From Roseobacter fucihabitans (GTDB lineage: Bacteria; Pseudomonadota; Alphaproteobacteria; Rhodobacterales; Rhodobacteraceae), in assembly GCF_014337925.2 (NCBI RefSeq), contig NZ_CP143423.1, positions 2,758,501 to 2,822,500 of the forward strand: a stretch of 64,000 nucleotides of DNA, in the 5' to 3' direction. Positions 1-64,000 of the stretch are shown in pieces. A program made the position numbers and the translations under genes. Position 1 is the stretch's first letter; each line of letters starts with the position of its first letter. The notes below the pieces were generated by a model, which saw only the letters and a program-made list of their open reading frames with translations, searched no databases and was not told where the DNA came from.

Positions 1-1253
1 CGTTCCCCATGCGCTTTGTGGGTTGCGGGTTTCCAGCCAACAACATTGCTCATCGTTTTATGATCAAACATGTCGCGCTTTCTGCGCGTGACCCCTGTCC
101 TTTTGCGCGTTCTTTCCTTCTTTGCCTTTGCGATATTGATCAGGTCGCCTGTTTCGGCGGGATTATGCAGCGCCTCGATGCCGGAGCTCTCGGCAAAGCC
201 TTTCGTGACCGTCTCATTCTTACTCCTGGAGACACGTTTTTCAGTATCGCCACTGCGATCAACGGACACGCCTTCGCTGCGCACCTTGATAGTCTGGCCC
301 GATTTCCCACGCGCCTTTTTATCAAGTTGCAGCGCCGCGACCTTGAGCCATTTTGACAGCGCATTGTTGCGTACAGCGTTGTAAATCAGCTTGAGCTTTG
401 TGCGCAGAGGTTTGTTGGTATCCGCAAAGAGCGCCGTGATATTTTCAGCCGTCATCTCGAAAGCGCCGTAATATCCGTCACCCGGTGGCCAGCCAAATTC
501 ATGCTCATAGACCGCCGCCTGCTCCTGGGAAGTATGTACCGCCCAGGCATCAACGATGTTCTTGATGTTGAGCAGGATCCCATCAATCGCCATATTGACG
601 GCAGGATTGGTCATGATGAGCGGTGCCATGCCAAGCTCAAAGGCCAGCGCTTTTTGAGCGTAATCCACATCCGCCTGCTGATCGACGCGTGCCTTTCCCA
701 TACGGTCAAGCCCCGCATAGACGCGTTGCACCGGCATCCGTTGGCGCGGCACCCGTTGCAGGGCGTTTGATGGTGTTGCAGCCGCCTTATGGCTCAAGGC
801 CCGCGCGCCCATCTGGTCCGCTTCATGTTCAAGGCCGGGATTATCGTTGATCGGCTGCCCCTGTTCCGAGGTCGTCGCTCTGACGCGCCCTTTGGCCTGT
901 TGCACCACATGCCAGGCCTCATGGGGCAAATGCCGTTCCTGGCCCGGCGCGATGTGGATGTCGCGACCCTGCGCGTAGGCATGCGCCCTGAGTTGCGCCG
1001 GTCGTGGCGAGTTTCGATGAACTTTGACCCCATCAAGAGAGACCCCCGAGAGGGTCTCAATCCCCGATCTCAGATCATGAGGGACACCATCGCCCGCGAC
1101 ATTGGCGCTTTGGCGCGCAGAAGCTGACGTATTAGCAAGGCGCTGGAGCGTGGCCAGCGGTTGAATGGTTTGGCTCGCGTTCGCCACCGCCTGAAGCCCC
1201 GAAACCGACGTTGCAGGACCCGCAGAAACGGGACTACCGGTTTTCCGGGACAT
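1..1253 (-). CDS. DUF4157 (eCIS core domain) protein, 3' end beyond window
   Basis: The reading frame is open from the ATG at 1253 to the left edge (417 codons seen), so the C-terminus is missing. Residues about 64-125 match the DUF4157/eCIS core pattern: RSGIETLSGVSLDGVKVH, then AHAYAQGRDIHIAPGQE, then the zinc-protease-like HEAWH at residues 111-115 followed by VVQQ. Residues before it are Ala/Gln/Ser-rich, and the part after about 155 has PRQRMPVQRV-type low complexity followed by an unrecognised domain. DUF4157 proteins are often found with extracellular contractile injection systems and polymorphic-toxin effectors; no injection structural gene is visible here. AAAGG lies 4 nt before the ATG; an in-frame GTG at 1289 is an alternative start. 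The family call is firm; the function of the C-terminal part is unknown. Confidence 0.8.
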   Translation of the reverse strand, partial: MSRKTGSPVSAGPATSVSGLQAVANASQTIQPLATLQRLANTSASARQSANVAGDGVPHDLRSGIETLSGVSLDGVKVHRNSPRPAQLRAHAYAQGRDIHIAPGQERHLPHEAWHVVQQAKGRVRATTSEQGQPINDNPGLEHEADQMGARALSHKAAATPSNALQRVPRQRMPVQRVYAGLDRMGKARVDQQADVDYAQKALAFELGMAPLIMTNPAVNMAIDGILLNIKNIVDAWAVHTSQEQAAVYEHEFGWPPGDGYYGAFEMTAENITALFADTNKPLRTKLKLIYNAVRNNALSKWLKVAALQLDKKARGKSGQTIKVRSEGVSVDRSGDTEKRVSRSKNETVTKGFAESSGIEALHNPAETGDLINIAKAKKERTRKRTGVTRRKRDMFDHKTMSNVVGWKPATHKAHGE

Positions 1254-1962
1254 GGTGCCTTTGAGCGGATTCAGACTTGTTCTCGTCACGACAGACAGCC
1301 CCAGCTTACAAACGGACGGTTTCCTTTGACAGGACTCGCACCACCACCCCAACCCTAGACAATCAACCGGGCATGACACAACCGATGATGGAAAAACATG
1401 CGCCGGTCTTTTCGCGTCAGGCGATCCGTTTCAACAGTAAAGCCATCGGTGCAAGACAGGAGATGCGCTCCCTGCGGCGGGTTTGGAGGCCGGGGAGGTG
1501 TTTCGCGCGGCTGGAGTATAATAAGTCACATCGAAGTGGTTTTCGCGCTCCAGCGCAGATCGATACCGACATACCCGGCTTTTGGGTAACGCGCGCGCCG
1601 CATCAACGCCTTTGCGGCCTCTCTGCGCCACCTCCCCGCACCGCTGGCAGGTGCCCGTCCTAAATACGTACCAGCCGAGTTCGCCGCCGAGCAAATCAAG
1701 CTTCTTGCAACAATGGACGAGCACCCGGAATTGCCTGCGGTTTTTAGCCAACTTTTCCAGCCACATCCGATTTGGATTGAGCGGTAAAAGGAAAACTGGC
1801 ACTCAGCCTGAATGGACGACACCGCCGATCAACCTCTATCGGGAACGTGAAGTGCATTTGATCCAGAAAACGGGCTATTTGCGCGCTTAGGAAAACCACG
1901 AAGGCCATGTATCCCCCGCGTCAAACACAAACGCGGGCGCATGCGAACCAAGGGCTGCCGTT
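1254..1962. other. gene-poor stretch with a short open remnant
   Basis: No confident gene lies in these 709 bases. One plus-strand frame from 1590 to 1787 encodes 65 residues with protein-like composition (it includes PAEFAAEQIKLLATMDEHPE) but has no start codon and is preceded in frame by TAA at 1587-1589, itself the end of a 63-codon open frame starting at 1398. This could be a decayed gene interrupted by a stop. The rest would hold the promoters of the leftward DUF4157 gene and of opgG. Confidence 0.3.
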
Positions 1963-3627
1963 ATGCATGGTGAAGGAGCCAAATATCTGATGTTGTTTGA
2001 CAAACCCATGGGACGGCGACGTGTACTGGCAACGCTCCTGGCGAGTACGATGGTGGCGACATACGCAATGGCGCAAACGACAGGCGCGCCGGTGCCTTTC
2101 TCATTTGAGGGGCTCAAAAACCGGATGCGCGCGCGCGCCAAAATGCCCGATGCGCCGCCAGTGCCATTGGATAACTTTCTTGAGAACCTGAGCTATGATG
2201 ATTATCGCAACATCTATTTCCGCCCTCCCCGATCCCGCTGGGCAAATGCCGTTTTACCCTTTCAACTCCAGGCGTTTCATCCCGGTTGGCTGTTTCAGGA
2301 CCCCGTGCAGGTGTTTGAAGTCGTCGATGGGCTGGCACAGCCATTGATCTTCAACACCGACGACTTTGAATATCGAAACGATATCGCTGAGCGCGTGCCA
2401 CAACACGCCGAATTATCAGGCGTCGCCGGCCTCAAGGTCAACGCGCCGCTGAACACGCCGACAAAGTTCGATGAGCTGGTTACATTTCTGGGCGCCAGCT
2501 ACTTCCGCGCTCTGGGGTCTGGCAATAGCTATGGGCTCTCGGCGCGGGGTCTGTCGATTGACACCTGGCTGGAGGGCGCGGAAGAATTTCCGCGCTTCAC
2601 GGCCTTCTGGGTGGTGCGGCCCAAGACGCAGGATACATCTTTGGAAATCTATGCCGCCATGGATAGCACCTCCGTCACGGGTGCCTATCGCTTTGTCATC
2701 TCGCCGGGTGCGGACACGGTGATTGAGGTCGATGCAGAGCTTTATTTCCGCGCGCCCGTCCGCCAGCTTGGCCTCGCGCCTTTGACGTCGATGTTCTACT
2801 TTGCCGAACACTCAGAGCGCCGGTTCGACGATTACCGCCCGCAGGTCCATGACAGCGACGCCTTGCAAATCATCCGCGGCTCGGGCGATGTGCTGTTGCG
2901 GCCTCTGAATAATCCGCATCGCGTTTCCAATTCGTATTTTTCGGGAGAGGATGTGGTTCAATTTGGTCTGATCCAGCGCGACCGGGATTATGAAGCCTAC
3001 CAGGATGCAGGCGCGCAGTACCACAACCGCCCCTCCGTCATGATTGAACGTATCGGGGAGTGGGGTGACGGCGCCATCCGTTTGGTCGAGATCCCTGCCG
3101 ATCTGGAAATAGACGATAACATTGTGATGTTTTGGGTGCCCGATGATGCGCCCCAAGCGGGCGAGACGCGCGCCTACCGCTACAAGATGCATTGGGGTGC
3201 GCTGCCCCCCGATGGGACGGGCGCATTGGCCTATATCTTTAGCACGCGCTCGGGTGTGGGCGGACCATCCGGCGTGCCGGTTGAAAACCCAAATCTGCGA
3301 AAATACGTCATCGATTTCGAGGGCGGCGCGCTTGGAAATATGGTACCGGAGGCCATCGTGAAACCTGTGGTAACAGCCTCTGCGGGCAGGGTTTCGGGCT
3401 TGGTCTTGCACAAGATTGACGATGCCGCGCAGCGTTGGCGTTTGTTTTTCGATATCGACGGGCAAGACGCAGATCTGATCGAACTCACAGCGCATGTTGC
3501 AGGTGAGGATCGTAAATTGTCTGAAGTCTGGTTGTTTCAATGGGTGCGGGACCCGGCCAATCCGCGCACTGGCGAGGCGCTTGAACCGGTAGCGCCTGCG
3601 GATAAGCGACCGGATGCAAATGACTAG
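1963..3627 (+). CDS. opgG: periplasmic glucan biosynthesis protein OpgG/OpgD (MdoG family)
   Basis: This 554-residue protein has the MdoG family sequence throughout, including FFRPP-like IYFRPPRSRWA near residue 85 and the repeated beta-sandwich motifs up to a C-terminal WLFQWV. The family acts in the periplasm in making osmoregulated periplasmic glucans. An N-terminal export signal is present: a double arginine (GRRRVL) about residue 17 followed by a hydrophobic run ending YAMAQ, which suggests Tat export as in OpgD. The true start may be one of the inner ATGs at 1990 or 2008, because the signal peptide begins there. The membrane glucosyltransferase partner OpgH is not in the window, so this gene stands alone. 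OpgG and OpgD cannot be told apart with certainty from the sequence. Confidence 0.88.
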   Translation: MHGEGAKYLMLFDKPMGRRRVLATLLASTMVATYAMAQTTGAPVPFSFEGLKNRMRARAKMPDAPPVPLDNFLENLSYDDYRNIYFRPPRSRWANAVLPFQLQAFHPGWLFQDPVQVFEVVDGLAQPLIFNTDDFEYRNDIAERVPQHAELSGVAGLKVNAPLNTPTKFDELVTFLGASYFRALGSGNSYGLSARGLSIDTWLEGAEEFPRFTAFWVVRPKTQDTSLEIYAAMDSTSVTGAYRFVISPGADTVIEVDAELYFRAPVRQLGLAPLTSMFYFAEHSERRFDDYRPQVHDSDALQIIRGSGDVLLRPLNNPHRVSNSYFSGEDVVQFGLIQRDRDYEAYQDAGAQYHNRPSVMIERIGEWGDGAIRLVEIPADLEIDDNIVMFWVPDDAPQAGETRAYRYKMHWGALPPDGTGALAYIFSTRSGVGGPSGVPVENPNLRKYVIDFEGGALGNMVPEAIVKPVVTASAGRVSGLVLHKIDDAAQRWRLFFDIDGQDADLIELTAHVAGEDRKLSEVWLFQWVRDPANPRTGEALEPVAPADKRPDAND

Positions 3628-3915
3628 GGCCTGCATTATACCCTCGTTGGGCGATCGGTCTGTTTTTCATCTGGATGCAGGTGAGCACGGGATTGCGATC
3701 CAGCCCCGCCACGATTGAGCAAGCCGCCGCCTTTGCCGACAGGTTTGCGTTCAAATCCGGGCATGCCGGGCTTTGGGGTGGAAGGCCCAAGCACGTGAAA
3801 CCCCAACCGCCGACAGCCAGGCAGTCCCGCATTGCCCCCATGATCCTGCGCGCGCCGGTCAAACGCCATGCCCCATGGGTCTGTTCCTCGGCGGCAAAGG
3901 TGCCGATCTGCGCGC
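3628..3915. other. convergent intergenic region
   Basis: These 288 bases lie between the ends of opgG and rhaI. Both strands have open frames (for example 3675-3944 on plus and about 3636-3910 on minus), but none has a ribosome binding site or a recognisable family. I see no clear terminator hairpin with a T-run. Confidence 0.4.
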
Positions 3916-5190
3916 CTAAACGATACCGCCGCCTGCCCCGCTGACCGCCGGACGCTGCGACGCGACCCTGGCGCGGTACCCCGATGCGCGGTAGGCGGCA
4001 ACAGGATCAATCGCCCCGCCTCCCTCAAGCCGCGCCATGGCAAGGATCGGCTCGACATCCGTGCGGAACGCCTGCTTGAGCGTCGCGCTCGCCATTAGCG
4101 CATCATTGGCATCCTGAAACCCGGCGAGTGATGTGCGATCTACCAGCAAAGCCTGCGCATAGGCGCGCTGCACTTCGGTTGCGGAGACCATCAGGCTTTC
4201 GATCGGGTCGGTCACGTTATGGCTTTGATCCAGCATATGCATGGGGTCAAAATCCGGATCACTTTCGGCCTCAACCAATTCATTGAACACCAGGAAAAGA
4301 CGATAGGGATCGATGCTGCCGGTATCGAGGTCATCATCGCCATATTTGCTGTCATTGAAGTGGAACCCTCCCAGCTTGCCGAACTGCGTCAGCCGCGCAA
4401 CGATCATTTCGATGTTCACGTTGGGGGCGTGATGGCCAAGGTCCACCAGACATTTGGCTTTCTCCCCCATCTGCTGGGCGATCAACAGATTGGTGCCCCA
4501 ATCCTGCACAACCGTGGAATAAAACGCAGGCTCATACATCTTATGCTCGCTCAGCATGGTCCACCCCTCCGGCAAGGCAGCATAAACCTGTTTGACCGCA
4601 TCAAGGTAGCGTTCAAACTGCCGGGTGAAATTTGTTTGACCGGGAAAGTTCGATCCGTCCCCCACCCAGATCGTGAGCGCTTTGGAGCCGATCTGCTGGC
4701 CCAGCTCGATGCAGGCGATGTTGTGATCCACCGCTTGGCGGCGCGTGGCAGCGTCCGTATGCGACAGCGACCCGAACTTGTAACTATGCGCCTGACCCGG
4801 ATGGTCCTGAAACGTGTTGGAATTCATCGCATCAAAGGTCAATCCGACCTCTTCGGCCTTACTGTTGAGGTCCGCGGCAGGCTGTGCGTCCCAGGGGATG
4901 TGCAATGACACGGACGGTGTTGCACGGGTCAGTTGATGGATGACGCCGCAATCGTCCATCTTGTCAAAGATATCGCGTGGCTCCCCGCTGCCGGGGAAGC
5001 GGGCAAAGCGGGTGCCACCGGTCCCAACCCCCCAACTGGGCACCGCGACGCCGTATGTGGCGACCTTGGATTTGATCACGGTGATATCGATCCCGCGCCG
5101 GTCCAGATGATCGCCAAGTGCTGCGTAATCAGCCCGCAGTTTGGCCAAAGCGGTGTCGTTGGTCTTGGTCATAATATCTGAATGGATCAT
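3916..5190 (-). CDS. rhaI: L-rhamnose isomerase (RhaI type)
   Basis: This 424-residue sugar isomerase of the xylose isomerase-like TIM-barrel type converts L-rhamnose to L-rhamnulose in the cytoplasm. Metal and substrate motifs seen include EHKMYEPAFYSTVVQDWG (about residues 215-232), LVDLGHHAPNVNIE and GGFHFNDSKYGDDDLD, as in the RhaI enzymes of rhizobia and Pseudomonas rather than E. coli RhaA. It is the second gene of the leftward rhaDI operon, 11 bases after rhaD. AGGGAG lies 7 nt before the chosen ATG. A second ATG six codons later is possible but has a poorer site. Confidence 0.93.
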   Translation of the reverse strand: MIHSDIMTKTNDTALAKLRADYAALGDHLDRRGIDITVIKSKVATYGVAVPSWGVGTGGTRFARFPGSGEPRDIFDKMDDCGVIHQLTRATPSVSLHIPWDAQPAADLNSKAEEVGLTFDAMNSNTFQDHPGQAHSYKFGSLSHTDAATRRQAVDHNIACIELGQQIGSKALTIWVGDGSNFPGQTNFTRQFERYLDAVKQVYAALPEGWTMLSEHKMYEPAFYSTVVQDWGTNLLIAQQMGEKAKCLVDLGHHAPNVNIEMIVARLTQFGKLGGFHFNDSKYGDDDLDTGSIDPYRLFLVFNELVEAESDPDFDPMHMLDQSHNVTDPIESLMVSATEVQRAYAQALLVDRTSLAGFQDANDALMASATLKQAFRTDVEPILAMARLEGGGAIDPVAAYRASGYRARVASQRPAVSGAGGGIV

Positions 5191-5201
5191 CAGATTTCTC
5201 C

Positions 5202-7304
5202 CTAGCGTGTGAACGCCTGGACGTTGCCAGCGTCCACGTTAATGATATTACCGGTCGATTTAGCCGAGAGATCGGAGGCCAGGAAATACGCCGCCTCCGC
5301 GATGTCCTCGGGCAGTACGGAGCGTTTGAGCATGGAACGGTCGCGATACATCGCCTCCAGCCCGTCCTTATCGGTACCATAGGTGTGGGCACGCTGATCA
5401 AGCCATTCGCCCTGCCAAATCTTGGAACCCTTCAGCACCGCATCCGGATTGACGACGTTCACGCGCACGCCCATCGGCGCGCCTTCAAGGGCCAGACAGC
5501 GCGCCAGGTGGATTTCGGAGGCTTTCGCTGTGCAATAGGCCGAGGCGTTGGGCGAAGCTGCCAACCCGTTCTTGGACGCCACGAAGACAATCGCGCCCCC
5601 AATGTCCTGTGCTTTGAACAGCCCGAACGCGGCGCGGCTGACAAGAAAATATCCCGTCGACAGGATCGCCATGTTCTTGTTCCACAGATCCAGCGTGGTC
5701 TCCTCAATCGGTGCGGAACTTGCGATGCCCGCGTTGGACACGAGGATATCAACACCGCCGAATGCCACCGCGATGTCACCATAAGCAGAGGCGACCGCCT
5801 CCTCGCTGGTGACGTCCATATTGACCGTGCGCACGACGTCAGCGGAAAAGCGCGCCGTCAGGCTTTGCGCTGTTTCGGCCAATGCGGCGGCGTCGATATC
5901 GGCCAGCATGACGCAGGCCCCTTCGCGCAGATACCGCTCAGCCGTGGCCGCACCGATACCGCCAGCACCGCCCGTCACCATTGCCACCCGTCCTGCCATG
6001 GATTTTGGCGCGGGCATCCGCTGCAATTTGGCCTCCTCGAGCAACCAATATTCGATATCAAACGCCTCTTGCTCGGGTAGGCCCTGATACTCCGACACCG
6101 CATCCGCCCCGCGCATCACGTTGATCGCATTCACATAGAATTCACCGGAAATTCGCGCCGTGGCCTTATCCTTGGCAAAGGTGATCATGCCCACACCGGG
6201 GACAAGATAGACAACCGCATTCGGATCACGCATGGCGGGGCTGTCATCCCGCCTGCACCGCTCGTAATAGGCCGTGTAGCCCGCCCGGTAGGTCGTCACC
6301 GCATCGGCCAACCCCGCCAGGGTCGCTTCGATATTGGACTTTTCGGGATCAAAATCGACCACCAGCGGGCAAATCTTCGTGCGCAAAAAATGATCCGGGC
6401 ACGACGTGCCAAGGGCGGCCAACCGCTTCATATCCCTGGCATTGACGAATTCCAGAACCGCATCACTGTCGCTAAAATGCCCGACCATATGCTGCTGGCC
6501 CGACACCATGCCGCGAATGGCGGGCATCAGCCGCGCTGCGGCGCTGCGGCGCGCCTGCGGGGCAAGGCTCTGGTGAACCGGGCCGCCAAACGCCGCTGTG
6601 CCGTCCGTTTTTTGCGCAAACCAATCCATAGCAGTCTGGATCACCTCAAGCGTCAATGCGTAACATTCCTGCGCATCATCCGCCCAGGTAAACAACCCAT
6701 GGCTTTCCAGAATGACGCCTTTGGCATCCGGGTTCTTGACGCAAAAATCAGACAACCAAAGCCCCAACTCAAAGCCGGGTCTCTTCCAGGGCAACCACCC
6801 GATGCGGTCGCCGAAAACCTCTTGCGTCAGCGCCTTGCTGTCCTTGGCCGCCGCAATCGCGATGATCGCATCAGGGTGCATGTGATCCACATGTTTGGCG
6901 GGGACATAGGCATGCAGGGGCGTGTCGATGCTTGCCGCACGCGGGTTCAGGTTGAAGGTGCAATGCGGCAGGTAGCCAACCATTTCATCCTCAAATTCCA
7001 CCCCGCGATACAGCCCCCGGAGCGCCTTCAGCTTGTCCATGTAAAGCGTCGAGAACCCGTCCATCTTGATGGAGCCCACATCCCCACCAGACCCTTTCAC
7101 CCAAAGCACCTCAACCGTGACGCCGCTCAACGGATCAACTTCCATTACTTTGGCCGACGTATTGCCGCCGCCATAGTTGGTGATTCTCTTATCCGAGCCC
7201 AGAAGGTTGGACCGATACAACAGCCGCTCCGCCTCGTTCATTTCTTTTGCGAGGGCGTCATCCCATTTATTTTCAAGGCGTTGGCTGGCATTGGAAGAGG
7301 TCAT
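5202..7304 (-). CDS. rhaD: bifunctional rhamnulose-1-phosphate aldolase / short-chain dehydrogenase
   Basis: This 700-residue fusion has a class II (AraD-like) aldolase half, residues about 1-410, with GGGNTS near 45-50 and the metal-binding HVDHMHPD near 139-146, and an SDR half, about 435-700, with the Rossmann glycine motif TGGAGGIG near 440 and the catalytic YCTAK near 590. The aldolase splits rhamnulose-1-phosphate into dihydroxyacetone phosphate and L-lactaldehyde. The SDR half is expected to oxidise the lactaldehyde. The length matches the known fused family. It is the first gene of the leftward operon and faces rhaR across a 186-base promoter region containing a long inverted repeat. 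Confidence 0.94.
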   Translation of the reverse strand: MTSSNASQRLENKWDDALAKEMNEAERLLYRSNLLGSDKRITNYGGGNTSAKVMEVDPLSGVTVEVLWVKGSGGDVGSIKMDGFSTLYMDKLKALRGLYRGVEFEDEMVGYLPHCTFNLNPRAASIDTPLHAYVPAKHVDHMHPDAIIAIAAAKDSKALTQEVFGDRIGWLPWKRPGFELGLWLSDFCVKNPDAKGVILESHGLFTWADDAQECYALTLEVIQTAMDWFAQKTDGTAAFGGPVHQSLAPQARRSAAARLMPAIRGMVSGQQHMVGHFSDSDAVLEFVNARDMKRLAALGTSCPDHFLRTKICPLVVDFDPEKSNIEATLAGLADAVTTYRAGYTAYYERCRRDDSPAMRDPNAVVYLVPGVGMITFAKDKATARISGEFYVNAINVMRGADAVSEYQGLPEQEAFDIEYWLLEEAKLQRMPAPKSMAGRVAMVTGGAGGIGAATAERYLREGACVMLADIDAAALAETAQSLTARFSADVVRTVNMDVTSEEAVASAYGDIAVAFGGVDILVSNAGIASSAPIEETTLDLWNKNMAILSTGYFLVSRAAFGLFKAQDIGGAIVFVASKNGLAASPNASAYCTAKASEIHLARCLALEGAPMGVRVNVVNPDAVLKGSKIWQGEWLDQRAHTYGTDKDGLEAMYRDRSMLKRSVLPEDIAEAAYFLASDLSAKSTGNIINVDAGNVQAFTR

Positions 7305-7372
7305 CTGTGTCTCCGTAGACGGCGGGTTACGTCGAAGGTGTCACGTACAGGCTGGCGGCGGCAGCTCACCAA

Positions 7373-7443
7373 GTCAATCAATTTCAATCACCTTCGATCA
7401 TATTATTATAATTAGTGATTGGGTGTGATAGAAAATGATTGAC
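7373..7443. promoter_or_regulatory. long inverted repeat between rhaD and rhaR, likely RhaR operator
   Basis: GTCAATCAATTTCAATCAC (7373-7391) is repeated in inverse orientation as GTGATAGAAAATGATTGAC (7425-7443); 17 of 19 positions are complementary. The 33-base spacer is AT-rich. The arms are placed symmetrically in the divergent promoter region, between the rhaD start at 7304 and the rhaR start at 7491. DeoR-type repressors bind such repeats, so RhaR control of both operons from here is a reasonable inference. No -35/-10 pair is assigned. Confidence 0.6.
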
Positions 7444-7490
7444 AATGACGGGCGACTCGCGCCACGCTGACGTCATCGAAAGGGTCACCA

Positions 7491-8303
7491 ATGCACGAGA
7501 AAGATCGCCATCGCGTCATTTTATCCGCCGTTCAGGACCGCGCGCTGGTAACGGTGACGGATTTATGTGCACTCACCGGTGCCTCCGAGGCCACAGTGCG
7601 GCGCGACATCAACACATTGGACGATCAGAAACGCTTGCGCAGGGTGCGCGGCGGGGCTGAGGCGCTGACCGCAACACCCTTTGTGGGCCTGGCCGGGCGT
7701 CCGTTTTCCGTCAACGAAACCATGAATAATGCCGAGAAACAGGCCATCGCCGCCGCCGCCGTTGATCTGTGTGAGGATGGTGAGCCGATCATCATCAATG
7801 GCGGGACAACGACGTTTCAGATGGTACATCCGCTGGCATCGCGTCGGATGCAGGTCTTTACCAATTCATTTCCCATCGCGGAACATCTGCTCAAAAACAG
7901 CCGCAACACGGTGATGTTGTCGGGTGGGATCATATACCGCGAACAAAACATCATCCTGTCGCCTTTTGACAATGACGTGACGCGCAATTTCTACGCCAAA
8001 CGTATGTTCATGGGCGCGCAGGGCATCGGCCCGCTGGGTCTTATGGAACAGGATCCCCTGCTCATTCAGGCGGAACAAAAACTGATCGGTCAGGCCGAGG
8101 AGCTGATCGTGTTGGTGGACAGTTCCAAATTCGCCAACCGTTCCAGCCTGGTGCTCTGCCCACTTGAGCGGATTGACACGATCATCACCGATGACGGCAT
8201 TCACGACCGCACCGCGGCCATGCTGGAATCGGCAGATATCACATTGATCGTGGTGCCTACGGGTGCTGCGCAAAAAGAGGGGGTGGCGAAACTGCCAGCC
8301 TGA
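7491..8303 (+). CDS. rhaR: DeoR-family transcriptional regulator of rhamnose genes
   Basis: This 270-residue protein has the DeoR N-terminal helix-turn-helix (residues about 6-57, with TDLCALTGASEATVRRDI) and the C-terminal sugar-phosphate-sensing domain (GGTTTFQMVHPL near 105, GAQGIGPLGLMEQDP near 180, VDSSKFANRSS near 208). It is first in the rightward rha operon, as rhaR is in Rhizobium leguminosarum, and sits beside the inverted repeat described above. It probably represses rhaDI and its own operon until a rhamnose metabolite binds. The first ATG follows GAAAGG. Confidence 0.9.
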   Translation: MHEKDRHRVILSAVQDRALVTVTDLCALTGASEATVRRDINTLDDQKRLRRVRGGAEALTATPFVGLAGRPFSVNETMNNAEKQAIAAAAVDLCEDGEPIIINGGTTTFQMVHPLASRRMQVFTNSFPIAEHLLKNSRNTVMLSGGIIYREQNIILSPFDNDVTRNFYAKRMFMGAQGIGPLGLMEQDPLLIQAEQKLIGQAEELIVLVDSSKFANRSSLVLCPLERIDTIITDDGIHDRTAAMLESADITLIVVPTGAAQKEGVAKLPA

Positions 8304-8328
8304 TTGCAACCACTCCAGGGAGGAAACC

Positions 8329-9324
8329 ATGAGTGTATTCAAGAAACTAGCCGCATCCGTTGCATTGGCCGGCGCGATGCTGGGCACACCTGCTTTTGCA
8401 CAAGACAACGTGCGCATCGCATTGGTGGTCAAGGCATTAGGCATTGGCTTCTTTGAGGCCGCCGCCGAAGGTGCCGAGGAAGCCGCAGCAGAGCTGGGCA
8501 ACGTCGAGATCATTTACACCGGCCCGACGGACACGACCGCAGAAGGCCAGATCGAGGTCATCAACGCATTGATTGCCCAGCAGGTTGATGCGATCGCCAT
8601 TTCCGCAAATGATACGGACGCTTTGGTGCCCGCACTAAAGCGTGCCATGCAGCGCGGCATCACCGTGATCAGCTGGGATTCCGGTGTCGCCTCTGAGGGG
8701 CGTCAACTGCACCTGAACCCGTCGTCAAACTCGCTGATTGGCAATATGATCATCAAACTGGCGGCGGATCATCTGCCCCAGGGCGGTGATGTCGCCGTAC
8801 TCTCAGCGACCACCACCTCGACCAACCAAAACACCTGGATCGAGGAGATGAACAAGGTGATGGGCGATTATCCCGGCATCGAGGTTGTCGCGACGGTCTA
8901 CGGGGATGACCTTGCCGATAAATCCTACCGCGAAGCGACGGGCCTGATGCAATCCTACCCCGATCTGGACGCGATCATCGCGCCAACCTCCGTCGGCATC
9001 GTGGCCGCCGCACAGGCGGTTGTTGATGCAGGCAAAGTGGGTCAGGTCAACGTCACGGGCCTTGGTCTGCCCTCCGAGATGGCGGGTGCCATCGGCTCCG
9101 GTGCCTCGCAGTCCTTTGCGATCTGGAATCCAATTGATCTTGGCTATTCGGCAACGATGCTGGCCTATGAACTCAGTCAGAACGGTGTAAAGGCCAGCCC
9201 CGGCGCGGAAATCCCGATGGGTCGCATGGGCAGCCTGACGCTGGACGATAAAAACGAAGGCGCAATGGCCGATCCTTTTGTCTATGACGCCAGCAACATC
9301 GAGCAGTTCAAGTCGATCTTCTGA
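8329..9324 (+). CDS. rhaS: rhamnose ABC transporter, periplasmic binding protein
   Basis: This is a periplasmic sugar-binding protein of the ribose/LacI-like fold (331 residues). It has a signal peptide of about 24 residues (MSVFKKLAASVALAGAMLG..., ending AFA). Motifs typical of the family are GIGFFEAAAEGAEEAA, ISANDTDALVPALKRA and VISWDSGV. A strong GGGAGG precedes the ATG at 8329; the frame is also open upstream to 8263, but that part overlaps the end of rhaR and lacks a signal sequence start. It delivers L-rhamnose to the RhaTPQ membrane complex. Confidence 0.92.
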   Translation: MSVFKKLAASVALAGAMLGTPAFAQDNVRIALVVKALGIGFFEAAAEGAEEAAAELGNVEIIYTGPTDTTAEGQIEVINALIAQQVDAIAISANDTDALVPALKRAMQRGITVISWDSGVASEGRQLHLNPSSNSLIGNMIIKLAADHLPQGGDVAVLSATTTSTNQNTWIEEMNKVMGDYPGIEVVATVYGDDLADKSYREATGLMQSYPDLDAIIAPTSVGIVAAAQAVVDAGKVGQVNVTGLGLPSEMAGAIGSGASQSFAIWNPIDLGYSATMLAYELSQNGVKASPGAEIPMGRMGSLTLDDKNEGAMADPFVYDASNIEQFKSIF

Positions 9325-9399
9325 ACCGCTCTGCATGACCGGTCCGGCGCGTCCTGGGCACCGGGCCGGATACCCCACCCCGCTCCCATGAGGTTTCGA

Positions 9400-10932
9400 A
9401 TGACGACGCAGATCGCGCCAAATGCGCCCGTCGTGTCGATGGACATGATCACCAAGACCTTTCCCGGAGTGAAGGCCCTGGATGCGGTGAAACTGGACCT
9501 CTACCCCGGTCAGGTCACCGCCCTTGTGGGCGAAAACGGCGCTGGTAAATCCACCACGGTCAAAATTCTTACCGGAATCTACCACCCCGATGCGGGCACG
9601 GTGCGGATCGACGGCAAGCCCACCGTCTTTTCCAACCCCAATGACGCTGTGGATGCGGGCATAACCGCGATCCATCAGGAGACCGTGCTGTTTGACGAAC
9701 TCTCGGTTGCCGAGAACATCTATATCGGTCACGCCCCGCGCACGCGGTTGGGCCTGATTGACATCGCGCAGATGCACCGCAGCGCCAGCACGCTTTTGGA
9801 TGAAATCGGCGCGCCCTTCAGTTCGCGTACCCCGTTGCGCGATCTTGGCATCGCCAACAAGCACCTCGTAGCCATTGCGCGCGCGCTTTCCATTGATGCC
9901 CGCGTGGTGATCATGGACGAACCGACTGCTGCGCTGTCCCACAAGGAGATCGAAGAGCTTTACGCGCTGGTCGAGACCCTGAAATCGCAGGGCAAGGCCA
10001 TCCTCTTCATCAGCCACAAGTTCGATGAGATCTTCCGCATCGCTGATCGCTATACCGTGTTTCGCGACGGTACTTTTGTGGGGGACGGTATGATTGCGCA
10101 GATCGACGAAGATGCTCTGGTCAGGATGATGGTTGGCCGTGCAGTCGATCATATTTTCCCGCAGCGTGATCCCGTCGTGGGCGAGAACGTGTTGCAGGTT
10201 GTGGGCTACGCGCACCTCACCGAATTTGCCGACATCGGGTTTACCCTGAAGCGCGGTGAAATCCTCGGGTTCTATGGCCTCGTGGGCGCCGGGCGGTCGG
10301 AATTCATGCAGGCTCTGTTCGGCATCACCAAACCCAGCAAGGGAGTGACAAAGATCAACCACCAGATACGCGTGATACGCTCGCCTGCCGATGCGGTAAA
10401 GAACGGGATCGTCTATGTCCCGGAGGATCGCGGCAAACAGGGCGCGATCATCGGCCTGCCGATTTTTCAGAACATCACCCTGCCCTCCCTTGCACGCACC
10501 TCGCGAAACGGTTTTTTGAAATTGGCCGAAGAATTCAAACTGGCCCGCGCATACGCCGAACGGCTCGACCTGCGCGCCGCAAGCCTTGATCAGGACGTCG
10601 GTAATCTATCGGGGGGAAACCAGCAAAAAGTTGTGATTGCCAAATGGCTGGCCACGCAACCCCAGGTCATTATTCTGGACGAACCCACAAAGGGCATCGA
10701 CATCGGATCCAAGGCCGCGGTGCACGCCTTCATGGCCGAGTTGGCCGCGCAGGGGCTGTCCATCATCATGGTCAGCTCGGAAATTCCCGAAGTCATCGGC
10801 ATGTCGGATCGCGTCATCGTCATGCGCGACGGGCGCATCGCGGCCGAGCTTGCGGGGGTTGATCTGACACCCGAAACCCTCGTGCGGCACGCCGCCGGCA
10901 TTGTCACCGCGACAGAAAGCGCCTTGGCATGA
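9400..10932 (+). CDS. rhaT: rhamnose ABC transporter, double ATP-binding protein
   Basis: This protein of about 510 residues has two ABC domains, as in ribose/rhamnose importers. The first has Walker A GENGAGKST (about 43-51) and Walker B VVIMDEPTAALS. The second has a degenerate Walker A (LVGAGRSE) and an intact LSGGNQQKVVIAKWL signature with ILDEPTKGIDIG. That asymmetry is normal for the family. I prefer the ATG at 9400 because GAGG lies six bases before it; an in-frame ATG at 9388 has no good site. The gene overlaps rhaP by ATGA. The 75-base gap after rhaS holds a short imperfect stem (about 9338-9371). Confidence 0.92.
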   Translation: MTTQIAPNAPVVSMDMITKTFPGVKALDAVKLDLYPGQVTALVGENGAGKSTTVKILTGIYHPDAGTVRIDGKPTVFSNPNDAVDAGITAIHQETVLFDELSVAENIYIGHAPRTRLGLIDIAQMHRSASTLLDEIGAPFSSRTPLRDLGIANKHLVAIARALSIDARVVIMDEPTAALSHKEIEELYALVETLKSQGKAILFISHKFDEIFRIADRYTVFRDGTFVGDGMIAQIDEDALVRMMVGRAVDHIFPQRDPVVGENVLQVVGYAHLTEFADIGFTLKRGEILGFYGLVGAGRSEFMQALFGITKPSKGVTKINHQIRVIRSPADAVKNGIVYVPEDRGKQGAIIGLPIFQNITLPSLARTSRNGFLKLAEEFKLARAYAERLDLRAASLDQDVGNLSGGNQQKVVIAKWLATQPQVIILDEPTKGIDIGSKAAVHAFMAELAAQGLSIIMVSSEIPEVIGMSDRVIVMRDGRIAAELAGVDLTPETLVRHAAGIVTATESALA

Positions 10933-11921
10933 CCCGGTACTGGCTGACACGCGAAACGCTCCTCGCCAGTGCTATTCTGGCGCTGATACTTCTGATCGCA
11001 TCGCGGTTTCCGGGCTTTGTCGCCCCCGCCAACCTCGCCAATGTGTTCAACGATACTGCCCCGCTGATCATACTGGCGCTGGGACAGATGGTCGTGATCC
11101 TGACGCGCTGCATTGATCTGTCGGTGGCGGCCAATCTGGCGCTGACGGGCATGGCCGTGGCGATGATCAATGTCGCCCTGCCCGGCTTGCCGATCCCGAT
11201 CATCGTCGCCATCGCCATCGCCATGGGGGCGGTGATGGGTGCGATCAACGGCCTTCTGGTTTGGAAACTGGCGATCCCGCCCATCGTGGTCACCTTGGGC
11301 ACAATGACGATCTTTCGCGGGATTATCTTTCTGATCTCAGACGGGAAATGGGTGAACTCCCATGAAATGTCACCCGCCTTCACGGGGTTTCCGCGCGCTG
11401 AATTCCTGGGCCTGCCGGTCTTGTCATGGAGTGCAATCGCCACGGTTGTGATCTTTGCCATCATGATGTCGCGCACGCCCCTAGGCCGCTCGATCTTTGC
11501 GGTGGGCGGCAATCCGCATGCGGCGGTCTATACCGGCATCGACGTGGGCCGCACGCAGTTTCTGGCGTTCACCATTTCCGGGGCCCTCGCAGGGCTGACC
11601 GGGTATCTTTGGGTAGCGCGTTATGCCGTGGCCTATGTGGATATTGCGGGCGGGTTCGAGCTTGAGGTGGTCGCAGCCTGTGTGATTGGCGGCATCTCGA
11701 TTGCGGGCGGCATCGGATCGGTGGGCGGTGCGGTCTTGGGCGCAATATTCCTGGGCGTGGTGAAAAACGCCCTGCCCGTCGTGAACATCTCCCCCTTCTG
11801 GCAACTGGCCATCTCCGGCAGCGCCATCCTCATTGCGGTCGCCTTTAACGCCCGTGCGGGGCGCCAAAAAGGCCGCATCATCCTCAAATCAGCCGAAAAA
11901 CCAACGGGGGCCACCCCATGA
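10929..11921 (+). CDS. rhaP: rhamnose ABC transporter permease
   Basis: This 330-residue inner-membrane permease belongs to the ribose-type (BPD_transp_2) family, with about eight to ten hydrophobic segments. It contains the family motifs IDLSVAANLALTGMAVAM near residue 65 and GNPHAAVYTGIDVGR near 193, and a glycine-rich GGISIAGGIGSVGGAVLG near 255. It starts in a four-base ATGA overlap with rhaT and ends in another with rhaQ, so the subunits are translationally coupled. Confidence 0.9.
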   Translation: MTRYWLTRETLLASAILALILLIASRFPGFVAPANLANVFNDTAPLIILALGQMVVILTRCIDLSVAANLALTGMAVAMINVALPGLPIPIIVAIAIAMGAVMGAINGLLVWKLAIPPIVVTLGTMTIFRGIIFLISDGKWVNSHEMSPAFTGFPRAEFLGLPVLSWSAIATVVIFAIMMSRTPLGRSIFAVGGNPHAAVYTGIDVGRTQFLAFTISGALAGLTGYLWVARYAVAYVDIAGGFELEVVAACVIGGISIAGGIGSVGGAVLGAIFLGVVKNALPVVNISPFWQLAISGSAILIAVAFNARAGRQKGRIILKSAEKPTGATP

Positions 11922-12922
11922 CCGAGGCAAGCGTTCAATCCCGCCATGTGCCCGACCGCCTGAACAGCCGCGCCCATCGTATCTTGCGCAGCTGGGAAGC
12001 CCTGTTGCTGGCGGTCGCCATCGCCATCTTTATCGTCAACAGCTTCGCGTCCCCCTATTTTCTCAACGCCTGGAACCTGAGCGATGCGACCTTCAACTTC
12101 ACCGAAAAGGCGATGATCGCCTTTGCCATGGCGCTGCTGATCATTTCGGGCGAAATTGACCTCTCGGTCGCCTCGATCATCGCGCTGGCCAGCACGGCCA
12201 TGGGCTTTGCGCTGCAATACGGTGCAGGCACGCCCGAGCTGGTCGTGATCGGCCTGACGGTGGGCCTGCTCTGTGGGGCGTTCAACGCCTTTTTCGTTAC
12301 CATCCTCGGCCTGCCCTCGATCGTGGTCACCATCGGCACGATGAGCCTGTTTCGCGGCATCAGCTTCATCATTCTGGGCGATGATGCGTACCGGGGGTAT
12401 CCGGCGAGCTTTTCGTGGTTCGGTCAGGGCTATATCTATTGGGTCTTCACCGTGGAAATGCTGCTCTTTGTGATCATCGCGGTGATTTACGGCGTGGTTT
12501 TGCACAAAACCAACTTTGGCCGTGCCGTCTATGCCATCGGCAACAACCCCACCGGCGCGCTGTTCAGCGGCATAAGGGTACAGCGGGTCAAGTTCATCCT
12601 GTTCCTGCTTACCGGTCTGATGTCCGGCATCGCCGCCGTGTGCCTCACCTCGCGCCTTGGCTCCACCCGCCCCAGCATCGCCACGGGCATGGAGCTTGAG
12701 GTCGTCACGATGGTCGTGCTGGGCGGCGTCAATATCCTCGGCGGCTCCGGCTCAATCCCCGGCATCGTGATCGCAGCCTTCGTGATGGGTCTTGTGACTT
12801 TTGGGTTGGGCTTGCTGAACGTGCCGGGCATTGTGATGTCGATTTTCATCGGCCTGTTGCTGATCGGTGTCATCGCATTGCCACGCCTATGGGCCATGGC
12901 CGCCGCGCGGAGGGCAAAATGA
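11918..12922 (+). CDS. rhaQ: rhamnose ABC transporter permease
   Basis: This second permease subunit (334 residues) has the same fold as the preceding gene product, with [34 protein letters not shown] and [14 protein letters not shown]. It pairs with RhaP to form the membrane channel. It overlaps its neighbours at both ends by ATGA-type junctions. The closest described equivalents are in the R. leguminosarum rhaSTPQUK operon. Confidence 0.9.
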
Positions 12923-13236
12923 CCGAACGCTTCGTCTTTCGCATGCGCCTGAACGCCGGGATGGAGGCCGAATACCAACGCCGTCATGACGCGATATGGC
13001 CGGAGCTGGTGGCGCTGCTGCGCAGGGCAGGCATCCGCGACTACTCAATCCATTTTGACCCCGAAACCCTGTTGTTGATCGGCGTGTTGGAACGCAGTGA
13101 CGCTCACACCATGGACGCCCTTCCCGCTCATCCGATCCTGCAAAAATGGTGGGCGCATATGGCCGATCTCATGGAAACCGGGCCTGATAATGCGCCTGTG
13201 GCCGTTCCATTGGCGCGGGTGTTTCACATGCCATGA
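12919..13236 (+). CDS. rhaU: L-rhamnose mutarotase
   Basis: This small enzyme (105 residues) interconverts the alpha and beta anomers of L-rhamnose before isomerisation. Family features are the N-terminal [24 protein letters not shown] with the catalytic His near residue 22, YSIHFDPET, and a C-terminal WWAHMADLM. The start at 12919 overlaps the rhaQ stop by ATGA and is preceded by GGAGGG. The stop overlaps the rhaK start in the same way. Confidence 0.93.
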
Positions 13237-14621
13237 CCGCACCGCGCCACATCGCCGTCATCGACATCGGTAAAACCAACGCCAAACTCGCGCTGGTTGA
13301 TCTTGCAACACGCACTGAAATCGCCGTTGTCACCCGACCGAACAAGGGTCTCCAAGGCCCGCCTTGGGCGCATTTTGACACCGACGGGCATTGGGACTTC
13401 CTGCTGGGCGCGCTCAAGACGTTCCACCGCGCGCACCACGTCGATGCGATTTCCGTCACGACCCATGGTGCGAGCATTGCCTTGCTGGATCGTGATGGCG
13501 TGCTCGCGGCCCCGATCATCGATTATGAACACCCGATCCCGGACGCCATCGCCGCCGCCTATGACGCGCTGCGCCCGCCCTTTGCGCATACTGGATCACC
13601 GCGCCTGGCAAACGGTCTGAACGCTGGCGCGCAGTTGCACTATATGTTTGCCCAAGACCCAAGATTGCTTGCCCGCACCGACAAAATCGTGACGTACCCG
13701 CAATATTGGGGCCATCGGCTGACCGGTGTTGCCGCCTGCGATGTGACGTCAATCGGGTGCCACACGGATCTTTGGCACCCCACAAGCGGCACCTTTTCAG
13801 ACGTGGTGGACCGCTTGGGTCTTGCGGGGAAAATCGCGCCGGTGCGCAAATCCGGTGATATCCTTGGCACGCTGCTGCCCTCGATTGCCAAGGCCACCGG
13901 CCTCCCCCCTGCCACGCCCGTCGCTGTGGGTATGCACGATTCCAATGCCTCGCTCTATCCCCATATCCTGGAACGGGATGCGCCCTTCAGCGTCATTTCC
14001 ACGGGGACATGGGTCATCGTTATGGCCCTGGGCGGGCGCCCTATTGGTCTTGACCCGGATCGCGATACGCTGATGAACGTCTCGGCTTTGGGCGATCCGG
14101 TCCCCTCCGCGCGCTTCATGGGTGGGCGGGAATACGAGAGGGTACAACAAGCGCACCCCTGCGCGCCAACACCCAATGACATCGCGCAGGTGCTGGCAGA
14201 AAAACGGATGCTCCTGCCCGCGGTCGAGGCTCAGACCGGACCCTTTCAAGGGCGCCAAATGCGCTGGATTGGGACGGAACCGGCCGTCGGATCCGGGCTA
14301 CGGGCCGCAGCGCTCTCCTTCTATCTGGCGATGATGACCGATACATGCCTTGACCTTACGGGTGCGGACGGGCCATCGATTGTCGAGGGCCCGTTCGCGG
14401 GCAACCCCGAGTTTCTGAGGATGCTGGCTGCCGCGACAGGTCGCCCCGTTTTTGCCAGTGATGCCGCGACAGGCACTGCCATCGGGGCGGCATTGCTCTT
14501 TGCTGACAAACCCCCATCGGGGCGGATGCTGCCCGCAACCAAGCTCGACAACCCATCGCAATGGCGGGCTTATGCCGCGTTATGGCGCAAATTTTGCCAG
14601 TCTGGACCTGTCGCGGTTTGA
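13233..14621 (+). CDS. rhaK: rhamnulokinase-type FGGY carbohydrate kinase, 3' end remodelled by IS3
   Basis: This is a 462-residue FGGY kinase: N-terminal phosphate motif [15 protein letters not shown] (about 8-22), and a GMHDSNASL / STGTWVIVM region near 230-265. It phosphorylates L-rhamnulose. It is the last gene of the operon. The final codons lie inside the left terminal repeat of the IS3 element: the IS begins at 14603, and removing it with one copy of its GTC target repeat restores Gln-Ser-Gly-stop. The current protein therefore ends QSGPVAV, four residues longer than the original. Activity is probably kept, because the change is at the extreme tail. Confidence 0.9.
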
Positions 14622-14665
14622 TGCCGCTCCTTTGATAGCATTTACTGCACCAAAGGAGACGGACT

Positions 14666-14941
14666 ATGGGACTGAAACGAACGGACGAATTCCGCCAAGA
14701 TGCAATGCGTATCGCATTGACCAGTGGGCTGACGCGCAAGCAGGTGGCTGACGATCTGGGTGTCGGGATGTCGACGCTGAACAAATGGATCACCGCGCAC
14801 CGAGATACAGACGTGGTGTCGAAAGAGGATTTGAGCCTCGCTCAAGAGAATGATCGACTTCGACGGGAGAACCGACTCCTGAAGGAGAAGAGGGAGATCT
14901 TAAAAAGGGCCACCCAGTTCTTCGCGGGCCTAAAGCAATGA
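14666..14941 (+). CDS. IS3-family transposase OrfA
   Basis: This 91-residue protein has the helix-turn-helix of IS3 OrfA (TRKQVADDLGVGMSTLNKWI, about 26-45) and the leucine-zipper tail (ENDRLRRENRLLKEKREILK). It binds the element ends. AAAGGAG lies seven bases before the ATG. A run TTAAAAAGGG near 14900 is a plausible -1 frameshift site for the OrfAB fusion. The stop overlaps the ATG of orfB (ATGA at 14938). The frame is intact. Confidence 0.9.
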   Translation: MGLKRTDEFRQDAMRIALTSGLTRKQVADDLGVGMSTLNKWITAHRDTDVVSKEDLSLAQENDRLRRENRLLKEKREILKRATQFFAGLKQ

Positions 14942-14955
14942 GATTTAGGTTTATC

Positions 14956-14991
14956 CACTGCCCGGCAGTGCATTGAAAATGCACGAGAGGG
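14956..14991 (+). repeat. miniature hairpin element, copy 1 (36 nt)
   Basis: Copy 1 runs CACTGCCCGGCAG, then stem TGCATT-GAA-AATGCA, then CGAGAGGG. It lies between the codons ATC and GAA of IS3 orfB. Removing exactly 36 bases joins FI to EEHR, the expected protein. Confidence 0.88.
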
Positions 14992-15126
14992 GAAGAACAC
15001 AGGTGCAGCTTCCCAGCCAACCGGTTGTGCAATGTTGTGGGCGTCAGCACAAGCGGGCTACGCGCATTCCGCAACCGTCCTGCCAGCCGAAGACGGCGGT
15101 CTGACTTGGTCACGCTTGCGCACATC

Positions 15127-15162
15127 CATTGCCCGGCAGTGTATTGAAAATACATGAGAGGG
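15127..15162 (+). repeat. miniature hairpin element, copy 2 (36 nt)
   Basis: Copy 2 runs CATTGCCCGGCAG, stem TGTATT-GAA-AATACA, then TGAGAGGG. It lies between ATC and AAG of orfB; removal joins LAHI to KERSRLSPG. It keeps frame length but carries an in-frame TGA. Confidence 0.88.
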
Positions 15163-15320
15163 AAGGAGCGGTCCCGTCTCAGCCCGGGCAGCTATGGTCG
15201 ACCGCGCATGACTGAAGAGCTGAAGGAGATCGGTCTGAATGTTGGCCATCGTCGTGTTGGTCGTCTGATGCGTCAGAACGGAATAACCGTGGTCAGGACC
15301 CGTAAACACAAGGTCACAAC

Positions 15321-15361
15321 CATTGCCCGGCAGGCGATTGCACAGCAATCTGCTGAGAGGG
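15321..15361 (+). repeat. miniature hairpin element, copy 3 (41 nt)
   Basis: Copy 3 runs CATTGCCCGGCAG, GC, stem GATTGC-ACA-GCAATC, TGCT, GAGAGGG. The outer CGGCA/TGCTG can add to the stem around a three-base bulge. Removal joins VTT to DSDHKF; at 41 nt it shifts the frame. Confidence 0.88.
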
Positions 15362-15617
15362 GGACAGCGACCATAAGTTCAACATAGCGCCGAACCTGCT
15401 GGATCGGGACTTCACCGCAGATGCGCCAAATCAGAAGTGGGCTGGTGACATCAGCTACGTTTGGACCCGAGAGGGTTGGTTGTACCTGGCTGTCATCCTC
15501 GACCTGCATTCAAGGCGCGTCGTTGGTTGGGCCGTCAGTAATCGCATGAAGCGCGATCTGGCAATTAGGGCGCTGAAGATGGCGATTGCATTCCGGTTAC
15601 CGCCGAAAGACTGCATT

Positions 15618-15658
15618 TATTACCCGACAGGCGATTACAAGGTAATCTGCCGAGAGGG
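15618..15658 (+). repeat. miniature hairpin element, copy 4 (41 nt)
   Basis: Copy 4 runs TATTACCCGACAG, GC, stem GATTAC-AAG-GTAATC, TGCC, GAGAGGG. It interrupts orfB between DCI and HHTDRGSQ, directly beside the second catalytic Asp. The 41-base removal restores frame. Confidence 0.88.
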
Positions 15659-15772
15659 CACCACACGGATCGCGGCAGCCAATATTGTTCTCATGATTAT
15701 CAGAAGGTCCTGCGCCAGCATGGCTTCAAGGTATCGATGAGCGGCAAAGGAAATTGCTATGATAATGCCGCC

Positions 15773-15813
15773 CCCTCTCGGCAGATTGCTTTGCAATCGC
15801 CTGCCGGGCAATG
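15773..15813 (-). repeat. miniature hairpin element, copy 5 (41 nt), at a deletion breakpoint
   Basis: Copy 5 is inverted relative to the gene: CCCTCTC, GGCA, stem GATTGC-TTT-GCAATC, GC, CTGCCGGGCAATG. Its left side follows NCYDNAA of orfB, but its right side continues at the last codons of orfB (YAFERKVA), so about 45 codons are missing at this junction. Confidence 0.85.
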
Positions 15814-16027
15814 GTACGCTTTTGAACGGAAAGTGGCTTAAACGAGCACCTGGGGCGGCACAAAAGCGCGACAGGTCCAGTCCGGATAAAAGCGGGTCCC
15901 TATCCGCCCTCACAAGGAGCCGCGCTGCACCGCAGGAACGCGCGCCCATTCCACCGACATGCCCCTTTTTAACGCCAACAAAACGCGCAGGGCATGGCGG
16001 CATCCGCTGGTACAATGAAACCGCCTG

Positions 16028-16756
16028 TCAGTGGTTCAATATCTTAGACAGGAAGTCTTTGGCACGCGCACTCTCAGGGTGGTCGAAAAATTCAGTGGTC
16101 GGCCTGTCCTCGATAATGGCCCCTTCATCCATGAAAATGACCCGATCTGCGACCTTGCGCGCAAAGCCCATTTCATGGGTGACGACCATCATTGTCATGC
16201 CTTCCTGCGCCAATTCAACCATGACATCCAGCACCTCCTTGATCATCTCCGGATCAAGCGCCGAGGTCGGCTCGTCAAAGAGCATGGCAATCGGATCCAT
16301 CGCCAGCGAGCGCGCAATTGCAATACGCTGCTGTTGACCCCCCGACAACTGGCTGGGGAATTTCTTTGAATGATCTTCCATACCCACCCGCGCCAGCAGT
16401 TTTTCGGCGCGCGCAACAGCCTCCGCCCGGCTGCGTTTCAGGACTTTCTCCTGCGCCAGACACAGGTTTTCCAGCACCGTCATATGCGGGTAAAGTTCGA
16501 AATGCTGGAACACCATGCCAATGCGAGAGCGCAGCGCCGTCAGATTGGCCCCCTTGGCCGTCACCTCGTCGCCGTCCACGCTGATCTTGCCCTGCTGTAC
16601 CGGCTCCAACCCGTTGACGCATTTGATCAATGTCGATTTTCCCGATCCTGACGGACCACAGACCACGACGACCTCACCCTTGGTCACATTGGTCGTGCAA
16701 TCGGTCAGAACTCTGAAATCGCCATACCATTTGCTAATGTTATCAAGAGTGATCAT
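16028..16756 (-). CDS. gltL: glutamate/aspartate-type ABC transporter ATP-binding protein
   Basis: This 242-residue polar amino acid ABC ATPase (GlnQ/GltL group) has Walker [10 protein letters not shown] (about 34-42), signature [16 protein letters not shown] and Walker [15 protein letters not shown]. It energises uptake through the two permeases encoded just upstream, with which it shares an ATGA overlap. It is the last gene of the leftward operon. Substrate assignment rests on the binding protein encoded at the other end of the operon. Downstream, between 15880 and 16027, there is no gene. Confidence 0.88.
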
Positions 16757-17409
16757 GTGCTCATCCGGGACTTGAGGCTTCTCACGTACATTGACCCGGA
16801 GAAGCAGATTACGAAATAGACGACGGCGGCAAAGAGGTACATTTCAACCAATCGCCCTTCGGTCCGCGCGACGATGGAAGAGGCCGTCATGAAGTCGCGC
16901 AGCGACACGACAAAGACCAGCGATGTATCCTGAAACAGAATGATGCATTGCGTCACGAGGATCGGGATCATGTTGCGAAAGGCCTGAGGCAACACGACAT
17001 AACGCTGGATCTGCCAGTAGTTCAGCCCCGTGGATTGGCCCGCGTGGACCTGACCCCGTTTGACGCTTTGGATGCCAGCGCGCATGATTTCCGAGTAGTA
17101 GGCCGCCTCAAAGAGGACAAAGGCGATGAGTGCGGAATAAAAGCTGCCGATCGGACGCCCGATGGCCAGAGGCACCAGAAAAAAGAACCAGAAGATCACG
17201 AGGATCAAGGGAACCGAGCGGATCAGGTTCACATAGGTGGCGGCGACAAAAGCCAGCGGTTTGATGCCCGACAGTCGCGCGAGTGCCAGCAATGTGCCCA
17301 GAACGATCCCGCCGATGATCGACAGAAAGGTCAACCAGAGGCTGAGTTGCAGGCCCTGCCACAGGAAAGGCAAAGAGGTCCAGATCAGGTTGAAATCAAA
17401 ATCTGCCAT
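16753..17409 (-). CDS. gltK: Glu/Asp-type ABC transporter permease
   Basis: This 218-residue inner-membrane permease of the His/Glu/Gln type has about five membrane segments and the conserved loop [43 protein letters not shown] (EAA loop, residues about 100-142, contacting the ATPase). It is three bases from the preceding permease gene and overlaps the ATPase gene by four bases. Confidence 0.87.
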
Positions 17410-17412
17410 GAT

Positions 17413-18132
17413 TTAGCCCTCCTTTCCGACATAACCCGGAATGCGGGTGTATTTTTCCAGGACCTGCATGATGATCGTCGCGATCAGCGCAATGCATACG
17501 TATATCACGGTCGCGGCGGTGAAGGCTTCAAAGCCTTGAAAGGTGTATTCAGCAATCTGCTGGCTTTGCGCAGTCAATTCCAAAAGCCCGATGGTGAGAG
17601 CGAGAGAGGAATTCTTGAAAACCGTCAGGAATTCGGAGGTCAGCGGCGGCACGATCATCCGGAAGGAGATCGGCAATAGCACATAGCGATAGGTTTGGGA
17701 GACATTGAGACCATGCGCGGTGGCGGCGGCCGTCAAGCCGGGCGGCACGGTTTCGATCCCCGCACGTACCTGCTCGGCGATCCGCGAGGCCGTGTAGAGC
17801 CCGAGCGCCACGACGGCGGTGACAAATTCGGGGTTCGGCATGTCGCGCTTCATCCATCTGCCCCAATCCGCGGGCAGCAGTTCAGGCACGGCGAAATACC
17901 AGATGAACATCTGCACCAACAAAGGCACATTGCGGAATATTTCGACATAGGTGGCACAGATGCCCCGGATCACCCCGTTCGGCACCGTCTTGCCGACCCC
18001 GACAAGCGCGCCGATGACAATGGCAATGCACCAGGCGCTCAGCGCGACTGAGACGGTCCAGCCAAAACCACTGATGAGCCAGTTGAGGTATTGTTCCTCA
18101 AACAGGACCGACCAGTTCCAATTATAGTTCAT
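17413..18132 (-). CDS. gltJ: Glu/Asp-type ABC transporter permease
   Basis: This 239-residue permease partner is of the same family. It includes YTASRIAEQVRAGIETVPPGLTAAATAHGLNVSQTYRYVLLPIS, the EAA loop. Residues MNYNWNWSVLFEEQYLNWLISGFGWTV resemble the GltJ N-terminus. A terminator-like hairpin separates it from the binding-protein gene upstream, so expression is probably lower than that of the binding protein. Confidence 0.87.
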   Translation of the reverse strand: MNYNWNWSVLFEEQYLNWLISGFGWTVSVALSAWCIAIVIGALVGVGKTVPNGVIRGICATYVEIFRNVPLLVQMFIWYFAVPELLPADWGRWMKRDMPNPEFVTAVVALGLYTASRIAEQVRAGIETVPPGLTAAATAHGLNVSQTYRYVLLPISFRMIVPPLTSEFLTVFKNSSLALTIGLLELTAQSQQIAEYTFQGFEAFTAATVIYVCIALIATIIMQVLEKYTRIPGYVGKEG

Positions 18133-18151
18133 GCCTAATGCCCCCGCATAA

Positions 18152-18182
18152 GAAAAGACCGGTAGGGTTTATCCTACCGGTC
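18152..18182 (-). terminator. hairpin between binding-protein and permease genes
   Basis: GACCGGTAGG and CCTACCGGTC form a perfect ten-base stem (18157-18182). Read leftward it is followed by TTTTCT. It lies 11 bases after the binding-protein stop and before gltJ, where partial termination would yield excess binding protein over membrane components, an arrangement known in ABC operons. Confidence 0.8.
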
Positions 18183-18192
18183 CTGTTTTCGA

Positions 18193-19059
18193 CTACTCTG
18201 GCAATGCGCCAAGCTTGAAAGCTGCTTTGAGCAACGGATCCGCAGGCACACCCAGCGGATCGAACCACTTTGAGTAAATCGCATCGATCTCCCCGGAGCG
18301 GAACACGGCGGCAAGCGCCTTTTTCCCGACGAGTTCAAAGGCGCTGTCATCGCGACGCACCATCAGGGCATAGGGGTCAAAGGAGAGGAACTCGCCGACA
18401 ACCGCAAAATCATCCGGGTTCTTGGATTTCGAGATCAGACCATAGAGCAGGATGTGATCGGTCGCATAGGCATCCACGCGGTCGGTCTCAAGCGACAACA
18501 TCCCTTCGGCATGATCGCGCACCGGCAGGACTTTAACGTCCATTCCGGCGGCTTCAACAGCCGCCATCACGGCGCGCTCATTGGTCGTACCTTGGGCCAG
18601 GGCCACAGCCTTGCCATCCAGGTCGGCGACCGAATTAATACCGGAATCCTTGCGGGTCAAAATCTTGGTGCCGGTCACAAAAGTCACCGGCATATATTCA
18701 ACCTGCTGTTGGCGTGTGAGGTTATTGGTGGTGGAGCCGCATTCCAGATCAATGGTGCCATTGGCCATCAGCGCGATGCGCGTCTTGGGATTAACCGGCA
18801 CGTATTTGACCGTCAATTCCTGATCAAGCTCTGCGGCGACGGCCTCGACGATCTTCATGCACAGATCGATGGAATAGCCTACGGGCTGCTGATTTTCGTC
18901 AAGATACGCGAAGGGGACCGAGCTTTCACGGTGGCCGATCACGATTTCACCGCTCGCCGCAATCTTGTCCAATGTGCCGCCGTGGCCGTCAGCAAAGGCT
19001 GCCGGGGTCGAAAGACCCAGCGTGACCGCCGCTGTTAATAGCATGTTTTTGATAAACAT
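18193..19059 (-). CDS. gltI: glutamate/aspartate-type periplasmic binding protein
   Basis: This 288-residue protein has a signal peptide (MFIKNMLLTAAVTLGLSTPAAFA). It shares with E. coli GltI the ligand-site motifs GHRESSVPFAY (about 41-51), ECGSTTNN (about 105-112) and AQGTTNE. That points to acidic amino acids as ligand. The neighbouring sulfo-lyase/desulfhydrase and racemase genes make related acids such as L-cysteate possible. It is the first gene of the leftward operon. Confidence 0.88.
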   Translation of the reverse strand: MFIKNMLLTAAVTLGLSTPAAFADGHGGTLDKIAASGEIVIGHRESSVPFAYLDENQQPVGYSIDLCMKIVEAVAAELDQELTVKYVPVNPKTRIALMANGTIDLECGSTTNNLTRQQQVEYMPVTFVTGTKILTRKDSGINSVADLDGKAVALAQGTTNERAVMAAVEAAGMDVKVLPVRDHAEGMLSLETDRVDAYATDHILLYGLISKSKNPDDFAVVGEFLSFDPYALMVRRDDSAFELVGKKALAAVFRSGEIDAIYSKWFDPLGVPADPLLKAAFKLGALPE

Positions 19060-19389
19060 TTGGATACTCCCTGCTTATTTTGGTTATCGATGCTTTCAGA
19101 TTTCAGTATTTTACCTGATCAGTTACCATCCCCTAAGTTCGGCTGATGCGCCAATGCGAAATCCGAAAATTGCATAAATCAGACGCTAACCCTTCGTTAA
19201 GGTCAGGTCTAATGCAAATTAGCGCTTACAAATTGCACAGATCGCAATTTTTTAATGCAAACCAGCCGAGCGTCGCTGTCTTGCTACAAGCGCCCTCTCG
19301 CCACACCAATACTTTTTGGCATCACGAATAGTGGCACCGCACGACACCCCACCGGGTGTCGTGGCCTTCTGGAGGCGACAGGATTGATC
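19060..19389. promoter_or_regulatory. AT-rich control region upstream of gltI
   Basis: No gene lies in these 330 bases. Several TTGCA/TGCAA words cluster at 19069-19260 in sequence (ATTGCA at 19169 and 19232, TGCAAA at 19213 and near 19256). The same words recur in the divergent lysR/20459-gene promoter. The region near 19280-19389 is more GC-rich and holds the hairpin listed next. Confidence 0.4.
19340..19363 (-). terminator. strong hairpin downstream of the LysR gene
   Basis: CACGACACCC and GGGTGTCGTG form a perfect ten-base stem with loop CACC. It lies 26 bases after the end of the leftward LysR gene. There is no T-run, so it is only a probable terminator. Confidence 0.55.
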
Positions 19390-20340
19390 TTATCCCACGT
19401 CAGCGGGCCCTTGCGACGGATCAGATGCGGGCGCGCTGCTCTTCAAGTGCTCGGGCAGTGCAATTTGCCCCAGGATGTCATGCCAGGCGCATACTGATTC
19501 CGCACCCCCATTTTCCGACAATCGGAACGCTTTGATATCGAGGCGCTGAACGGGCAACGCCGCTTCCAGCGACATCAACGTCCCTTGCGCCAGAGCGGCA
19601 CCAACCATGGAACGCGGCAACCACGCCACGCCGATCCCGCCAAGCGCAAATTCATAAGCGGCAAGCGTGAGGGCTGTTTCGGCCTTGGTGACAACCTGCG
19701 TCTGCGCATTCAGACGCGGCGCAATATGGCGGTCAAACACTTGGCCCAGAAACACACCGGACGGATAGCTGATCCCAGGGATCTGTGTTGCGCCAATGCA
19801 CTCGCGCAAGGCGGGCGCACAGACCGGAATGAGCGTATCACCCCCCAAGGTCAAAGGCTCAAAGGCACGCTCCAAGAACGGCACCGGCTCACCGGGCACA
19901 CTATACATAACCGCAAAATCGACCTCGCCAGACAACAGCAGCATCAGGCACTCTTCCTGATTGCACGACCGCACCTTGACCGACGCATCGCTTTCGGCTG
20001 TGAACGCGCGCACAATCCACGGCGCCACAGTCGTGGTGATCGCATGCTGGCAGGCAAAACTGAGGGTGCCGCCGGTCTGGCCGGTTGCCACTTTCAGCTT
20101 ATGCCTCACTTTTCGCAGGCGCATAGCGAGGTCGCGCAACTCCGGCGCAAGCGCCTCAACCCCCGCCAACAAGGTGACCGGTTTGCGCCGCCGGTCAAAC
20201 AGCTCCACGCCGATGCTGTCCTCAATCAACCGCACACGCCGCGTAAAGGCTGATTGCGTCAGCAGACGCTTTTCCGCAGCCCGCGCAAGGGATCCGTTGT
20301 CGAGCACCGCCAAGATGTCATCAATCCACTCCAATCGCAT
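19390..20340 (-). CDS. LysR-family transcriptional regulator
   Basis: This protein of about 316 residues has an N-terminal winged helix (WIDDILAVLDNGSLARAAEKRLLTQSAFTRRVRLIEDSIGVELFDR) and a periplasmic-binding-like effector domain. I chose the ATG at 20340 because GGAG precedes it by six bases; an in-frame GTG lies at 20355. It is divergent from the cysteate/D-cysteine lyase gene with a 118-base gap, the classical arrangement for a LysR regulator and its target. A role in controlling that gene and perhaps the gltI operon is inferred. Confidence 0.88.
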   Translation of the reverse strand: MRLEWIDDILAVLDNGSLARAAEKRLLTQSAFTRRVRLIEDSIGVELFDRRRKPVTLLAGVEALAPELRDLAMRLRKVRHKLKVATGQTGGTLSFACQHAITTTVAPWIVRAFTAESDASVKVRSCNQEECLMLLLSGEVDFAVMYSVPGEPVPFLERAFEPLTLGGDTLIPVCAPALRECIGATQIPGISYPSGVFLGQVFDRHIAPRLNAQTQVVTKAETALTLAAYEFALGGIGVAWLPRSMVGAALAQGTLMSLEAALPVQRLDIKAFRLSENGGAESVCAWHDILGQIALPEHLKSSAPASDPSQGPADVG

Positions 20341-20458
20341 TCGCCGCTCCACCACCCCATAACAACATGCGCATATTGCAATTTAATGGGGTCACTTTGC
20401 ATTATCATTTGGCCGCCTTAAAGGTTAAAAAACGATAACAGCAAATTAAGGATCTGAA
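20341..20458. promoter_or_regulatory. divergent LysR / lyase promoter region
   Basis: It contains the palindrome ATTGCAAT (20375-20382) and TTGCAT (20397-20402), words also clustered upstream of gltI. Such sites fit a LysR binding region, but no footprint-quality motif can be defined from one sequence. Confidence 0.4.
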
Positions 20459-21472
20459 ATGCATCTTGCCCGCTTTCCCCGCCGTTTTCTCGCGCACCTG
20501 CCGACACCATTGGAACGTCTTGACCGTCTGACCAAGGAATTGGGCGGACCGGAGATATGGATCAAACGCGACGATTGCACCGGCATGTCCACCGGCGGGA
20601 ACAAGACGCGCAAACTGGAATTTCTGATGGCGGAGGCCGAGTTGCAAGGCGCCGAGATGGTCATCACCCAAGGGGCCACCCAATCCAACCACGCCCGTCA
20701 AACCGCTGCTTTTGCGGCGAAAATGGGCATGCAATGTCACATCGTTCTGGAAGACCGCACCGCCTCCAATAACGCCAATTATAACAACAACGGTAACGTG
20801 CTGCTGGACCACCTGCACGGCGCGACGACCGAAAAACGCCCCAGCGGGCCTGATTTCAACGTGCTGATCGAGGAAATGGCCGCGCAAATGCGGGCAGATG
20901 GCAAGAAGGTTTATGCCATTCCGGGCGGCGGTTCGAACCCCACCGGGGCCTTGGGGTATGTCAATTGTGCTTTTGAGATGCTGGCGCAGGTTAACAGCAG
21001 CGGCACCAAGATTGATCACATCGTCACCGCCACAGGCAGCGCCGGAACGCAAGCCGGGCTGATTGTCGGTCTGAAAGCGATGAACGCGCAAATCCCGCTT
21101 TTGGGCATCGGTGTGCGCGCGCCAAAGGCCAAGCAGGAAGAGAACGTCTATAACCTCGCCTGCAAAACGGCGGAAAAACTGGGCTGCCCCGGCGTCGTCG
21201 CGCGCGAGGATGTGGTGGCCAATACCGATTATGTGGGCGCAGGTTACGGCATTCCAACAGAAAGCGGGCTTGAGGCGATCAAGATGTTTGCCGAGCTTGA
21301 GGCGATCCTGCTTGATCCGGTCTATTCCGCCAAAGGGGCCGCCGGTTTCATCGATCTGATCCGCAAGGGTCACTTCAAAAAAGGCGAAAGGGTTGTCTTC
21401 CTTCACACTGGCGGGTCGGTTGCCCTGTTTGGTTATGACGCCTCCTTTGATTTCTCGGATCGCTGGTCCTGA
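20459..21472 (+). CDS. PLP-dependent D-cysteine desulfhydrase / L-cysteate sulfo-lyase family
   Basis: This 337-residue fold-type II PLP enzyme has the cofactor lysine motif [13 protein letters not shown] (about 41-54), [16 protein letters not shown], and a phosphate-binding [12 protein letters not shown] near 190. The family includes D-cysteine desulfhydrase (DcyD: pyruvate, H2S, ammonia) and L-cysteate sulfo-lyase (CuyA: pyruvate, sulfite, ammonia), the latter known in roseobacters. The two cannot be separated safely by eye. A neighbouring acidic amino acid importer and Asp/Glu-type racemase make cysteate or a related acid plausible. The start follows AAGGATCTGAA. Confidence 0.85.
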
Positions 21473-21484
21473 TCGGCGCTCAAC

Positions 21485-22216
21485 GTGGCAAACACATCCC
21501 GCAAGTTTCGCAAAATCGGCATTCTGGGCGGGATGGGTGTCGAGGCCACTCTTGAGTTGATGAAAAGGGTGCATGGGGAAACCGTCGGCGAGGATGATCA
21601 GGATCATATTCCGATGTTTGTGGATATGAACCCGCAGGTTCCGTCCCGGATTGCCCATCTGATCGAAAAGGCCGGTCCCGATCCGGGTCCGGTGCTTGCC
21701 GAAATGGCGCTCGGATTGGAACGGGCCGGTGCTGAGGCTTTGGCAATGCCGTGCAACACGGCTCACCTTTATGCCCCGCAAATTGAGCAGCAGGTGAGCA
21801 TTGATCTCTTGAACATGCCAAAACTTGCCTGCGCGCAAGTGGCGGCGGGGCTGAAACCCGGTGACACCGTCGGTATTCTGGCCTCCCCGGCGACCAACAG
21901 CAGCGGTCTGCTTGGGGGTTTTCTGGCTGAGTTCGGGATAACGCCAGCTTATCCCGAAAATGAGACCGAAATTCTGGCATCGATACGCAGGATAAAGCAA
22001 GCAGGCGCGAGCGTCGCCGACATCGCTCTTTTGGAGAGTGAGGCCAAAAAACTCGTCCAAAGGGGGGCGAAAAAAATGATCATCGGATGTTCTGAGTTTT
22101 CGCTGATCAGTGCTCAGGTCCGCTCACCCATACCCGTTCTGGATACGTTGGATGTTCTGGTGCAGGCGATCATTGCATTCTCCGGCGCGCGCGCCAAGGT
22201 TGGAACCCCGATTTAA
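21485..22216 (+). CDS. aspartate/glutamate racemase family protein
   Basis: This 243-residue protein with a GTG start has the two catalytic cysteines of the Asp/Glu racemase family: Cys90 in MPCNTAH and Cys202 in IIGCSEFSLI, plus the N-terminal IGILGGMGVEAT. It would racemise an acidic amino acid without cofactor. It starts 12 bases after the preceding PLP enzyme and is probably cotranscribed, which suggests it supplies or removes one enantiomer for that enzyme. Confidence 0.87.
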   Translation: MANTSRKFRKIGILGGMGVEATLELMKRVHGETVGEDDQDHIPMFVDMNPQVPSRIAHLIEKAGPDPGPVLAEMALGLERAGAEALAMPCNTAHLYAPQIEQQVSIDLLNMPKLACAQVAAGLKPGDTVGILASPATNSSGLLGGFLAEFGITPAYPENETEILASIRRIKQAGASVADIALLESEAKKLVQRGAKKMIIGCSEFSLISAQVRSPIPVLDTLDVLVQAIIAFSGARAKVGTPI

Positions 22217-22419
22217 AAGAACAATACGCAATCCAATCCGCCCGCGGCCCTGCGCTTTGCATAAAAGATCCGCGATGCCGTCACCTTAATTGACGTTGGT
22301 TGCGCGACATTGCCCTTCCAAAGCGTTGGCGCGCCGAGCGGCAACTTATACTGTCGGGCAAACCCCGCGTCCTGCCTGGCTGCCATTTGTCCGGGGTCTT
22401 GCACATTTTGAGCGGTCAT
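22213..22419 (-). CDS. small protein of unknown function
   Basis: This 68-residue frame starts at an ATG preceded by GAAGGA at seven bases. It is convergent with the racemase gene and overlaps its stop by four bases. The sequence has no recognised domain, signal or membrane segment; it contains TSIKVTASRIFYAKRR. The good ribosome binding site is the main support. It may instead be non-coding. Confidence 0.4.
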   Translation of the reverse strand: MTAQNVQDPGQMAARQDAGFARQYKLPLGAPTLWKGNVAQPTSIKVTASRIFYAKRRAAGGLDCVLFF

Positions 22420-22574
22420 TGTTTTGTCCTTCTCATTCAACGGATTCAATTTCGATTATTTTTTGAGCATAGAGCTTATTTTTTGACCGTCCGCCACTCA
22501 AACGCACTCCTGGGTGCGGCTGCGACACCTCTGGTTATGGACCCTCCTAAACCATGATGTTTTGTCCAACATGA

Positions 22575-22934
<360 letters not shown>

Positions 22935-22977
22935 CCCCCCCCTATAAAATCATTCCAACCAAAAGGGATATACGAGA

Positions 22978-24381
22978 ATGAGCACTGCACTACTGAAGAT
23001 GATCAAGGACGAGGACGTCGAATATGTCGACATTCGTTTCACCGACCCGCGTGGGAAATTACAACATGTCACGGTGATGTCCGATCAGGTTGATGAGGAT
23101 TTCCTTGAAGAAGGTTTCATGTTTGACGGCTCCTCTATTGAGGGCTGGAAATCCATCGAGGCTTCGGACATGAAGCTGATGCCCGACACCGACAGCGCCT
23201 ATATCGACCCCTTCTATGCGGAGAAAACCGTTTGTCTGCATTGCTCGGTCGTGGAGCCGGATACTGGTGAGGCTTATGAGCGCGACCCGCGTGGCACGGC
23301 GCAGAAAGCCGAAGAATACCTGAAATCTACCGGCATCGGTGATGTGGCCTATATGGGTCCTGAAGCGGAATTCTTCCTCTTTGACAACGTGCGCTATTCC
23401 AACACCATCAATAAAGTGTCCTACGAAGTGGATGCGGTTGATGCGTCCTGGAACACGGATACCGAATATGAGATGGGCAACATGGGCCACCGTCCTGGTG
23501 TCAAGGGCGGCTATTTCCCGGTGAATCCGATTGATGAATCCCAGGACCTGCGCTCGGAAATGCTCTCCACAATGAAGCGTTTGGGCATGAAAGTGGACAA
23601 GCATCACCATGAGGTGGCGTCTTGTCAGCATGAATTGGGCTTGATTTTCGACAGCTTGACCAAACAGGCCGATGAGCTGCAGAAATACAAATATGTGATC
23701 CACAACGTGGCCCACGCTTACGGCAAATCCGCGACCTTCATGCCCAAGCCCATCGCGGGCGACAATGGCACGGGGATGCATGTGAACATGTCGATCTGGA
23801 AAGACGGCAAGCCGGTTTTTGCGGGCGACAAATACGCCGATCTCAGCCAGGAAGCGCTCTATTTCATCGGCGGCATCCTGAAACACGCAAAGGCGCTCAA
23901 TGCCTTCACCAACCCCGGCACCAACAGCTACAAACGCCTCATTCCGGGCTTTGAAGCCCCCGTTCTGCGCGCCTATTCCGCGCGTAACCGGTCGGGCTGT
24001 GTGCGGATCCCATGGACGGAAAGCCCCAAGGCCAAGCGTGTCGAGGCGCGTTTCCCTGATCCCTCCGCCAACCCCTATCTGTGCTTTGCCGCGCTGTTGA
24101 TGGCGGGTCTTGATGGTATCCAAAGCAAGATCGATCCCGGCGAAGCGATGGATAAGAACCTCTATGATCTGCCCGCCGAAGAGCTGGCCGGTATCCCGAC
24201 CGTCTGTGGATCGCTGCGCGAAGCGATGGAAGAATTGCAGGCGGATATGGATTTCCTGATCAAGGGTGATGTGTTCACCAAGGATCAGATCGAGGGCTAT
24301 ATCGCGCTGAAAATGGAAGAGATCGAGATGTACGAGCACACGCCGCACCCGGTCGAATTCGCGATGTATTACAGCTGCTAA
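22978..24381 (+). CDS. glnA: type I glutamine synthetase
   Basis: This 467-residue enzyme makes glutamine from glutamate, ammonia and ATP. Motifs include [11 protein letters not shown] near 45, the metal-site [10 protein letters not shown] near 128, the [15 protein letters not shown] region near 257 and [10 protein letters not shown] near 340. The adenylylation tyrosine is present at 396 (NLYDLPAEE), so the enzyme can be switched by the GlnE/GlnB cascade. It ends MYYSC, normal for the family. A rho-independent terminator follows. Confidence 0.97.
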
Positions 24382-24426
24382 GCTGCGCGGGGTGCCTGAG
24401 GCGTCCGCCCCATAATTACGATCGAG

Positions 24427-24453
24427 GGCGTCCCTTTCGGGGGCGCCTTTTTT
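24427..24453 (+). terminator. rho-independent terminator of glnBA
   Basis: GGCGTCCC pairs with GGGGCGCC (one G-T pair) around TTTCG, followed by six T residues, 45 bases after the glnA stop. Confidence 0.85.
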
Positions 24454-24646
24454 CTATGACCATCAACGGTCGGCACCGTTAAAGCGTTTGCCGGAATACC
24501 TGAAATATGATCTACCCTTTAGCCCGTTGAAATTTCTAATTTCCGGTAGGGTAAAATGATTCAGGTTTTGCCTATGACCTGTTGACGTTCGGGATTCCCA
24601 AATCATCTGACTTCTGCTTCAAGGTTGCAAACATAGGGGAGCAGCC

Positions 24647-25431
24647 TTGACGCGAAGGGTCCTGAGCGATGCCCAGTGGGCGATCATCGACCCTTACTGC
24701 CTCGGAAAATCCAGCGATCCGGGGCAGACCGGGCGTGCTCCCCGGCTGTTTTTAGAGGCCGTCCTTTGGATCGTCCGTACCGGGGCGCAATGGCGAGAAC
24801 TGCCCGAATTCGGCAAGTGGAATAGCGTGTTCAGGCGATTTCGCAGATGGGTCAAGGTGGATACTTCCTATCATATTTTCAAGGTATTAGCCTCATACGC
24901 CGACCTCGGATACGCCATGATCCTCTCTCATCGAAACTGCGTTTCGACTGCCTGGCGAGGGACGGCACCATCGTTAAGGTTCATCGTTCGGCTCAGGGCG
25001 CAAAAGGGGGATTCTTTGCCAGGCCATTGGGCGCTCTCGCGGGGGCATAAACACGAAGATATTGGCCGTAACGGATACACTCGCCAACCTCGTTGATTTC
25101 TGCCTGATGCCCGGACAAGCCCATGACCTGCGCGAAACCGACACTGATCCGCAATCAGACTGGCGGACATCTTCTCGTGGACAGGGGCTTTGACGCGGAT
25201 TGGCTGCGAAATGACCTGCTGGATCGTGACATCATCCCGGTCATATCCCCGAAATCTAACCGGAAATTCCCGGCAGAGTTCGACAAGAAGACCTGCAAAT
25301 GGCGGCATCTGATCGAAAACTACTTCGGCAAAATGAAGGAAAACAGAGGCATAGCCATGCGCTCGTGCAAAACAGACCAGAGCTTCAAAACCCTCATCTC
25401 GATTGCGGCGACAATCATCCAAATGCGGTGA
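24647..25431 (+). pseudogene. IS5-family transposase, frameshifted
   Basis: The N-terminal part (TRRVLSDAQWAIIDPYCLG... VLWIVRTGAQWRELP) and the C-terminal part (TGGHLLVDRGFDADWLRN ... KWRHLIENYFGKMKENRGIAMRS) are good matches to IS5 transposases, but in different frames. Between them is a 38-base hairpin insert after YAMI, then small indels near 25018 (GAKGG / QAIGRSRGG) and near 25137 (LRET / LIRNQTGG). Unlike the IS3 and IS1182 copies, this one would stay broken if the insert were removed. Confidence 0.85.
24923..24960 (-). repeat. miniature hairpin element, copy 6 (38 nt, diverged)
   Basis: In element orientation: CCTCGCCAGGCAG, stem TCGAAAC-GCA-GTTTCGA, TGAGAGAG. It lies between ATC and GAC of the IS5 transposase; removal joins YAMI to DGTIVKVHRSAQGAKGG. 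Both ends differ from the consensus by a few bases, yet the seven-base stem is perfect with a sequence unlike any other copy. Confidence 0.75.
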
Positions 25432-25526
25432 ACGTCAACAGCCCCTAAAACGCCATAGGTTTGAATTTTCTACTAATTGGTGCATTATCGCCGAATATTT
25501 TAACAATTTTTTCCGGAGACCCTGTT

Positions 25527-26453
25527 ATGACACTGTTCCTGTCGCGTCGCACCTACGACGCTTCCAAATCCAAATTCACCAATAATCCGGCGCAGCTCAC
25601 CCGCTACGTGCGCATCACGCAAGGGCCTGATGCGGCTGGCAAGTGGCAGGGCGGCATCATTGACCAAAAAGACTGGCTCGACTGCGTTGACGCGGAAGGC
25701 GATACCGATGAGGTCTTGATCTTCGTGCATGGTTTCAACAACGATCAGTTTGACGTGCTAAGCCGGTTCGACAAGATCAAAAACGGGCTCAAACAGAACG
25801 GATATCGTGGGGCCTGTATTGCCTTTGACTGGCCCAGCGGCGGTAATGTTTTCGCCTATGACAGCGATAAGCGCAACGCCAAGGCCACCGCGCGCTGTCT
25901 TGTGCAGGACGCAATCATCCCGCTCACGGAACGCGCGCCGGGCCGCAAAATCAATCTGCTGGCCCATTCCATGGGGGCCTACCTGACCCTGCGTGCGATT
26001 TCGGATTTCGACGATACCGCAACCTCGGGCGCAGGCGCGTGGTCCCTCAACGAGATCATGTTCGTTTCAGGCGATGCCGATGCCCGCTGGTTCGGGCGCG
26101 GGGCGTGGGCGTCACTGCTTCTGGCACATCGCAGTGCGCGTTTTACAAACTATTTCAGCCAGTTGGACGAAACTCTCAACCTACCTGCCGTGATCGGGAA
26201 TGGCCTGCGCAAACGCGTTGGCCGCGCCGGGATGCCACCCGTCGTGGACGCGCACCACATTGACGTCTACAGCCACGAGCAATACCTCAAGGATGTACCG
26301 TCCAAGAATCAGACCTCCGCCTATTCGCACCAATGGTGGTTTGATAATGCCAAGTTTTACAAGGATTTAGCCTTGACCCTTGCGGGCCAGAACGCGCATC
26401 AAATGCCGACGCGCCAGCCGATGAACACCTCCGATCTGGCGCTGCTCAGTTGA
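25527..26453 (+). CDS. alpha/beta hydrolase of the DUF900 type
   Basis: This protein of about 308 residues has the DUF900 alpha/beta hydrolase pattern: VLIFVHGFNN (oxyanion HG motif, about residue 71), IAFDWPSGGN, the nucleophile elbow LLAHSMGAYL near 146 and an aspartate-bearing FVSGDADARWF. No signal peptide is seen. The substrate is unknown. I start it at the ATG at 25527 after CCGGAGA; the frame is open further upstream into the edge of the IS5 element. It stands alone between the IS5 remnant and dddP. Confidence 0.8.
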   Translation: MTLFLSRRTYDASKSKFTNNPAQLTRYVRITQGPDAAGKWQGGIIDQKDWLDCVDAEGDTDEVLIFVHGFNNDQFDVLSRFDKIKNGLKQNGYRGACIAFDWPSGGNVFAYDSDKRNAKATARCLVQDAIIPLTERAPGRKINLLAHSMGAYLTLRAISDFDDTATSGAGAWSLNEIMFVSGDADARWFGRGAWASLLLAHRSARFTNYFSQLDETLNLPAVIGNGLRKRVGRAGMPPVVDAHHIDVYSHEQYLKDVPSKNQTSAYSHQWWFDNAKFYKDLALTLAGQNAHQMPTRQPMNTSDLALLS

Positions 26454-26695
26454 TGCCCCCGCGACGGGGCCTGCGGATCACACAACACCCACTACCGATG
26501 CCTTAGATTTAGCGCCGCTTTGGCAATCTATACGAGCCCGCCCGATGCGGTCTGATCCTGCAATGTCAAGCGCGCCACCCACCTTTGGCCGGGCGGTAGC
26601 CTTCAAAAACTACGCTTTTTCAGGTCGCAATCAAACGGGCCTCGCGCCGGATTTTACGCAAAATTCGGGGAGCGGAAGGATCACGTGAGGCCCGG
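26454..26695. other. intergenic region upstream of dddP
   Basis: No gene or clear hairpin is recognised in these 242 bases. The region presumably holds the dddP promoter; GAGG lies five bases before the dddP ATG. Confidence 0.4.
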
Positions 26696-28036
26696 ATGAA
26701 CCAGCATTACCGCGACAGCCGCAAGATAGACCCAGCAGGAGGTGCCCTGCTCGGGGATGGGTCGCCCAACGACATGAACCGCGTCGAAATCGGCCCGACG
26801 CAGCTGGCATTTGCCGAATGGGCGCAGGGCGGACTGGACCTGCCTGACCTTGCGGCCATGCGCGCCTTTCGCCACGCCCGTCTGACGGCGCATGTGGTGG
26901 CGCGGGGCTACGCCGGTGTGCTCATGTTTGACCCGCTCAACATCCGCTATGCCACCGACAGCACTAACATGCAGCTTTGGAACACGCATAATCCGTTTCG
27001 CGCGGTGCTGCTCTGTGCGGATGGCTATATGGTCATGTGGGATTACAAAAACTCCCCTTTTCTCAGCGAATTCAACCCTTTGGTGCGCGAACAACGCTCC
27101 GGGGCGGATCTGTTCTATTTTGACCGGGGGGATAAGGTCGGCGCGGCGGCGGATGTTTTCGCCAATGAAATCCGTGTCCTGTTGGCCGAACACGCGCCCG
27201 GTCTCAAACGGTTGGCGGTGGATAAGATCATGCTGCACGGCCTGCGCAGCCTTGAGCGGCAGGGGTTCGAGATCATGGACGGCGAGGAGGTCACCGAAAA
27301 ATCCCGCGCGATCAAAGGCCCCGATGAGATCAGGGCGATGCGATGTTCCTCGCATGTCTGCGAGATCGCCGTGCGCCAGATGGAGGATTTCGCGCGCACC
27401 AACATAGGTGATGGGCAAACCTGCGAAAATGACATCTGGGCGGTTTTACACGCTGAGAATATCCGCCGCGGTGGTGAGTGGATCGAAACGCGCCTGCTGA
27501 CCTCGGGGCCGCGCACCAACCCGTGGTTTCAAGAATGCGGGCCGCGTGTTTGCCAGCCCAATGAGATCATCAGCTTTGATACCGATCTGGTCGGTGCCTA
27601 TGGGATCTGCACGGATATCTCGCGCAGTTGGTGGATCGGGCCGCAGAAACCGCGCCCCGATATGGTCTATGCCATGCAGCATGGCGTCGAAGACATCCGC
27701 CACAACACGGCGCTGCTCAAACCGGGCGTCATGATCCCGGAGCTTTCGGCGGGCACGCATGTGCTGGATGCGCAATTCCAGAAGCTGAAATACGGCTGCC
27801 TGATGCACGGTGTTGGGCTGTGTGATGAATGGCCGCTGGTCGCCTATCCCGATCACGCGGTGCCGGGGGCCTATGACTATCCGCTGGAGCCGGGCATGAC
27901 GCTCTGTGTCGAAGCATTGGTGTCACCGGAAGGCGGTGACTTTTCGATCAAGCTTGAGGATCAGGTGTTGATCACGCAGACCGGGCATGAGGTGCTGACG
28001 CAATATCCTTTCGATTCTGCGTTGATGGATGCGTAA
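26696..28036 (+). CDS. dddP: DMSP lyase DddP
   Basis: This 446-residue protein cleaves dimethylsulfoniopropionate to dimethyl sulfide and acrylate. It has the M24 peptidase-like (pita-bread) fold. The metal ligands reported for roseobacter DddP are all present at the same residue numbers: Asp295 and Asp297 (SFDTDL), Asp307 (CTDIS), His371 (MHGVGLCDEW), Glu406 (CVEALVS) and Glu421 (KLEDQV). The length and N-terminus (NQHYRDSRKIDP) also match characterised DddP. It is monocistronic as far as can be seen, as is usual for dddP. Peptidase activity is not expected. Confidence 0.96.
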   Translation: MNQHYRDSRKIDPAGGALLGDGSPNDMNRVEIGPTQLAFAEWAQGGLDLPDLAAMRAFRHARLTAHVVARGYAGVLMFDPLNIRYATDSTNMQLWNTHNPFRAVLLCADGYMVMWDYKNSPFLSEFNPLVREQRSGADLFYFDRGDKVGAAADVFANEIRVLLAEHAPGLKRLAVDKIMLHGLRSLERQGFEIMDGEEVTEKSRAIKGPDEIRAMRCSSHVCEIAVRQMEDFARTNIGDGQTCENDIWAVLHAENIRRGGEWIETRLLTSGPRTNPWFQECGPRVCQPNEIISFDTDLVGAYGICTDISRSWWIGPQKPRPDMVYAMQHGVEDIRHNTALLKPGVMIPELSAGTHVLDAQFQKLKYGCLMHGVGLCDEWPLVAYPDHAVPGAYDYPLEPGMTLCVEALVSPEGGDFSIKLEDQVLITQTGHEVLTQYPFDSALMDA

Positions 28037-28315
28037 AGCATGGCTTTATGCACGTCACTTATCGCTCAATAGCGGCACGGCGATCCGGCGTTTCCCGCAA
28101 TTCCCGAATACAATAGGGCGTTGGACCTGCCATTGTTCACCTTTGCGCAACGCGCCCCGGTTTCATTAACCAAATCCAGAATTGGCTCTTTCGAAACCGC
28201 GAAAATTTGATGTAAAACCCTTTCAACGCTTAGTACGGGAAAAATCTGCCGGACTGGCGAGTGGATTGAATAAGGTGCGAAAATAGTCTCGCGGTAATCA
28301 GTAGGAGTAGTAGTT
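28037..28315. other. intergenic region before the VPLPA-CTERM gene
   Basis: No gene is recognised in 279 bases; it would carry the promoter of the rightward secreted protein gene. Confidence 0.4.
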
Positions 28316-29008
28316 TTGAAACTGACAGCAATCGCGGCAGCCGCCGTCGTATCCTTCGCAGCATTTCTTCCGGCGGCCCAGGCGGCCACACTTTCCGGGA
28401 TGTTTGAAGTCCAGGTCGTAAATTTCGACGCCGGAGGCTCCAGTACTGGCGCACGTGCGGATCGCACAAACTTTGATGCGCGTTTTGCGGCGGCAGACAA
28501 CACGCGCAAGGCCACGTTCACGTATAATGGGGCATTGGATTTCTTCATCCCAAACCCAACCAACCAGGATCTGGAAAAAATCGCCGATTTCTTCGGTTCC
28601 AACGCCACCGGTGTGGTGTCCGGCCTTGACGCTGGTGTCGCCGGGCTGCGTTTGAGCAACCCGACATTCCGGACAACCACGCTGTTTTCCTTCACCGAAG
28701 TCTTCTCGAATGCCTTCGACACGCGGGTGACACATGACGACGGTTTCACGATATATGATGACACCGTCGAACTCATTGGTTTCGCCAACCCAACGGGCAT
28801 CCGTACAACGCCAAGAACGGGCACGATCAATTTCACCGGTGGTGAATTCAACCTGATCTACTCGGCGGCCAACGGTAACCCGTCCAAATTGCTGGTTGAA
28901 GGCGAAGGTATCTCAGCCGTGCCACTGCCTGCATCGGCACTGTTGCTGCTCGGCGCGATGGGTGGATTTGGTGTCGCAGCGCGTCGTAAGGCCCGCAACG
29001 CAAGCTAA
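28316..29008 (+). CDS. secreted VPLPA-CTERM sorting domain protein
   Basis: This 230-residue protein has a TTG start preceded by GTAGGAG, a signal peptide ending AAQAA, and a C-terminal sorting signal: AVPLPASALLLLGAMGGFGVAARRKARNAS, consisting of the VPLPA motif, a membrane span and a basic tail. Proteins of this type are processed by exosortase-like systems of Rhodobacterales and are thought to reach the surface or matrix. The middle part is beta-rich with no named domain. A rho-independent terminator follows, so it is probably a single-gene unit. Confidence 0.88.
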   Translation: MKLTAIAAAAVVSFAAFLPAAQAATLSGMFEVQVVNFDAGGSSTGARADRTNFDARFAAADNTRKATFTYNGALDFFIPNPTNQDLEKIADFFGSNATGVVSGLDAGVAGLRLSNPTFRTTTLFSFTEVFSNAFDTRVTHDDGFTIYDDTVELIGFANPTGIRTTPRTGTINFTGGEFNLIYSAANGNPSKLLVEGEGISAVPLPASALLLLGAMGGFGVAARRKARNAS

Positions 29009-29031
29009 GCCTCCAAATTACCGCAAAATGG

Positions 29032-29061
29032 AACGCGCCTCGCTTTCGGGGCGCGTTTTTT
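29032..29061 (+). terminator. rho-independent terminator
   Basis: AACGCGCC and GGCGCGTT form a perfect eight-base stem, followed by six T residues, 23 bases after the VPLPA-CTERM gene. Confidence 0.87.
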
Positions 29062-29175
29062 GTTACATCTGCTCCTTCGGCGCGCCCCGCGGCGTCACCT
29101 CCGCGTGAAGAGACTGTCACAGACCTTGTCACCGCCTGGCAAGCCCCCCACTCTGTCAGCCAAAGGAGCACTGCC

Positions 29176-30396
29176 ATGCCTACCGAACGCATCACTTTTC
29201 CCGGTCATGATGGATCGACACTGGCCGCCCGGCTGGATCTGCCGGATGGTCCCCATCTGGCCACGGCGATTTTTGCGCATTGCTTCACCTGCGGCAAGGA
29301 CATCCCCGCCGCGCGGCGCATCGCGGCACGCCTGTCCTCCATCGGTATTGCCGTGCTGCGTTTCGACTTTACCGGGCTTGGTCATTCGGGTGGCGAATTC
29401 GCCAATACCTCCTTTAGCTCGAATGTGGACGACCTGATCGCGGCACATGGGTATCTGGCCGAACGCTCCATGGTGCCGTCCCTGATCATCGGCCATTCGC
29501 TGGGCGGTGCGGCGGTTCTGAAGGCGGCAGCCCTGCTTGACACGATCAAGGCGGTCGTAACGCTGGGGGCCCCCTTTGATCCGGGCCATGTGACGCATAA
29601 CTTTGCCGATGCCTTGCCAGAAATCGCGGCTCAGGGTGTGGCGGAGGTGTCATTGGGCGGGCGCCCCTTCCGGATCGGCCAGGCCTTCGTCGAGGATGTC
29701 GCGCAGGAGGAATTGACGCCCGCCATTGCCAAGCTGAACGCTGCCCTTTTGGTATTGCACGCGCCGGGCGACGAGATTGTTTCGGTTGAAAACGCCAGCC
29801 GGATATTTCTGGCGGCGAAACACCCCAAGAGCTTTGTGACACTGGATACGGCGGATCATCTGATCACCCGCGCGGAGGATGCCGAATATGCCGCTGACGT
29901 CATAGCCACCTGGGCGCGGCGCTATATCGCGCTGAAGCCCCCCGCCCCGCCACCGGGCGCGCCCGAAGGCGTCTTGCGTGTATCAGAGGCCGATAAATCG
30001 GGGTTCCTGACCGATATCACCTCCTCGGAGGGGCACCATCTGTTGGCGGATGAACCCATGGCCTATGGCGGCAGCAACAAGGGGTTGAGCCCTTATGGAT
30101 TGCTTTCCGCCGGGCTTGGGGCCTGCACGTCGATGACCATTCGGATGTATGCGCGCCGCAAGGGCTGGCCGCTGGATCATGTCTCCGTCGACGTCAGCCA
30201 CAACAAAGTGCACGCACAAGACGCCGACACCACCGTGGGTGAAAAGATCGACACATGGCGCAGGCGGATTTGCCTGAGTGGCAAGCTGAGTGAGGAACAA
30301 CGCACGCGCCTGTTGGAAATCGCCGATAAATGCCCGGTGCATCGCACCTTGGAACGCAGCTCGACCGTCATCACCGAATTGGCGCAGCCCGCCTGA
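29176..30396 (+). CDS. bifunctional alpha/beta hydrolase / OsmC family protein
   Basis: The 406 residues comprise an alpha/beta hydrolase (about 1-255: FAHCFTCGKD oxyanion region, nucleophile GHSLGGAA near 110, HAPGDEIV acid, TADHLI histidine) fused to an OsmC-like domain (about 270-406) with the paired cysteines LGACTSMTIRMYA and DKCPVHRTLE expected for peroxide reduction. The fusion is common in Proteobacteria. Organic hydroperoxide or disulfide stress protection is likely for the OsmC half; the hydrolase substrate is unknown. The start follows CAAAGGAGC. Confidence 0.9.
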   Translation: MPTERITFPGHDGSTLAARLDLPDGPHLATAIFAHCFTCGKDIPAARRIAARLSSIGIAVLRFDFTGLGHSGGEFANTSFSSNVDDLIAAHGYLAERSMVPSLIIGHSLGGAAVLKAAALLDTIKAVVTLGAPFDPGHVTHNFADALPEIAAQGVAEVSLGGRPFRIGQAFVEDVAQEELTPAIAKLNAALLVLHAPGDEIVSVENASRIFLAAKHPKSFVTLDTADHLITRAEDAEYAADVIATWARRYIALKPPAPPPGAPEGVLRVSEADKSGFLTDITSSEGHHLLADEPMAYGGSNKGLSPYGLLSAGLGACTSMTIRMYARRKGWPLDHVSVDVSHNKVHAQDADTTVGEKIDTWRRRICLSGKLSEEQRTRLLEIADKCPVHRTLERSSTVITELAQPA

Positions 30397-30575
30397 CACC
30401 GCCCTTTGAAGCCGCCTGCCGGTCTGTAGATCGGGGCGCTTGGGCGGTGCGGGCGCGAGAAGCCGGGATCGATTGGCCAGTTGGGCCGCACGGGTCGATC
30501 CGGGCGGTTGGGTCTGTCTGGACGTACCGGGCACTCGGGGTGGTTCGCCGCGACGGGGCGGGCGTTGCCGTAGTA

Positions 30576-30710
30576 TTAGTCATTCCACAAAACGGCATCG
30601 CAATAGACGCTACCACCGCCACTGACGCCGACTGGGGTACAGGCCGACAACCCCAAGCCCGCGCCTGTCAGTACAATCATCAAGTAGAGGTTTCTTACGC
30701 TCAATCGCAT
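30576..30710 (-). pseudogene. small lipoprotein, probably truncated by an in-frame TAA
   Basis: From the ATG at 30710 the frame encodes 44 residues: a lipoprotein signal with lipobox LSAC (cysteine 24), then GVSGGGSVYCDAVLWND and TAA. The same frame continues open after the TAA as YYGNARPVAANHPECPVRP and a Pro/Arg/Asp-rich repeat, which looks like the natural continuation of the protein. The simplest reading is a nonsense mutation. Alternatively the 44-residue lipoprotein is the real product. It lies 11 bases after the next gene upstream, in the same direction, which carries a comparable TAA. Confidence 0.55.
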
Positions 30711-30721
30711 TGACTTTATAC

Positions 30722-31285
30722 CTAATGTATAGATTTAAGATAATTCAACAACGCATTGATATTACTTATAACATTGACATCTTCACCCGCCTCGAACACG
30801 CCGACACTAACGGCGACGCGCCCGTTTGGCATGTCGATCGTGATTGCCGTGAAGTCGAGCGACTTTCCTTTCCGATGCCCTGTTCCTGAAAACGTCTGCG
30901 CGGGTAAACCGGCCACGCAACGCGATTTTATCGCCTTGACGCTGGCGTCCTTGACCAGAAACGCGCCCATCTCCGTGAGGTAGCCGCGGGCCGCCTCCAG
31001 CGTGCTAACGTCATGGGGCGAAATGAAGCCGACCCAGATTCCATCATTCTCTTCCGGACACAAGCCCAGCAGACGCGAGACATCCCGCCGCTCTTGGGCA
31101 TCCGGTCGCCTCAGATCGCGTATGCCCCCGGTGCGTATGGACCAGAAGTCGGGAACCTCGATTTCAAACAGAGGGGTGTCGCCATCCTTGTAGACAAGCG
31201 GGGTTCCCGCAATGGCATCTTACGGGAGCAAGAGCATCCCCCCGATCAGGACAAGTGCTTTGAGAGAGGCCGCCGGTATTCGCAT
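30722..31285 (-). pseudogene. secreted protein of unknown function with a stop in its signal peptide
   Basis: An ATG at 31285 begins a typical signal peptide (MRIPAASLKALVLIGGMLLLP), but codon 22 is TAA (31220-31222). The frame continues DAIAGTPLVYKDGDTPLFEI and runs without another stop for about 165 residues to 30722. A shorter product could only begin inside the mature domain (for example at 31063), without export signal. The protein family is not one I can name; the mature part looks like a small periplasmic protein. The gene is probably inactive unless the TAA is read through or is a sequencing error. Confidence 0.65.
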
Positions 31286-31370
31286 GGGCGCAGTCCTTGA
31301 TTTGGCCGGGGCTGGCGCGAGAGGATCACTTCGCGTTGCCACACAGGAGAGCGCAAGCCAGTCGGCATAC

Positions 31371-31400
31371 AAAAAAAGCCAGAGCGCGAGCTCTGGCTTT
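31371..31400 (-). terminator. rho-independent terminator of bioY
   Basis: AAAGCCAGAGC and its complement GCTCTGGCTTT flank a short GC-rich loop; read leftward the stem ends in seven T residues. It lies 26 bases after the bioY stop. Confidence 0.85.
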
Positions 31401-31426
31401 CCATCGTTTCAAAAAAGTTGCAAGCC

Positions 31427-32032
31427 TTAGCGGCGTGCGGTGCCAACCAGCTTCCACACCGCAGGCAGCAAGGCCGCGGCAAGTGCGAGCTTGAGAAAGT
31501 CACCGATTAGAAAGGGTGTGAGACCCCACGCGAGGATCGGCTGGTCCCAACCGTACAAGTGACCAAGCCACAACAGGCCCGGTACATAGAGCAGCACATT
31601 CCCGATCAGCATGGCCAGAGCCATCCAGACAACGGAACGGTCCCAGCCGCGCGCCGCGAGCAGTCCAAGCATGATGGTCGCCATGACGTATCCCAAAAGA
31701 TAGCCACCCGTGCTGCCCATCATATAGGCTGTGCCATTCAGCTCTGCTGTGGAGCTTTGAAAGATGTCAAAGCCAAGCGCGCCGATGATCATATACCCCA
31801 GAATGGTCGCCAAACCGAGCCGCGGGCCATAGGCGGCACCAATGGTCAAAACCGCAAATGTGCCCATGCTCATCAGAACCGGCGAGCCTGGCACAGGCAC
31901 TTTGATTTTGGCCATAACGGCCAGTAAAGCGATGCCGAGCACGACCAGAACGGCCTGTTTGATGCGCCGCGCAGTGCCTTCGTTCGGCCCGAAGGTCTCT
32001 GCCAGAACGGAATGAGAAGCGGACAATTGCAT
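31427..32032 (-). CDS. bioY: biotin transporter BioY
   Basis: This protein of about 201 residues is the substrate-binding membrane component of biotin ECF transporters, with about six hydrophobic segments. The biotin-site motifs are present: KIKVPVPGSPVLMSMGTFAVLTIGAAYG near 50 and STGGYLLGYVMA near 107. I start it at the ATG at 32032, nine bases after AGGAGA; the frame is open to 32068. No bioM/bioN genes are adjacent, so it either works alone or uses energising subunits encoded elsewhere. Confidence 0.9.
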   Translation of the reverse strand: MQLSASHSVLAETFGPNEGTARRIKQAVLVVLGIALLAVMAKIKVPVPGSPVLMSMGTFAVLTIGAAYGPRLGLATILGYMIIGALGFDIFQSSTAELNGTAYMMGSTGGYLLGYVMATIMLGLLAARGWDRSVVWMALAMLIGNVLLYVPGLLWLGHLYGWDQPILAWGLTPFLIGDFLKLALAAALLPAVWKLVGTARR

Positions 32033-32107
32033 GGGGGTGTGTCTCCTGTTGAGAATAAGTTGCGTCATGAATGCCGCAGCAGCCGCAGCAGCGCAAGGCC
32101 TGTTGCG

Positions 32108-32524
32108 CTAACAGCGGTGGTAGAGGCTCGCCAGCGTATAGGATTTTTTCGGCCCCACCACCCGCCAGATCACCTTGAAACGCGGCCATTTGGTGAAATC
32201 ATAGGTGACGTCATAGGTGTCCGGGTCACACCAATGACGCGCATCCCCCCCCGCCGCCGGAACACGGTGAAAAAACCGCCCGTCCTCGAAATAGATGTCC
32301 AGATCGGGACCCCAATGATACCGCCGCTCCGCCTGCATCGGTGTCGCATGCGCCATCTCGAGAAGTCCGGTCTCCAGATAAGCCATCCCCAGACCGTCAG
32401 GCGTCCAGAGCGCCGTGCCCTCAAAGCGGGCCTGGCTCCCATCGTCATGGGTGATCTGGCGCGTGAGGTCCCATTTCCCCTCAAAATCTGCCAGCACGCG
32501 CGGTTTCAGGTCACGCTGCATCAT
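32108..32524 (-). CDS. DUF6314 family protein
   Basis: This 138-residue cytoplasmic protein resembles the DUF6314 family: FEGKWDLTRQITHDDG at 14-29, FEGTALWTPDGLGMAYLETG, RYHWGPDLDIYFEDGRFFHRVP and HWCDPDTYDVTYDF. The function is unknown. Its start (ATGATG at 32524) overlaps the end of a 48-codon leftward frame, suggesting translational coupling. Confidence 0.75.
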   Translation of the reverse strand: MMQRDLKPRVLADFEGKWDLTRQITHDDGSQARFEGTALWTPDGLGMAYLETGLLEMAHATPMQAERRYHWGPDLDIYFEDGRFFHRVPAAGGDARHWCDPDTYDVTYDFTKWPRFKVIWRVVGPKKSYTLASLYHRC

Positions 32525-32657
32525 TGCCGACCATCACACGCCCGCCCTGCCCCATAAAGCGGCGCGCGTCCCGCGTGCGGATGGCGTCTTCTTCCAGCCC
32601 TTGCCAGGTTTCACCCTGTGCTGTTAGCGGACAAACAACGCTCCCGGTGGCTTTCAT
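32511..32657 (-). CDS. small protein overlapping the DUF6314 gene start
   Basis: This 48-residue frame begins at ATG 32657, five bases after GAGAGGGG, and ends inside the first codons of the DUF6314 gene (14-base overlap). Composition is normal (it contains QGETWQGLEEDAIRTRDARRF). No domain is recognised. The ribosome binding site and overlap are the evidence; it may be a leader peptide that couples translation of the next gene. Confidence 0.5.
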   Translation of the reverse strand: MKATGSVVCPLTAQGETWQGLEEDAIRTRDARRFMGQGGRVMVGNDAA

Positions 32658-32740
32658 TTCATCCCCTCTCGCCTTGTGGCTCTGCGCCGCGCAGTTTAAG
32701 AGCGCGCCAAGCCCAAGACAAATACCAAAAAGGTGAGCCG

Positions 32741-34045
32741 ATGATCCCCCGCTATTCCCGTCCCGACATGGTTGCAATCTGGTCTGCGGAAACGAAATTC
32801 CGTATCTGGTATGAAATCGAGGCGCATGCCTGTGACGCGATGGCCGATCTGGGTGTGATCCCGCGCGCCAATGCCGAGGCCGTCTGGAAGGCCAGGGACG
32901 TTGAATTCGACGTTGCACGCATTGATGAGATCGAGGCCGTGACCAAACATGACGTTATCGCATTCCTGACCCATCTGGCGGAACATGTGGGCAGCGATGA
33001 GGCACGGTTTGTGCATCAGGGCATGACGTCTTCGGATGTGCTCGACACCTGTTTCAATGTGCAACTGGTGCGCGCCACCGACATTCTGATCGAGGATATG
33101 AAGGGGTTGCTCGCAGCACTCAAGCGCCGCGCGCTGGAGCATAAGGACACCGTGCGCATCGGGCGCAGCCACGGTATTCACGCCGAACCCACGACCATGG
33201 GCCTGACCTTTGCGCGGTTTTACGCGGAGATGGACCGCAACCTGAACCGTTTGCTAAAAGCGCGTTATGAAATCGCGACCGGGGCGATTTCCGGCGCGGT
33301 CGGCACATTTGCCAACATTGACCCGGCGGTAGAGGAGCATGTCTGCGCGAAACTGGGGCTGGAACCGGAACCGATCAGCACGCAGGTGATTCCCCGCGAC
33401 CGTCACGCGGCGTTTTTCGCAGCCCTCGGCGTGGTCGGCTCCTCGATCGAAAACATCGCAACCGAAATCCGCCATATGCAGCGCACCGAAGTGCTGGAGG
33501 CGGAGGAGTTCTTTTCCGCCGGGCAAAAGGGCTCCTCGGCCATGCCGCATAAGCGTAACCCGGTGCTGACGGAAAACCTCACCGGGCTGGCGCGGTTGGT
33601 GCGCATGGCCGTGGTGCCGGCGATGGAAAACGTCGCCCTCTGGCATGAGCGTGACATTTCGCACTCCTCGGTGGAGCGCAATATCGGCCCCGATACCACG
33701 ATTACGCTGGATTTTGCGCTCGCGCGGCTGACGTCGGTCGTGGACAAGCTGGTGATCTATCCCGACAACATGCTCGCCAATATGAATAAATTCCGTGGTC
33801 TGGTGATGAGCCAGCGCGTGTTGCTGGCCCTGACGCAGGCGGGTGTGAGCCGCGAGGATGCCTATAAGTTGGTGCAGCGCAACGCGATGAGGGTCTGGGA
33901 AGAGGGCAAGGATTTCAAAACCGAACTTCTGGGGGATACGGATGTGTTGGCCGCGCTGAGCGCCGAGGAGATCGAAGAGAAGTTCGACATCGGATATCAC
34001 ACCAAACATGTCGATACGATCTTCAAGCGGGTGTTCAAGGATTGA
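32741..34045 (+). CDS. purB: adenylosuccinate lyase
   Basis: This 434-residue enzyme acts twice in purine synthesis, releasing fumarate from SAICAR and from adenylosuccinate. The fumarase/aspartase superfamily signature GSSAMPHKRNPVLTENL is at about 262-278, with HDVIAFLTHLAEHVG near 69 and TSSDVLDTCFNVQL near 93. AAGGTGA precedes the ATG at 32741; the frame is open upstream to 32618. It is probably a single-gene unit. Confidence 0.96.
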   Translation: MIPRYSRPDMVAIWSAETKFRIWYEIEAHACDAMADLGVIPRANAEAVWKARDVEFDVARIDEIEAVTKHDVIAFLTHLAEHVGSDEARFVHQGMTSSDVLDTCFNVQLVRATDILIEDMKGLLAALKRRALEHKDTVRIGRSHGIHAEPTTMGLTFARFYAEMDRNLNRLLKARYEIATGAISGAVGTFANIDPAVEEHVCAKLGLEPEPISTQVIPRDRHAAFFAALGVVGSSIENIATEIRHMQRTEVLEAEEFFSAGQKGSSAMPHKRNPVLTENLTGLARLVRMAVVPAMENVALWHERDISHSSVERNIGPDTTITLDFALARLTSVVDKLVIYPDNMLANMNKFRGLVMSQRVLLALTQAGVSREDAYKLVQRNAMRVWEEGKDFKTELLGDTDVLAALSAEEIEEKFDIGYHTKHVDTIFKRVFKD

Positions 34046-34149
34046 GCGTTTTTATGCGTCGCGCAGACCGGCGTGCATGAGAATCGTCATTTTTGTTGAC
34101 CGAAAGTGCCGGGCTGCTACTTTAACGGTATCAACAAAGGAGAACCGCA

Positions 34150-34314
34150 ATGACGATCAAGACTTTGGCCGCCGCGGTGGCCCTAACACTGACACCCGTA
34201 TTGGCCTTTGCTGGTGGGTGTAACTACGGCAAAGAAAAAGTGACCATGTCCTGTGCCGCCGGCACCAGTTATGACGCCGCCTCCGGGACCTGCGTCACCG
34301 GCGTTACCAGCTAA
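34150..34314 (+). CDS. small secreted cysteine-containing protein
   Basis: This 54-residue product starts at an ATG preceded by AAAGGAG. It has a signal peptide (MTIKTLAAAVALTLTPVLAFA) and a mature part with three cysteines (GGCNYGKEKVTMSCAAGTSYDAASGTCVT). The cysteine spacing resembles small chitin-binding-like folds. The function is unknown. The gene is isolated between purB and a perfect 14-base hairpin. Confidence 0.72.
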   Translation: MTIKTLAAAVALTLTPVLAFAGGCNYGKEKVTMSCAAGTSYDAASGTCVTGVTS

Positions 34315-34324
34315 ATGCAGAGAA

Positions 34325-34358
34325 TTTTATTCAATCACCCACGCGTGATTGAATAAAA
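34325..34358. terminator. perfect 14-base inverted repeat, probable terminator
   Basis: TTTTATTCAATCAC and GTGATTGAATAAAA flank the loop CCACGC. It lies 11 bases after the small secreted protein gene. The symmetrical T/A ends could act in both directions. Confidence 0.7.
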
Positions 34359-34413
34359 CACGCCCCTAACCCGTATACCCTGCATAAGATCTCTTCTGAT
34401 AAGGAATTCTGGT

Positions 34414-34938
34414 ATGATGCGGATTGCTCTGGGCGCGGCCCTTCTTTTTCCAACGACACTTCTGGCAGCCGGTGGCGGCAATGATGAGCCGCCGATCAAG
34501 CCTGCGATCTCCTGCGAGGGTGCGCAGGTATTTGACGAGCGCATAAGACGCTGCGTCGACTCCAAGGAAAGCAGCCTAGAGCGCGACCAGCTCTATCAGA
34601 CCGTGCGACAGTTGGCCTATGCTGGCCGTTATGAAGATGCGCAGGTTGTCCTGAGCGCCATGGCGGCGGATGACCCTGGCCGGTTGACTTATATGGGTTT
34701 CACGCATCGCAAACTTGGTAATGTGGCGCTTGGGAACACGTATTATGAACGTGCGATTGCGCAGGATCCGGCCAATATCCTAGCGCGCTCTTACATGGGG
34801 CAAGGATTCGTGGCCAGCGGTGACATTGAGGCGGCCAAGGTCCAACTGCGCGCCATCCGCGCGCATGGTGGAACGGGGAGTTGGTCCGAAACATCACTGC
34901 GTAAGGCAATCGCGACTGGCGCAACTTACAGCTACTGA
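34414..34938 (+). CDS. secreted TPR-repeat protein
   Basis: This 174-residue protein has a signal peptide (MMRIALGAALLFPTTLLAAGG), a short cysteine-bearing linker (SCEGAQVFDERIRRCVDS) and two to three tetratricopeptide repeats (YQTVRQLAYAGRYEDAQVVL; YMGFTHRKLGNVALGNTYYERAIAQDP; YMGQGFVASGDIEAAKVQL). It is probably a periplasmic scaffold; the partner is unknown. AAGGAATT precedes the ATG. Confidence 0.8.
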   Translation: MMRIALGAALLFPTTLLAAGGGNDEPPIKPAISCEGAQVFDERIRRCVDSKESSLERDQLYQTVRQLAYAGRYEDAQVVLSAMAADDPGRLTYMGFTHRKLGNVALGNTYYERAIAQDPANILARSYMGQGFVASGDIEAAKVQLRAIRAHGGTGSWSETSLRKAIATGATYSY

Positions 34939-34998
34939 TTTCAGCCAATATTTACCTTTATCTGGCAATCCTTGGAAAGACTTTTACCAAGGCGGATA

Positions 34999-36069
34999 AT
35001 GATGACTGATATGGTTCCAATGGCGCCGTTTCCGGCCCTGCCGGGAATGGGAGACGCCGCACCCGTGACGCTGAGCCGACGCGCAAAAGCGGCAATTGTT
35101 GTGCGTTTGCTGCTGAATGAGGGGGCCGAAATTCCGCTCGAAGACCTCCCCGAAGATCTTCAGGCGCATCTGACCAAGCAAATGGGTTCCATGCGGCTGG
35201 TGGATCGGGCCACGCTTGCCAGTGTCGTGTCAGAATTTGCCGATGAATTGGAGAATATCGGCTTATCCTTTCCGGGTGGCATGGCGGGCGCGCTCGACTC
35301 CCTTGACGGTCGTATTTCCAAACAAACCGCGACCCGGCTGCGCAAGGAGGCGGGCGTGCGCCAATATGGCGACCCCTGGGCCCGGTTGAAGGACATGGGC
35401 GTGGAAAAGCTCCTGCCGGTCCTGGAAAACGAAAGCATCGAAGTCGCCGCTGTCTTGCTGTCCAAGATCAATGTGGCGCGCGCCGCAGAGCTGTTGAGCA
35501 AATTGCCCGGACCCAAGGCGCGTCGGATTACCTATGCCGTCTCCCAGACCAGCGCCGTCACGCCTGATGCGGTGGATCGAATCGGTATTTCGCTTGCAAC
35601 GCAATTGGACGCCGAACCGCTTAAGGCCTTTGACAGCGGACCGGTGGAGCGCGTGGGGGCCATTTTGAACTCAGCAAAATCCATAACCCGTGATGATGTC
35701 CTGGAAGGGTTGGATGAAACCGATGCCGGATTTGCCGATCTGGTCCGTAAAGCAATTTTCACTTTCGCAAATATCCCCCAGCGTATTGCCCCACGAGATA
35801 TTCCACGCGTCATTCGCGAGTTGGAACAGGAACAGCTTTTGACTGCATTAGCCGGTGCAGAAGCAGCTGGTATGAAACTCTCTGCGGATTTTATTCTGGA
35901 AAACATGTCCGGTCGCATGGCCGATCAACTGCGCGAAGAAATGGGCGAAAAAGGGACCGTCAAAACCACAGAGGTCGAGGAGGCCATGGCATCCATCGTT
36001 TCGGTCATCCGCGAAATGGAAACTACGGGCGAGTTACTGCTTGTTGTGGAAGAAACCGACGACGGCTAA
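34999..36069 (+). CDS. fliG: flagellar motor switch protein FliG
   Basis: This protein of about 356 residues matches roseobacter FliG in length and along its whole sequence: the N-terminal RRAKAAIVVRLLLNEGAE, middle-domain VEKLLPVLENESIEVAAVLLSKI, and the C-terminal torque domain with IFTFANIPQRIAPRDIPRVIRELEQEQLLTAL. FliG links the MS ring to the C ring and interacts with the stator. No other flagellar gene is near, so it is an orphan locus. I prefer the ATG at 34999 after AAGGCGG over the upstream 34972. Confidence 0.85.
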   Translation: MMTDMVPMAPFPALPGMGDAAPVTLSRRAKAAIVVRLLLNEGAEIPLEDLPEDLQAHLTKQMGSMRLVDRATLASVVSEFADELENIGLSFPGGMAGALDSLDGRISKQTATRLRKEAGVRQYGDPWARLKDMGVEKLLPVLENESIEVAAVLLSKINVARAAELLSKLPGPKARRITYAVSQTSAVTPDAVDRIGISLATQLDAEPLKAFDSGPVERVGAILNSAKSITRDDVLEGLDETDAGFADLVRKAIFTFANIPQRIAPRDIPRVIRELEQEQLLTALAGAEAAGMKLSADFILENMSGRMADQLREEMGEKGTVKTTEVEEAMASIVSVIREMETTGELLLVVEETDDG

Positions 36070-36186
36070 CACAGCCCCGGCACCGATCTCAGCGTTGCAG
36101 CCCCGCGTGGCAAAGACCGCCTCGTGCGTATCACTCTCTCTGTGGATCGTATGAAGCCGACGCCACATCATACCGCTCGCCGCTTC

Positions 36187-36882
36187 TCACCTGATGCGCG
36201 CCGCTGCCACAATCGGCCCCATCTCGGTGCTTTGGATCAGCACGACAACGGGATCATCGCCCGTGGCGATTGCGTTCATCGAAAACGGCGCGCGCCCGTC
36301 CCATTCCGCCAGGACCTTCCAATCTTGCGTCACATTCGCGTAGTCTATTGTTTTACCTGCGTTTTCACCGCGTGTTATCCGCGCCTCGCGGCGGGGTTTG
36401 TAACGCAGAATCTGGACCACCAACGGGCCTTTAACATCACGCAAGACCTGCGCCTCGATCCGCAGATCATCACCGGACTTTTGCAGCGAAACCGTAACAC
36501 TGGCCGGCACCTCCTTGTGCTCTGCAATTGCCTTGGAAATTTCCATTGGTTTTGCGCCCACGATATCAGTCAACCCGTTTACGATCATTTCAGGGGTGTA
36601 GATCGAGCGCCGCCCCGCTGTCGTAGCATAGGCGCGTTGACGTTCAGCGTTTCTGGGGTCGGCGAATTCATCCTTCCAGCCGATGTAATCCCAGTAATCC
36701 ACATGCAAAGCCAGCGCGATCACATCGTCGCGTTCGGCCAGCCCATGCAACAGCTCATCTGCGGGCGGGCAGGAGGAACATCCCTGTGACGTAAACAATT
36801 CAACGACAACCGGCGAATTCTGGGCCACAGCTGGCGCGCTGATCAGCCAAAAAGCCGCCAAAACGTAAGACAGTTTTTTCAT
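36187..36882 (-). CDS. DUF1223 thioredoxin-like secreted protein
   Basis: This protein of about 231 residues has a signal peptide (MKKLSYVLAAFWLISAPAVAQ), then a DUF1223 domain: VVELFTSQGCSSCPPADELL with a CSSC pair, ALHVDYWDYIGWKDEFADP and IYTPEMIVNG. It is probably a periplasmic redox protein. The start at 36882 follows AAGGAA; the longer frame to 37008 lacks a site. It is divergent from acnA. Confidence 0.86.
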   Translation of the reverse strand: MKKLSYVLAAFWLISAPAVAQNSPVVVELFTSQGCSSCPPADELLHGLAERDDVIALALHVDYWDYIGWKDEFADPRNAERQRAYATTAGRRSIYTPEMIVNGLTDIVGAKPMEISKAIAEHKEVPASVTVSLQKSGDDLRIEAQVLRDVKGPLVVQILRYKPRREARITRGENAGKTIDYANVTQDWKVLAEWDGRAPFSMNAIATGDDPVVVLIQSTEMGPIVAAARIR

Positions 36883-37110
36883 GTGATTCCTTGCCAATCC
36901 GCCAACCTTAGAATGCATCCTAGAGCCGCGACGCTGCAATGACCAATCAAGGTTTGTTGAGAGAATGAGAGCAGAATAGACCAAATTCCCGCATACAGCG
37001 GTATACAACCGAATGCTCTTGCTGTGATTTGAGTTGAATTGCCCATCGCCTTAGGGCATTCAACCTCCAGTTCACAAGATGATCCAGCCCATAGCAAGAG
37101 GAACGCTTCC

Positions 37111-39798
<2,688 letters not shown>

Positions 39799-39823
39799 TT
39801 GCGGATTATCGGTAAAAACCAAG

Positions 39824-39854
39824 AAGGCCCGGAGTGCGATTCCAGGCCTTTTTT
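39824..39854 (+). terminator. rho-independent terminator of acnA
   Basis: AAGGCC and GGCCTT with an inner GGA/TCC pairing are followed by TTTTTTC, 26 bases after the acnA stop. Confidence 0.8.
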
Positions 39855-39938
39855 CTTGATCGGGCCGTTTTGAACACCAACTGAACGATGACTCCCAGCC
39901 TAATTTAGCATCCAAAGGTTAGACTTGGATTTGTACGG

Positions 39939-40307
39939 TTATTTTAACGACAATACTGTCGATTGACCTTTTCCTTGGTCGCGTGTCAGGCGCATACTAT
40001 TGCCGTCAATTTCAACAGTCTGACAATTAGTGCCAGTTTCTTTCTTATTGATAACAAGATTTCGGCAGTAGAACCCCTTACTGAAGACCCAATTACCCGC
40101 GTATTTCCCCTGTTTCTTGAGCTTTCCATCCGTTTTGCCGTTAGCGTGGATCATAGCTGTGCCGCCATCCCATTCGATTTTCTTGCCGACGACCAATGCG
40201 GTAAACTCCTCAGCTGATTTGATCCGTTTGAAATTGCCGGCTAACGCAGGTAGAGCGCTGGTTGTTACGAGTACGACGACTGAAATTGCGAAAATTGAAG
40301 TGCGCAT
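39939..40307 (-). CDS. small secreted protein of unknown function
   Basis: This 122-residue protein has a clear signal peptide (MRTSIFAISVVVLVTTSALPALA) and a lysine-rich mature part with one cysteine pair (FYCRNLVINKKETGTNCQTVEI). It resembles small exported beta-rich proteins of roseobacters (DUF995-like), but the family is uncertain. Its coding sequence and 5' region are less GC-rich than the neighbours. No operon partner. Confidence 0.65.
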   Translation of the reverse strand: MRTSIFAISVVVLVTTSALPALAGNFKRIKSAEEFTALVVGKKIEWDGGTAMIHANGKTDGKLKKQGKYAGNWVFSKGFYCRNLVINKKETGTNCQTVEIDGNSMRLTRDQGKGQSTVLSLK

Positions 40308-40491
40308 GAATGTTTCCTTTATAGTTGCTGGCCTCTGGACTAATAGAAATTAATGTCCCTATTGAGTTGCCAACGATGAAAATGATCTGTTCATATAATG
40401 CAGAGCGAAACACTACTTTCATTTTCTGTCAACCGGAACGATTTCAACTGTCACCAAGTTTTCCTGAACCTCACTTTAGTCATTAACGCTT

Positions 40492-41034
40492 TCACTCACC
40501 TTGCATCGCCGCATTGAGCGCGGGTAAAAACCGCTGTTCATAGTCACTGCCAACCAGAGGGCCTGCGAAGCGGAACAAAACCGTACCCTCGGCGTCCAGG
40601 ATGAAGGTTTCCGGCGGCGCGGTCACGCCCCAGTTGATTGCGGTGCGCCCTTGTGGGTCAAATGCGACGGCGGCAAAGGGGTTGCCGTCATCATCCAGAT
40701 ACGACGTTGCGGGTCCTTCTTTGTCCTTGAAGTTCACGCCGATTATCGGCATGCCCTCCCCGGCCATTTCCAACAGCTTGGGGTGTTCGGCGCGGCACGG
40801 CGGGCACCAGCTGGCCCAGAAATTCACCAGCGTCACCTCCCCGGTCGCCATGGCCTCGGGCGTCACGGGCGGGTAATCGCCAAGCGCGACGGATGTGATC
40901 TCTGGCGCGCTCTGGCCGATCATGGTGGATGGTAGTTGGTTTGGGTCATCGCGAAACATACCGACCCCGGCCATGGCGACGAAGGCTGCAAAAATCACCG
41001 GCGGAGCGATCATCAGAGGCGAGATTTTAGCCAT
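40492..41034 (-). CDS. ccmG: thiol:disulfide interchange protein CcmG/DsbE
   Basis: This protein of about 180 residues has an N-terminal membrane anchor and a periplasmic thioredoxin fold with the active site WASWCPPCRAEHP (CPPC near residue 79) and the cis-Pro region PPETFILD. It keeps apocytochrome c reduced for haem attachment. It overlaps ccmD by eight bases. It is last in the leftward ccmABCDG run. Confidence 0.92.
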   Translation of the reverse strand: MAKISPLMIAPPVIFAAFVAMAGVGMFRDDPNQLPSTMIGQSAPEITSVALGDYPPVTPEAMATGEVTLVNFWASWCPPCRAEHPKLLEMAGEGMPIIGVNFKDKEGPATSYLDDDGNPFAAVAFDPQGRTAINWGVTAPPETFILDAEGTVLFRFAGPLVGSDYEQRFLPALNAAMQGE

Positions 41035-41185
41035 TTGGCTTGATCCTTTTTTCGACGCTTTCCAAAGCTTCGCGTGCCGCACGCCCCCGGCGCAGGGTGA
41101 AGATTACCAGCAACAAAAGCAACAAGATCGTGCCCCCATAAGCGGAGAGCACAGCATCGGCGTATTTTCCCAGATCAGGCATCAT
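41027..41185 (-). CDS. ccmD: haem exporter protein CcmD
   Basis: This 52-residue protein begins MMPDLGKYADAVLSAYG, then one membrane segment (TILLLLLLVIFTL) and a basic tail (RRGRAAREALESVEKRIKPNG), the exact build of CcmD. It releases haem-loaded CcmE from CcmABC. It overlaps ccmC by ATGA at the start and ccmG at the end. Confidence 0.9.
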   Translation of the reverse strand: MMPDLGKYADAVLSAYGGTILLLLLLVIFTLRRGRAAREALESVEKRIKPNG

Positions 41186-41943
41186 GCGCGCACCTCACGG
41201 GCTTGCAACGCGCGGGTGCGGCGCAGGCGGATTTCGGTGCCGGTCCGGTAGAGGACCAGAGCGAAAAACAGCAACACGAAACCGGCGATGCAGACCAGAA
41301 GCGGGAAGTAGAAAACATCCGCAACGTTTTCTTCCTTGTCCAAGCTCAATGAGGCCCCTTGATGCAGCCCCTGGTTCCAGAAGTTTACCGCATAGCGCGA
41401 CAGCACGGCAAAGACAGAGCCGACGAGACATAACACGGACGTAAGGTCAGCCGCCGTATCCGGGTCCTCGATCGCCGACCACAGGGCGATGTAGCCGAGG
41501 TAAAACAGGAACAGGATCAGGAAGGAGGTCAAGCGCGGGTCCCAGGCCCACCAGGTCCCCCACATCGGCTCGCCCCAGACCGCACCGGTAAAAAGCGCGA
41601 TCAGCGTCATGACCACACCCACCGGGGCGGCGGCCTTGGCCGCGAGGGCAGAGACGTGGTGGCGCCGGATCAGCCAGATCAGTGAGGCCACCAGCATCAT
41701 GAACCAGGCGTTAATGGCCATCAGGGCGGAGGGGACGTGGAGGTAGATGATCTTGACGGTCGAGCCTTGCCGGAAATCGTCAGGCGTGAAGAAGAAGCCC
41801 CAGATCAGCCCCACAACCAGACAGATCGCCGACAGCACCCAAAGGGTGGGCAATATCCGTTGGCTGAACCCCAGGAATTTCACAGGGTTGGCGTAGCTCC
41901 AGAAGCCCGAGGGGCGTTTGGGTGTGTGATCGCTTACTGACAT
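41182..41943 (-). CDS. ccmC: haem ABC transporter permease CcmC
   Basis: This 253-residue protein has six membrane spans, and the haem-handling WWD motif is visible as WGEPMWGTWWAWDPRLTSFLILFL (near 125-148), flanked by conserved histidines. It attaches haem to CcmE. It is 52 bases from ccmB. Confidence 0.94.
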   Translation of the reverse strand: MSVSDHTPKRPSGFWSYANPVKFLGFSQRILPTLWVLSAICLVVGLIWGFFFTPDDFRQGSTVKIIYLHVPSALMAINAWFMMLVASLIWLIRRHHVSALAAKAAAPVGVVMTLIALFTGAVWGEPMWGTWWAWDPRLTSFLILFLFYLGYIALWSAIEDPDTAADLTSVLCLVGSVFAVLSRYAVNFWNQGLHQGASLSLDKEENVADVFYFPLLVCIAGFVLLFFALVLYRTGTEIRLRRTRALQAREVRA

Positions 41944-41995
41944 GGGATTGATTTAAGCCCTCCTGCGGTCCGGCTCAATGGGCAAATCGTCTCGC

Positions 41996-42652
41996 TCACC
42001 GCAAGTTCACCCGCAAAGCGGCGGCAGAGGCAAAGGGCATGATCGCAATCACGCCCGCAGTGATCCCCGCCAGCATCAAAAGCGGTGTGGTGGCGTCCAT
42101 GCCGGTCGCGCCCCGGCGCGCGGCTTCGGCCCCGAAAATCAGCGTCGGCACATAGAGCGGCAGCACCAGCAGGGACATCAGCAAGCCGCCGCGTTTAACC
42201 CCGACCGTGAGGGCCGCGCCAAAGGTGCCGATCACCGAGAGCGCAGGCGTGCCGAGCAGGAGCGAGAGCACCAGCCAGCCATAGCCCGGTGTGGGCAGGT
42301 TGAGCAGGATGCCGAGAACGGGTGCGGCCAGCACCAGCGGCAGCCCGGTGCTGATCCAATGCGCCAGCGCCTTGATGCTGAGGCCTGCCTCCAGTGGCAA
42401 GGGCGAGGTCGCCAGCAGATCGAGCGTGCCGTCCTCCCAATCCAGCGCGAGCAGGCGATCCAGCGACAGGAGGCACGCCAGCAAAGCCCCGAGCCAGAGT
42501 ATGCCCGGTGCAATGCGCGACAACAGGTCCGAGTTTGGCCCGACGCCAAAAGGCACCAGCACGGTCACGATGAGGAAAAACGCAAGGCCGAGGCCAAAAC
42601 CACCCCCTGCGCGAAAGGCCAGCATCAGGTCGCGTTTCAGGAGCGCCTTCAC
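41996..42652 (-). CDS. ccmB: haem exporter protein CcmB
   Basis: This 218-residue permease has six hydrophobic segments and the family motifs [23 protein letters not shown] and [20 protein letters not shown]. It forms the ABC complex with CcmA and overlaps the end of ccmA by four bases. Confidence 0.92.
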
Positions 42653-43266
42653 AGGAAGGCCTCGTCGCTGGCACCAGCGCGTGCGTCCAGGGCGGCGCGA
42701 TATGGCGTGACGTCAAACACCTCCGCCTCAAGGCCAAGGTCGATGTGCGTGGCGATCAACGCCGAACCGCCCGCCCCAAGATGCGCGCTCACCGCAGAGG
42801 CAAATTGCACAACCGCATCCACGTCCAGCGATACCGTGGGTTCATCCATCATCCAGATGGGACGCCCGGTCACCAGCATGCGCGCCAGCCCAAGGCGGCG
42901 TTTTTGCCCAGCTGACAGCGTCCCGGCCATGCGGTCCCTGAGAGGGGACAGGGAGAAAGCCGCAAGGGCGGGTTCGATGTCACCCTGGCCAAAAACATCC
43001 GCCCAGAAGCGCAGGTTTTCCGTGACCGTGAGCATGGATTTCAACCCATCGGAATGACTGGAATAGGCGATACTCTCCTCAGCTGCCTCGATATGCCCGC
43101 TCAAAGGGGGCTGCAACCCGGCCAAGGTGCGCAGCAGCGTGGTCTTGCCCGAACCATTGGGACCGCGCAGGATCAGCGCCTGCCCCGGCACAAGCGCAAA
43201 GGAAAGCCGATCGAGCACCGGAACACCGCCACGCGCCACGCAAAGATCACGGATCGTTAATGTCAT
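42649..43266 (-). CDS. ccmA: haem exporter ATP-binding protein CcmA
   Basis: This 205-residue ABC ATPase has Walker [10 protein letters not shown] near 36-44, signature [15 protein letters not shown] and Walker [13 protein letters not shown]. It is first in the ccm run and powers release of holo-CcmE. It starts 42 bases after the Mth938-type gene. Confidence 0.93.
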
Positions 43267-43308
43267 AGCGCCAGCGTTAACCGATTGAGGCCGCGCACAA
43301 AAGCCCGA

Positions 43309-43662
43309 TCAGACAGGAAGGAGCGCCAGAGCAATGCGGCGCCCCTCGCTCAAGAGCACATTATAGGTGCGACAGGCCGCCGGGGAGGCCATGATCTCGA
43401 CCGCGATCCCGGCCTCCTCCAATGCATCACGCACAGCCGCGGGTAAGTGCGCGATTTCCGCGCCAGTGCCGATGAAAAGGACGTCAATCTCGTCCTTGAG
43501 CGCGACAAGAGCGGCCAGATCATCATAGCCGTCCCATGCAACCGTGCCGCCGGATCCGGTCAGCACCGGGCTGTGAAACACCTCTCCCCCGATGCGGAAA
43601 AAACCTTTGCCATAGCCTTCAACAGGTTTGGCATCGGTAAATGTTATCTCATTCAGGCGCAT
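43309..43662 (-). CDS. Mth938-like domain protein
   Basis: This protein of about 117 residues belongs to the DUF498/Mth938-like family (related to NDUFAF3): GYGKGFFRIGGEVFHSPVLTG near 16-36, DVLFIGTGAEIAHLP, and a terminal TYNVLLSEGRRIALALLPV. GGAGAGG precedes the ATG at 43662; the open frame to 43833 overlaps the next gene and is rejected. It commonly sits beside secDF in alphaproteobacteria. Confidence 0.87.
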   Translation of the reverse strand: MRLNEITFTDAKPVEGYGKGFFRIGGEVFHSPVLTGSGGTVAWDGYDDLAALVALKDEIDVLFIGTGAEIAHLPAAVRDALEEAGIAVEIMASPAACRTYNVLLSEGRRIALALLPV

Positions 43663-43670
43663 GTCCTCTC

Positions 43671-44423
43671 CTACTTCCAGATTGGCAGGCCAATAATAGC
43701 CGAAAGTGCAATCACAAGGTAGGCCACGCGGCGAAAAATCACCTCTGCATTCGGATTGAAAAGCCGCGCACCAATCATATTGGCGATCACATTGGGAATG
43801 CCCGCCATCAAGCCGAGCAGCGCGATTTTCCATACAAACAGATCAAGCACGAAGAACACCGCGATCATCACCACGTCAATGGCCAGCAGATAAAGCAGAA
43901 AATTCGCCCGTATGACGGCGATGGGCAGGCGGCTGGACATGTAGAGCATGATCACCGGCGGGCCCGGCACCCCGGCGAAACCGCCCATGAAACCCCCAAG
44001 CCCCCCCGTCACAACCGTCAGTTTTGGGGTCAGTTCGCCCTTGTAACGCCAACCGGTCATCAAAAGCGCCAGCAGAATACCCACCGAGATCGACACCACC
44101 CAGCCAAAGAAATTCGCGTCCATAACCGACAGGCAGAGGATCCCGATGGGCACGGTGATCACCGCACCGATCATCAGACGGGCGACATCACGCGGCGCGC
44201 CCTCACGCCAGGCGGCGGGCAGATTCGGCAAGGGGCCGAGGAGTTCCGCCATCATCATGAAGGTCACAGCCGCGACCGGGGACAGCACGGCGGAGGCGAC
44301 CGGCATGATGATCATCCCGCTGCCAAAGCCTGCAAAACCGCGCACCAGGCCAGCCGCAACCACCCCCATCATCAGCCAAAGAAGCCCGTCTGTTTCGAAA
44401 ACGCCTGCGAGCGCCTCAAGCAT
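43671..44423 (-). CDS. TSUP (TauE/SafE) family membrane transporter
   Basis: This 250-residue protein with about eight membrane segments shows the two-half TSUP pattern: GFAGFGSGMIIMPVAS near 30 and GFMGGFAGVPGPPVIMLYM near 143. Family members export sulfonates, sulfite or related anions. The substrate cannot be told from sequence. It overlaps secF by eight bases and is eight bases from the Mth938-type gene, so it is in the sec operon. Confidence 0.87.
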   Translation of the reverse strand: MLEALAGVFETDGLLWLMMGVVAAGLVRGFAGFGSGMIIMPVASAVLSPVAAVTFMMMAELLGPLPNLPAAWREGAPRDVARLMIGAVITVPIGILCLSVMDANFFGWVVSISVGILLALLMTGWRYKGELTPKLTVVTGGLGGFMGGFAGVPGPPVIMLYMSSRLPIAVIRANFLLYLLAIDVVMIAVFFVLDLFVWKIALLGLMAGIPNVIANMIGARLFNPNAEVIFRRVAYLVIALSAIIGLPIWK

Positions 44424-45384
44424 CTATGTTGGCGTATTGGTTGCCGGAATTGGCATCCGGCTTGGACCAGTCGCGTTTGACGCCGAGATACAGCAGGGCT
44501 GCGGAGGCCACAAAAATGGAGCTGTATGTCCCCACGATCACGCCCCAGATCATCGCGAAGACGAAGCCGCGAATGACGTCCCCCCCCAGCACGAAGAGCG
44601 CGATCAGCGCCAGCAATGTGGTCACGGAGGTCATGAAGGTCCGGCTGAGCGTTTCGTTGATCGAGATGTTGAGCACCTCGTTCAGCGGGCGTTTCTTGTA
44701 TTTTCGCAAGTTCTCGCGCACCCGGTCAAACACCACCACCGTATCGTTGAGCGAATAGCCCACGATGGTCAGCAGGGCGGCGATGATCGCCAGATCAAAC
44801 CGGATTTGCAGTTCCGAAAACACCCCGATGGTCAGGATCACATCATGCACCAGGGCCAGCACGGCACCGAGCGCGAATTGCCATTCAAACCGCAGCCAGA
44901 TGTAGATCAGCACCGCCCCGATAGCGAGCACCACGGCAATGGCTGCCGTCTGGATCAATTCGCCGGATACTTTCGGGCCAACCGATTCCACCGAAATGAA
45001 TTTGATATCGGGCCGCACGGTTTGCAGTACCTGTTCGACCGCCACGATCACTTCGGTGGTGACCGCTTCCTGACCGTCCTGCGCCTGAATACGGATCATC
45101 GCGACGTTTTGATCCGGTGCAAAAGTGGGATCGAACACTTCAGTGATCGATACGTCGCCCAGTTCCAGCGTGGCAATCGCATCGCGGTAAATGCCGATCT
45201 CGACCGGCAGCGGGCTTTCGGTCCGGATCGTGGTGCCGCCGCGAAAATCGATGCCGTAATTGAGGCCCTGGAGCAGGAATGAGGCAAAAGCCACCACCAT
45301 CATCAACCCCGAAATACCCAGCCAGAGTTTCCAGCGTTTGAAGAAATCGAAACTCGTGTTCTGCTTGACCAGGCGCAAACGCAT
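44416..45384 (-). CDS. secF: protein translocase subunit SecF
   Basis: This 322-residue protein has six membrane spans, the early LNYGIDFRGGTTIRTE (near 43-58), and the late VGYSLNDTVVVFDRVRENLRK and TLSRTFMTSVTTLLALIALF. With SecD it uses the proton motive force to complete export. It starts one base after secD. Confidence 0.95.
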   Translation of the reverse strand: MRLRLVKQNTSFDFFKRWKLWLGISGLMMVVAFASFLLQGLNYGIDFRGGTTIRTESPLPVEIGIYRDAIATLELGDVSITEVFDPTFAPDQNVAMIRIQAQDGQEAVTTEVIVAVEQVLQTVRPDIKFISVESVGPKVSGELIQTAAIAVVLAIGAVLIYIWLRFEWQFALGAVLALVHDVILTIGVFSELQIRFDLAIIAALLTIVGYSLNDTVVVFDRVRENLRKYKKRPLNEVLNISINETLSRTFMTSVTTLLALIALFVLGGDVIRGFVFAMIWGVIVGTYSSIFVASAALLYLGVKRDWSKPDANSGNQYANIDA

Positions 45385-45385
45385 A

Positions 45386-47047
45386 TCAGACCTCGATTGT
45401 TTTGGGGCGGCGGCGCTCGAACCACATCACGATGATGAGGCGCGTCACGAAGATCGCGGTAAAGACGGAGGTCAGGATGCCCAGACCCAGCGTGATGGCA
45501 AAGCCACGCACCGGCCCCGAGCCCATCGCAAACAGGATCACCGCCGTGATGAAGGTGGTGATATTGGCGTCCAAAATTGCGCTGAGCGCCTTTTCATAGC
45601 CCAACTCGATGGCGCGCGCGGGTCCTTTTGCGGTCTTGAGTTCCTCGCGGATCCGCTCGAAAATCAACACATTGGCATCTACCGCCATCCCCACCGTCAA
45701 GACGATCCCGGCAATGCCCGGCAGTGTCAGCGTCGCGCCTACAAGGCTCAGCAGGCCAAAGATCAGCCCGATATTGATGATCAGCGCAACATTGGCAAAA
45801 AGACCAAAGAGCCCGTAGCTGAGCGCCATGAAAACCAGCACCGCGCTGAAGGCCACAATGGTGGCAATTTTACCCGCGTCGATGCTGTCTTGCCCCAGTT
45901 CCGGCCCGATGGTGCGCTCTTCGAGGAACTCGAGCCCCGCAGGCAAAGCACCGGCGCGCAGCAGAACGGCCAGATTGGTCGATTCCTCAATGCTGAAACG
46001 TCCGGTGATGATGCCCGACCCGCCCGGAATATGGCTTTGGATCGTGGGCGCGCTGACGACTTCATCATCCAGGATGATTGCGAAGGGCGAGCCGATGTTT
46101 TCCGCTGTATAGTCACCAAATTTACGCGCACCGGTTGAATTGAACCGGAAATTCACCGCCGGGCGGCCATTCTGATCAAAGGCGGGCTGCGCATCCACCA
46201 GTTCCTCACCGGTCACAACAGCCGCGGATTCGATCACGTAAAATGTACCGGGTTCATCGAGCGACGGCACGACCCGATTGCCAATTCCGGGGGCGGCACT
46301 GCCATCCGTGCCGCGTGAAACAACCGGGTTGAAGGTCAGCTGCGCCGTGGTGCCGATGATCTCTTTCAACTCGCTGGCCGAGCCGACACCGGGGACCTGA
46401 ATGAGGATCCGATCCGACCCCTGCCGTTGGATCGTGGGCTCGCGGGTGCCGACCTCGTCGATACGGCGGCGAATGATTTCAAGGCTTTGCTGGACGGTAC
46501 GCTCATCCGTGGCGAGTTTTTCAGCCTCCGAAAGGGAGACAATGATCAAATCATCCTGCGCGCGCACCTCTATGTCATTGGCCCCGACCCCGGTAATCGT
46601 CTGCACCGGGCGCGCGAGTCCGCGCACAACTTCCATGGCCCGCGCCATGCCTTCAGGCTGGCTGACGCGCACACGCACCTCGTCTTCAGGCGAGGGTTGC
46701 AGACGGATCGTACCGATCGTTGCGCGTTCTGGGCGCAGAGCGTCGCGAATTTCCGGCCAGGCGGCCTGCATGCGGGCGGCATAAACGTCGGCCACCTTCA
46801 CCTCGGCCAACAAATGCGCTCCCCCACGCAGATCAAGGCCAAGGTTCACCAACCCCGAAGGCATCCAATCCGGCCAAAGCGCACGGTCCGCGCTCACCTG
46901 CGCCGTCCCGCCGCTCAATTCAAATGCTGCGATTGCATCATTGTGCTTTTCAACATTGGTGTAAAAGGCATTTGGCAGCGCCAACCAAAGGCCGACCGCA
47001 CAGGTCAGCCAGATAGTGATCCGCTTCCAGAGATCAATTTGCAGCAT
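45386..47047 (-). CDS. secD: protein translocase subunit SecD
   Basis: This 553-residue protein has the motifs LGLDLRGGAHLLAEVK near 68-83, RQGSDRILIQVPGV near 210, and the membrane part GMAVDANVLIFERIREELK near 455, plus a large periplasmic P1 domain. It forms SecDF with the next gene product. It is 34 bases downstream of yajC. Confidence 0.95.
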   Translation of the reverse strand: MLQIDLWKRITIWLTCAVGLWLALPNAFYTNVEKHNDAIAAFELSGGTAQVSADRALWPDWMPSGLVNLGLDLRGGAHLLAEVKVADVYAARMQAAWPEIRDALRPERATIGTIRLQPSPEDEVRVRVSQPEGMARAMEVVRGLARPVQTITGVGANDIEVRAQDDLIIVSLSEAEKLATDERTVQQSLEIIRRRIDEVGTREPTIQRQGSDRILIQVPGVGSASELKEIIGTTAQLTFNPVVSRGTDGSAAPGIGNRVVPSLDEPGTFYVIESAAVVTGEELVDAQPAFDQNGRPAVNFRFNSTGARKFGDYTAENIGSPFAIILDDEVVSAPTIQSHIPGGSGIITGRFSIEESTNLAVLLRAGALPAGLEFLEERTIGPELGQDSIDAGKIATIVAFSAVLVFMALSYGLFGLFANVALIINIGLIFGLLSLVGATLTLPGIAGIVLTVGMAVDANVLIFERIREELKTAKGPARAIELGYEKALSAILDANITTFITAVILFAMGSGPVRGFAITLGLGILTSVFTAIFVTRLIIVMWFERRRPKTIEV

Positions 47048-47081
47048 TAAAGACGCCTTTTCAACGTTTTACTTGGCGTAT

Positions 47082-47360
47082 TTACTTAGCCGGTTCAGTC
47101 TTGGACATCACCGTGGCAATGGTCGATTGAATAACACGAACCTTCACGCCATCCGCAATTTCCAGTTCCAATTCGCCGTCATCCTTGACCTTGGCCACCT
47201 TGCCAACGATGCCACCCTGGGTAACCACCTGATCGCCACGGCGCAGAGCGGAAACCATCGCCTGATGCTCCTTCACTTTCTTTTGCTGCGGACGGATCAG
47301 CAGAAAATACATGATCGCAAAGATCAGGATGAGGGGCACAAATTGCGCAAATGCTTCCAT
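47082..47360 (-). CDS. yajC: preprotein translocase subunit YajC
   Basis: This 92-residue protein has one membrane segment (FVPLILIFAIMYFLLIRPQQKK) and a cytoplasmic domain with RRGDQVVTQGGIVGKVAKV. It associates with SecDF and YidC. It is first in the leftward yajC-secD-secF-TSUP-Mth938-ccm order. Confidence 0.95.
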   Translation of the reverse strand: MEAFAQFVPLILIFAIMYFLLIRPQQKKVKEHQAMVSALRRGDQVVTQGGIVGKVAKVKDDGELELEIADGVKVRVIQSTIATVMSKTEPAK

Positions 47361-48196
47361 TGAGAGGGTCCTTCCGGGTAGGGCGCGCAGTCACGGTCAT
47401 GTGGCGCGAATTTCGCCGGAACCTATGGGTTGGCAGTGAGGTTTGCAAGAGAGGCCGTGCAGGATTTGCGTTTCGCGTTCCGCAGATGGAAACCGCGTTG
47501 GTAAACATATTGTTTAATGCCACTTTTACGGGTGTTTTGTCATGCTAAAAGCCATGATGATGGCCCCCGGTTTTGGATCCGATCTGGGAAGGCTATGGTC
47601 GTCTTTGCCCACAGGGGTCAAGGGCGCACCTGCCGATGCGGCGATCCAGCGGCAACCGTCCTGCTGTCGTGTATATTCGTCGCCCTCCCGGCCCTCGCGT
47701 CGGTTTGAGAGGAACAAAAAGTCTTTCCACATTCTCTCAAAGCCGAACCGAGATTTCGCATCGCCTGGTTTTGGAAATGTTCTGGACGACCTGGCGCGTT
47801 TTGATGTTCTTTACGGGCGATCTTTGGAACATCTATTTTCGGTCCGTATTTAACTTCGGCGGCAAGGCTAAGCCGCTGTGTTTTTACGCTGGATATTTGG
47901 GGATGCCTGTTCCGGCCGGCCCCCGGCTGGGAGGGGAGTGGTTCTGACGTAAAGCAGCAGTTCTAGGACTAAGATAACGCCCCTTCAAAGCGCACTCATC
48001 GCGCGGCACCAAAACCCGCACATACACCCCGAACCGCGATTTTCCTTTTGCCGAGCCTGCCGCGTCCGATGAAGAGCCACCGTACGGCAAGCAGCCATCG
48101 TCCCAATCGCTTGCACCCTTCCGTTAGATGCGATTGTCGGTCGCACCCGCTCGGTTGGGGTTGCATTCGCTGCGTTTATCTGTGAAACGTGCATTA
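47361..48196. other. long gene-poor region between yajC and the thiamine operon
   Basis: These 836 bases contain overlapping open frames on both strands (such as 47542-47853 and 47573-47947) with no ribosome binding site, unusual composition and no recognised family, so I call no gene. One frame (about 47760-47910) encodes an aromatic, membrane-like stretch and might be a remnant. The left part holds the yajC promoter and the right part the promoter of the riboswitch transcript. Confidence 0.4.
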
Positions 48197-48289
48197 CCAC
48201 AGGGGAGCCGCGTTACGCCGCGGCTGAGATGGGGGCGCAAGCCCACGGACCCTCAAAGCTGATCTGGATAATGCCAGCGTAGCAAGGAG
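48197..48289 (+). ncRNA. TPP riboswitch (THI element)
   Basis: The conserved blocks of the thiamine pyrophosphate aptamer are all present in order: CAGGGGAGCC, CGGCTGAGATGGG, GGACCCTC, then GATCTGGATAATGCCAGCG and TAGCAAGG. The ribosome binding site AAGGAGG of the next gene follows directly, so ligand binding would block translation initiation. It controls the uptake operon 48297-51436. Confidence 0.95.
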
Positions 48290-48296
48290 GACAGAA

Positions 48297-48905
48297 ATGT
48301 TTGCAGGCGCACAAGTTTCCCTTTACCCGATGGCCGACGGTTTCGTTGACATCATCCTCTCTTCGCTCAGCGCACTAGACCCCTGGCGGGATAGATTGCG
48401 GATCGAAACAGACGATATCTCGACCCTGATCGTCGGCCCGCCAGAAGTGTTATTTCCCGCGCTGCACGATCTGTATGTTGCGGCGGCAGCCTCTGGCGCG
48501 CATCTCGTGTTACGCGCCACCTTGTCGCGGGGCTGCCCCGGTGAACCCGATGATCCGATCTGCCAAACGGGCGCGTTGGCCAATCCGTCCGAGCCGTTGG
48601 TGTCACGCCAGCAGAGTGCCCTGACAGCCCTTGCCGCAACGCCTGAGACGGGCCAAGCGACAGATGCGCAGTTTTCGCTTTATGTCATGGGGGCGGGTGA
48701 TCACATGGCCGAAATCATGGGCTGCATTGATTTTCTCAAGCAAAGCGGCACGTTCGATCGGTCCAAGAATTTTTGCACGCGCCTGACGGGTGACGCGGGT
48801 CCGGTGTTTGCCACGCTCCAGCAGGCGTTTTGCCAGTTTGGCCCCCCTGTTGGCCATGTCACGATTGATTTGACGGTCTCCGCCAACAGCCCCTCCAAGC
48901 GCTGA
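48297..48905 (+). CDS. ykoF: YkoF-family thiamine/HMP-binding protein
   Basis: This 202-residue protein consists of two YkoF-like ferredoxin-fold halves (AQVSLYPMADGFVDIILSSL near 5 and AQFSLYVMGAGDHMAEIMGCI near 120). In Bacillus the family binds thiamine or its pyrimidine moiety. It is first in the TPP-riboswitch operon, five bases before the permease gene. It probably serves as a cytoplasmic ligand-binding helper of the importer. Confidence 0.85.
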   Translation: MFAGAQVSLYPMADGFVDIILSSLSALDPWRDRLRIETDDISTLIVGPPEVLFPALHDLYVAAAASGAHLVLRATLSRGCPGEPDDPICQTGALANPSEPLVSRQQSALTALAATPETGQATDAQFSLYVMGAGDHMAEIMGCIDFLKQSGTFDRSKNFCTRLTGDAGPVFATLQQAFCQFGPPVGHVTIDLTVSANSPSKR

Positions 48906-48909
48906 TCTG

Positions 48910-49698
48910 ATGCAACACCCTGCGCCTCGCCCTTTGGGCGAAGGTCTGACCCGCGGTATTCCTGCTGTGCTGAGCGTGGTCAGTGCCTTCGTGATCTGGG
49001 AAATCTACGTTCATGTCTCGGGGGTTTCTCCGTTGATGTTACCCGCCCCTTCTCGGGTGCTGGATCAGATGGTGCTGAACCGCGTTCTATTGTGGCACAA
49101 CACCATACCGACGCTGAAGGCCACGCTTGCAGGGTTTGCACTGTCGCTGACACTCGCCTTTGTGCTGTCGGTTGTCCTTGACTTCATGCCGCGCGTGCGG
49201 CGCGCATTATTCCCGATCTTCGTGGTCAGCCAAACCCTGCCCCTGGTCGCCATTGCACCCTTGGTCGTGCTTTGGTTTGGCTTTGATCTGACGCCAAAAG
49301 TGTTGCTCGTGGCGCTTGTGACGTTCTTTCCGATGCTCGTGGCGCTGGTCGACGGATACGCCGCCACCGACCCCGAGATCGAAGATCTGTTGCGCTCCAT
49401 GGGAGCCTCGCGCCGCGTCGTGTTCCGCCGGGCCCGCCTCCCCTCTGCCATGCCGTATTTCTTTGCCGGATTGCGCATTTCGATCACCTATGCGGTGGTC
49501 GCCGCCATCTTTGCGGAATATGTCGGCGCGCGGGCGGGCTTGGGCATCGTGATCCTGAACGCCAAGAACAGTTTTCGACCAGACCTTGTGCTGGCGGCTG
49601 TTGTGATCAGTTCGGCTCTGACCCTGGTGCTCTTTGCCCTCACCGCAGTGCTGCAACGCGTGGTGTTGCGGTGGCGCAGTTTTGGGGAGCGCCGATGA
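48910..49698 (+). CDS. thiX: ABC transporter permease for a thiamine precursor
   Basis: This 262-residue permease of the SsuC/TauC/ThiX type has about six spans and the EAA loop MGASRRVVFRRARLPSAMPYFFAGLRIS near 160-187. Position in a TPP-riboswitch operon next to an NMT1/THI5-type binding protein indicates pyrimidine (HMP or formylaminopyrimidine) uptake. It overlaps the ATPase gene by ATGA. Symbol by context. Confidence 0.82.
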   Translation: MQHPAPRPLGEGLTRGIPAVLSVVSAFVIWEIYVHVSGVSPLMLPAPSRVLDQMVLNRVLLWHNTIPTLKATLAGFALSLTLAFVLSVVLDFMPRVRRALFPIFVVSQTLPLVAIAPLVVLWFGFDLTPKVLLVALVTFFPMLVALVDGYAATDPEIEDLLRSMGASRRVVFRRARLPSAMPYFFAGLRISITYAVVAAIFAEYVGARAGLGIVILNAKNSFRPDLVLAAVVISSALTLVLFALTAVLQRVVLRWRSFGERR

Positions 49699-50450
49699 GT
49701 TTCCTGGAGCTGCAAGACATCGGCGTCACCCTGGGCGACACGGCAGTGCTCAACGATATCTCGATGCATGTTGCTGAGGGTGAGTTCGTGTCGATTGTCG
49801 GCCCTTCGGGCGCGGGCAAATCGACCATCTTTCGCCTTTTGACAGGCGCGTTGCAGCAGAATCGCGGGACCATCACCTGCAACGGGCGCGCCCTTGATCA
49901 AACCGCGCAGGTCTTTGCCTTCCTGCCGCAGCGGGATGCCTTGATGCCATGGCTGCGCATCCTCGACAATCTGACCTTGGGTCTGGAGGTGCAGGGCGTT
50001 TCCAAAGGGGCGGCGCGCGCGCGCGTCTTGCCGCTGTTGGCGGATTTTGGATTGGTCGGTTTTGAGGGGTATTACCCCGCACAATTGTCGGGCGGGATGC
50101 GCCAGCGCGCCGCCCTATTGCGCACCATCATACAGGCACGCCCCATGCAACTTCTGGATGAACCCTTTGGCGCATTGGACGCCTTGACGCGGATGCAGAT
50201 GCAAAAGTGGTTCGAAGATCGCTGGCAAGCCGCGCGCTGGACGACCTTGCTGATAACGCATGATGTGCGCGAGGCGGTCGCCCTGTCGGACCGCATCTAT
50301 GTGCTGTCACGCCGCCCGGCCCGCGTAATCGCCGAAGTCATCGTGCCCGACCCGCGCCCGCGTCTTGGACACCCCGCCACCGCATCAGCACATGCGCTGG
50401 AGGCTCAGCTGCTTGGTATTTTACTTAACCAAACCGGAGATGACATATGA
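49695..50450 (+). CDS. thiZ: ABC transporter ATP-binding protein for a thiamine precursor
   Basis: This protein of about 251 residues has Walker A GPSGAGKST near 38-46, signature LSGGMRQRAALLRTI and Walker B QLLDEPFGALDALT. It belongs to the nitrate/sulfonate/taurine class that partners such permeases. The ATG at 49695 overlaps the permease stop; the frame open to 49671 is rejected. Confidence 0.85.
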   Translation: MSFLELQDIGVTLGDTAVLNDISMHVAEGEFVSIVGPSGAGKSTIFRLLTGALQQNRGTITCNGRALDQTAQVFAFLPQRDALMPWLRILDNLTLGLEVQGVSKGAARARVLPLLADFGLVGFEGYYPAQLSGGMRQRAALLRTIIQARPMQLLDEPFGALDALTRMQMQKWFEDRWQAARWTTLLITHDVREAVALSDRIYVLSRRPARVIAEVIVPDPRPRLGHPATASAHALEAQLLGILLNQTGDDI

Positions 50451-51436
50451 AACATCTGATCACTGCTCTATTCCTTTGTGCCCCATTTGCGGGTGCGGCC
50501 CAGGACAAACTGAGCGTGGCGCTCGACTGGACGCCCAACACAAACCACGTCGGCCTATACGTCGCCCACTCCAAAGGGTGGTTCAAAGAGGCAGGGCTTG
50601 ATGTGGATATTTTGCCCTATACGGATACATCCTCGGGGACGCTGGTGGCCGCAGGTGTTGCGGAATTTGGGATCCTGAGCGCGGTGGGGTTTCACAGCCA
50701 GCGCGCGAGCGGAGCCGATATGACCGTGGTCATGGCCGTTGTGCAACATGAGACCGGGCGGCTGGTGTTTAACGGCGCGCGGGACGATATTCAGCGCCCC
50801 GCAGATCTTGACGGTAAAAGCTACGCCGGGTTTGGCAGCGCTTGGGAAGAAGCATTGATCTCAACGATTATTCGCAACGACGGCGGCGTCGGCACCTTCG
50901 ACACGGTCACATTGGGCACCTCGGCTTATGAGGCGCTGGCCAATGGTCGGGTTGATTTCACGCTTGAAGTCAGCACCTGGGAAGGTGTGAATTCTGTTCT
51001 TCTGGACCGCCCACAGCGCGCATTTCGTTATGCCGATTACGGCGTTCCGGATCAGCACACAACGTTTTTGGGTGCCAATGGAAGCTGGCTTGCGCAGAAC
51101 CCCAACAGCGCACGCGCCTTTGTGCAGGCCGCCCAGCGGGGCTATGAATTTGCGGCCAATAATCCAGAGGATGCAGCCGAGATACTGATTGCACAAACCG
51201 ATGGCATGATGAGCAACCCAGCACTTGTGCGTGCCTCAATGGAGGCACTGGTGGCGGGCGGATATTTGCAGGATCCCGGCGAGCCGGTGGGCATGATCGA
51301 TGATGAGATGTTCCATAACATCACGGGGTTCTTGTTTGAAGCGGGTATCCTGCGCGGCGAAGATGGCCGCCCCCTGTCGCAAAAGCCCGACGTGTCATCA
51401 TGGTTTACAAATGATTACCTTTTGGGCGCGAACTGA
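50447..51436 (+). CDS. thiY: NMT1/THI5-type periplasmic binding protein
   Basis: This 329-residue protein has a signal peptide (MKHLITALFLCAPFAGAAQ) and the NMT1/THI5 pattern: VALDWTPNTNHVGLYVAHSKGWFKEAGLDVDI near 24-55, which carries the aromatic and His residues that stack on the pyrimidine in ThiY proteins. It overlaps the ATPase gene by ATGA and ends the operon. HMP or formylaminopyrimidine is the likely ligand. Confidence 0.88.
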   Translation: MKHLITALFLCAPFAGAAQDKLSVALDWTPNTNHVGLYVAHSKGWFKEAGLDVDILPYTDTSSGTLVAAGVAEFGILSAVGFHSQRASGADMTVVMAVVQHETGRLVFNGARDDIQRPADLDGKSYAGFGSAWEEALISTIIRNDGGVGTFDTVTLGTSAYEALANGRVDFTLEVSTWEGVNSVLLDRPQRAFRYADYGVPDQHTTFLGANGSWLAQNPNSARAFVQAAQRGYEFAANNPEDAAEILIAQTDGMMSNPALVRASMEALVAGGYLQDPGEPVGMIDDEMFHNITGFLFEAGILRGEDGRPLSQKPDVSSWFTNDYLLGAN

Positions 51437-51449
51437 ACATTCTTTGAAA

Positions 51450-51482
51450 CGCGAGTATGGCATTTCTGATGCCATACTCGCG
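51450..51482. terminator. strong hairpin between convergent operons
   Basis: CGCGAGTATGGCAT and ATGCCATACTCGCG form a perfect 14-base stem with loop TTCTG, 14 bases after thiY and 27 bases from the end of the leftward TRAP gene. There is no T-run. It likely acts as a shared transcript end. Confidence 0.75.
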
Positions 51483-51509
51483 GCCTTCGGGGCGTACCCG
51501 CCCCATGGA

Positions 51510-52793
51510 TCATTGCAGATAGTTTGGCAAGAAAAGCGCGATGCTCGGGAAAGCGATCAACAGCAAGGCCATCGCCAGCATGGTCAGGCAATAGGGTAAC
51601 GCGCCCAACATGACCTCATTCAAACTGCCCGATTTGCGCGCGCCCTGCACCACATAGAGGTTCAGGCCGACCGGCGGCGTAATCAGCGCCATTTCGATCA
51701 GCACAATCATCAAAATACCGAACCAGATCACGTCATACCCCTGGGCAAGCACCAGCGGTACGATGATCGGAATGGTCACAACCATGAGCGACAGCGTCTC
51801 AATGAAGAAGCCCAATACGATATAGAGCACCACAACAACGAGGATGGTTTTCAGCGGGGTCAGACCCAGACCGGTCATAAATTCGGTCAATTCACGGCCC
51901 AGCCCCGCAGAGGCCAGCGTAAAGTTCAGAAATGACGCACCGATCACGATGAGCATGATCATCGAGGTGATCTTGACCGTGCCCGTCAGGCTTTGGCTCA
52001 GCATGTCCCAGGAGACGCCACCAAAGATCAACGCGATCACAAAGGCCCCGGCGACACCAACGGCGGCGGCCTCGGTGGGGGTGGCCCAGCCGCGATAGAT
52101 CGCACCGATGATCACACCAAACAACAGCAGGATCGGGATCAGATCGATCAGCGCGCGCAGCATCTGCGGGAAGGGAAACGTCCGGCGCGTCCCGCCCAGA
52201 TCGGGACGCACAAGGCAAATGAGCACGGTGATCAGCATGAAACACAGCGCCAGCGCCAGACCGGGGATGAGCCCGGCAAGGAAAAGCTGCGGGATGGAGG
52301 ATTGGGTTAAAAATCCGTAAACGATCAGGTTGATCGACGGCGGGATCATGATGCCCAGCGTGCCGCCTGCGGCGATGGCACCGGAGAAGAGTTTGGGGTC
52401 ATAGCCGAGCTTTTCCGCCTGCGGCATGGCCACGGTGGCCACGGTTGCGGCGGTGGCAACCGATGAGCCGGAGGTTGCGGAAAACATTGTTGCTGTGGCG
52501 ATATTGGCATGCACCAAACCGCCGGGCAGCCAGGACACCCACCGATCCAGCGCGGCATAGGTGCGGGTCGCCACGCCGCTGCGCACCAGAATTTCGCCCA
52601 GCAGAACGAAAAACGGGATCGCGATCAGCGTGGCCGAATTGGACGACGACCAGACCATATTGCCCAGGCCCCGCGTCAGCGGGAAACTGGAGAAAAACGT
52701 ATCAATGCCGAACCCCAGCAGAAACAATACGATGCCGACCGGGATCGACAGCGCGAGCAGCCCCAAAAGGGCAATCGAAACGAAACCGATCAT
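51510..52793 (-). CDS. dctM: TRAP transporter large permease (DctM)
   Basis: This 427-residue membrane protein of the TRAP DctM family has about 12 spans, with FSATSGSSVATAATVATVAMPQAEKLGYDPKLFSGAIAAGGTLGIMIPPS near 105-155 and TPTEAAAVGVAGAF near 225. It forms the sodium-coupled channel. It overlaps dctQ by ATGA. Confidence 0.92.
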   Translation of the reverse strand: MIGFVSIALLGLLALSIPVGIVLFLLGFGIDTFFSSFPLTRGLGNMVWSSSNSATLIAIPFFVLLGEILVRSGVATRTYAALDRWVSWLPGGLVHANIATATMFSATSGSSVATAATVATVAMPQAEKLGYDPKLFSGAIAAGGTLGIMIPPSINLIVYGFLTQSSIPQLFLAGLIPGLALALCFMLITVLICLVRPDLGGTRRTFPFPQMLRALIDLIPILLLFGVIIGAIYRGWATPTEAAAVGVAGAFVIALIFGGVSWDMLSQSLTGTVKITSMIMLIVIGASFLNFTLASAGLGRELTEFMTGLGLTPLKTILVVVVLYIVLGFFIETLSLMVVTIPIIVPLVLAQGYDVIWFGILMIVLIEMALITPPVGLNLYVVQGARKSGSLNEVMLGALPYCLTMLAMALLLIAFPSIALFLPNYLQ

Positions 52794-53338
52794 TGCAATG
52801 TCTCCTGTTCGGCAAAGGCGCCGACAAAGCCCTCTGTCTCGCCGTGACGTCCTTTGAGCAGCAGGCTAAGGGCTGCCAAGGTCACAAGCGTGGACATCAG
52901 CGCAAACCACACCCAGCCCGCAAACCACGGCAGATGGACCCAGACCAGCGGTGTTTCCAGCGGCGTATTGGCGGTGGAATCGTTTTTGATGGAGCGTTCC
53001 AGCACCGGCCAGGCCTTGATCGCGATGGTAATAATCACACCCGACATGACGATCATGGAGAAGACATCAAAGAGCGCGCGCTTGAAACCACCCGCGCGGC
53101 TGCGCAGGATATCGATGCGCACATGCCCCATTTCAAGCAGCGTGTAAGACATGCCCCAGGAGGTCGCGAGCGCCATGGCATAGCCCGCGATCTCCTCTGT
53201 GCCCCCAAGGGACGTGCCGAACCGTCGCATGATGATATCGGTCAGCACAAAAGCCGCACAGATCAGCAATCCCGCGCCAACGCAAAGGGCAATGCCCTTG
53301 TTCAGTCGACGCAGAGCATCAATCATCTTGAGTTCCAT
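52790..53338 (-). CDS. dctQ: TRAP transporter small permease (DctQ)
   Basis: This 182-residue protein with four membrane segments belongs to the DctQ family (ALCVGAGLLICAAFVLTDIIMRRF; GGTEEIAGYAMALATSWGMSYTLLEMGHVRIDIL). It couples DctM to the binding protein. It lies 27 bases after the binding-protein gene. Confidence 0.9.
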   Translation of the reverse strand: MELKMIDALRRLNKGIALCVGAGLLICAAFVLTDIIMRRFGTSLGGTEEIAGYAMALATSWGMSYTLLEMGHVRIDILRSRAGGFKRALFDVFSMIVMSGVIITIAIKAWPVLERSIKNDSTANTPLETPLVWVHLPWFAGWVWFALMSTLVTLAALSLLLKGRHGETEGFVGAFAEQETLQ

Positions 53339-53365
53339 GTTCGGTCCGCCCCTCGGATTGATCGT

Positions 53366-54397
53366 TTAGTTAATGGTGACGCCGACGGTCTTGCCGACGC
53401 TGTCATTCCAGCGCGCGGCCCAATCTCCACCGGCGCGTTCTGCCCATTCCGGCAGCACTTCACTGGTCAGGATATCACGCGCGCGGGTGAAATCCGCATC
53501 GCTGACATTGACCAGCACCATGGCGCGCGCATCACCCGACGGGCAATCCCCGTTGCCTGTGAGACAAGCGATGTCATTGACCAGCGCGTCCTGTGCGCTC
53601 GCCCAGGCGGGCTCTTCGAAGCCACTGGAAACCTGCGCGGTGATCAACGCCTGAGTATCGCCGTCCAGGCTATTCCACTTGTCCATATTCATCGCGGTGA
53701 CGACGGAATCCCAGCCGCCCAGCGGAATGGGCAGCAGATGCGTGGAAACTTCCCACCAGCCCGCACTGTAACCCGATCCGGCACCGGTTACGGCGCAATC
53801 CACGACGCCCTTCTGCAAGGCACCCGGCACCTCGGAAAAGGACACATTCACCCCCTCGGCGCCCAAGGCCTCGAGCAGCTTGGCTGTCATCCGCCCGGAG
53901 GCGCGTACTTTGAGCCCTTCCAGATCCGCAAGACTGGAAATCTCCGCATTGCAGAACACGACCTGGGGCGGATAGGGCGCAATGGCGAGCACATGGGAAT
54001 TGAAACGATCGCGGTAAATATCCGACACCATCGGACGCGCGGCATCCACCATGGCACGGGCCTCATCCGCCGTCAGCGCCAACAGCGGCACATCGAGACC
54101 TTCAAGCTCCGGTGCGTCCGACACAGCATAATCCGCCACCGTCATTGCTACATCATAGACCCCCTGCCCCAGCAGCGGATAAATATCACCCAACCCCAGG
54201 CTCATCTGGTTATGCGTGGTCAATTCAACGGTGATCTTACCCTCGGAGGCTTCGGGCAAAGCCGTCCCCCAGAACGGCGCTTCATATTGGTTGTGCAACG
54301 GCAGGCTGGACCAGCTGCCCACAACAGACAGGTTTTCCGCGAAAGCGGGCGCTGTGAGAGCCGAGCTTGCAATGAGGATTGAGAGTGCTTTTTTCAT
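53366..54397 (-). CDS. dctP: TRAP transporter substrate-binding protein (DctP)
   Basis: This protein of about 343 residues has a signal peptide (MKKALSILIASSALTAPAFAE) and DctP-type features including LEGLKVRASGRMTAKLLEALGAEGVNVSFSEVPGALQKGVVDCAVTGA, where the conserved Arg binds a carboxylate. The ligand is therefore probably an organic acid; the adjacent DUF1445 gene suggests an acidic metabolite. GGAG precedes the ATG at 54397 by seven bases. Confidence 0.9.
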   Translation of the reverse strand: MKKALSILIASSALTAPAFAENLSVVGSWSSLPLHNQYEAPFWGTALPEASEGKITVELTTHNQMSLGLGDIYPLLGQGVYDVAMTVADYAVSDAPELEGLDVPLLALTADEARAMVDAARPMVSDIYRDRFNSHVLAIAPYPPQVVFCNAEISSLADLEGLKVRASGRMTAKLLEALGAEGVNVSFSEVPGALQKGVVDCAVTGAGSGYSAGWWEVSTHLLPIPLGGWDSVVTAMNMDKWNSLDGDTQALITAQVSSGFEEPAWASAQDALVNDIACLTGNGDCPSGDARAMVLVNVSDADFTRARDILTSEVLPEWAERAGGDWAARWNDSVGKTVGVTIN

Positions 54398-54421
54398 GGT
54401 TTTTCTCCGTGTTGGCATTGT

Positions 54422-55246
54422 TTATGGCGTTGTAAGAATTGTTGTTTCCGCGTCCTCCGCGACATCTGCGATCAACATATGCCCCGGTGAATGGGTTATG
54501 CAGAGCGGCAGTCCGGCATCCAGCAGCACATTTTGCGGTGTCACCCCGCAGGCCCAATAGACGGGAACCTCACCCTCCCTGATCTGCACGCCATCCCCCC
54601 AATCCGGGCGCGACAAATCCGCGATCCCGATTTGGGCGGGATCGCCTGTCGCAATGGGCGCGCCATGCGCCTGCGGAAAACGGCTGCTGATTTCTTTGGC
54701 CTGCGCGACCTGCGCTTGGGGGATCGGGCGCATTGTGACGACCATTTTGCCGCTGAATTGACCCGCCGGGACGAGATCAATATTGGTGCGAAACATCGGG
54801 ACGTTCTTGCCGTCCTCAATATGGCGCACAGGAATTTGGTGACGCAACAGCGCATTTTCAAACGTGAACGAACACCCCAGCGCCACGGTCACCAGATCAT
54901 CGGCCCAGACCTGCGAAATGTCGCTGATCTCCTCGCTGAGCGCCCCATTGCGGAACACCCGGTATTTGGACACATCCGTTCGGATGTCGATGTTCGAACC
55001 CAAAGTCGGCAGGTGCGGATTACCCGTGTCGCTGACACCGACAATAGGGCATGGTTTAGGATTGCGTTGACAAAAGCGCAAAAAATCCAGCGCGTAGCGT
55101 TCGGGCAGAATTGCAAGGTTGCATTGAAGTTTGCCCGCCGCCAGCCCGGCAGTGTGACCCCCATAAGCCCCCTCGCGAATGGCGGCTCGCACCTTATGCG
55201 CGGATAAGGTGGTCAGATCAGCATGCGAAACAGCAGAACGTGTCAT
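54422..55246 (-). CDS. DUF1445 putative hydro-lyase / D-glutamate cyclase family
   Basis: This protein of about 274 residues belongs to the DUF1445 family: VRAAIREGAYGGHTAGLAAGKLQCNLAILP near 16-45, CQRNPKPCPIVGVSDTGNP, FTFENALL, NVPMFRTNI, and a terminal ITHSPGHMLIADV. One family member is the mitochondrial D-glutamate cyclase; bacterial ones are often found with transporters or allophanate hydrolase genes. It is 24 bases upstream of the TRAP binding-protein gene and probably acts on the imported substrate. Confidence 0.87.
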   Translation of the reverse strand: MTRSAVSHADLTTLSAHKVRAAIREGAYGGHTAGLAAGKLQCNLAILPERYALDFLRFCQRNPKPCPIVGVSDTGNPHLPTLGSNIDIRTDVSKYRVFRNGALSEEISDISQVWADDLVTVALGCSFTFENALLRHQIPVRHIEDGKNVPMFRTNIDLVPAGQFSGKMVVTMRPIPQAQVAQAKEISSRFPQAHGAPIATGDPAQIGIADLSRPDWGDGVQIREGEVPVYWACGVTPQNVLLDAGLPLCITHSPGHMLIADVAEDAETTILTTP

Positions 55247-55339
55247 GATGGCAGCCCCCAAATAACGATGCAAGGTTCACACGAGGCCGTCGTTTCATGC
55301 AAATTATCATTTTATATCAAATATGATAAATATATTTAA

Positions 55340-56218
55340 TTACCCTGGATTGGTTTTATCCCATTCCAGCGCGACCTTGCGGGCGATCTCTGAGCTGTTT
55401 TCAACAACGAAACTGCGGGGCTCTGAGAGATAGGAGGCTGTAAACGCAAGAGGTGCGGGCCGAAATCCAGGATCAAATTCAACGATCTGGCCGGAAACCA
55501 GATAGTCATGCGCGATCGCACTTGGATAAGGGCCGACGGCAATTCCAGCAGCGATCATCTTCAAACTGGCTGACAGCGACGCGGAGGTATAAACCCGCAG
55601 CTTTGGCCCCACTCTGCGGGTCAACTCTGACATCAATTCCCGATAGGGGCGCGTTTTGCTCGAATAGGAAATGACAGGAATTTCCGTGAGGTCGGTTTGC
55701 GTATTGGCGGTCGAGCGATACCAGTGCAACTCGAAGGGCGGCAAAGCGACATTCTCGACCGAAAAATCCGAAACGGGCCCCATCAGGATCGCAAGATCAA
55801 GGCTGCGCTCTAACAGGGCTGCACGCAGGTTAACGGAAATATCAACTGTCAGATCGACGTTCACCCTGGGATACAACTCGCTGAAAGCCTTTAGGAATTC
55901 TGGCAACCAGGACTGCGCAATGGTCTCGGACGCACCAACACGAAACAACCCTTCCGCCTCTGAAGGGTTGGCGACGCGCTGTTTGATCTCTTCCTCCACA
56001 AACAACATCTGCTCGGCGTATGACAGCAGTAAGGTTCCCTGTTTGGTGAGGACAAGCGCGCCCGGCCCACGCTCAAATAACTGAACGCGAAGCTCTTGTT
56101 CCAGGTTGGAAATGCGGGTGGAGACGGCGGGCTGGGACAGATGCAATTGCTCGGCGGCCCTGCGAAAGCCGCCCAATCGCGCCACCCATAAAAACGCCCG
56201 AATTTGATCAAATGTCAT
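55340..56218 (-). CDS. LysR-family transcriptional regulator
   Basis: This 292-residue protein has the N-terminal helix-turn-helix FLWVARLGGFRRAAEQLHLSQPAVSTRISNLEQELRVQLFER and an effector domain. It is read in the same direction as the DUF1445-TRAP genes, 93 bases upstream of the DUF1445 start, in an AT-rich gap (55247-55339). It probably controls that operon. Confidence 0.9.
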   Translation of the reverse strand: MTFDQIRAFLWVARLGGFRRAAEQLHLSQPAVSTRISNLEQELRVQLFERGPGALVLTKQGTLLLSYAEQMLFVEEEIKQRVANPSEAEGLFRVGASETIAQSWLPEFLKAFSELYPRVNVDLTVDISVNLRAALLERSLDLAILMGPVSDFSVENVALPPFELHWYRSTANTQTDLTEIPVISYSSKTRPYRELMSELTRRVGPKLRVYTSASLSASLKMIAAGIAVGPYPSAIAHDYLVSGQIVEFDPGFRPAPLAFTASYLSEPRSFVVENSSEIARKVALEWDKTNPG

Positions 56219-56434
56219 TACCCATTCATATAATGGATCACAAGAACATCAAAACCATAAAAATTACTGCACCAACATTCGGTACCATCTATTTTCAGCC
56301 TTTGCCATTATTCGAGGCATGGGCTGACAAACGCACGACGTTCACGCCCGCGTCAAAAGGCGTCGGTCAGACATTCCACCGGACGACAGAAGCCAACATG
56401 TCATGCCGGGGGAACAATGGGGAAATGTGGAACA

Positions 56435-56828
56435 ATGCCTGATGCGCAAGCCGTGGCGAAGATGGCCGCAGATTACACAGCCGCCGGGAATTCCAAGTCG
56501 GCAAAGGCGGTAGCCTCTTTTTATGCGGAAGACGGCGAAATTATCATCAACAACGGCGCGCCCTCGCGGGGACGCGCGCGCGTGCAGGATATGGCCGCAG
56601 GGTTTTTATGCGCATGCACCGGATTTGTCGCTGAGCTGCGATGATGTGCGTTGCGCCGGAGGCCATGTGATCTTTGTTTGGACATTCACCGGGCATGACG
56701 CCGCCAGCGGAAACCCTCTGGAAATTCGCGGCTGGGAAGAGTGGGAAATTGATGACGACCTCAAGGTAAAGGCGTCGCGCGGATGGTTTGATGCCGAAGA
56801 TTATGCGCGGCAAGCCGAAGGACGCTAA
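56435..56828 (+). pseudogene. SnoaL-like / NTF2-fold protein with one frameshift
   Basis: The first part (MPDAQAVAKMAADYTAAGNS... ASFYAEDGEIIINNGAPSRG, ending VQDMAAGF) and the second part (YAHAPDLSLSCDDVRCAGGH... GNPLEIRGWEEWEIDDDLKV, ending QAEGR) together make one SnoaL-like domain of about 130 residues. They are in different frames. The switch falls at the run TTTTT near 56595, where one extra base is enough to explain it. Mutation, polymerase slippage and sequencing error remain possible. Confidence 0.7.
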
Positions 56829-57384
56829 GCAATTTCTGGACGTCCCAGACCCCTTTTGCGGCACAAGGGTCGCCATGTTCTGGTATCGGAAACCCTTTGT
56901 ACCCCCCACAGATCATCAAAGTCACGACAAAGCCATCCGTCGAAATGGGCGCCCGATAGAGCCCCTGTCCGCGATAAAGCCCCACCACTTGAGCGCGCCG
57001 AGCCGGTGAAGAAGGCTACGACAGGGGGCCTCCTTCCGCCCTATGTGAAAGGGTATTTGATATCCGGCGGTGGCGCGAAATCAAAAGGCCTATGTTCTTG
57101 CAGCGCGCCGTATTGCCTGCGGATACTGAAGGTGCCCAATAGAAATGCCGCGCGGTGCAGAATGTCGACCACGATTGGTCAACGCCGCCCGATGCCTGTC
57201 AAAAATCCGAAACATGAAGACGGGTCGGGATGATCAAAGTTCGGCATGGCCCAGATGAGGCGTGCAGAGATCTGCGGCCTGTTGATTTGTCCCGAGCGGT
57301 CAGGTTGTGCGGGCCATTTCCTTGCCCCATTCCGAATAAGCGCGCATACTTCAACCTACAGCGTTCACAAATCGATGGTGCTGC
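56829..57384. other. gene-poor region
   Basis: I see no supported gene, hairpin or repeat in these 556 bases. Short open frames exist on both strands but without ribosome binding sites. It marks the start of the accessory right end of the window. Confidence 0.35.
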
Positions 57385-58875
57385 GTGACAATACTGCATG
57401 GTCCAAGTCCAGATACGTCCAGAAACGCGCCCGCGATGCGCAAGCCGCGCGATGAGCAACGAGGCGATGTGAATGCGTTGGAAGCTCCGGCTGTGAGCGG
57501 CGCACAGCGCGCACTTCAAAACGCCGCGGATGCCGGAGCACAGTCAAGGAGTACGCAAGCTTTGCAGGCTATGGCCGATGCCAGCACACAAGCCGACCAG
57601 CCTCCCGCGCAAAGGCTGCAAAATAATCTCCCGCTGCGCGCAGAGCCATATGCCTCTTTGCAACCCGCGAACAAACCTCCGGCGCGTGCTGTGCTCCAAC
57701 GCGAATATGACGGCGTTAAGAAATTGCGCATCGGCGTGATCTATGCCGGGAACACGGTGCCAATCTTTGCAAACCAGATCCCCGCACAGACATATGTATG
57801 GGTTTTGTCCAACGATATGGTGGGGGCGCGTGAGTTAGAAGGCGTCACAAGCGGTCAAAATAAATCCTCCCCCAACGAAATCATTACCGCGAATAAAACC
57901 AATGTCGCTGCGTCGAAAAAGCAGGATGAAAACCGCTCCGGCGGAGAAGTGGTAGGCCGGGTTTTTCAATCTGGTCCTTTCCATATCCCGCGCAACGGGG
58001 ATGTCGGGGGTGATCGAAACAAGCTGGATTACTCGTTCTGGCGTTTTGCGGCACTCAAATCCTATGGCATCTGGTACGCGTCCTCGGAGGCTGCCGCCAA
58101 AGGCTGGCCGGACATCACATCCAACAAAACGCTCGTCGAAACCATCGATAGCGACGTTCCCGGCATGACCGGAACCACGAATGCGGGGAAGGTCACGGAT
58201 GACAACCCCAAAGAGATGAAAACGGATTGGCTGGCCGTGGCCGGGCTTTATCGCTGGGACTGGCAGGATGTTAAAGATCACCCCACACTCCACCGACTTT
58301 TCGGCGATAAACACGCCACGCGCGACACCGCGTTGCGCGCATTTTCAGACCAATATACCGAAGCAGAGGGTGACGCGCGCGCGGCCGCATCCAGCGATAT
58401 TTTCAAGATTTATTTCCCGGAACCGGCCACGCGGCTCAGTGGTCCGGCGATAACGCTGCTGACGACTTCCGGGCTGGGTGATATGGCGGTCTCTGCGGGG
58501 ACCCAGATCGGGCACAAGCGCGAAAGTATCGGTATGATCGCAGCACTTGTGCGTCTGGATGTGACGAAAAATACCGGTAGCCAGTCTGCGTCCAAAGGCA
58601 AGCTGTCCTTCAACAGGTCTTTTGAGACGACCACCGGGCTGGGTAAACGCGACGGTGCCTATGCATCACTTTTTGCGCAATGGTACGACAAAGCCAAGAC
58701 CCCAACCGAAAAGCTCAACAAGATTGATTTCGCGACCTTGAGCCGTGCGAAAGAGTTCGATCAGTCTTATCTGAATGACGCGCTGGCCGGGAATGTGTTA
58801 AAATGGCACAATGAGACCTATGATGCCATGTCCGATGATGACAGCACCAAAAAGCGGTTTTTCAACCCAAAATAG
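57385..58875 (+). CDS. unrecognised protein with a DUF4157-associated style N-terminus
   Basis: The 496-residue frame has a GTG at 57385 and an ATG at 57436; neither has a strong ribosome binding site. Residues about 35-110 are Ala/Gln/Pro-rich with STQALQAMADASTQADQPPAQRLQ, like the linkers that accompany DUF4157 domains, and end in RAVLQRE. The rest (about 115-496) looks like a compact domain beginning LRIGVIYAGNTVPIFANQIP, with FAALKSYGIWYASSEAAAKGW and a C-terminal WHNETYDAMSDDDS. I do not recognise that domain. A role as an injected or secreted effector is only a guess from the N-terminus. Confidence 0.7.
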   Translation: MTILHGPSPDTSRNAPAMRKPRDEQRGDVNALEAPAVSGAQRALQNAADAGAQSRSTQALQAMADASTQADQPPAQRLQNNLPLRAEPYASLQPANKPPARAVLQREYDGVKKLRIGVIYAGNTVPIFANQIPAQTYVWVLSNDMVGARELEGVTSGQNKSSPNEIITANKTNVAASKKQDENRSGGEVVGRVFQSGPFHIPRNGDVGGDRNKLDYSFWRFAALKSYGIWYASSEAAAKGWPDITSNKTLVETIDSDVPGMTGTTNAGKVTDDNPKEMKTDWLAVAGLYRWDWQDVKDHPTLHRLFGDKHATRDTALRAFSDQYTEAEGDARAAASSDIFKIYFPEPATRLSGPAITLLTTSGLGDMAVSAGTQIGHKRESIGMIAALVRLDVTKNTGSQSASKGKLSFNRSFETTTGLGKRDGAYASLFAQWYDKAKTPTEKLNKIDFATLSRAKEFDQSYLNDALAGNVLKWHNETYDAMSDDDSTKKRFFNPK

Positions 58876-59442
58876 CGATGAAAAGCGGAGAAACCATGGG
58901 TCGTACTGCAGCTAACGTCCGTGCCCACCCGAGATCCCAATGTCATAACCGGGGAAAAAGGCGCTTTGAGGCAGATGCCTTTGCCCGGTTTGGTATCCCG
59001 CGATTTGCAACATTTCATTCCATCAAGTTTTGAGACAAGATTTGACCCGCTTTAGGATCAAAAATTGGTCATCTTTTTTCCGCTCCTGCGTGCCCGAAGC
59101 GCTTCGGAATTTGCCGCCCTATTCCGCAGCGCTACGATGTTATCGATACATTCGCAGTCAACTGTGCTTTCCGATGGAGTTTTGAGATTCTACGGTGCCG
59201 CGATCTTTTTCAATGAGATATTCCTCACCAAAGAGCTGAGACGCAAAACCTCCGCCATGCTCAGAACACCGCCAAGAAATCACCGCAAGACCCGGTTGTG
59301 GCCTGCGCAGATCAGAAACGCTCTTTTGTATCGAAGGCCTCGGTCGATCCTATGCCTGCGCGCTTCAAGTGATCGCCATGCCTGCCCTCGTTGCCATCAA
59401 ACCTGCCTGTGGCTTCAAAGACAAATCGCAACCGCTTCATTT
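58876..59442. other. gene-poor region before the IS66 element
   Basis: No gene is supported in these 567 bases. A short open frame ending at about 59459 (AMPALVAIKPACGFKDKSQP and a few more residues) could be a remnant. The right end of this stretch probably contains one terminus of the IS66 element, but I could not match it to a partner. Confidence 0.35.
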
Positions 59443-59730
59443 TTACTGTAGTGACTGAGCTTTAATTCGGCTGACAAGGTCAGCGTCATCGACGAAGTCG
59501 TCAAGGAATTCATGCCAGGTTTTGGTGGTGATACGAGCGGCTCGGATCATGTCCGTCAGTTCTTTCTCCCCGTCCTCTTTCAGTGCGGAGATTGTTTCGT
59601 GGGGTCCGAGGTAAACGCTCACGATGTTGGCATAGGTCAGGTTGTCGTCGTTGGAGATGATCGCTTCGGGAAGCGCGACATCTTCGTTCAGCATTTTGGC
59701 GACGTAGTCGATGGTGCAGACATGGATCAC
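59443..59730 (-). CDS. IS66-associated small accessory protein
   Basis: This 95-residue frame starts at a GTG, eight bases after the tnpC stop. The product (IHVCTIDYVAKMLNED..., LTYANIVSVYLGPHETISAL, WHEFLDDFVDDADLVSRIKAQ) has the look of the small protein often found downstream of tnpC in IS66 elements of Rhodobacterales. The function is unknown. Intact, unlike the transposase genes next to it. Confidence 0.65.
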   Translation of the reverse strand: MIHVCTIDYVAKMLNEDVALPEAIISNDDNLTYANIVSVYLGPHETISALKEDGEKELTDMIRAARITTKTWHEFLDDFVDDADLVSRIKAQSLQ

Positions 59731-59738
59731 CGCAGCCC

Positions 59739-60091
59739 TCAAGCGGCTTCGGGATGGGCAGCAGCCAGCGGCTCCCAATTCCACGTGAGCAATTCATCGA
59801 GCCGGTTGATCTTGTGATCGTGGATGCGGTTCAGGATGTCAGCGAGACAGGCCAACGGATCGCGACCCCTCTCGGCAGATTTGCCTTGCAAATCGCCTGT
59901 CGGGCAATGGTTGAGCTTGGCGGTTTCGATGATGGTCATCGCGCGCGCGAGGGTTTCCGCGCCGGTGTCGGCCCCTGCAAATAGCCAATTCTTCCGCCCT
60001 ATTCCAATCGGACGCAGAGCCCGCTCAGCGGGATTGTTGTCGATTGCGACGCGGCCATCGGACAGGAACGATTTGAAGGTCCGCATTGGCT
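59739..60091 (-). pseudogene. IS66 transposase TnpC, C-terminal part
   Basis: It carries MRTFKSFLSDGRVAIDNNPAERALRP..., FAGADTGAETLARAMTIIETAKLN, then copy 7, then the terminal part DPLACLADILNRIHDHKINRLDELLTWNW, typical of the IS66 DDE transposase end. It continues from the part at 61705-63189 across the IS1182 element. Rejoining the two parts at the GGCT target repeat leaves a one-base frame offset, so further decay may be present. Confidence 0.85.
59868..59909 (-). repeat. miniature hairpin element, copy 7 (42 nt)
   Basis: In element orientation: CATTGCCCGACAG, GC, stem GATTTGC-AAG-GCAAATC, TGCC, GAGAGG. It sits in tnpC after TAKLN; removal restores AKLN-GRDPLACLAD. The exact right edge is uncertain by one G. 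Confidence 0.85.
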
Positions 60092-60730
60092 GATTCTGTG
60101 GAAAAACAACGTGTTGCGAGCGCAGGAAGTGGTGATCTAAATGGAGCGCGAGCGCCTTTCTTATCAGGCTTTTTGCATTTGCTGCGGTGCAGGAAAGATC
60201 TTGGCGAGTTTGCGGAGGTTTTGGGCGGTGGCGGCGAGCAGGAATTCGTCATTTGCGCCGCATGGGCCACGTAATCGGGGACGTCCCAGCCCGAGGATGC
60301 GTTTGAGATGCGCGAAGAGCATCTCAACTTTCTTGCGCAGCCGCATTGAGATTGCGTATTGCTTGGTCTTGGCAATGTCGCGGGCGACCTGACGGGCGTC
60401 TTCATGTTCTTCGCGGGTAATTTTTCGCGCATCAGCATTCGGGCAGCATTGCATTTCTGACAGACAGGCCTGACACGTCTGTTTAAGGGCCTTATACTTG
60501 GCGACGCCTTTGCCGGTTGGCCCACGATTTGGGTCAGAATAGTTGCGCCGGAATTGCTTGAGCGGCTCGCCTTCCGGGCAGATGTATTGGTTATTCTCCG
60601 CATCCCATTCAAAGTCCGCGCAAGACCATGTGCCATCCGTGCGGCTCGCTTTATCCATAACCGGAATGTGCGGTTCGATCTTGCGATCAACCAACCACCC
60701 GAGCATCGGGCCGGAACCGTAAGCTGTGTC

Positions 60731-60770
60731 CATTGCCCGGCAGTTGATTGCAAAGCAATCAATGAGAGGG
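60731..60770 (+). repeat. miniature hairpin element, copy 8 (40 nt)
   Basis: CATTGCCCGGCAG, stem TTGATTGC-AAA-GCAATCAA, TGAGAGGG; inverted relative to the IS1182 transposase. Removal joins EWIIA to DTAYGSGP, directly at a conserved catalytic Asp. Confidence 0.88.
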
Positions 60771-61403
60771 GGCGATAATCCATTCGGGATGCAGATCGAA
60801 CGTGTCTTTGACCCGATCCAACATTGAGCGCACAGACCCGACTTCTGCTTGCCGGATTGATCGTCTGGCCTCCACATCGACGATCACGGCATGATCCGTG
60901 TCGATCAGGTAATTGGTGGAATAACTGAAGAACGCAGGGCCTTTACGGGCTGCCGTCCATTGGCTTGCAGGATCAGAATGGGACGTGAACTTGGGTTCAA
61001 CCTCAGATGCTGCGCCAAAAGCTGCGTTATCCAAGACATCAAGATACTCCTTCACGGCACGCGGCGCATCGTTTGGATCGATGGCATTATGGTCCCAATC
61101 TTCCTTCGGCGTCGCGTTTTGTTTGTTCGCATCTGCCTCGATCAAACTGGCGTCTGCCGCAAGGCGCTGGCCACTCACCAAGCCATCCGCGATGCACCGA
61201 GCTACGGTCTTCTCGAACAGGTGTCGCAACAATGCACTCTCCCGGAAACGCCCATGCCGGTTCTTGGAGAACGTCGAGTGGTTCGGCACCGGATCAGATA
61301 GATCGAGGCGGCAAAACCAACGATACGCCAGTTTCAAATGCACCTCTTCACAAAGACGGCGCTCCGAGCGGATGCCAGAACAATAGCCCACGAGCAGCAT
61401 GCG

Positions 61404-61440
61404 CCCTCTCATGCATGTAAACATGCACTGCCGGGTAATA
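61404..61440 (-). repeat. miniature hairpin element, copy 9 (37 nt)
   Basis: In element orientation: TATTACCCGGCAG, stem TGCATGT-TT-ACATGCA, TGAGAGGG. It lies between ATC and CGC of the IS1182 transposase; removal joins PELLI to RMLLVGYCSG. Confidence 0.88.
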
Positions 61441-62247
61441 GATCAGCAGTTCTGGGTCGATGGACGGGCGGCCAGTGTGGCTATAAAAGTCCGCTAGGTA
61501 TTGGCGGATGTCGCTTAGATCAACGAACCTATCAATTGACCGCAGCAGGTGATCTTGGGGCACATGATCGTCAATCGAGAACTCGTAAAACAGCGCGCCT
61601 TGTGCTTCTTGCTTTGGTCCCAGCATCGAAATCACCCCCGTTGCTAAGGAAAATTGAATCAGCGAATAGCCACCCGATCAAGCAAGAGTTTTTCAACAGA
61701 ATCGGCTCAGACCGTATCTGAAGGCTCTGGTCAGATCACTCTTGCCCGGAATGCACAGAAGCTGCTGCTCGGACCAGGCAAAGAAGGCCACAATCTTTGG
61801 CTGGCTCAGCTTTTGACGCGCGGCCATGCGGACGTCGGCTGGCTGGCCGTTGGTGTCGCGCTCGATGTCGTGGAGTTTGCCGATCCTGTCGAGGGCCTCG
61901 TGGGCGATATCGGACTTGGTCGAGGTCCGAAAATCGTGGAAATCGCGCCGCAGGCAGGGCCAGCAGGCCGCCTCCCGCAAACGCGGCACACCACCCGGTT
62001 CAGGCGCGTAAAGCTTGGCATAGCCTTTGTAGCCGTCGGCTTGGAGGATGCTGCGGGCATCTGCCAGATGGGTCAGGACATGCTCTTCCTTCCAGTCTGG
62101 CGCAAACCGATAGACAGCGCCGGGCGGTGCGCCCCCCGCCCAAGGACGTTGGTCCTGCACACAGGCCCGGATCCGGCCTTGCTTGACACCTTTGCCAGGT
62201 CCTTTGTCGCGCCTTGAACGATCCGGCACCCGGATCGGCGTGTCATC

Positions 62248-62288
62248 CACTGGCTGGCAGGGCATTGCGCAGCAATCTGCCGAGAGGG
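62248..62288 (+). repeat. miniature hairpin element, copy 10 (41 nt)
   Basis: CACTGGCTGGCAG, GGC, stem ATTGC-GCA-GCAAT, CTGCC, GAGAGGG; inverted relative to tnpC. Removal joins GSDLLHA to DDTPIRV, next to the catalytic Asp pair. Confidence 0.87.
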
Positions 62289-62366
62289 GGCGTGCAGCAG
62301 ATCGCTGCCCATGATGTGCGCCTCGATCCGTTCAATAATGGGCGACAGTGTTTTCATGGCACGGCC

Positions 62367-62439
62367 ACCCTGGGCTGCGCCCGTTCACACCTCAGACTGT
62401 CCCCCGGGACAGCCCGTAGCTTCGCGAACCGGTGCTCAC
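62367..62439. repeat. 73-base structured insert of a different kind in tnpC
   Basis: After tnpC codons TLVGW and before GRAMKTLS there are 73 extra bases (about 70 net) with a stop codon. They contain the palindrome CTGTCCCCCGGGACAG (62397-62412 area) and a GC-rich second arm. They do not share the CATTGCCCGGCAG / GAGAGGG ends of the other inserts. Confidence 0.6.
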
Positions 62440-63117
62440 CCAGCCGACCAGCGTGGTTTCGGGAATGTCGCCCCCCATACGCGCAAAGATCTCATGCTGG
62501 CGATATAACGGAAGGTGATCGTCGAACTTCGACACCCGCTGAGCGACGGGCGATGCCTGCATCGCCAAGAGGGGCACATGCGCCAGCAGGTCTGGCCCTG
62601 CCATGCTGCCCGGGATCGGACGGCCTGGCGCGGGCTCCTGCACCATCTTTTCGCAACGACGGCAGGATTTCCTGATCCGGACGATCTGCACAACCTTCAT
62701 CCGTGCGGCGATCATGTCGAGAAGTTCGCTGACATCCTCGCCCACGACGCGCAGATCGCCACCACAGTCGGGGCAGCACGTGCCCGGATCAAGCTCACGG
62801 CGTTCTCGCAGGGTCACCTTCGACACACGCGGGCAGCGGCGCAAAACGGGCGCGCAGGGCTCATCAGCGGCCGGTGCGTCCTGACCTTCGTCGATCATCG
62901 CGTCATCGTCTTCGGCCACGGCGACCAGCAGGTCTTCGAGCGCCGGTTCCAGCTGCTTGATCTTCTCTGAGGATTTGCCAAAAGCCAGTTTCTGGAGTTT
63001 GGCGATCCGCAGCCGAAGGGCCTGAACCGGTTGATCGTGGACCCGCAAGGTCGCTGTGATCCTGGCGTTCTCTGCCTGCAATTCCGCGATCATCGCCTTC
63101 AAAACAGCGGGATCATC

Positions 63118-63162
63118 CGTTTGCCCGGCAGGGCATTGCGCGAAGCCAATATCCCGAGAGGG
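63118..63162 (+). repeat. miniature hairpin element, copy 11 (about 45 nt)
   Basis: CGTTTGCCCGGCAG, core GGGCATTG...CAATATCCC (imperfect stem), GAGAGGG; inverted relative to tnpC. Removal joins PAENLS to DDPAVLKAM. It is the most irregular copy, and its edges are uncertain by two bases. Confidence 0.75.
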
Positions 63163-63251
63163 GGAGAGGTTTTCAGCAGGTTTCGACAGGCGTCTGATTA
63201 CCAGAAAGCAGGCCAAAGCACCATATAAATAACGCAAATACAGACGCAAAA

Positions 63252-63685
63252 TCACCCCACACGCGCAGGCGGAGCCCCCCCAATCCAGACGCCGCCAGTC
63301 GATCGAGCATCGCGAGCTGCGCTGACGTCATCCGCACAGCCCCGTCTTGGGCGCTTGGCCACGGGAAACGGCAACGTTCCAGCACCTTGTAACAGAGACA
63401 AAAGCCCTGGCCATCCCAATACAGCAGCTTGATCCGATCCCCACGCCGCCCCCGGAACGCAAACACGGCACCACTGGCAGGCTTCTGCCGCCACGCGTAA
63501 ATTTGTTGTCGCCTTATCTCATGGCGCTGCGCCACCTGTGTAACGCTCGCCCCACCAACCCCAACCGACATGACAATCTCGAGCTTGTGATCACCATGCC
63601 AGAAGCGTCGTCGCTCAGCCCCAATAAGTTCACCACAAATCACAAATCCCGCATAAAAGACGTCGCTAATGACGTCTTTAAACAC
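63252..63685 (-). pseudogene. fused remnant of IS66 tnpA and tnpB
   Basis: The frame begins with a TnpA-like helix-turn-helix (ERRRFWHGDHKLEIVMSVGV..., VTQVAQRHEIRRQQIYAWRQK) and passes directly into the TnpB core (VFAFRGRRGDRIKLLYWDGQGFCL... FPWPSAQDGAVRMTSAQLAML). An internal deletion has joined the two genes in frame. A further frameshift near 63296 moves the TnpB tail (IDWRRLDWGAPPARVG) into another frame ending at 63252. Confidence 0.75.
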
Positions 63686-63925
63686 ATCTCTCAGATCATC
63701 GCGTCGTTATCAGGCAGGCCGTGCCAATCGAGCGGTTGCGCAAAGAGGCTACAATCCACCAGCTTTCGCAGTTAGGTTTCACCGATCACATGGTGTTGGA
63801 ATAAGGGCGGCAGTTCTACCTTCTCATGTCCCGGAGATTTGCAATCCCAGCATCAACTGCCTGAGATATCCAAGCAACTGCGAGTTGCCACCGGTTGAGG
63901 TGTAACTCGAAAAAACCCACATGGC
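63686..63925. other. region between IS66 remnant and the right-edge gene
   Basis: No gene is supported in 240 bases. AGCGGTTGCG near 63729 partly resembles the inverse of a sequence near 59431 (CGCAACCGCT), which might be the two IS66 termini, but no target duplication could be confirmed. Confidence 0.35.
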
Positions 63926-64000
63926 TTATGTAATTTCGTCGTCTTTCTGGCCTTTGATGAAGACGTCTACGGCAATGGTACGCATGGGTCGACCCGCTTT
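63926..64000 (-). CDS. C-terminal end of a protein, 5' part beyond window
   Basis: The last 24 codons of a leftward frame entering from the right edge: KAGRPMRTIAVDVFIKGQKD and DEIT, then TAA. Too short to identify. It may also be chance. Confidence 0.3.
   Translation of the reverse strand, partial: KAGRPMRTIAVDVFIKGQKDDEIT

Follow-up and report, generated by a model that had tools for sequence, protein, structure and literature searches.

The 64-kb stretch of Roseobacter fucihabitans DNA analysed here (the window) carries eleven copies of a short hairpin element, all inside transposase genes of four types of insertion sequence (IS), as a preliminary description had reported (IS3, five copies; IS5, one; IS1182, two; IS66, three). 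All 11 positions were read directly in the sequence, and the host assignments agree by NCBIfam, DNA alignment and blastp. The features are as follows, with covariance model scores in bits:

14601..15879, plus strand: host IS3-family element with five hairpins, ends approximate (shared block of ~1,280 nt, differing flanks in several copies)
14956..14991, plus strand: hairpin element, 36 nt, flanked by ATC and GAAGAA in IS3 orfB (34.5 bits; exact insert, no duplication, relative to L137 and L146)
15127..15162, plus strand: hairpin element, 36 nt, in IS3 orfB (32.1 bits; exact insert)
15321..15361, plus strand: hairpin element, 41 nt, in IS3 orfB (65.3 bits; exact insert)
15618..15658, plus strand: T1/A5 variant of the hairpin element with C as the next base, 41 nt, next to the HHTD motif in IS3 orfB (57.7 bits; alignment to element-free relatives)
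15773..15813, minus strand: hairpin element, 41 nt, antisense in IS3 (69.1 bits; alignment)
24611..25428, plus strand: IS5-family transposase remnant, host of the 24926 copy (E=1e-21 and 4e-16 in blastp against an IS5 reference)
24926..24965, minus strand: decayed hairpin copy in the IS5-type gene (by eye and alignment; no model match)
59867..59909, minus strand: hairpin element, 43 nt, within the 3' portion of the IS66 tnpC gene (54.1 bits)
60090..61705, minus strand: host IS1182-family element nested in IS66, ends approximate
60731..60770, plus strand: hairpin element, 40 nt, antisense to the IS1182 transposase gene that holds it (47.6 bits; exact insert relative to Yoonia L141)
61404..61440, minus strand: T1/A5 variant of the hairpin element with C as the next base, 37 nt, in sense orientation within the IS1182 transposase gene (22.9 bits; exact insert relative to L141 and L145)
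62248..62288, plus strand: hairpin element, 41 nt, inside IS66 tnpC and antisense to it (57.0 bits)
63119..63162, plus strand: hairpin element, 44 nt, close to the start of IS66 tnpC and antisense to it (39.0 bits)

The IS3 host (14.6-15.9 kb) was identified via DNA alignment to annotated IS3 elements; according to the alignment, its hairpin at 15773..15813 borders a deletion that took the A-V-E stretch (catalytic Glu) of the transposase. NCBIfam places IS1182 at 60759-61424 and IS66 at 61693-63685, and the segment around 59867 was also assigned to IS66; this IS66 copy is interrupted by the IS1182 copy, which sits within it. When the two hairpins of the IS1182 host are set aside, no other break is seen in its ORF.

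The copy number was examined, as had been proposed, with a covariance model, trained on eleven 41-nt copies of the R. fucihabitans genome. Applied to the entire window without filters, it recovered 10 of the 11 copies (22.9-69.1 bits). The best match beyond these ten scored 14.3 bits (E=0.28, the E-values of this RNA model being rough as its calibration was shortened); no twelfth copy appeared, in keeping with the reported absence of the element from the rest of the window. A stricter pattern, TGCCCGGCAG-N8-25-GAGAGGG, matched the window 6 times, while 100 shuffles gave a mean of 0. The copy originally placed at 24923 escaped the model over the whole window, also when matches up to E=5 were admitted; compared visually, it looks similar to another copy of the same genome (O70), and it is taken as a decayed hairpin element.

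The element is an insert of 36-45 nt, the size first reported, with the plan CAYTG-CCC-GGCA-stem-3/4-nt loop-stem-GAGA-GGG. Its self-complementary core is a covarying stem: among 68 distinct sequences 97.4% of the cells are paired, with 113 double changes versus 33.7 in shuffles, in an alignment fitted to the model (86 matches, with E no higher than 1e-7, in 64 of the 80 named loci). The possibility that undisturbed relatives of these IS carry the same sequences was not borne out, since relatives of the IS3 and IS1182 hosts that lack the element have an empty site into which the insert fits exactly and seamlessly. Target-site duplication is absent at six of the seven sites aligned to such relatives, the seventh (15773) being the one at the deletion. 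Insertion occurs just 3' of a loose YCATC motif, usually before G; the left flank is CATC in 19/72 and CGTC in 6/72 R. fucihabitans sites, and this tag is part of the target, not of the insert. The motif holds 4.1 bits of information and is hardly commoner in IS (25.7 per kb) than elsewhere (22.4 per kb), so it fails to explain the preference for IS. Element and target covary: where base 5 of the element is A, the target has C at +1 in 12/14 sites, and where it is G, in 9/283 (297 of 334 sites, those with full flanks and standard ends; R. fucihabitans groups 38, 71, 73, 75 and 76 were omitted from these counts and from the target logos). One overlapping hairpin pair was found, in L187. Association with a replication strand, judged by skew, was not significant in three sets (p = 0.13, 0.56 and 0.07), and single-copy R. 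fucihabitans sites divided 14:16 between the strands, one of the 16 being a 21-nt partial match within an unrelated long gene (O75) that is counted as spurious.

The whole R. fucihabitans genome contains 224 model matches, a few of them spurious, in 77 site groups, which were merged when either flank was alike, so that some distinct sites may be joined; on the main contig, 56 of 57 exact left ends fell within a model match. The element is present in 145/394 genomes of the family and, in a class sample, in only 5/289 genomes outside it. Since 16 candidates per genome were scored in the family survey and 22 in the class sample, survey copy numbers are lower bounds; single weak survey matches may be due to chance. 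Copies were met in Dinoroseobacter, Phaeobacter and Leisingera, and the carriers are described as marine Rhodobacterales bacteria. Contexts were read in three samples, the second of which comprises 80 regions (60 from other genera, 20 from within the genus), taken mostly as the best model match per genome and therefore favouring 41-nt elements. Among the 126 sites of named genomes, 18 are common to the second sample and 2 to R. fucihabitans, some of these being from the same genome. A phage collection gave no element match, no Rfam family scored above its gathering threshold on the elements (a TPP riboswitch was the sole Rfam match in the window), and the search for a longer autonomous form bearing either element end yielded none that was convincing.

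The enrichment count suggested at the outset came out strongly on the side of transposases. Among 339 sites from the three samples, about 20 of them repeated, 266 are no more than 30 nt away from transposase homology (68/77 in R. fucihabitans, 113/136 in other genomes, 85/126 in named genomes) and 49 further sites are only near it (within 700 nt), whereas control positions fell within 30 nt in 63/600, 39/300, 50/300, 19/300 and 20/513 cases. The transposase library includes pieces of some of the host loci, so that a site can match its own host; these pieces either are NCBIfam-named, apart from two extra frames of hosts so named, or derive from annotated plasmids. The hosts span about 14 IS families, with N058, N079 and N084 grouped with the IS481-like N046 by eye only. 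The sampled copies thus lie mostly in mobile-element genes and not, as a plain intergenic REP-type repeat would, in ordinary spacers. As an exception, two genomes carry the element at almost identical positions in a RelE-family gene.

Distinct elements recur at one codon of diverged transposases, six at IS3 residue 35 and four at IS1182 residue 299, and three different elements occupy the 'LVIL^DELG' position of IstB; element identity at such sites (0.72, 0.67 and 0.72) is that of random pairs (0.70). Most spanning insertions (135/145) shift the frame or add a stop, and 10/145 leave it open and in frame. The IS3 block of the window exists in several copies with differing flanks, from which it can be read that the IS moved with its five hairpins inside; the IS3 site groups are multi-copy for this reason, and the spread of the block despite the lost A-V-E stretch suggests that movement in trans suffices. 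The hitchhiking suggested in the preliminary description does therefore occur (41/77 R. fucihabitans groups are multi-copy), but alone it fails to explain hundreds of distinct sites.

The searches in carrier genomes or in the genus for Y1_Tnp, Piwi and reverse transcriptase (RT) domains revealed no enzyme for movement of the element. An Argonaute partner was rejected as Piwi is found in 0/19 genomes of the genus, and an RT partner because some carriers lack it, such as G004, with 25 element matches and no RT. A REP-like or IS200/IS605-derived repeat, moved on single-stranded DNA by a Y1 (RAYT/TnpA) transposase, would account for a small hairpin with no target duplication, a mainly left-side motif and element-target covariation; it is nevertheless highly improbable, as Y1_Tnp has no match at E up to 1e-10 in 127/145 carriers (18 have one), which argues against a REP/RAYT system, the readable Y1 genes of R. 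fucihabitans are IS200-like, the left ends of the IS200 copies examined there are unrelated to the element, and both a significant replication-strand bias and an extragenic habit are absent.

Clean, repeated insertion almost only in the genes of jumping DNA, usually breaking them, looks like the work of a parasite or a natural off-switch, and other causes of this pattern have to be weighed. Insertion might occur everywhere and persist only in useless DNA such as dead transposases, ordinary genes being intolerant of it; at least one further ORF break is present in 58/75 hosts, so that some insertions may be late, although some of these breaks are the normal IS3 frame change. Non-coding DNA should be just as tolerant, yet the 7,481 window bases outside ORFs and IS hold no copy and the 6,140 IS bases hold 11 (0.45^11 = 1.6e-4, from a rough ORF count); only two of the 339 sites, 8 entries being without assignment, were identified beside chromosomal genes, and 17/75 hosts have no other lesion (five are copies of one IS1182; an IS21, L111, is otherwise unbroken). 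This explanation is considered unlikely, and marginally less weight is given to random insertion in an unsampled source from which only copies inside IS reached other species. Such transport would fit the mobility of hairpin-bearing IS, the occurrence of identical elements across genera (in the second sample, one 36-nt core recurs in 8 genomes, at 9 sites) and the fact that R. fucihabitans elements are no nearer to one another than to those of other genomes, which also lends no support to local bursts. However, a few travelling IS lineages would share sites, and only 2/136 sites of other genomes match an R. fucihabitans site; moreover, in the sample of searched genomes whose contexts were read, none turned up as a source holding copies in ordinary DNA. 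Least probable of all are mini-introns, removed from DNA or RNA so that the IS stays functional: some hairpin-bearing IS exist in several copies, with an ORF that is otherwise unbroken when the hairpins are disregarded, but sense and antisense orientations are about equal (69/76 and 27/37 in two samples) and the defective five-hairpin IS3 still spread.

The best reading, and a reasonably probable one, is an ultra-short mobile hairpin family that parasitises insertion sequences. An enzyme encoded elsewhere would recognise the folded hairpin or cruciform, cut the target once and join the hairpin in, with the 5' pentanucleotide of the element helping to read the +1 base of the target. The observed insertions are almost confined to IS genes and usually destroy the reading frame; the damaged IS can still be moved by other copies, taking the hairpin along, so that the element would act as a transposon parasite and possibly damp IS activity. 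More tentatively, at somewhat less than an even chance, the data may reflect a dedicated transposon-targeting system, in which a minimal guide-bearing hairpin shared by the Rhodobacterales is actively placed in the transposase genes of IS families unrelated to one another, as a DNA-level analogue of transposon silencing or an IS hyperparasite. If targeting is active, some enzyme tells mobile-element genes from all others, and this would amount to a novel form of genome defence or an additional tier of parasitism, with possible use as an IS-inactivating tool. Even if copies simply persist where DNA is useless, the element marks, across the family, both IS inactivation and the movement of dead IS in trans, and it makes the taming of insertion sequences by bacteria testable with laboratory strains from Dinoroseobacter, Phaeobacter and Leisingera.

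We know of no small bacterial element whose targets come as close to being restricted to transposase genes, across unrelated IS families, and among the papers listed in literature searches none was recognised as describing these hairpins. IS200/IS605 elements and their PATE/MITE derivatives combine a hairpin, insertion without target duplication, a short 5' target motif and guide-like covariation, all of which are seen here; in contrast, most carriers of the hairpin element lack a Y1 match, strand bias is not significant and no related ends were found. Rickettsia palindromic elements (RPEs) keep the reading frame and lie in ordinary genes. PMC3733652 describes RPEs as short palindromes within genes, a trait shared by the hairpin element, which differs in breaking the frame and in having mobile-element genes as hosts. 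According to that source, REPs of the GTAG and CGTC super-families are many-copy short palindromes, unpaired at one end, with inferred mobility and a mostly intergenic location; CGTC REPs, commonest in Alphaproteobacteria and without a known transposase, have 8-9 bp stems starting with AT pairs, a CCA tail and mostly head-to-head dimers (PMC3733652). The hairpin element is likewise short, palindromic and many-copy, with an unpaired end and inferred mobility, and the target sequence CRTC just 5' of it is tag-like; unlike these REPs it has a CCC/GGG foot, a 4x4 internal loop and a location in transposase genes instead of a mainly extragenic one, and few carriers encode a candidate RAYT (Y1) partner. 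The IS content of Octadecabacter is treated in PMC3646047. The element is much shorter than MITEs, inserts without target-site duplication and has no parent IS that could be found; it resembles them as small, non-autonomous, inverted-repeat mobile DNA.

The eleven copies of a 36-45 nt hairpin element reported in the preliminary description are real: 10 of the 11 were recovered by a covariance model run over the whole window with filters off, a scan that found no additional copies. The model was seeded with eleven 41-nt copies from the R. fucihabitans genome (4.85 Mb, window at C1:2758501-2822500) and describes the structure CAYTG-(CCC)-GGCA-(stem)-loop-(stem)-GAGA-(GGG); the element pattern had no match in shuffled sequence. 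Among 68 distinct sequences (from 86 matches, E up to 1e-7, at 64 of 80 named loci), in an alignment itself fitted to the model, 97.4% of cells were paired and double changes numbered 113 vs 33.7 in shuffles, a covariation signal that was lost when the stem partners were slid. The eleven seeds gave a concordant picture, with 96.2% of cells paired and 16 double changes vs 6.3. Two opposed copies, possibly a dimer, overlap at L187:2176-2246, and a weak match (25.4 bits) lies just outside an annotated IS66 on a Pseudosulfitobacter plasmid (L147:104-140). The window also holds a TPP riboswitch (RF00059, 60.3 bits, 48191-48303) just ahead of an ORF that begins at 48297.

To locate the copies, six-frame ORFs around each site, with the hairpins set aside, were compared with a library of IS transposases. 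A transposase match lay at most 30 nt away at 68 of 77 sites in R. fucihabitans (7 more near, i.e., within 700 nt; 2 with none), at 113 of 136 in other genomes (20 near, 3 none) and at 85 of 126 in named genomes (22 near, 19 none), the last set sharing 18 sites with the other genomes and 2 with R. fucihabitans. The controls gave 63/600 for random window positions, 39/300, 50/300 and 19/300 for three plasmid stretches, and 20/513 (plus 39 near) for positions more than 1.5 kb off in the same named loci. Hosts belong to IS3, IS5 (several subgroups), IS6, IS21 (istA and istB), IS66, IS110, IS200-type, IS256, IS481 (weak), IS630, IS1182, IS1595, ISAs1 and ISNCY; with NCBIfam the remainder were named, or hosts confirmed, as IS5, IS30 (E=0.047), IS110, IS256, IS481 (weak), IS630, ISAs1, ISNCY and tyrosine recombinases. 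The host class was left blank for eight entries, X018 and N018 (the same record), N021 (with similar flanks), N020, N047, N056, N067 and N076. Departing most clearly from the IS rule, a RelE-family gene was struck at nearly the same position in two genomes (L153:1523, L241:1346). Two other sites, L242:4399 and L258:72, adjoin chromosomal genes, for an SDR and an ornithine cyclodeaminase; their similar GC-rich hairpins are perhaps terminators mimicking the element. One further site is a spurious partial match. The own-genome site O25 adjoins a LysR-type gene and lies in a recombinase-like frame.

The window IS3 and IS1182 hosts were aligned to hairpin-free relatives (72-75% identical) from Rhodobacterales plasmids. 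At the first four IS3 sites and both IS1182 sites the hairpin adds exactly its own 36-41 nt, with neither target duplication nor base loss at these six; the possibility, raised in the preliminary description, that undisturbed relatives carry the same sequences is thus dismissed for these two hosts. The fifth IS3 hairpin (15773) borders a deletion in which the DDE motif lost its A-V-E stretch. This five-hairpin IS3 recurs between different flanks, in a shared block about 1,280 nt long. Identical copies without the A-V-E stretch are found at window 14601-15879 and at C1:683061, 2104814 and 4019467. The remaining relatives in this genome are partial matches, at best 86% over about 410 nt, with 14 copies at 67%; the simplest reading of the spread of this IS3 despite the lost stretch is therefore movement in trans. 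The genome as a whole gave 224 model matches (E up to 1, fetched regions, a few spurious) in 77 groups by flank similarity, 41 of them multi-copy. The window IS1182 (60090-61705) is nested inside the IS66 tnpC gene, with hairpins in both.

Only 2 of the 136 sites in other genomes were common to R. fucihabitans. When sites were mapped onto reference transposases, the same codons were hit repeatedly in diverged hosts: residues 35 (six times), 132.7 (three) and 243.7 (four) in IS3, 274 (three) and 299 (four) in IS1182, and 171 (three) in IstB. Elements at one shared codon are unlike in length and sequence, and at 6 of 11 shared positions their likeness (0.67-0.73) was not above that of random pairs (0.70); hence insertion recurs at preferred sites and is not one event. 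The remaining five scored 0.77, 0.80, 0.93, 0.95 and 0.95, and some of these (IS21A 425, IS21B 100) may be inherited. Among IS21 copies of two congeners, L111 and L209 share IstA 425, and L121 and L209 share IstB 100; a single tree may not account for this sharing, which hints at re-insertion or recombination.

Matches were found in 16 of the 19 genomes of the genus, counting R. fucihabitans itself, in 145 of 394 of the family (sampled at nearly one per genus), in 119 of 292 of the order sample, where all rows listed belong to the same family, and in 8 of 289 of the class sample, 3 of them from that family. The exact pattern occurred in at least 120 stretches of species genomes; among the 80 listed, all but six were Rhodobacterales or members, judged by name, the six being a Labrenzia, a Rhizobium, a Rhodospirillales MAG and three alphaproteobacterial MAGs. 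The element was present in 83 plasmid records (Rhodobacterales among the matches listed) and was not found in phage records.

The target is loose, YCATC at -5 to -1 and G at +1 (4.1 bits in total). Window IS DNA has 25.7 above-median motif sites per kb vs 22.4 per kb elsewhere, so the IS preference cannot stem from the motif. The weakest point is the step from being found in IS genes to being sent to them. A rival explanation is that the element inserts everywhere and persists only in useless DNA. A transposase match spans 145 insertions, of which 104 shifted the frame, 31 added a stop and 10 left it open; 75 hosts keeping at least 60% of the gene carry 176 hairpins and 120 other breaks. In 17 of these hosts, including five copies of a single IS1182, the ORF is otherwise unbroken. 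In the other rival, only copies inside IS reach other species. Orientation is about even (69 sense and 76 antisense in one set, 27 and 37 in named genomes), with no significant tie to replication strand.

The element's bases 1 and 5 combine as C-G (278 of 297) or T-A (13 of 297), and these combinations covary with the target base immediately to the right. That base is C in 12 of 14 cases with A5 and in 9 of 283 with G5 (for base 5, Fisher p = 3e-14, a value inflated by related sequences). Since O57 and O69, two own-genome site groups, have a nearly identical core with both kinds of end, the tie is not mere ancestry and suggests a role for the 5' end in target choice.

No candidate for the moving enzyme emerged among Y1_Tnp, Piwi and RT. 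Y1_Tnp (E up to 1e-10) was detected in 29 of 394 family genomes and 18 of 145 carriers, the readable own Y1 genes are IS200-like with unrelated left ends, and one IS200 gene is itself struck by the element; Piwi was absent from the 19 genomes of the genus and RT from some carriers. The element belongs to none of the tested families, because each fails a defining feature, and is rated categorically new on account of its target class, IS genes; a specialist might instead see in it an unusual relative of REPs. It behaves as a minimal hairpin transposable element whose lack of duplication, left-hand motif and guide-like covariation resemble those of IS200/IS605.
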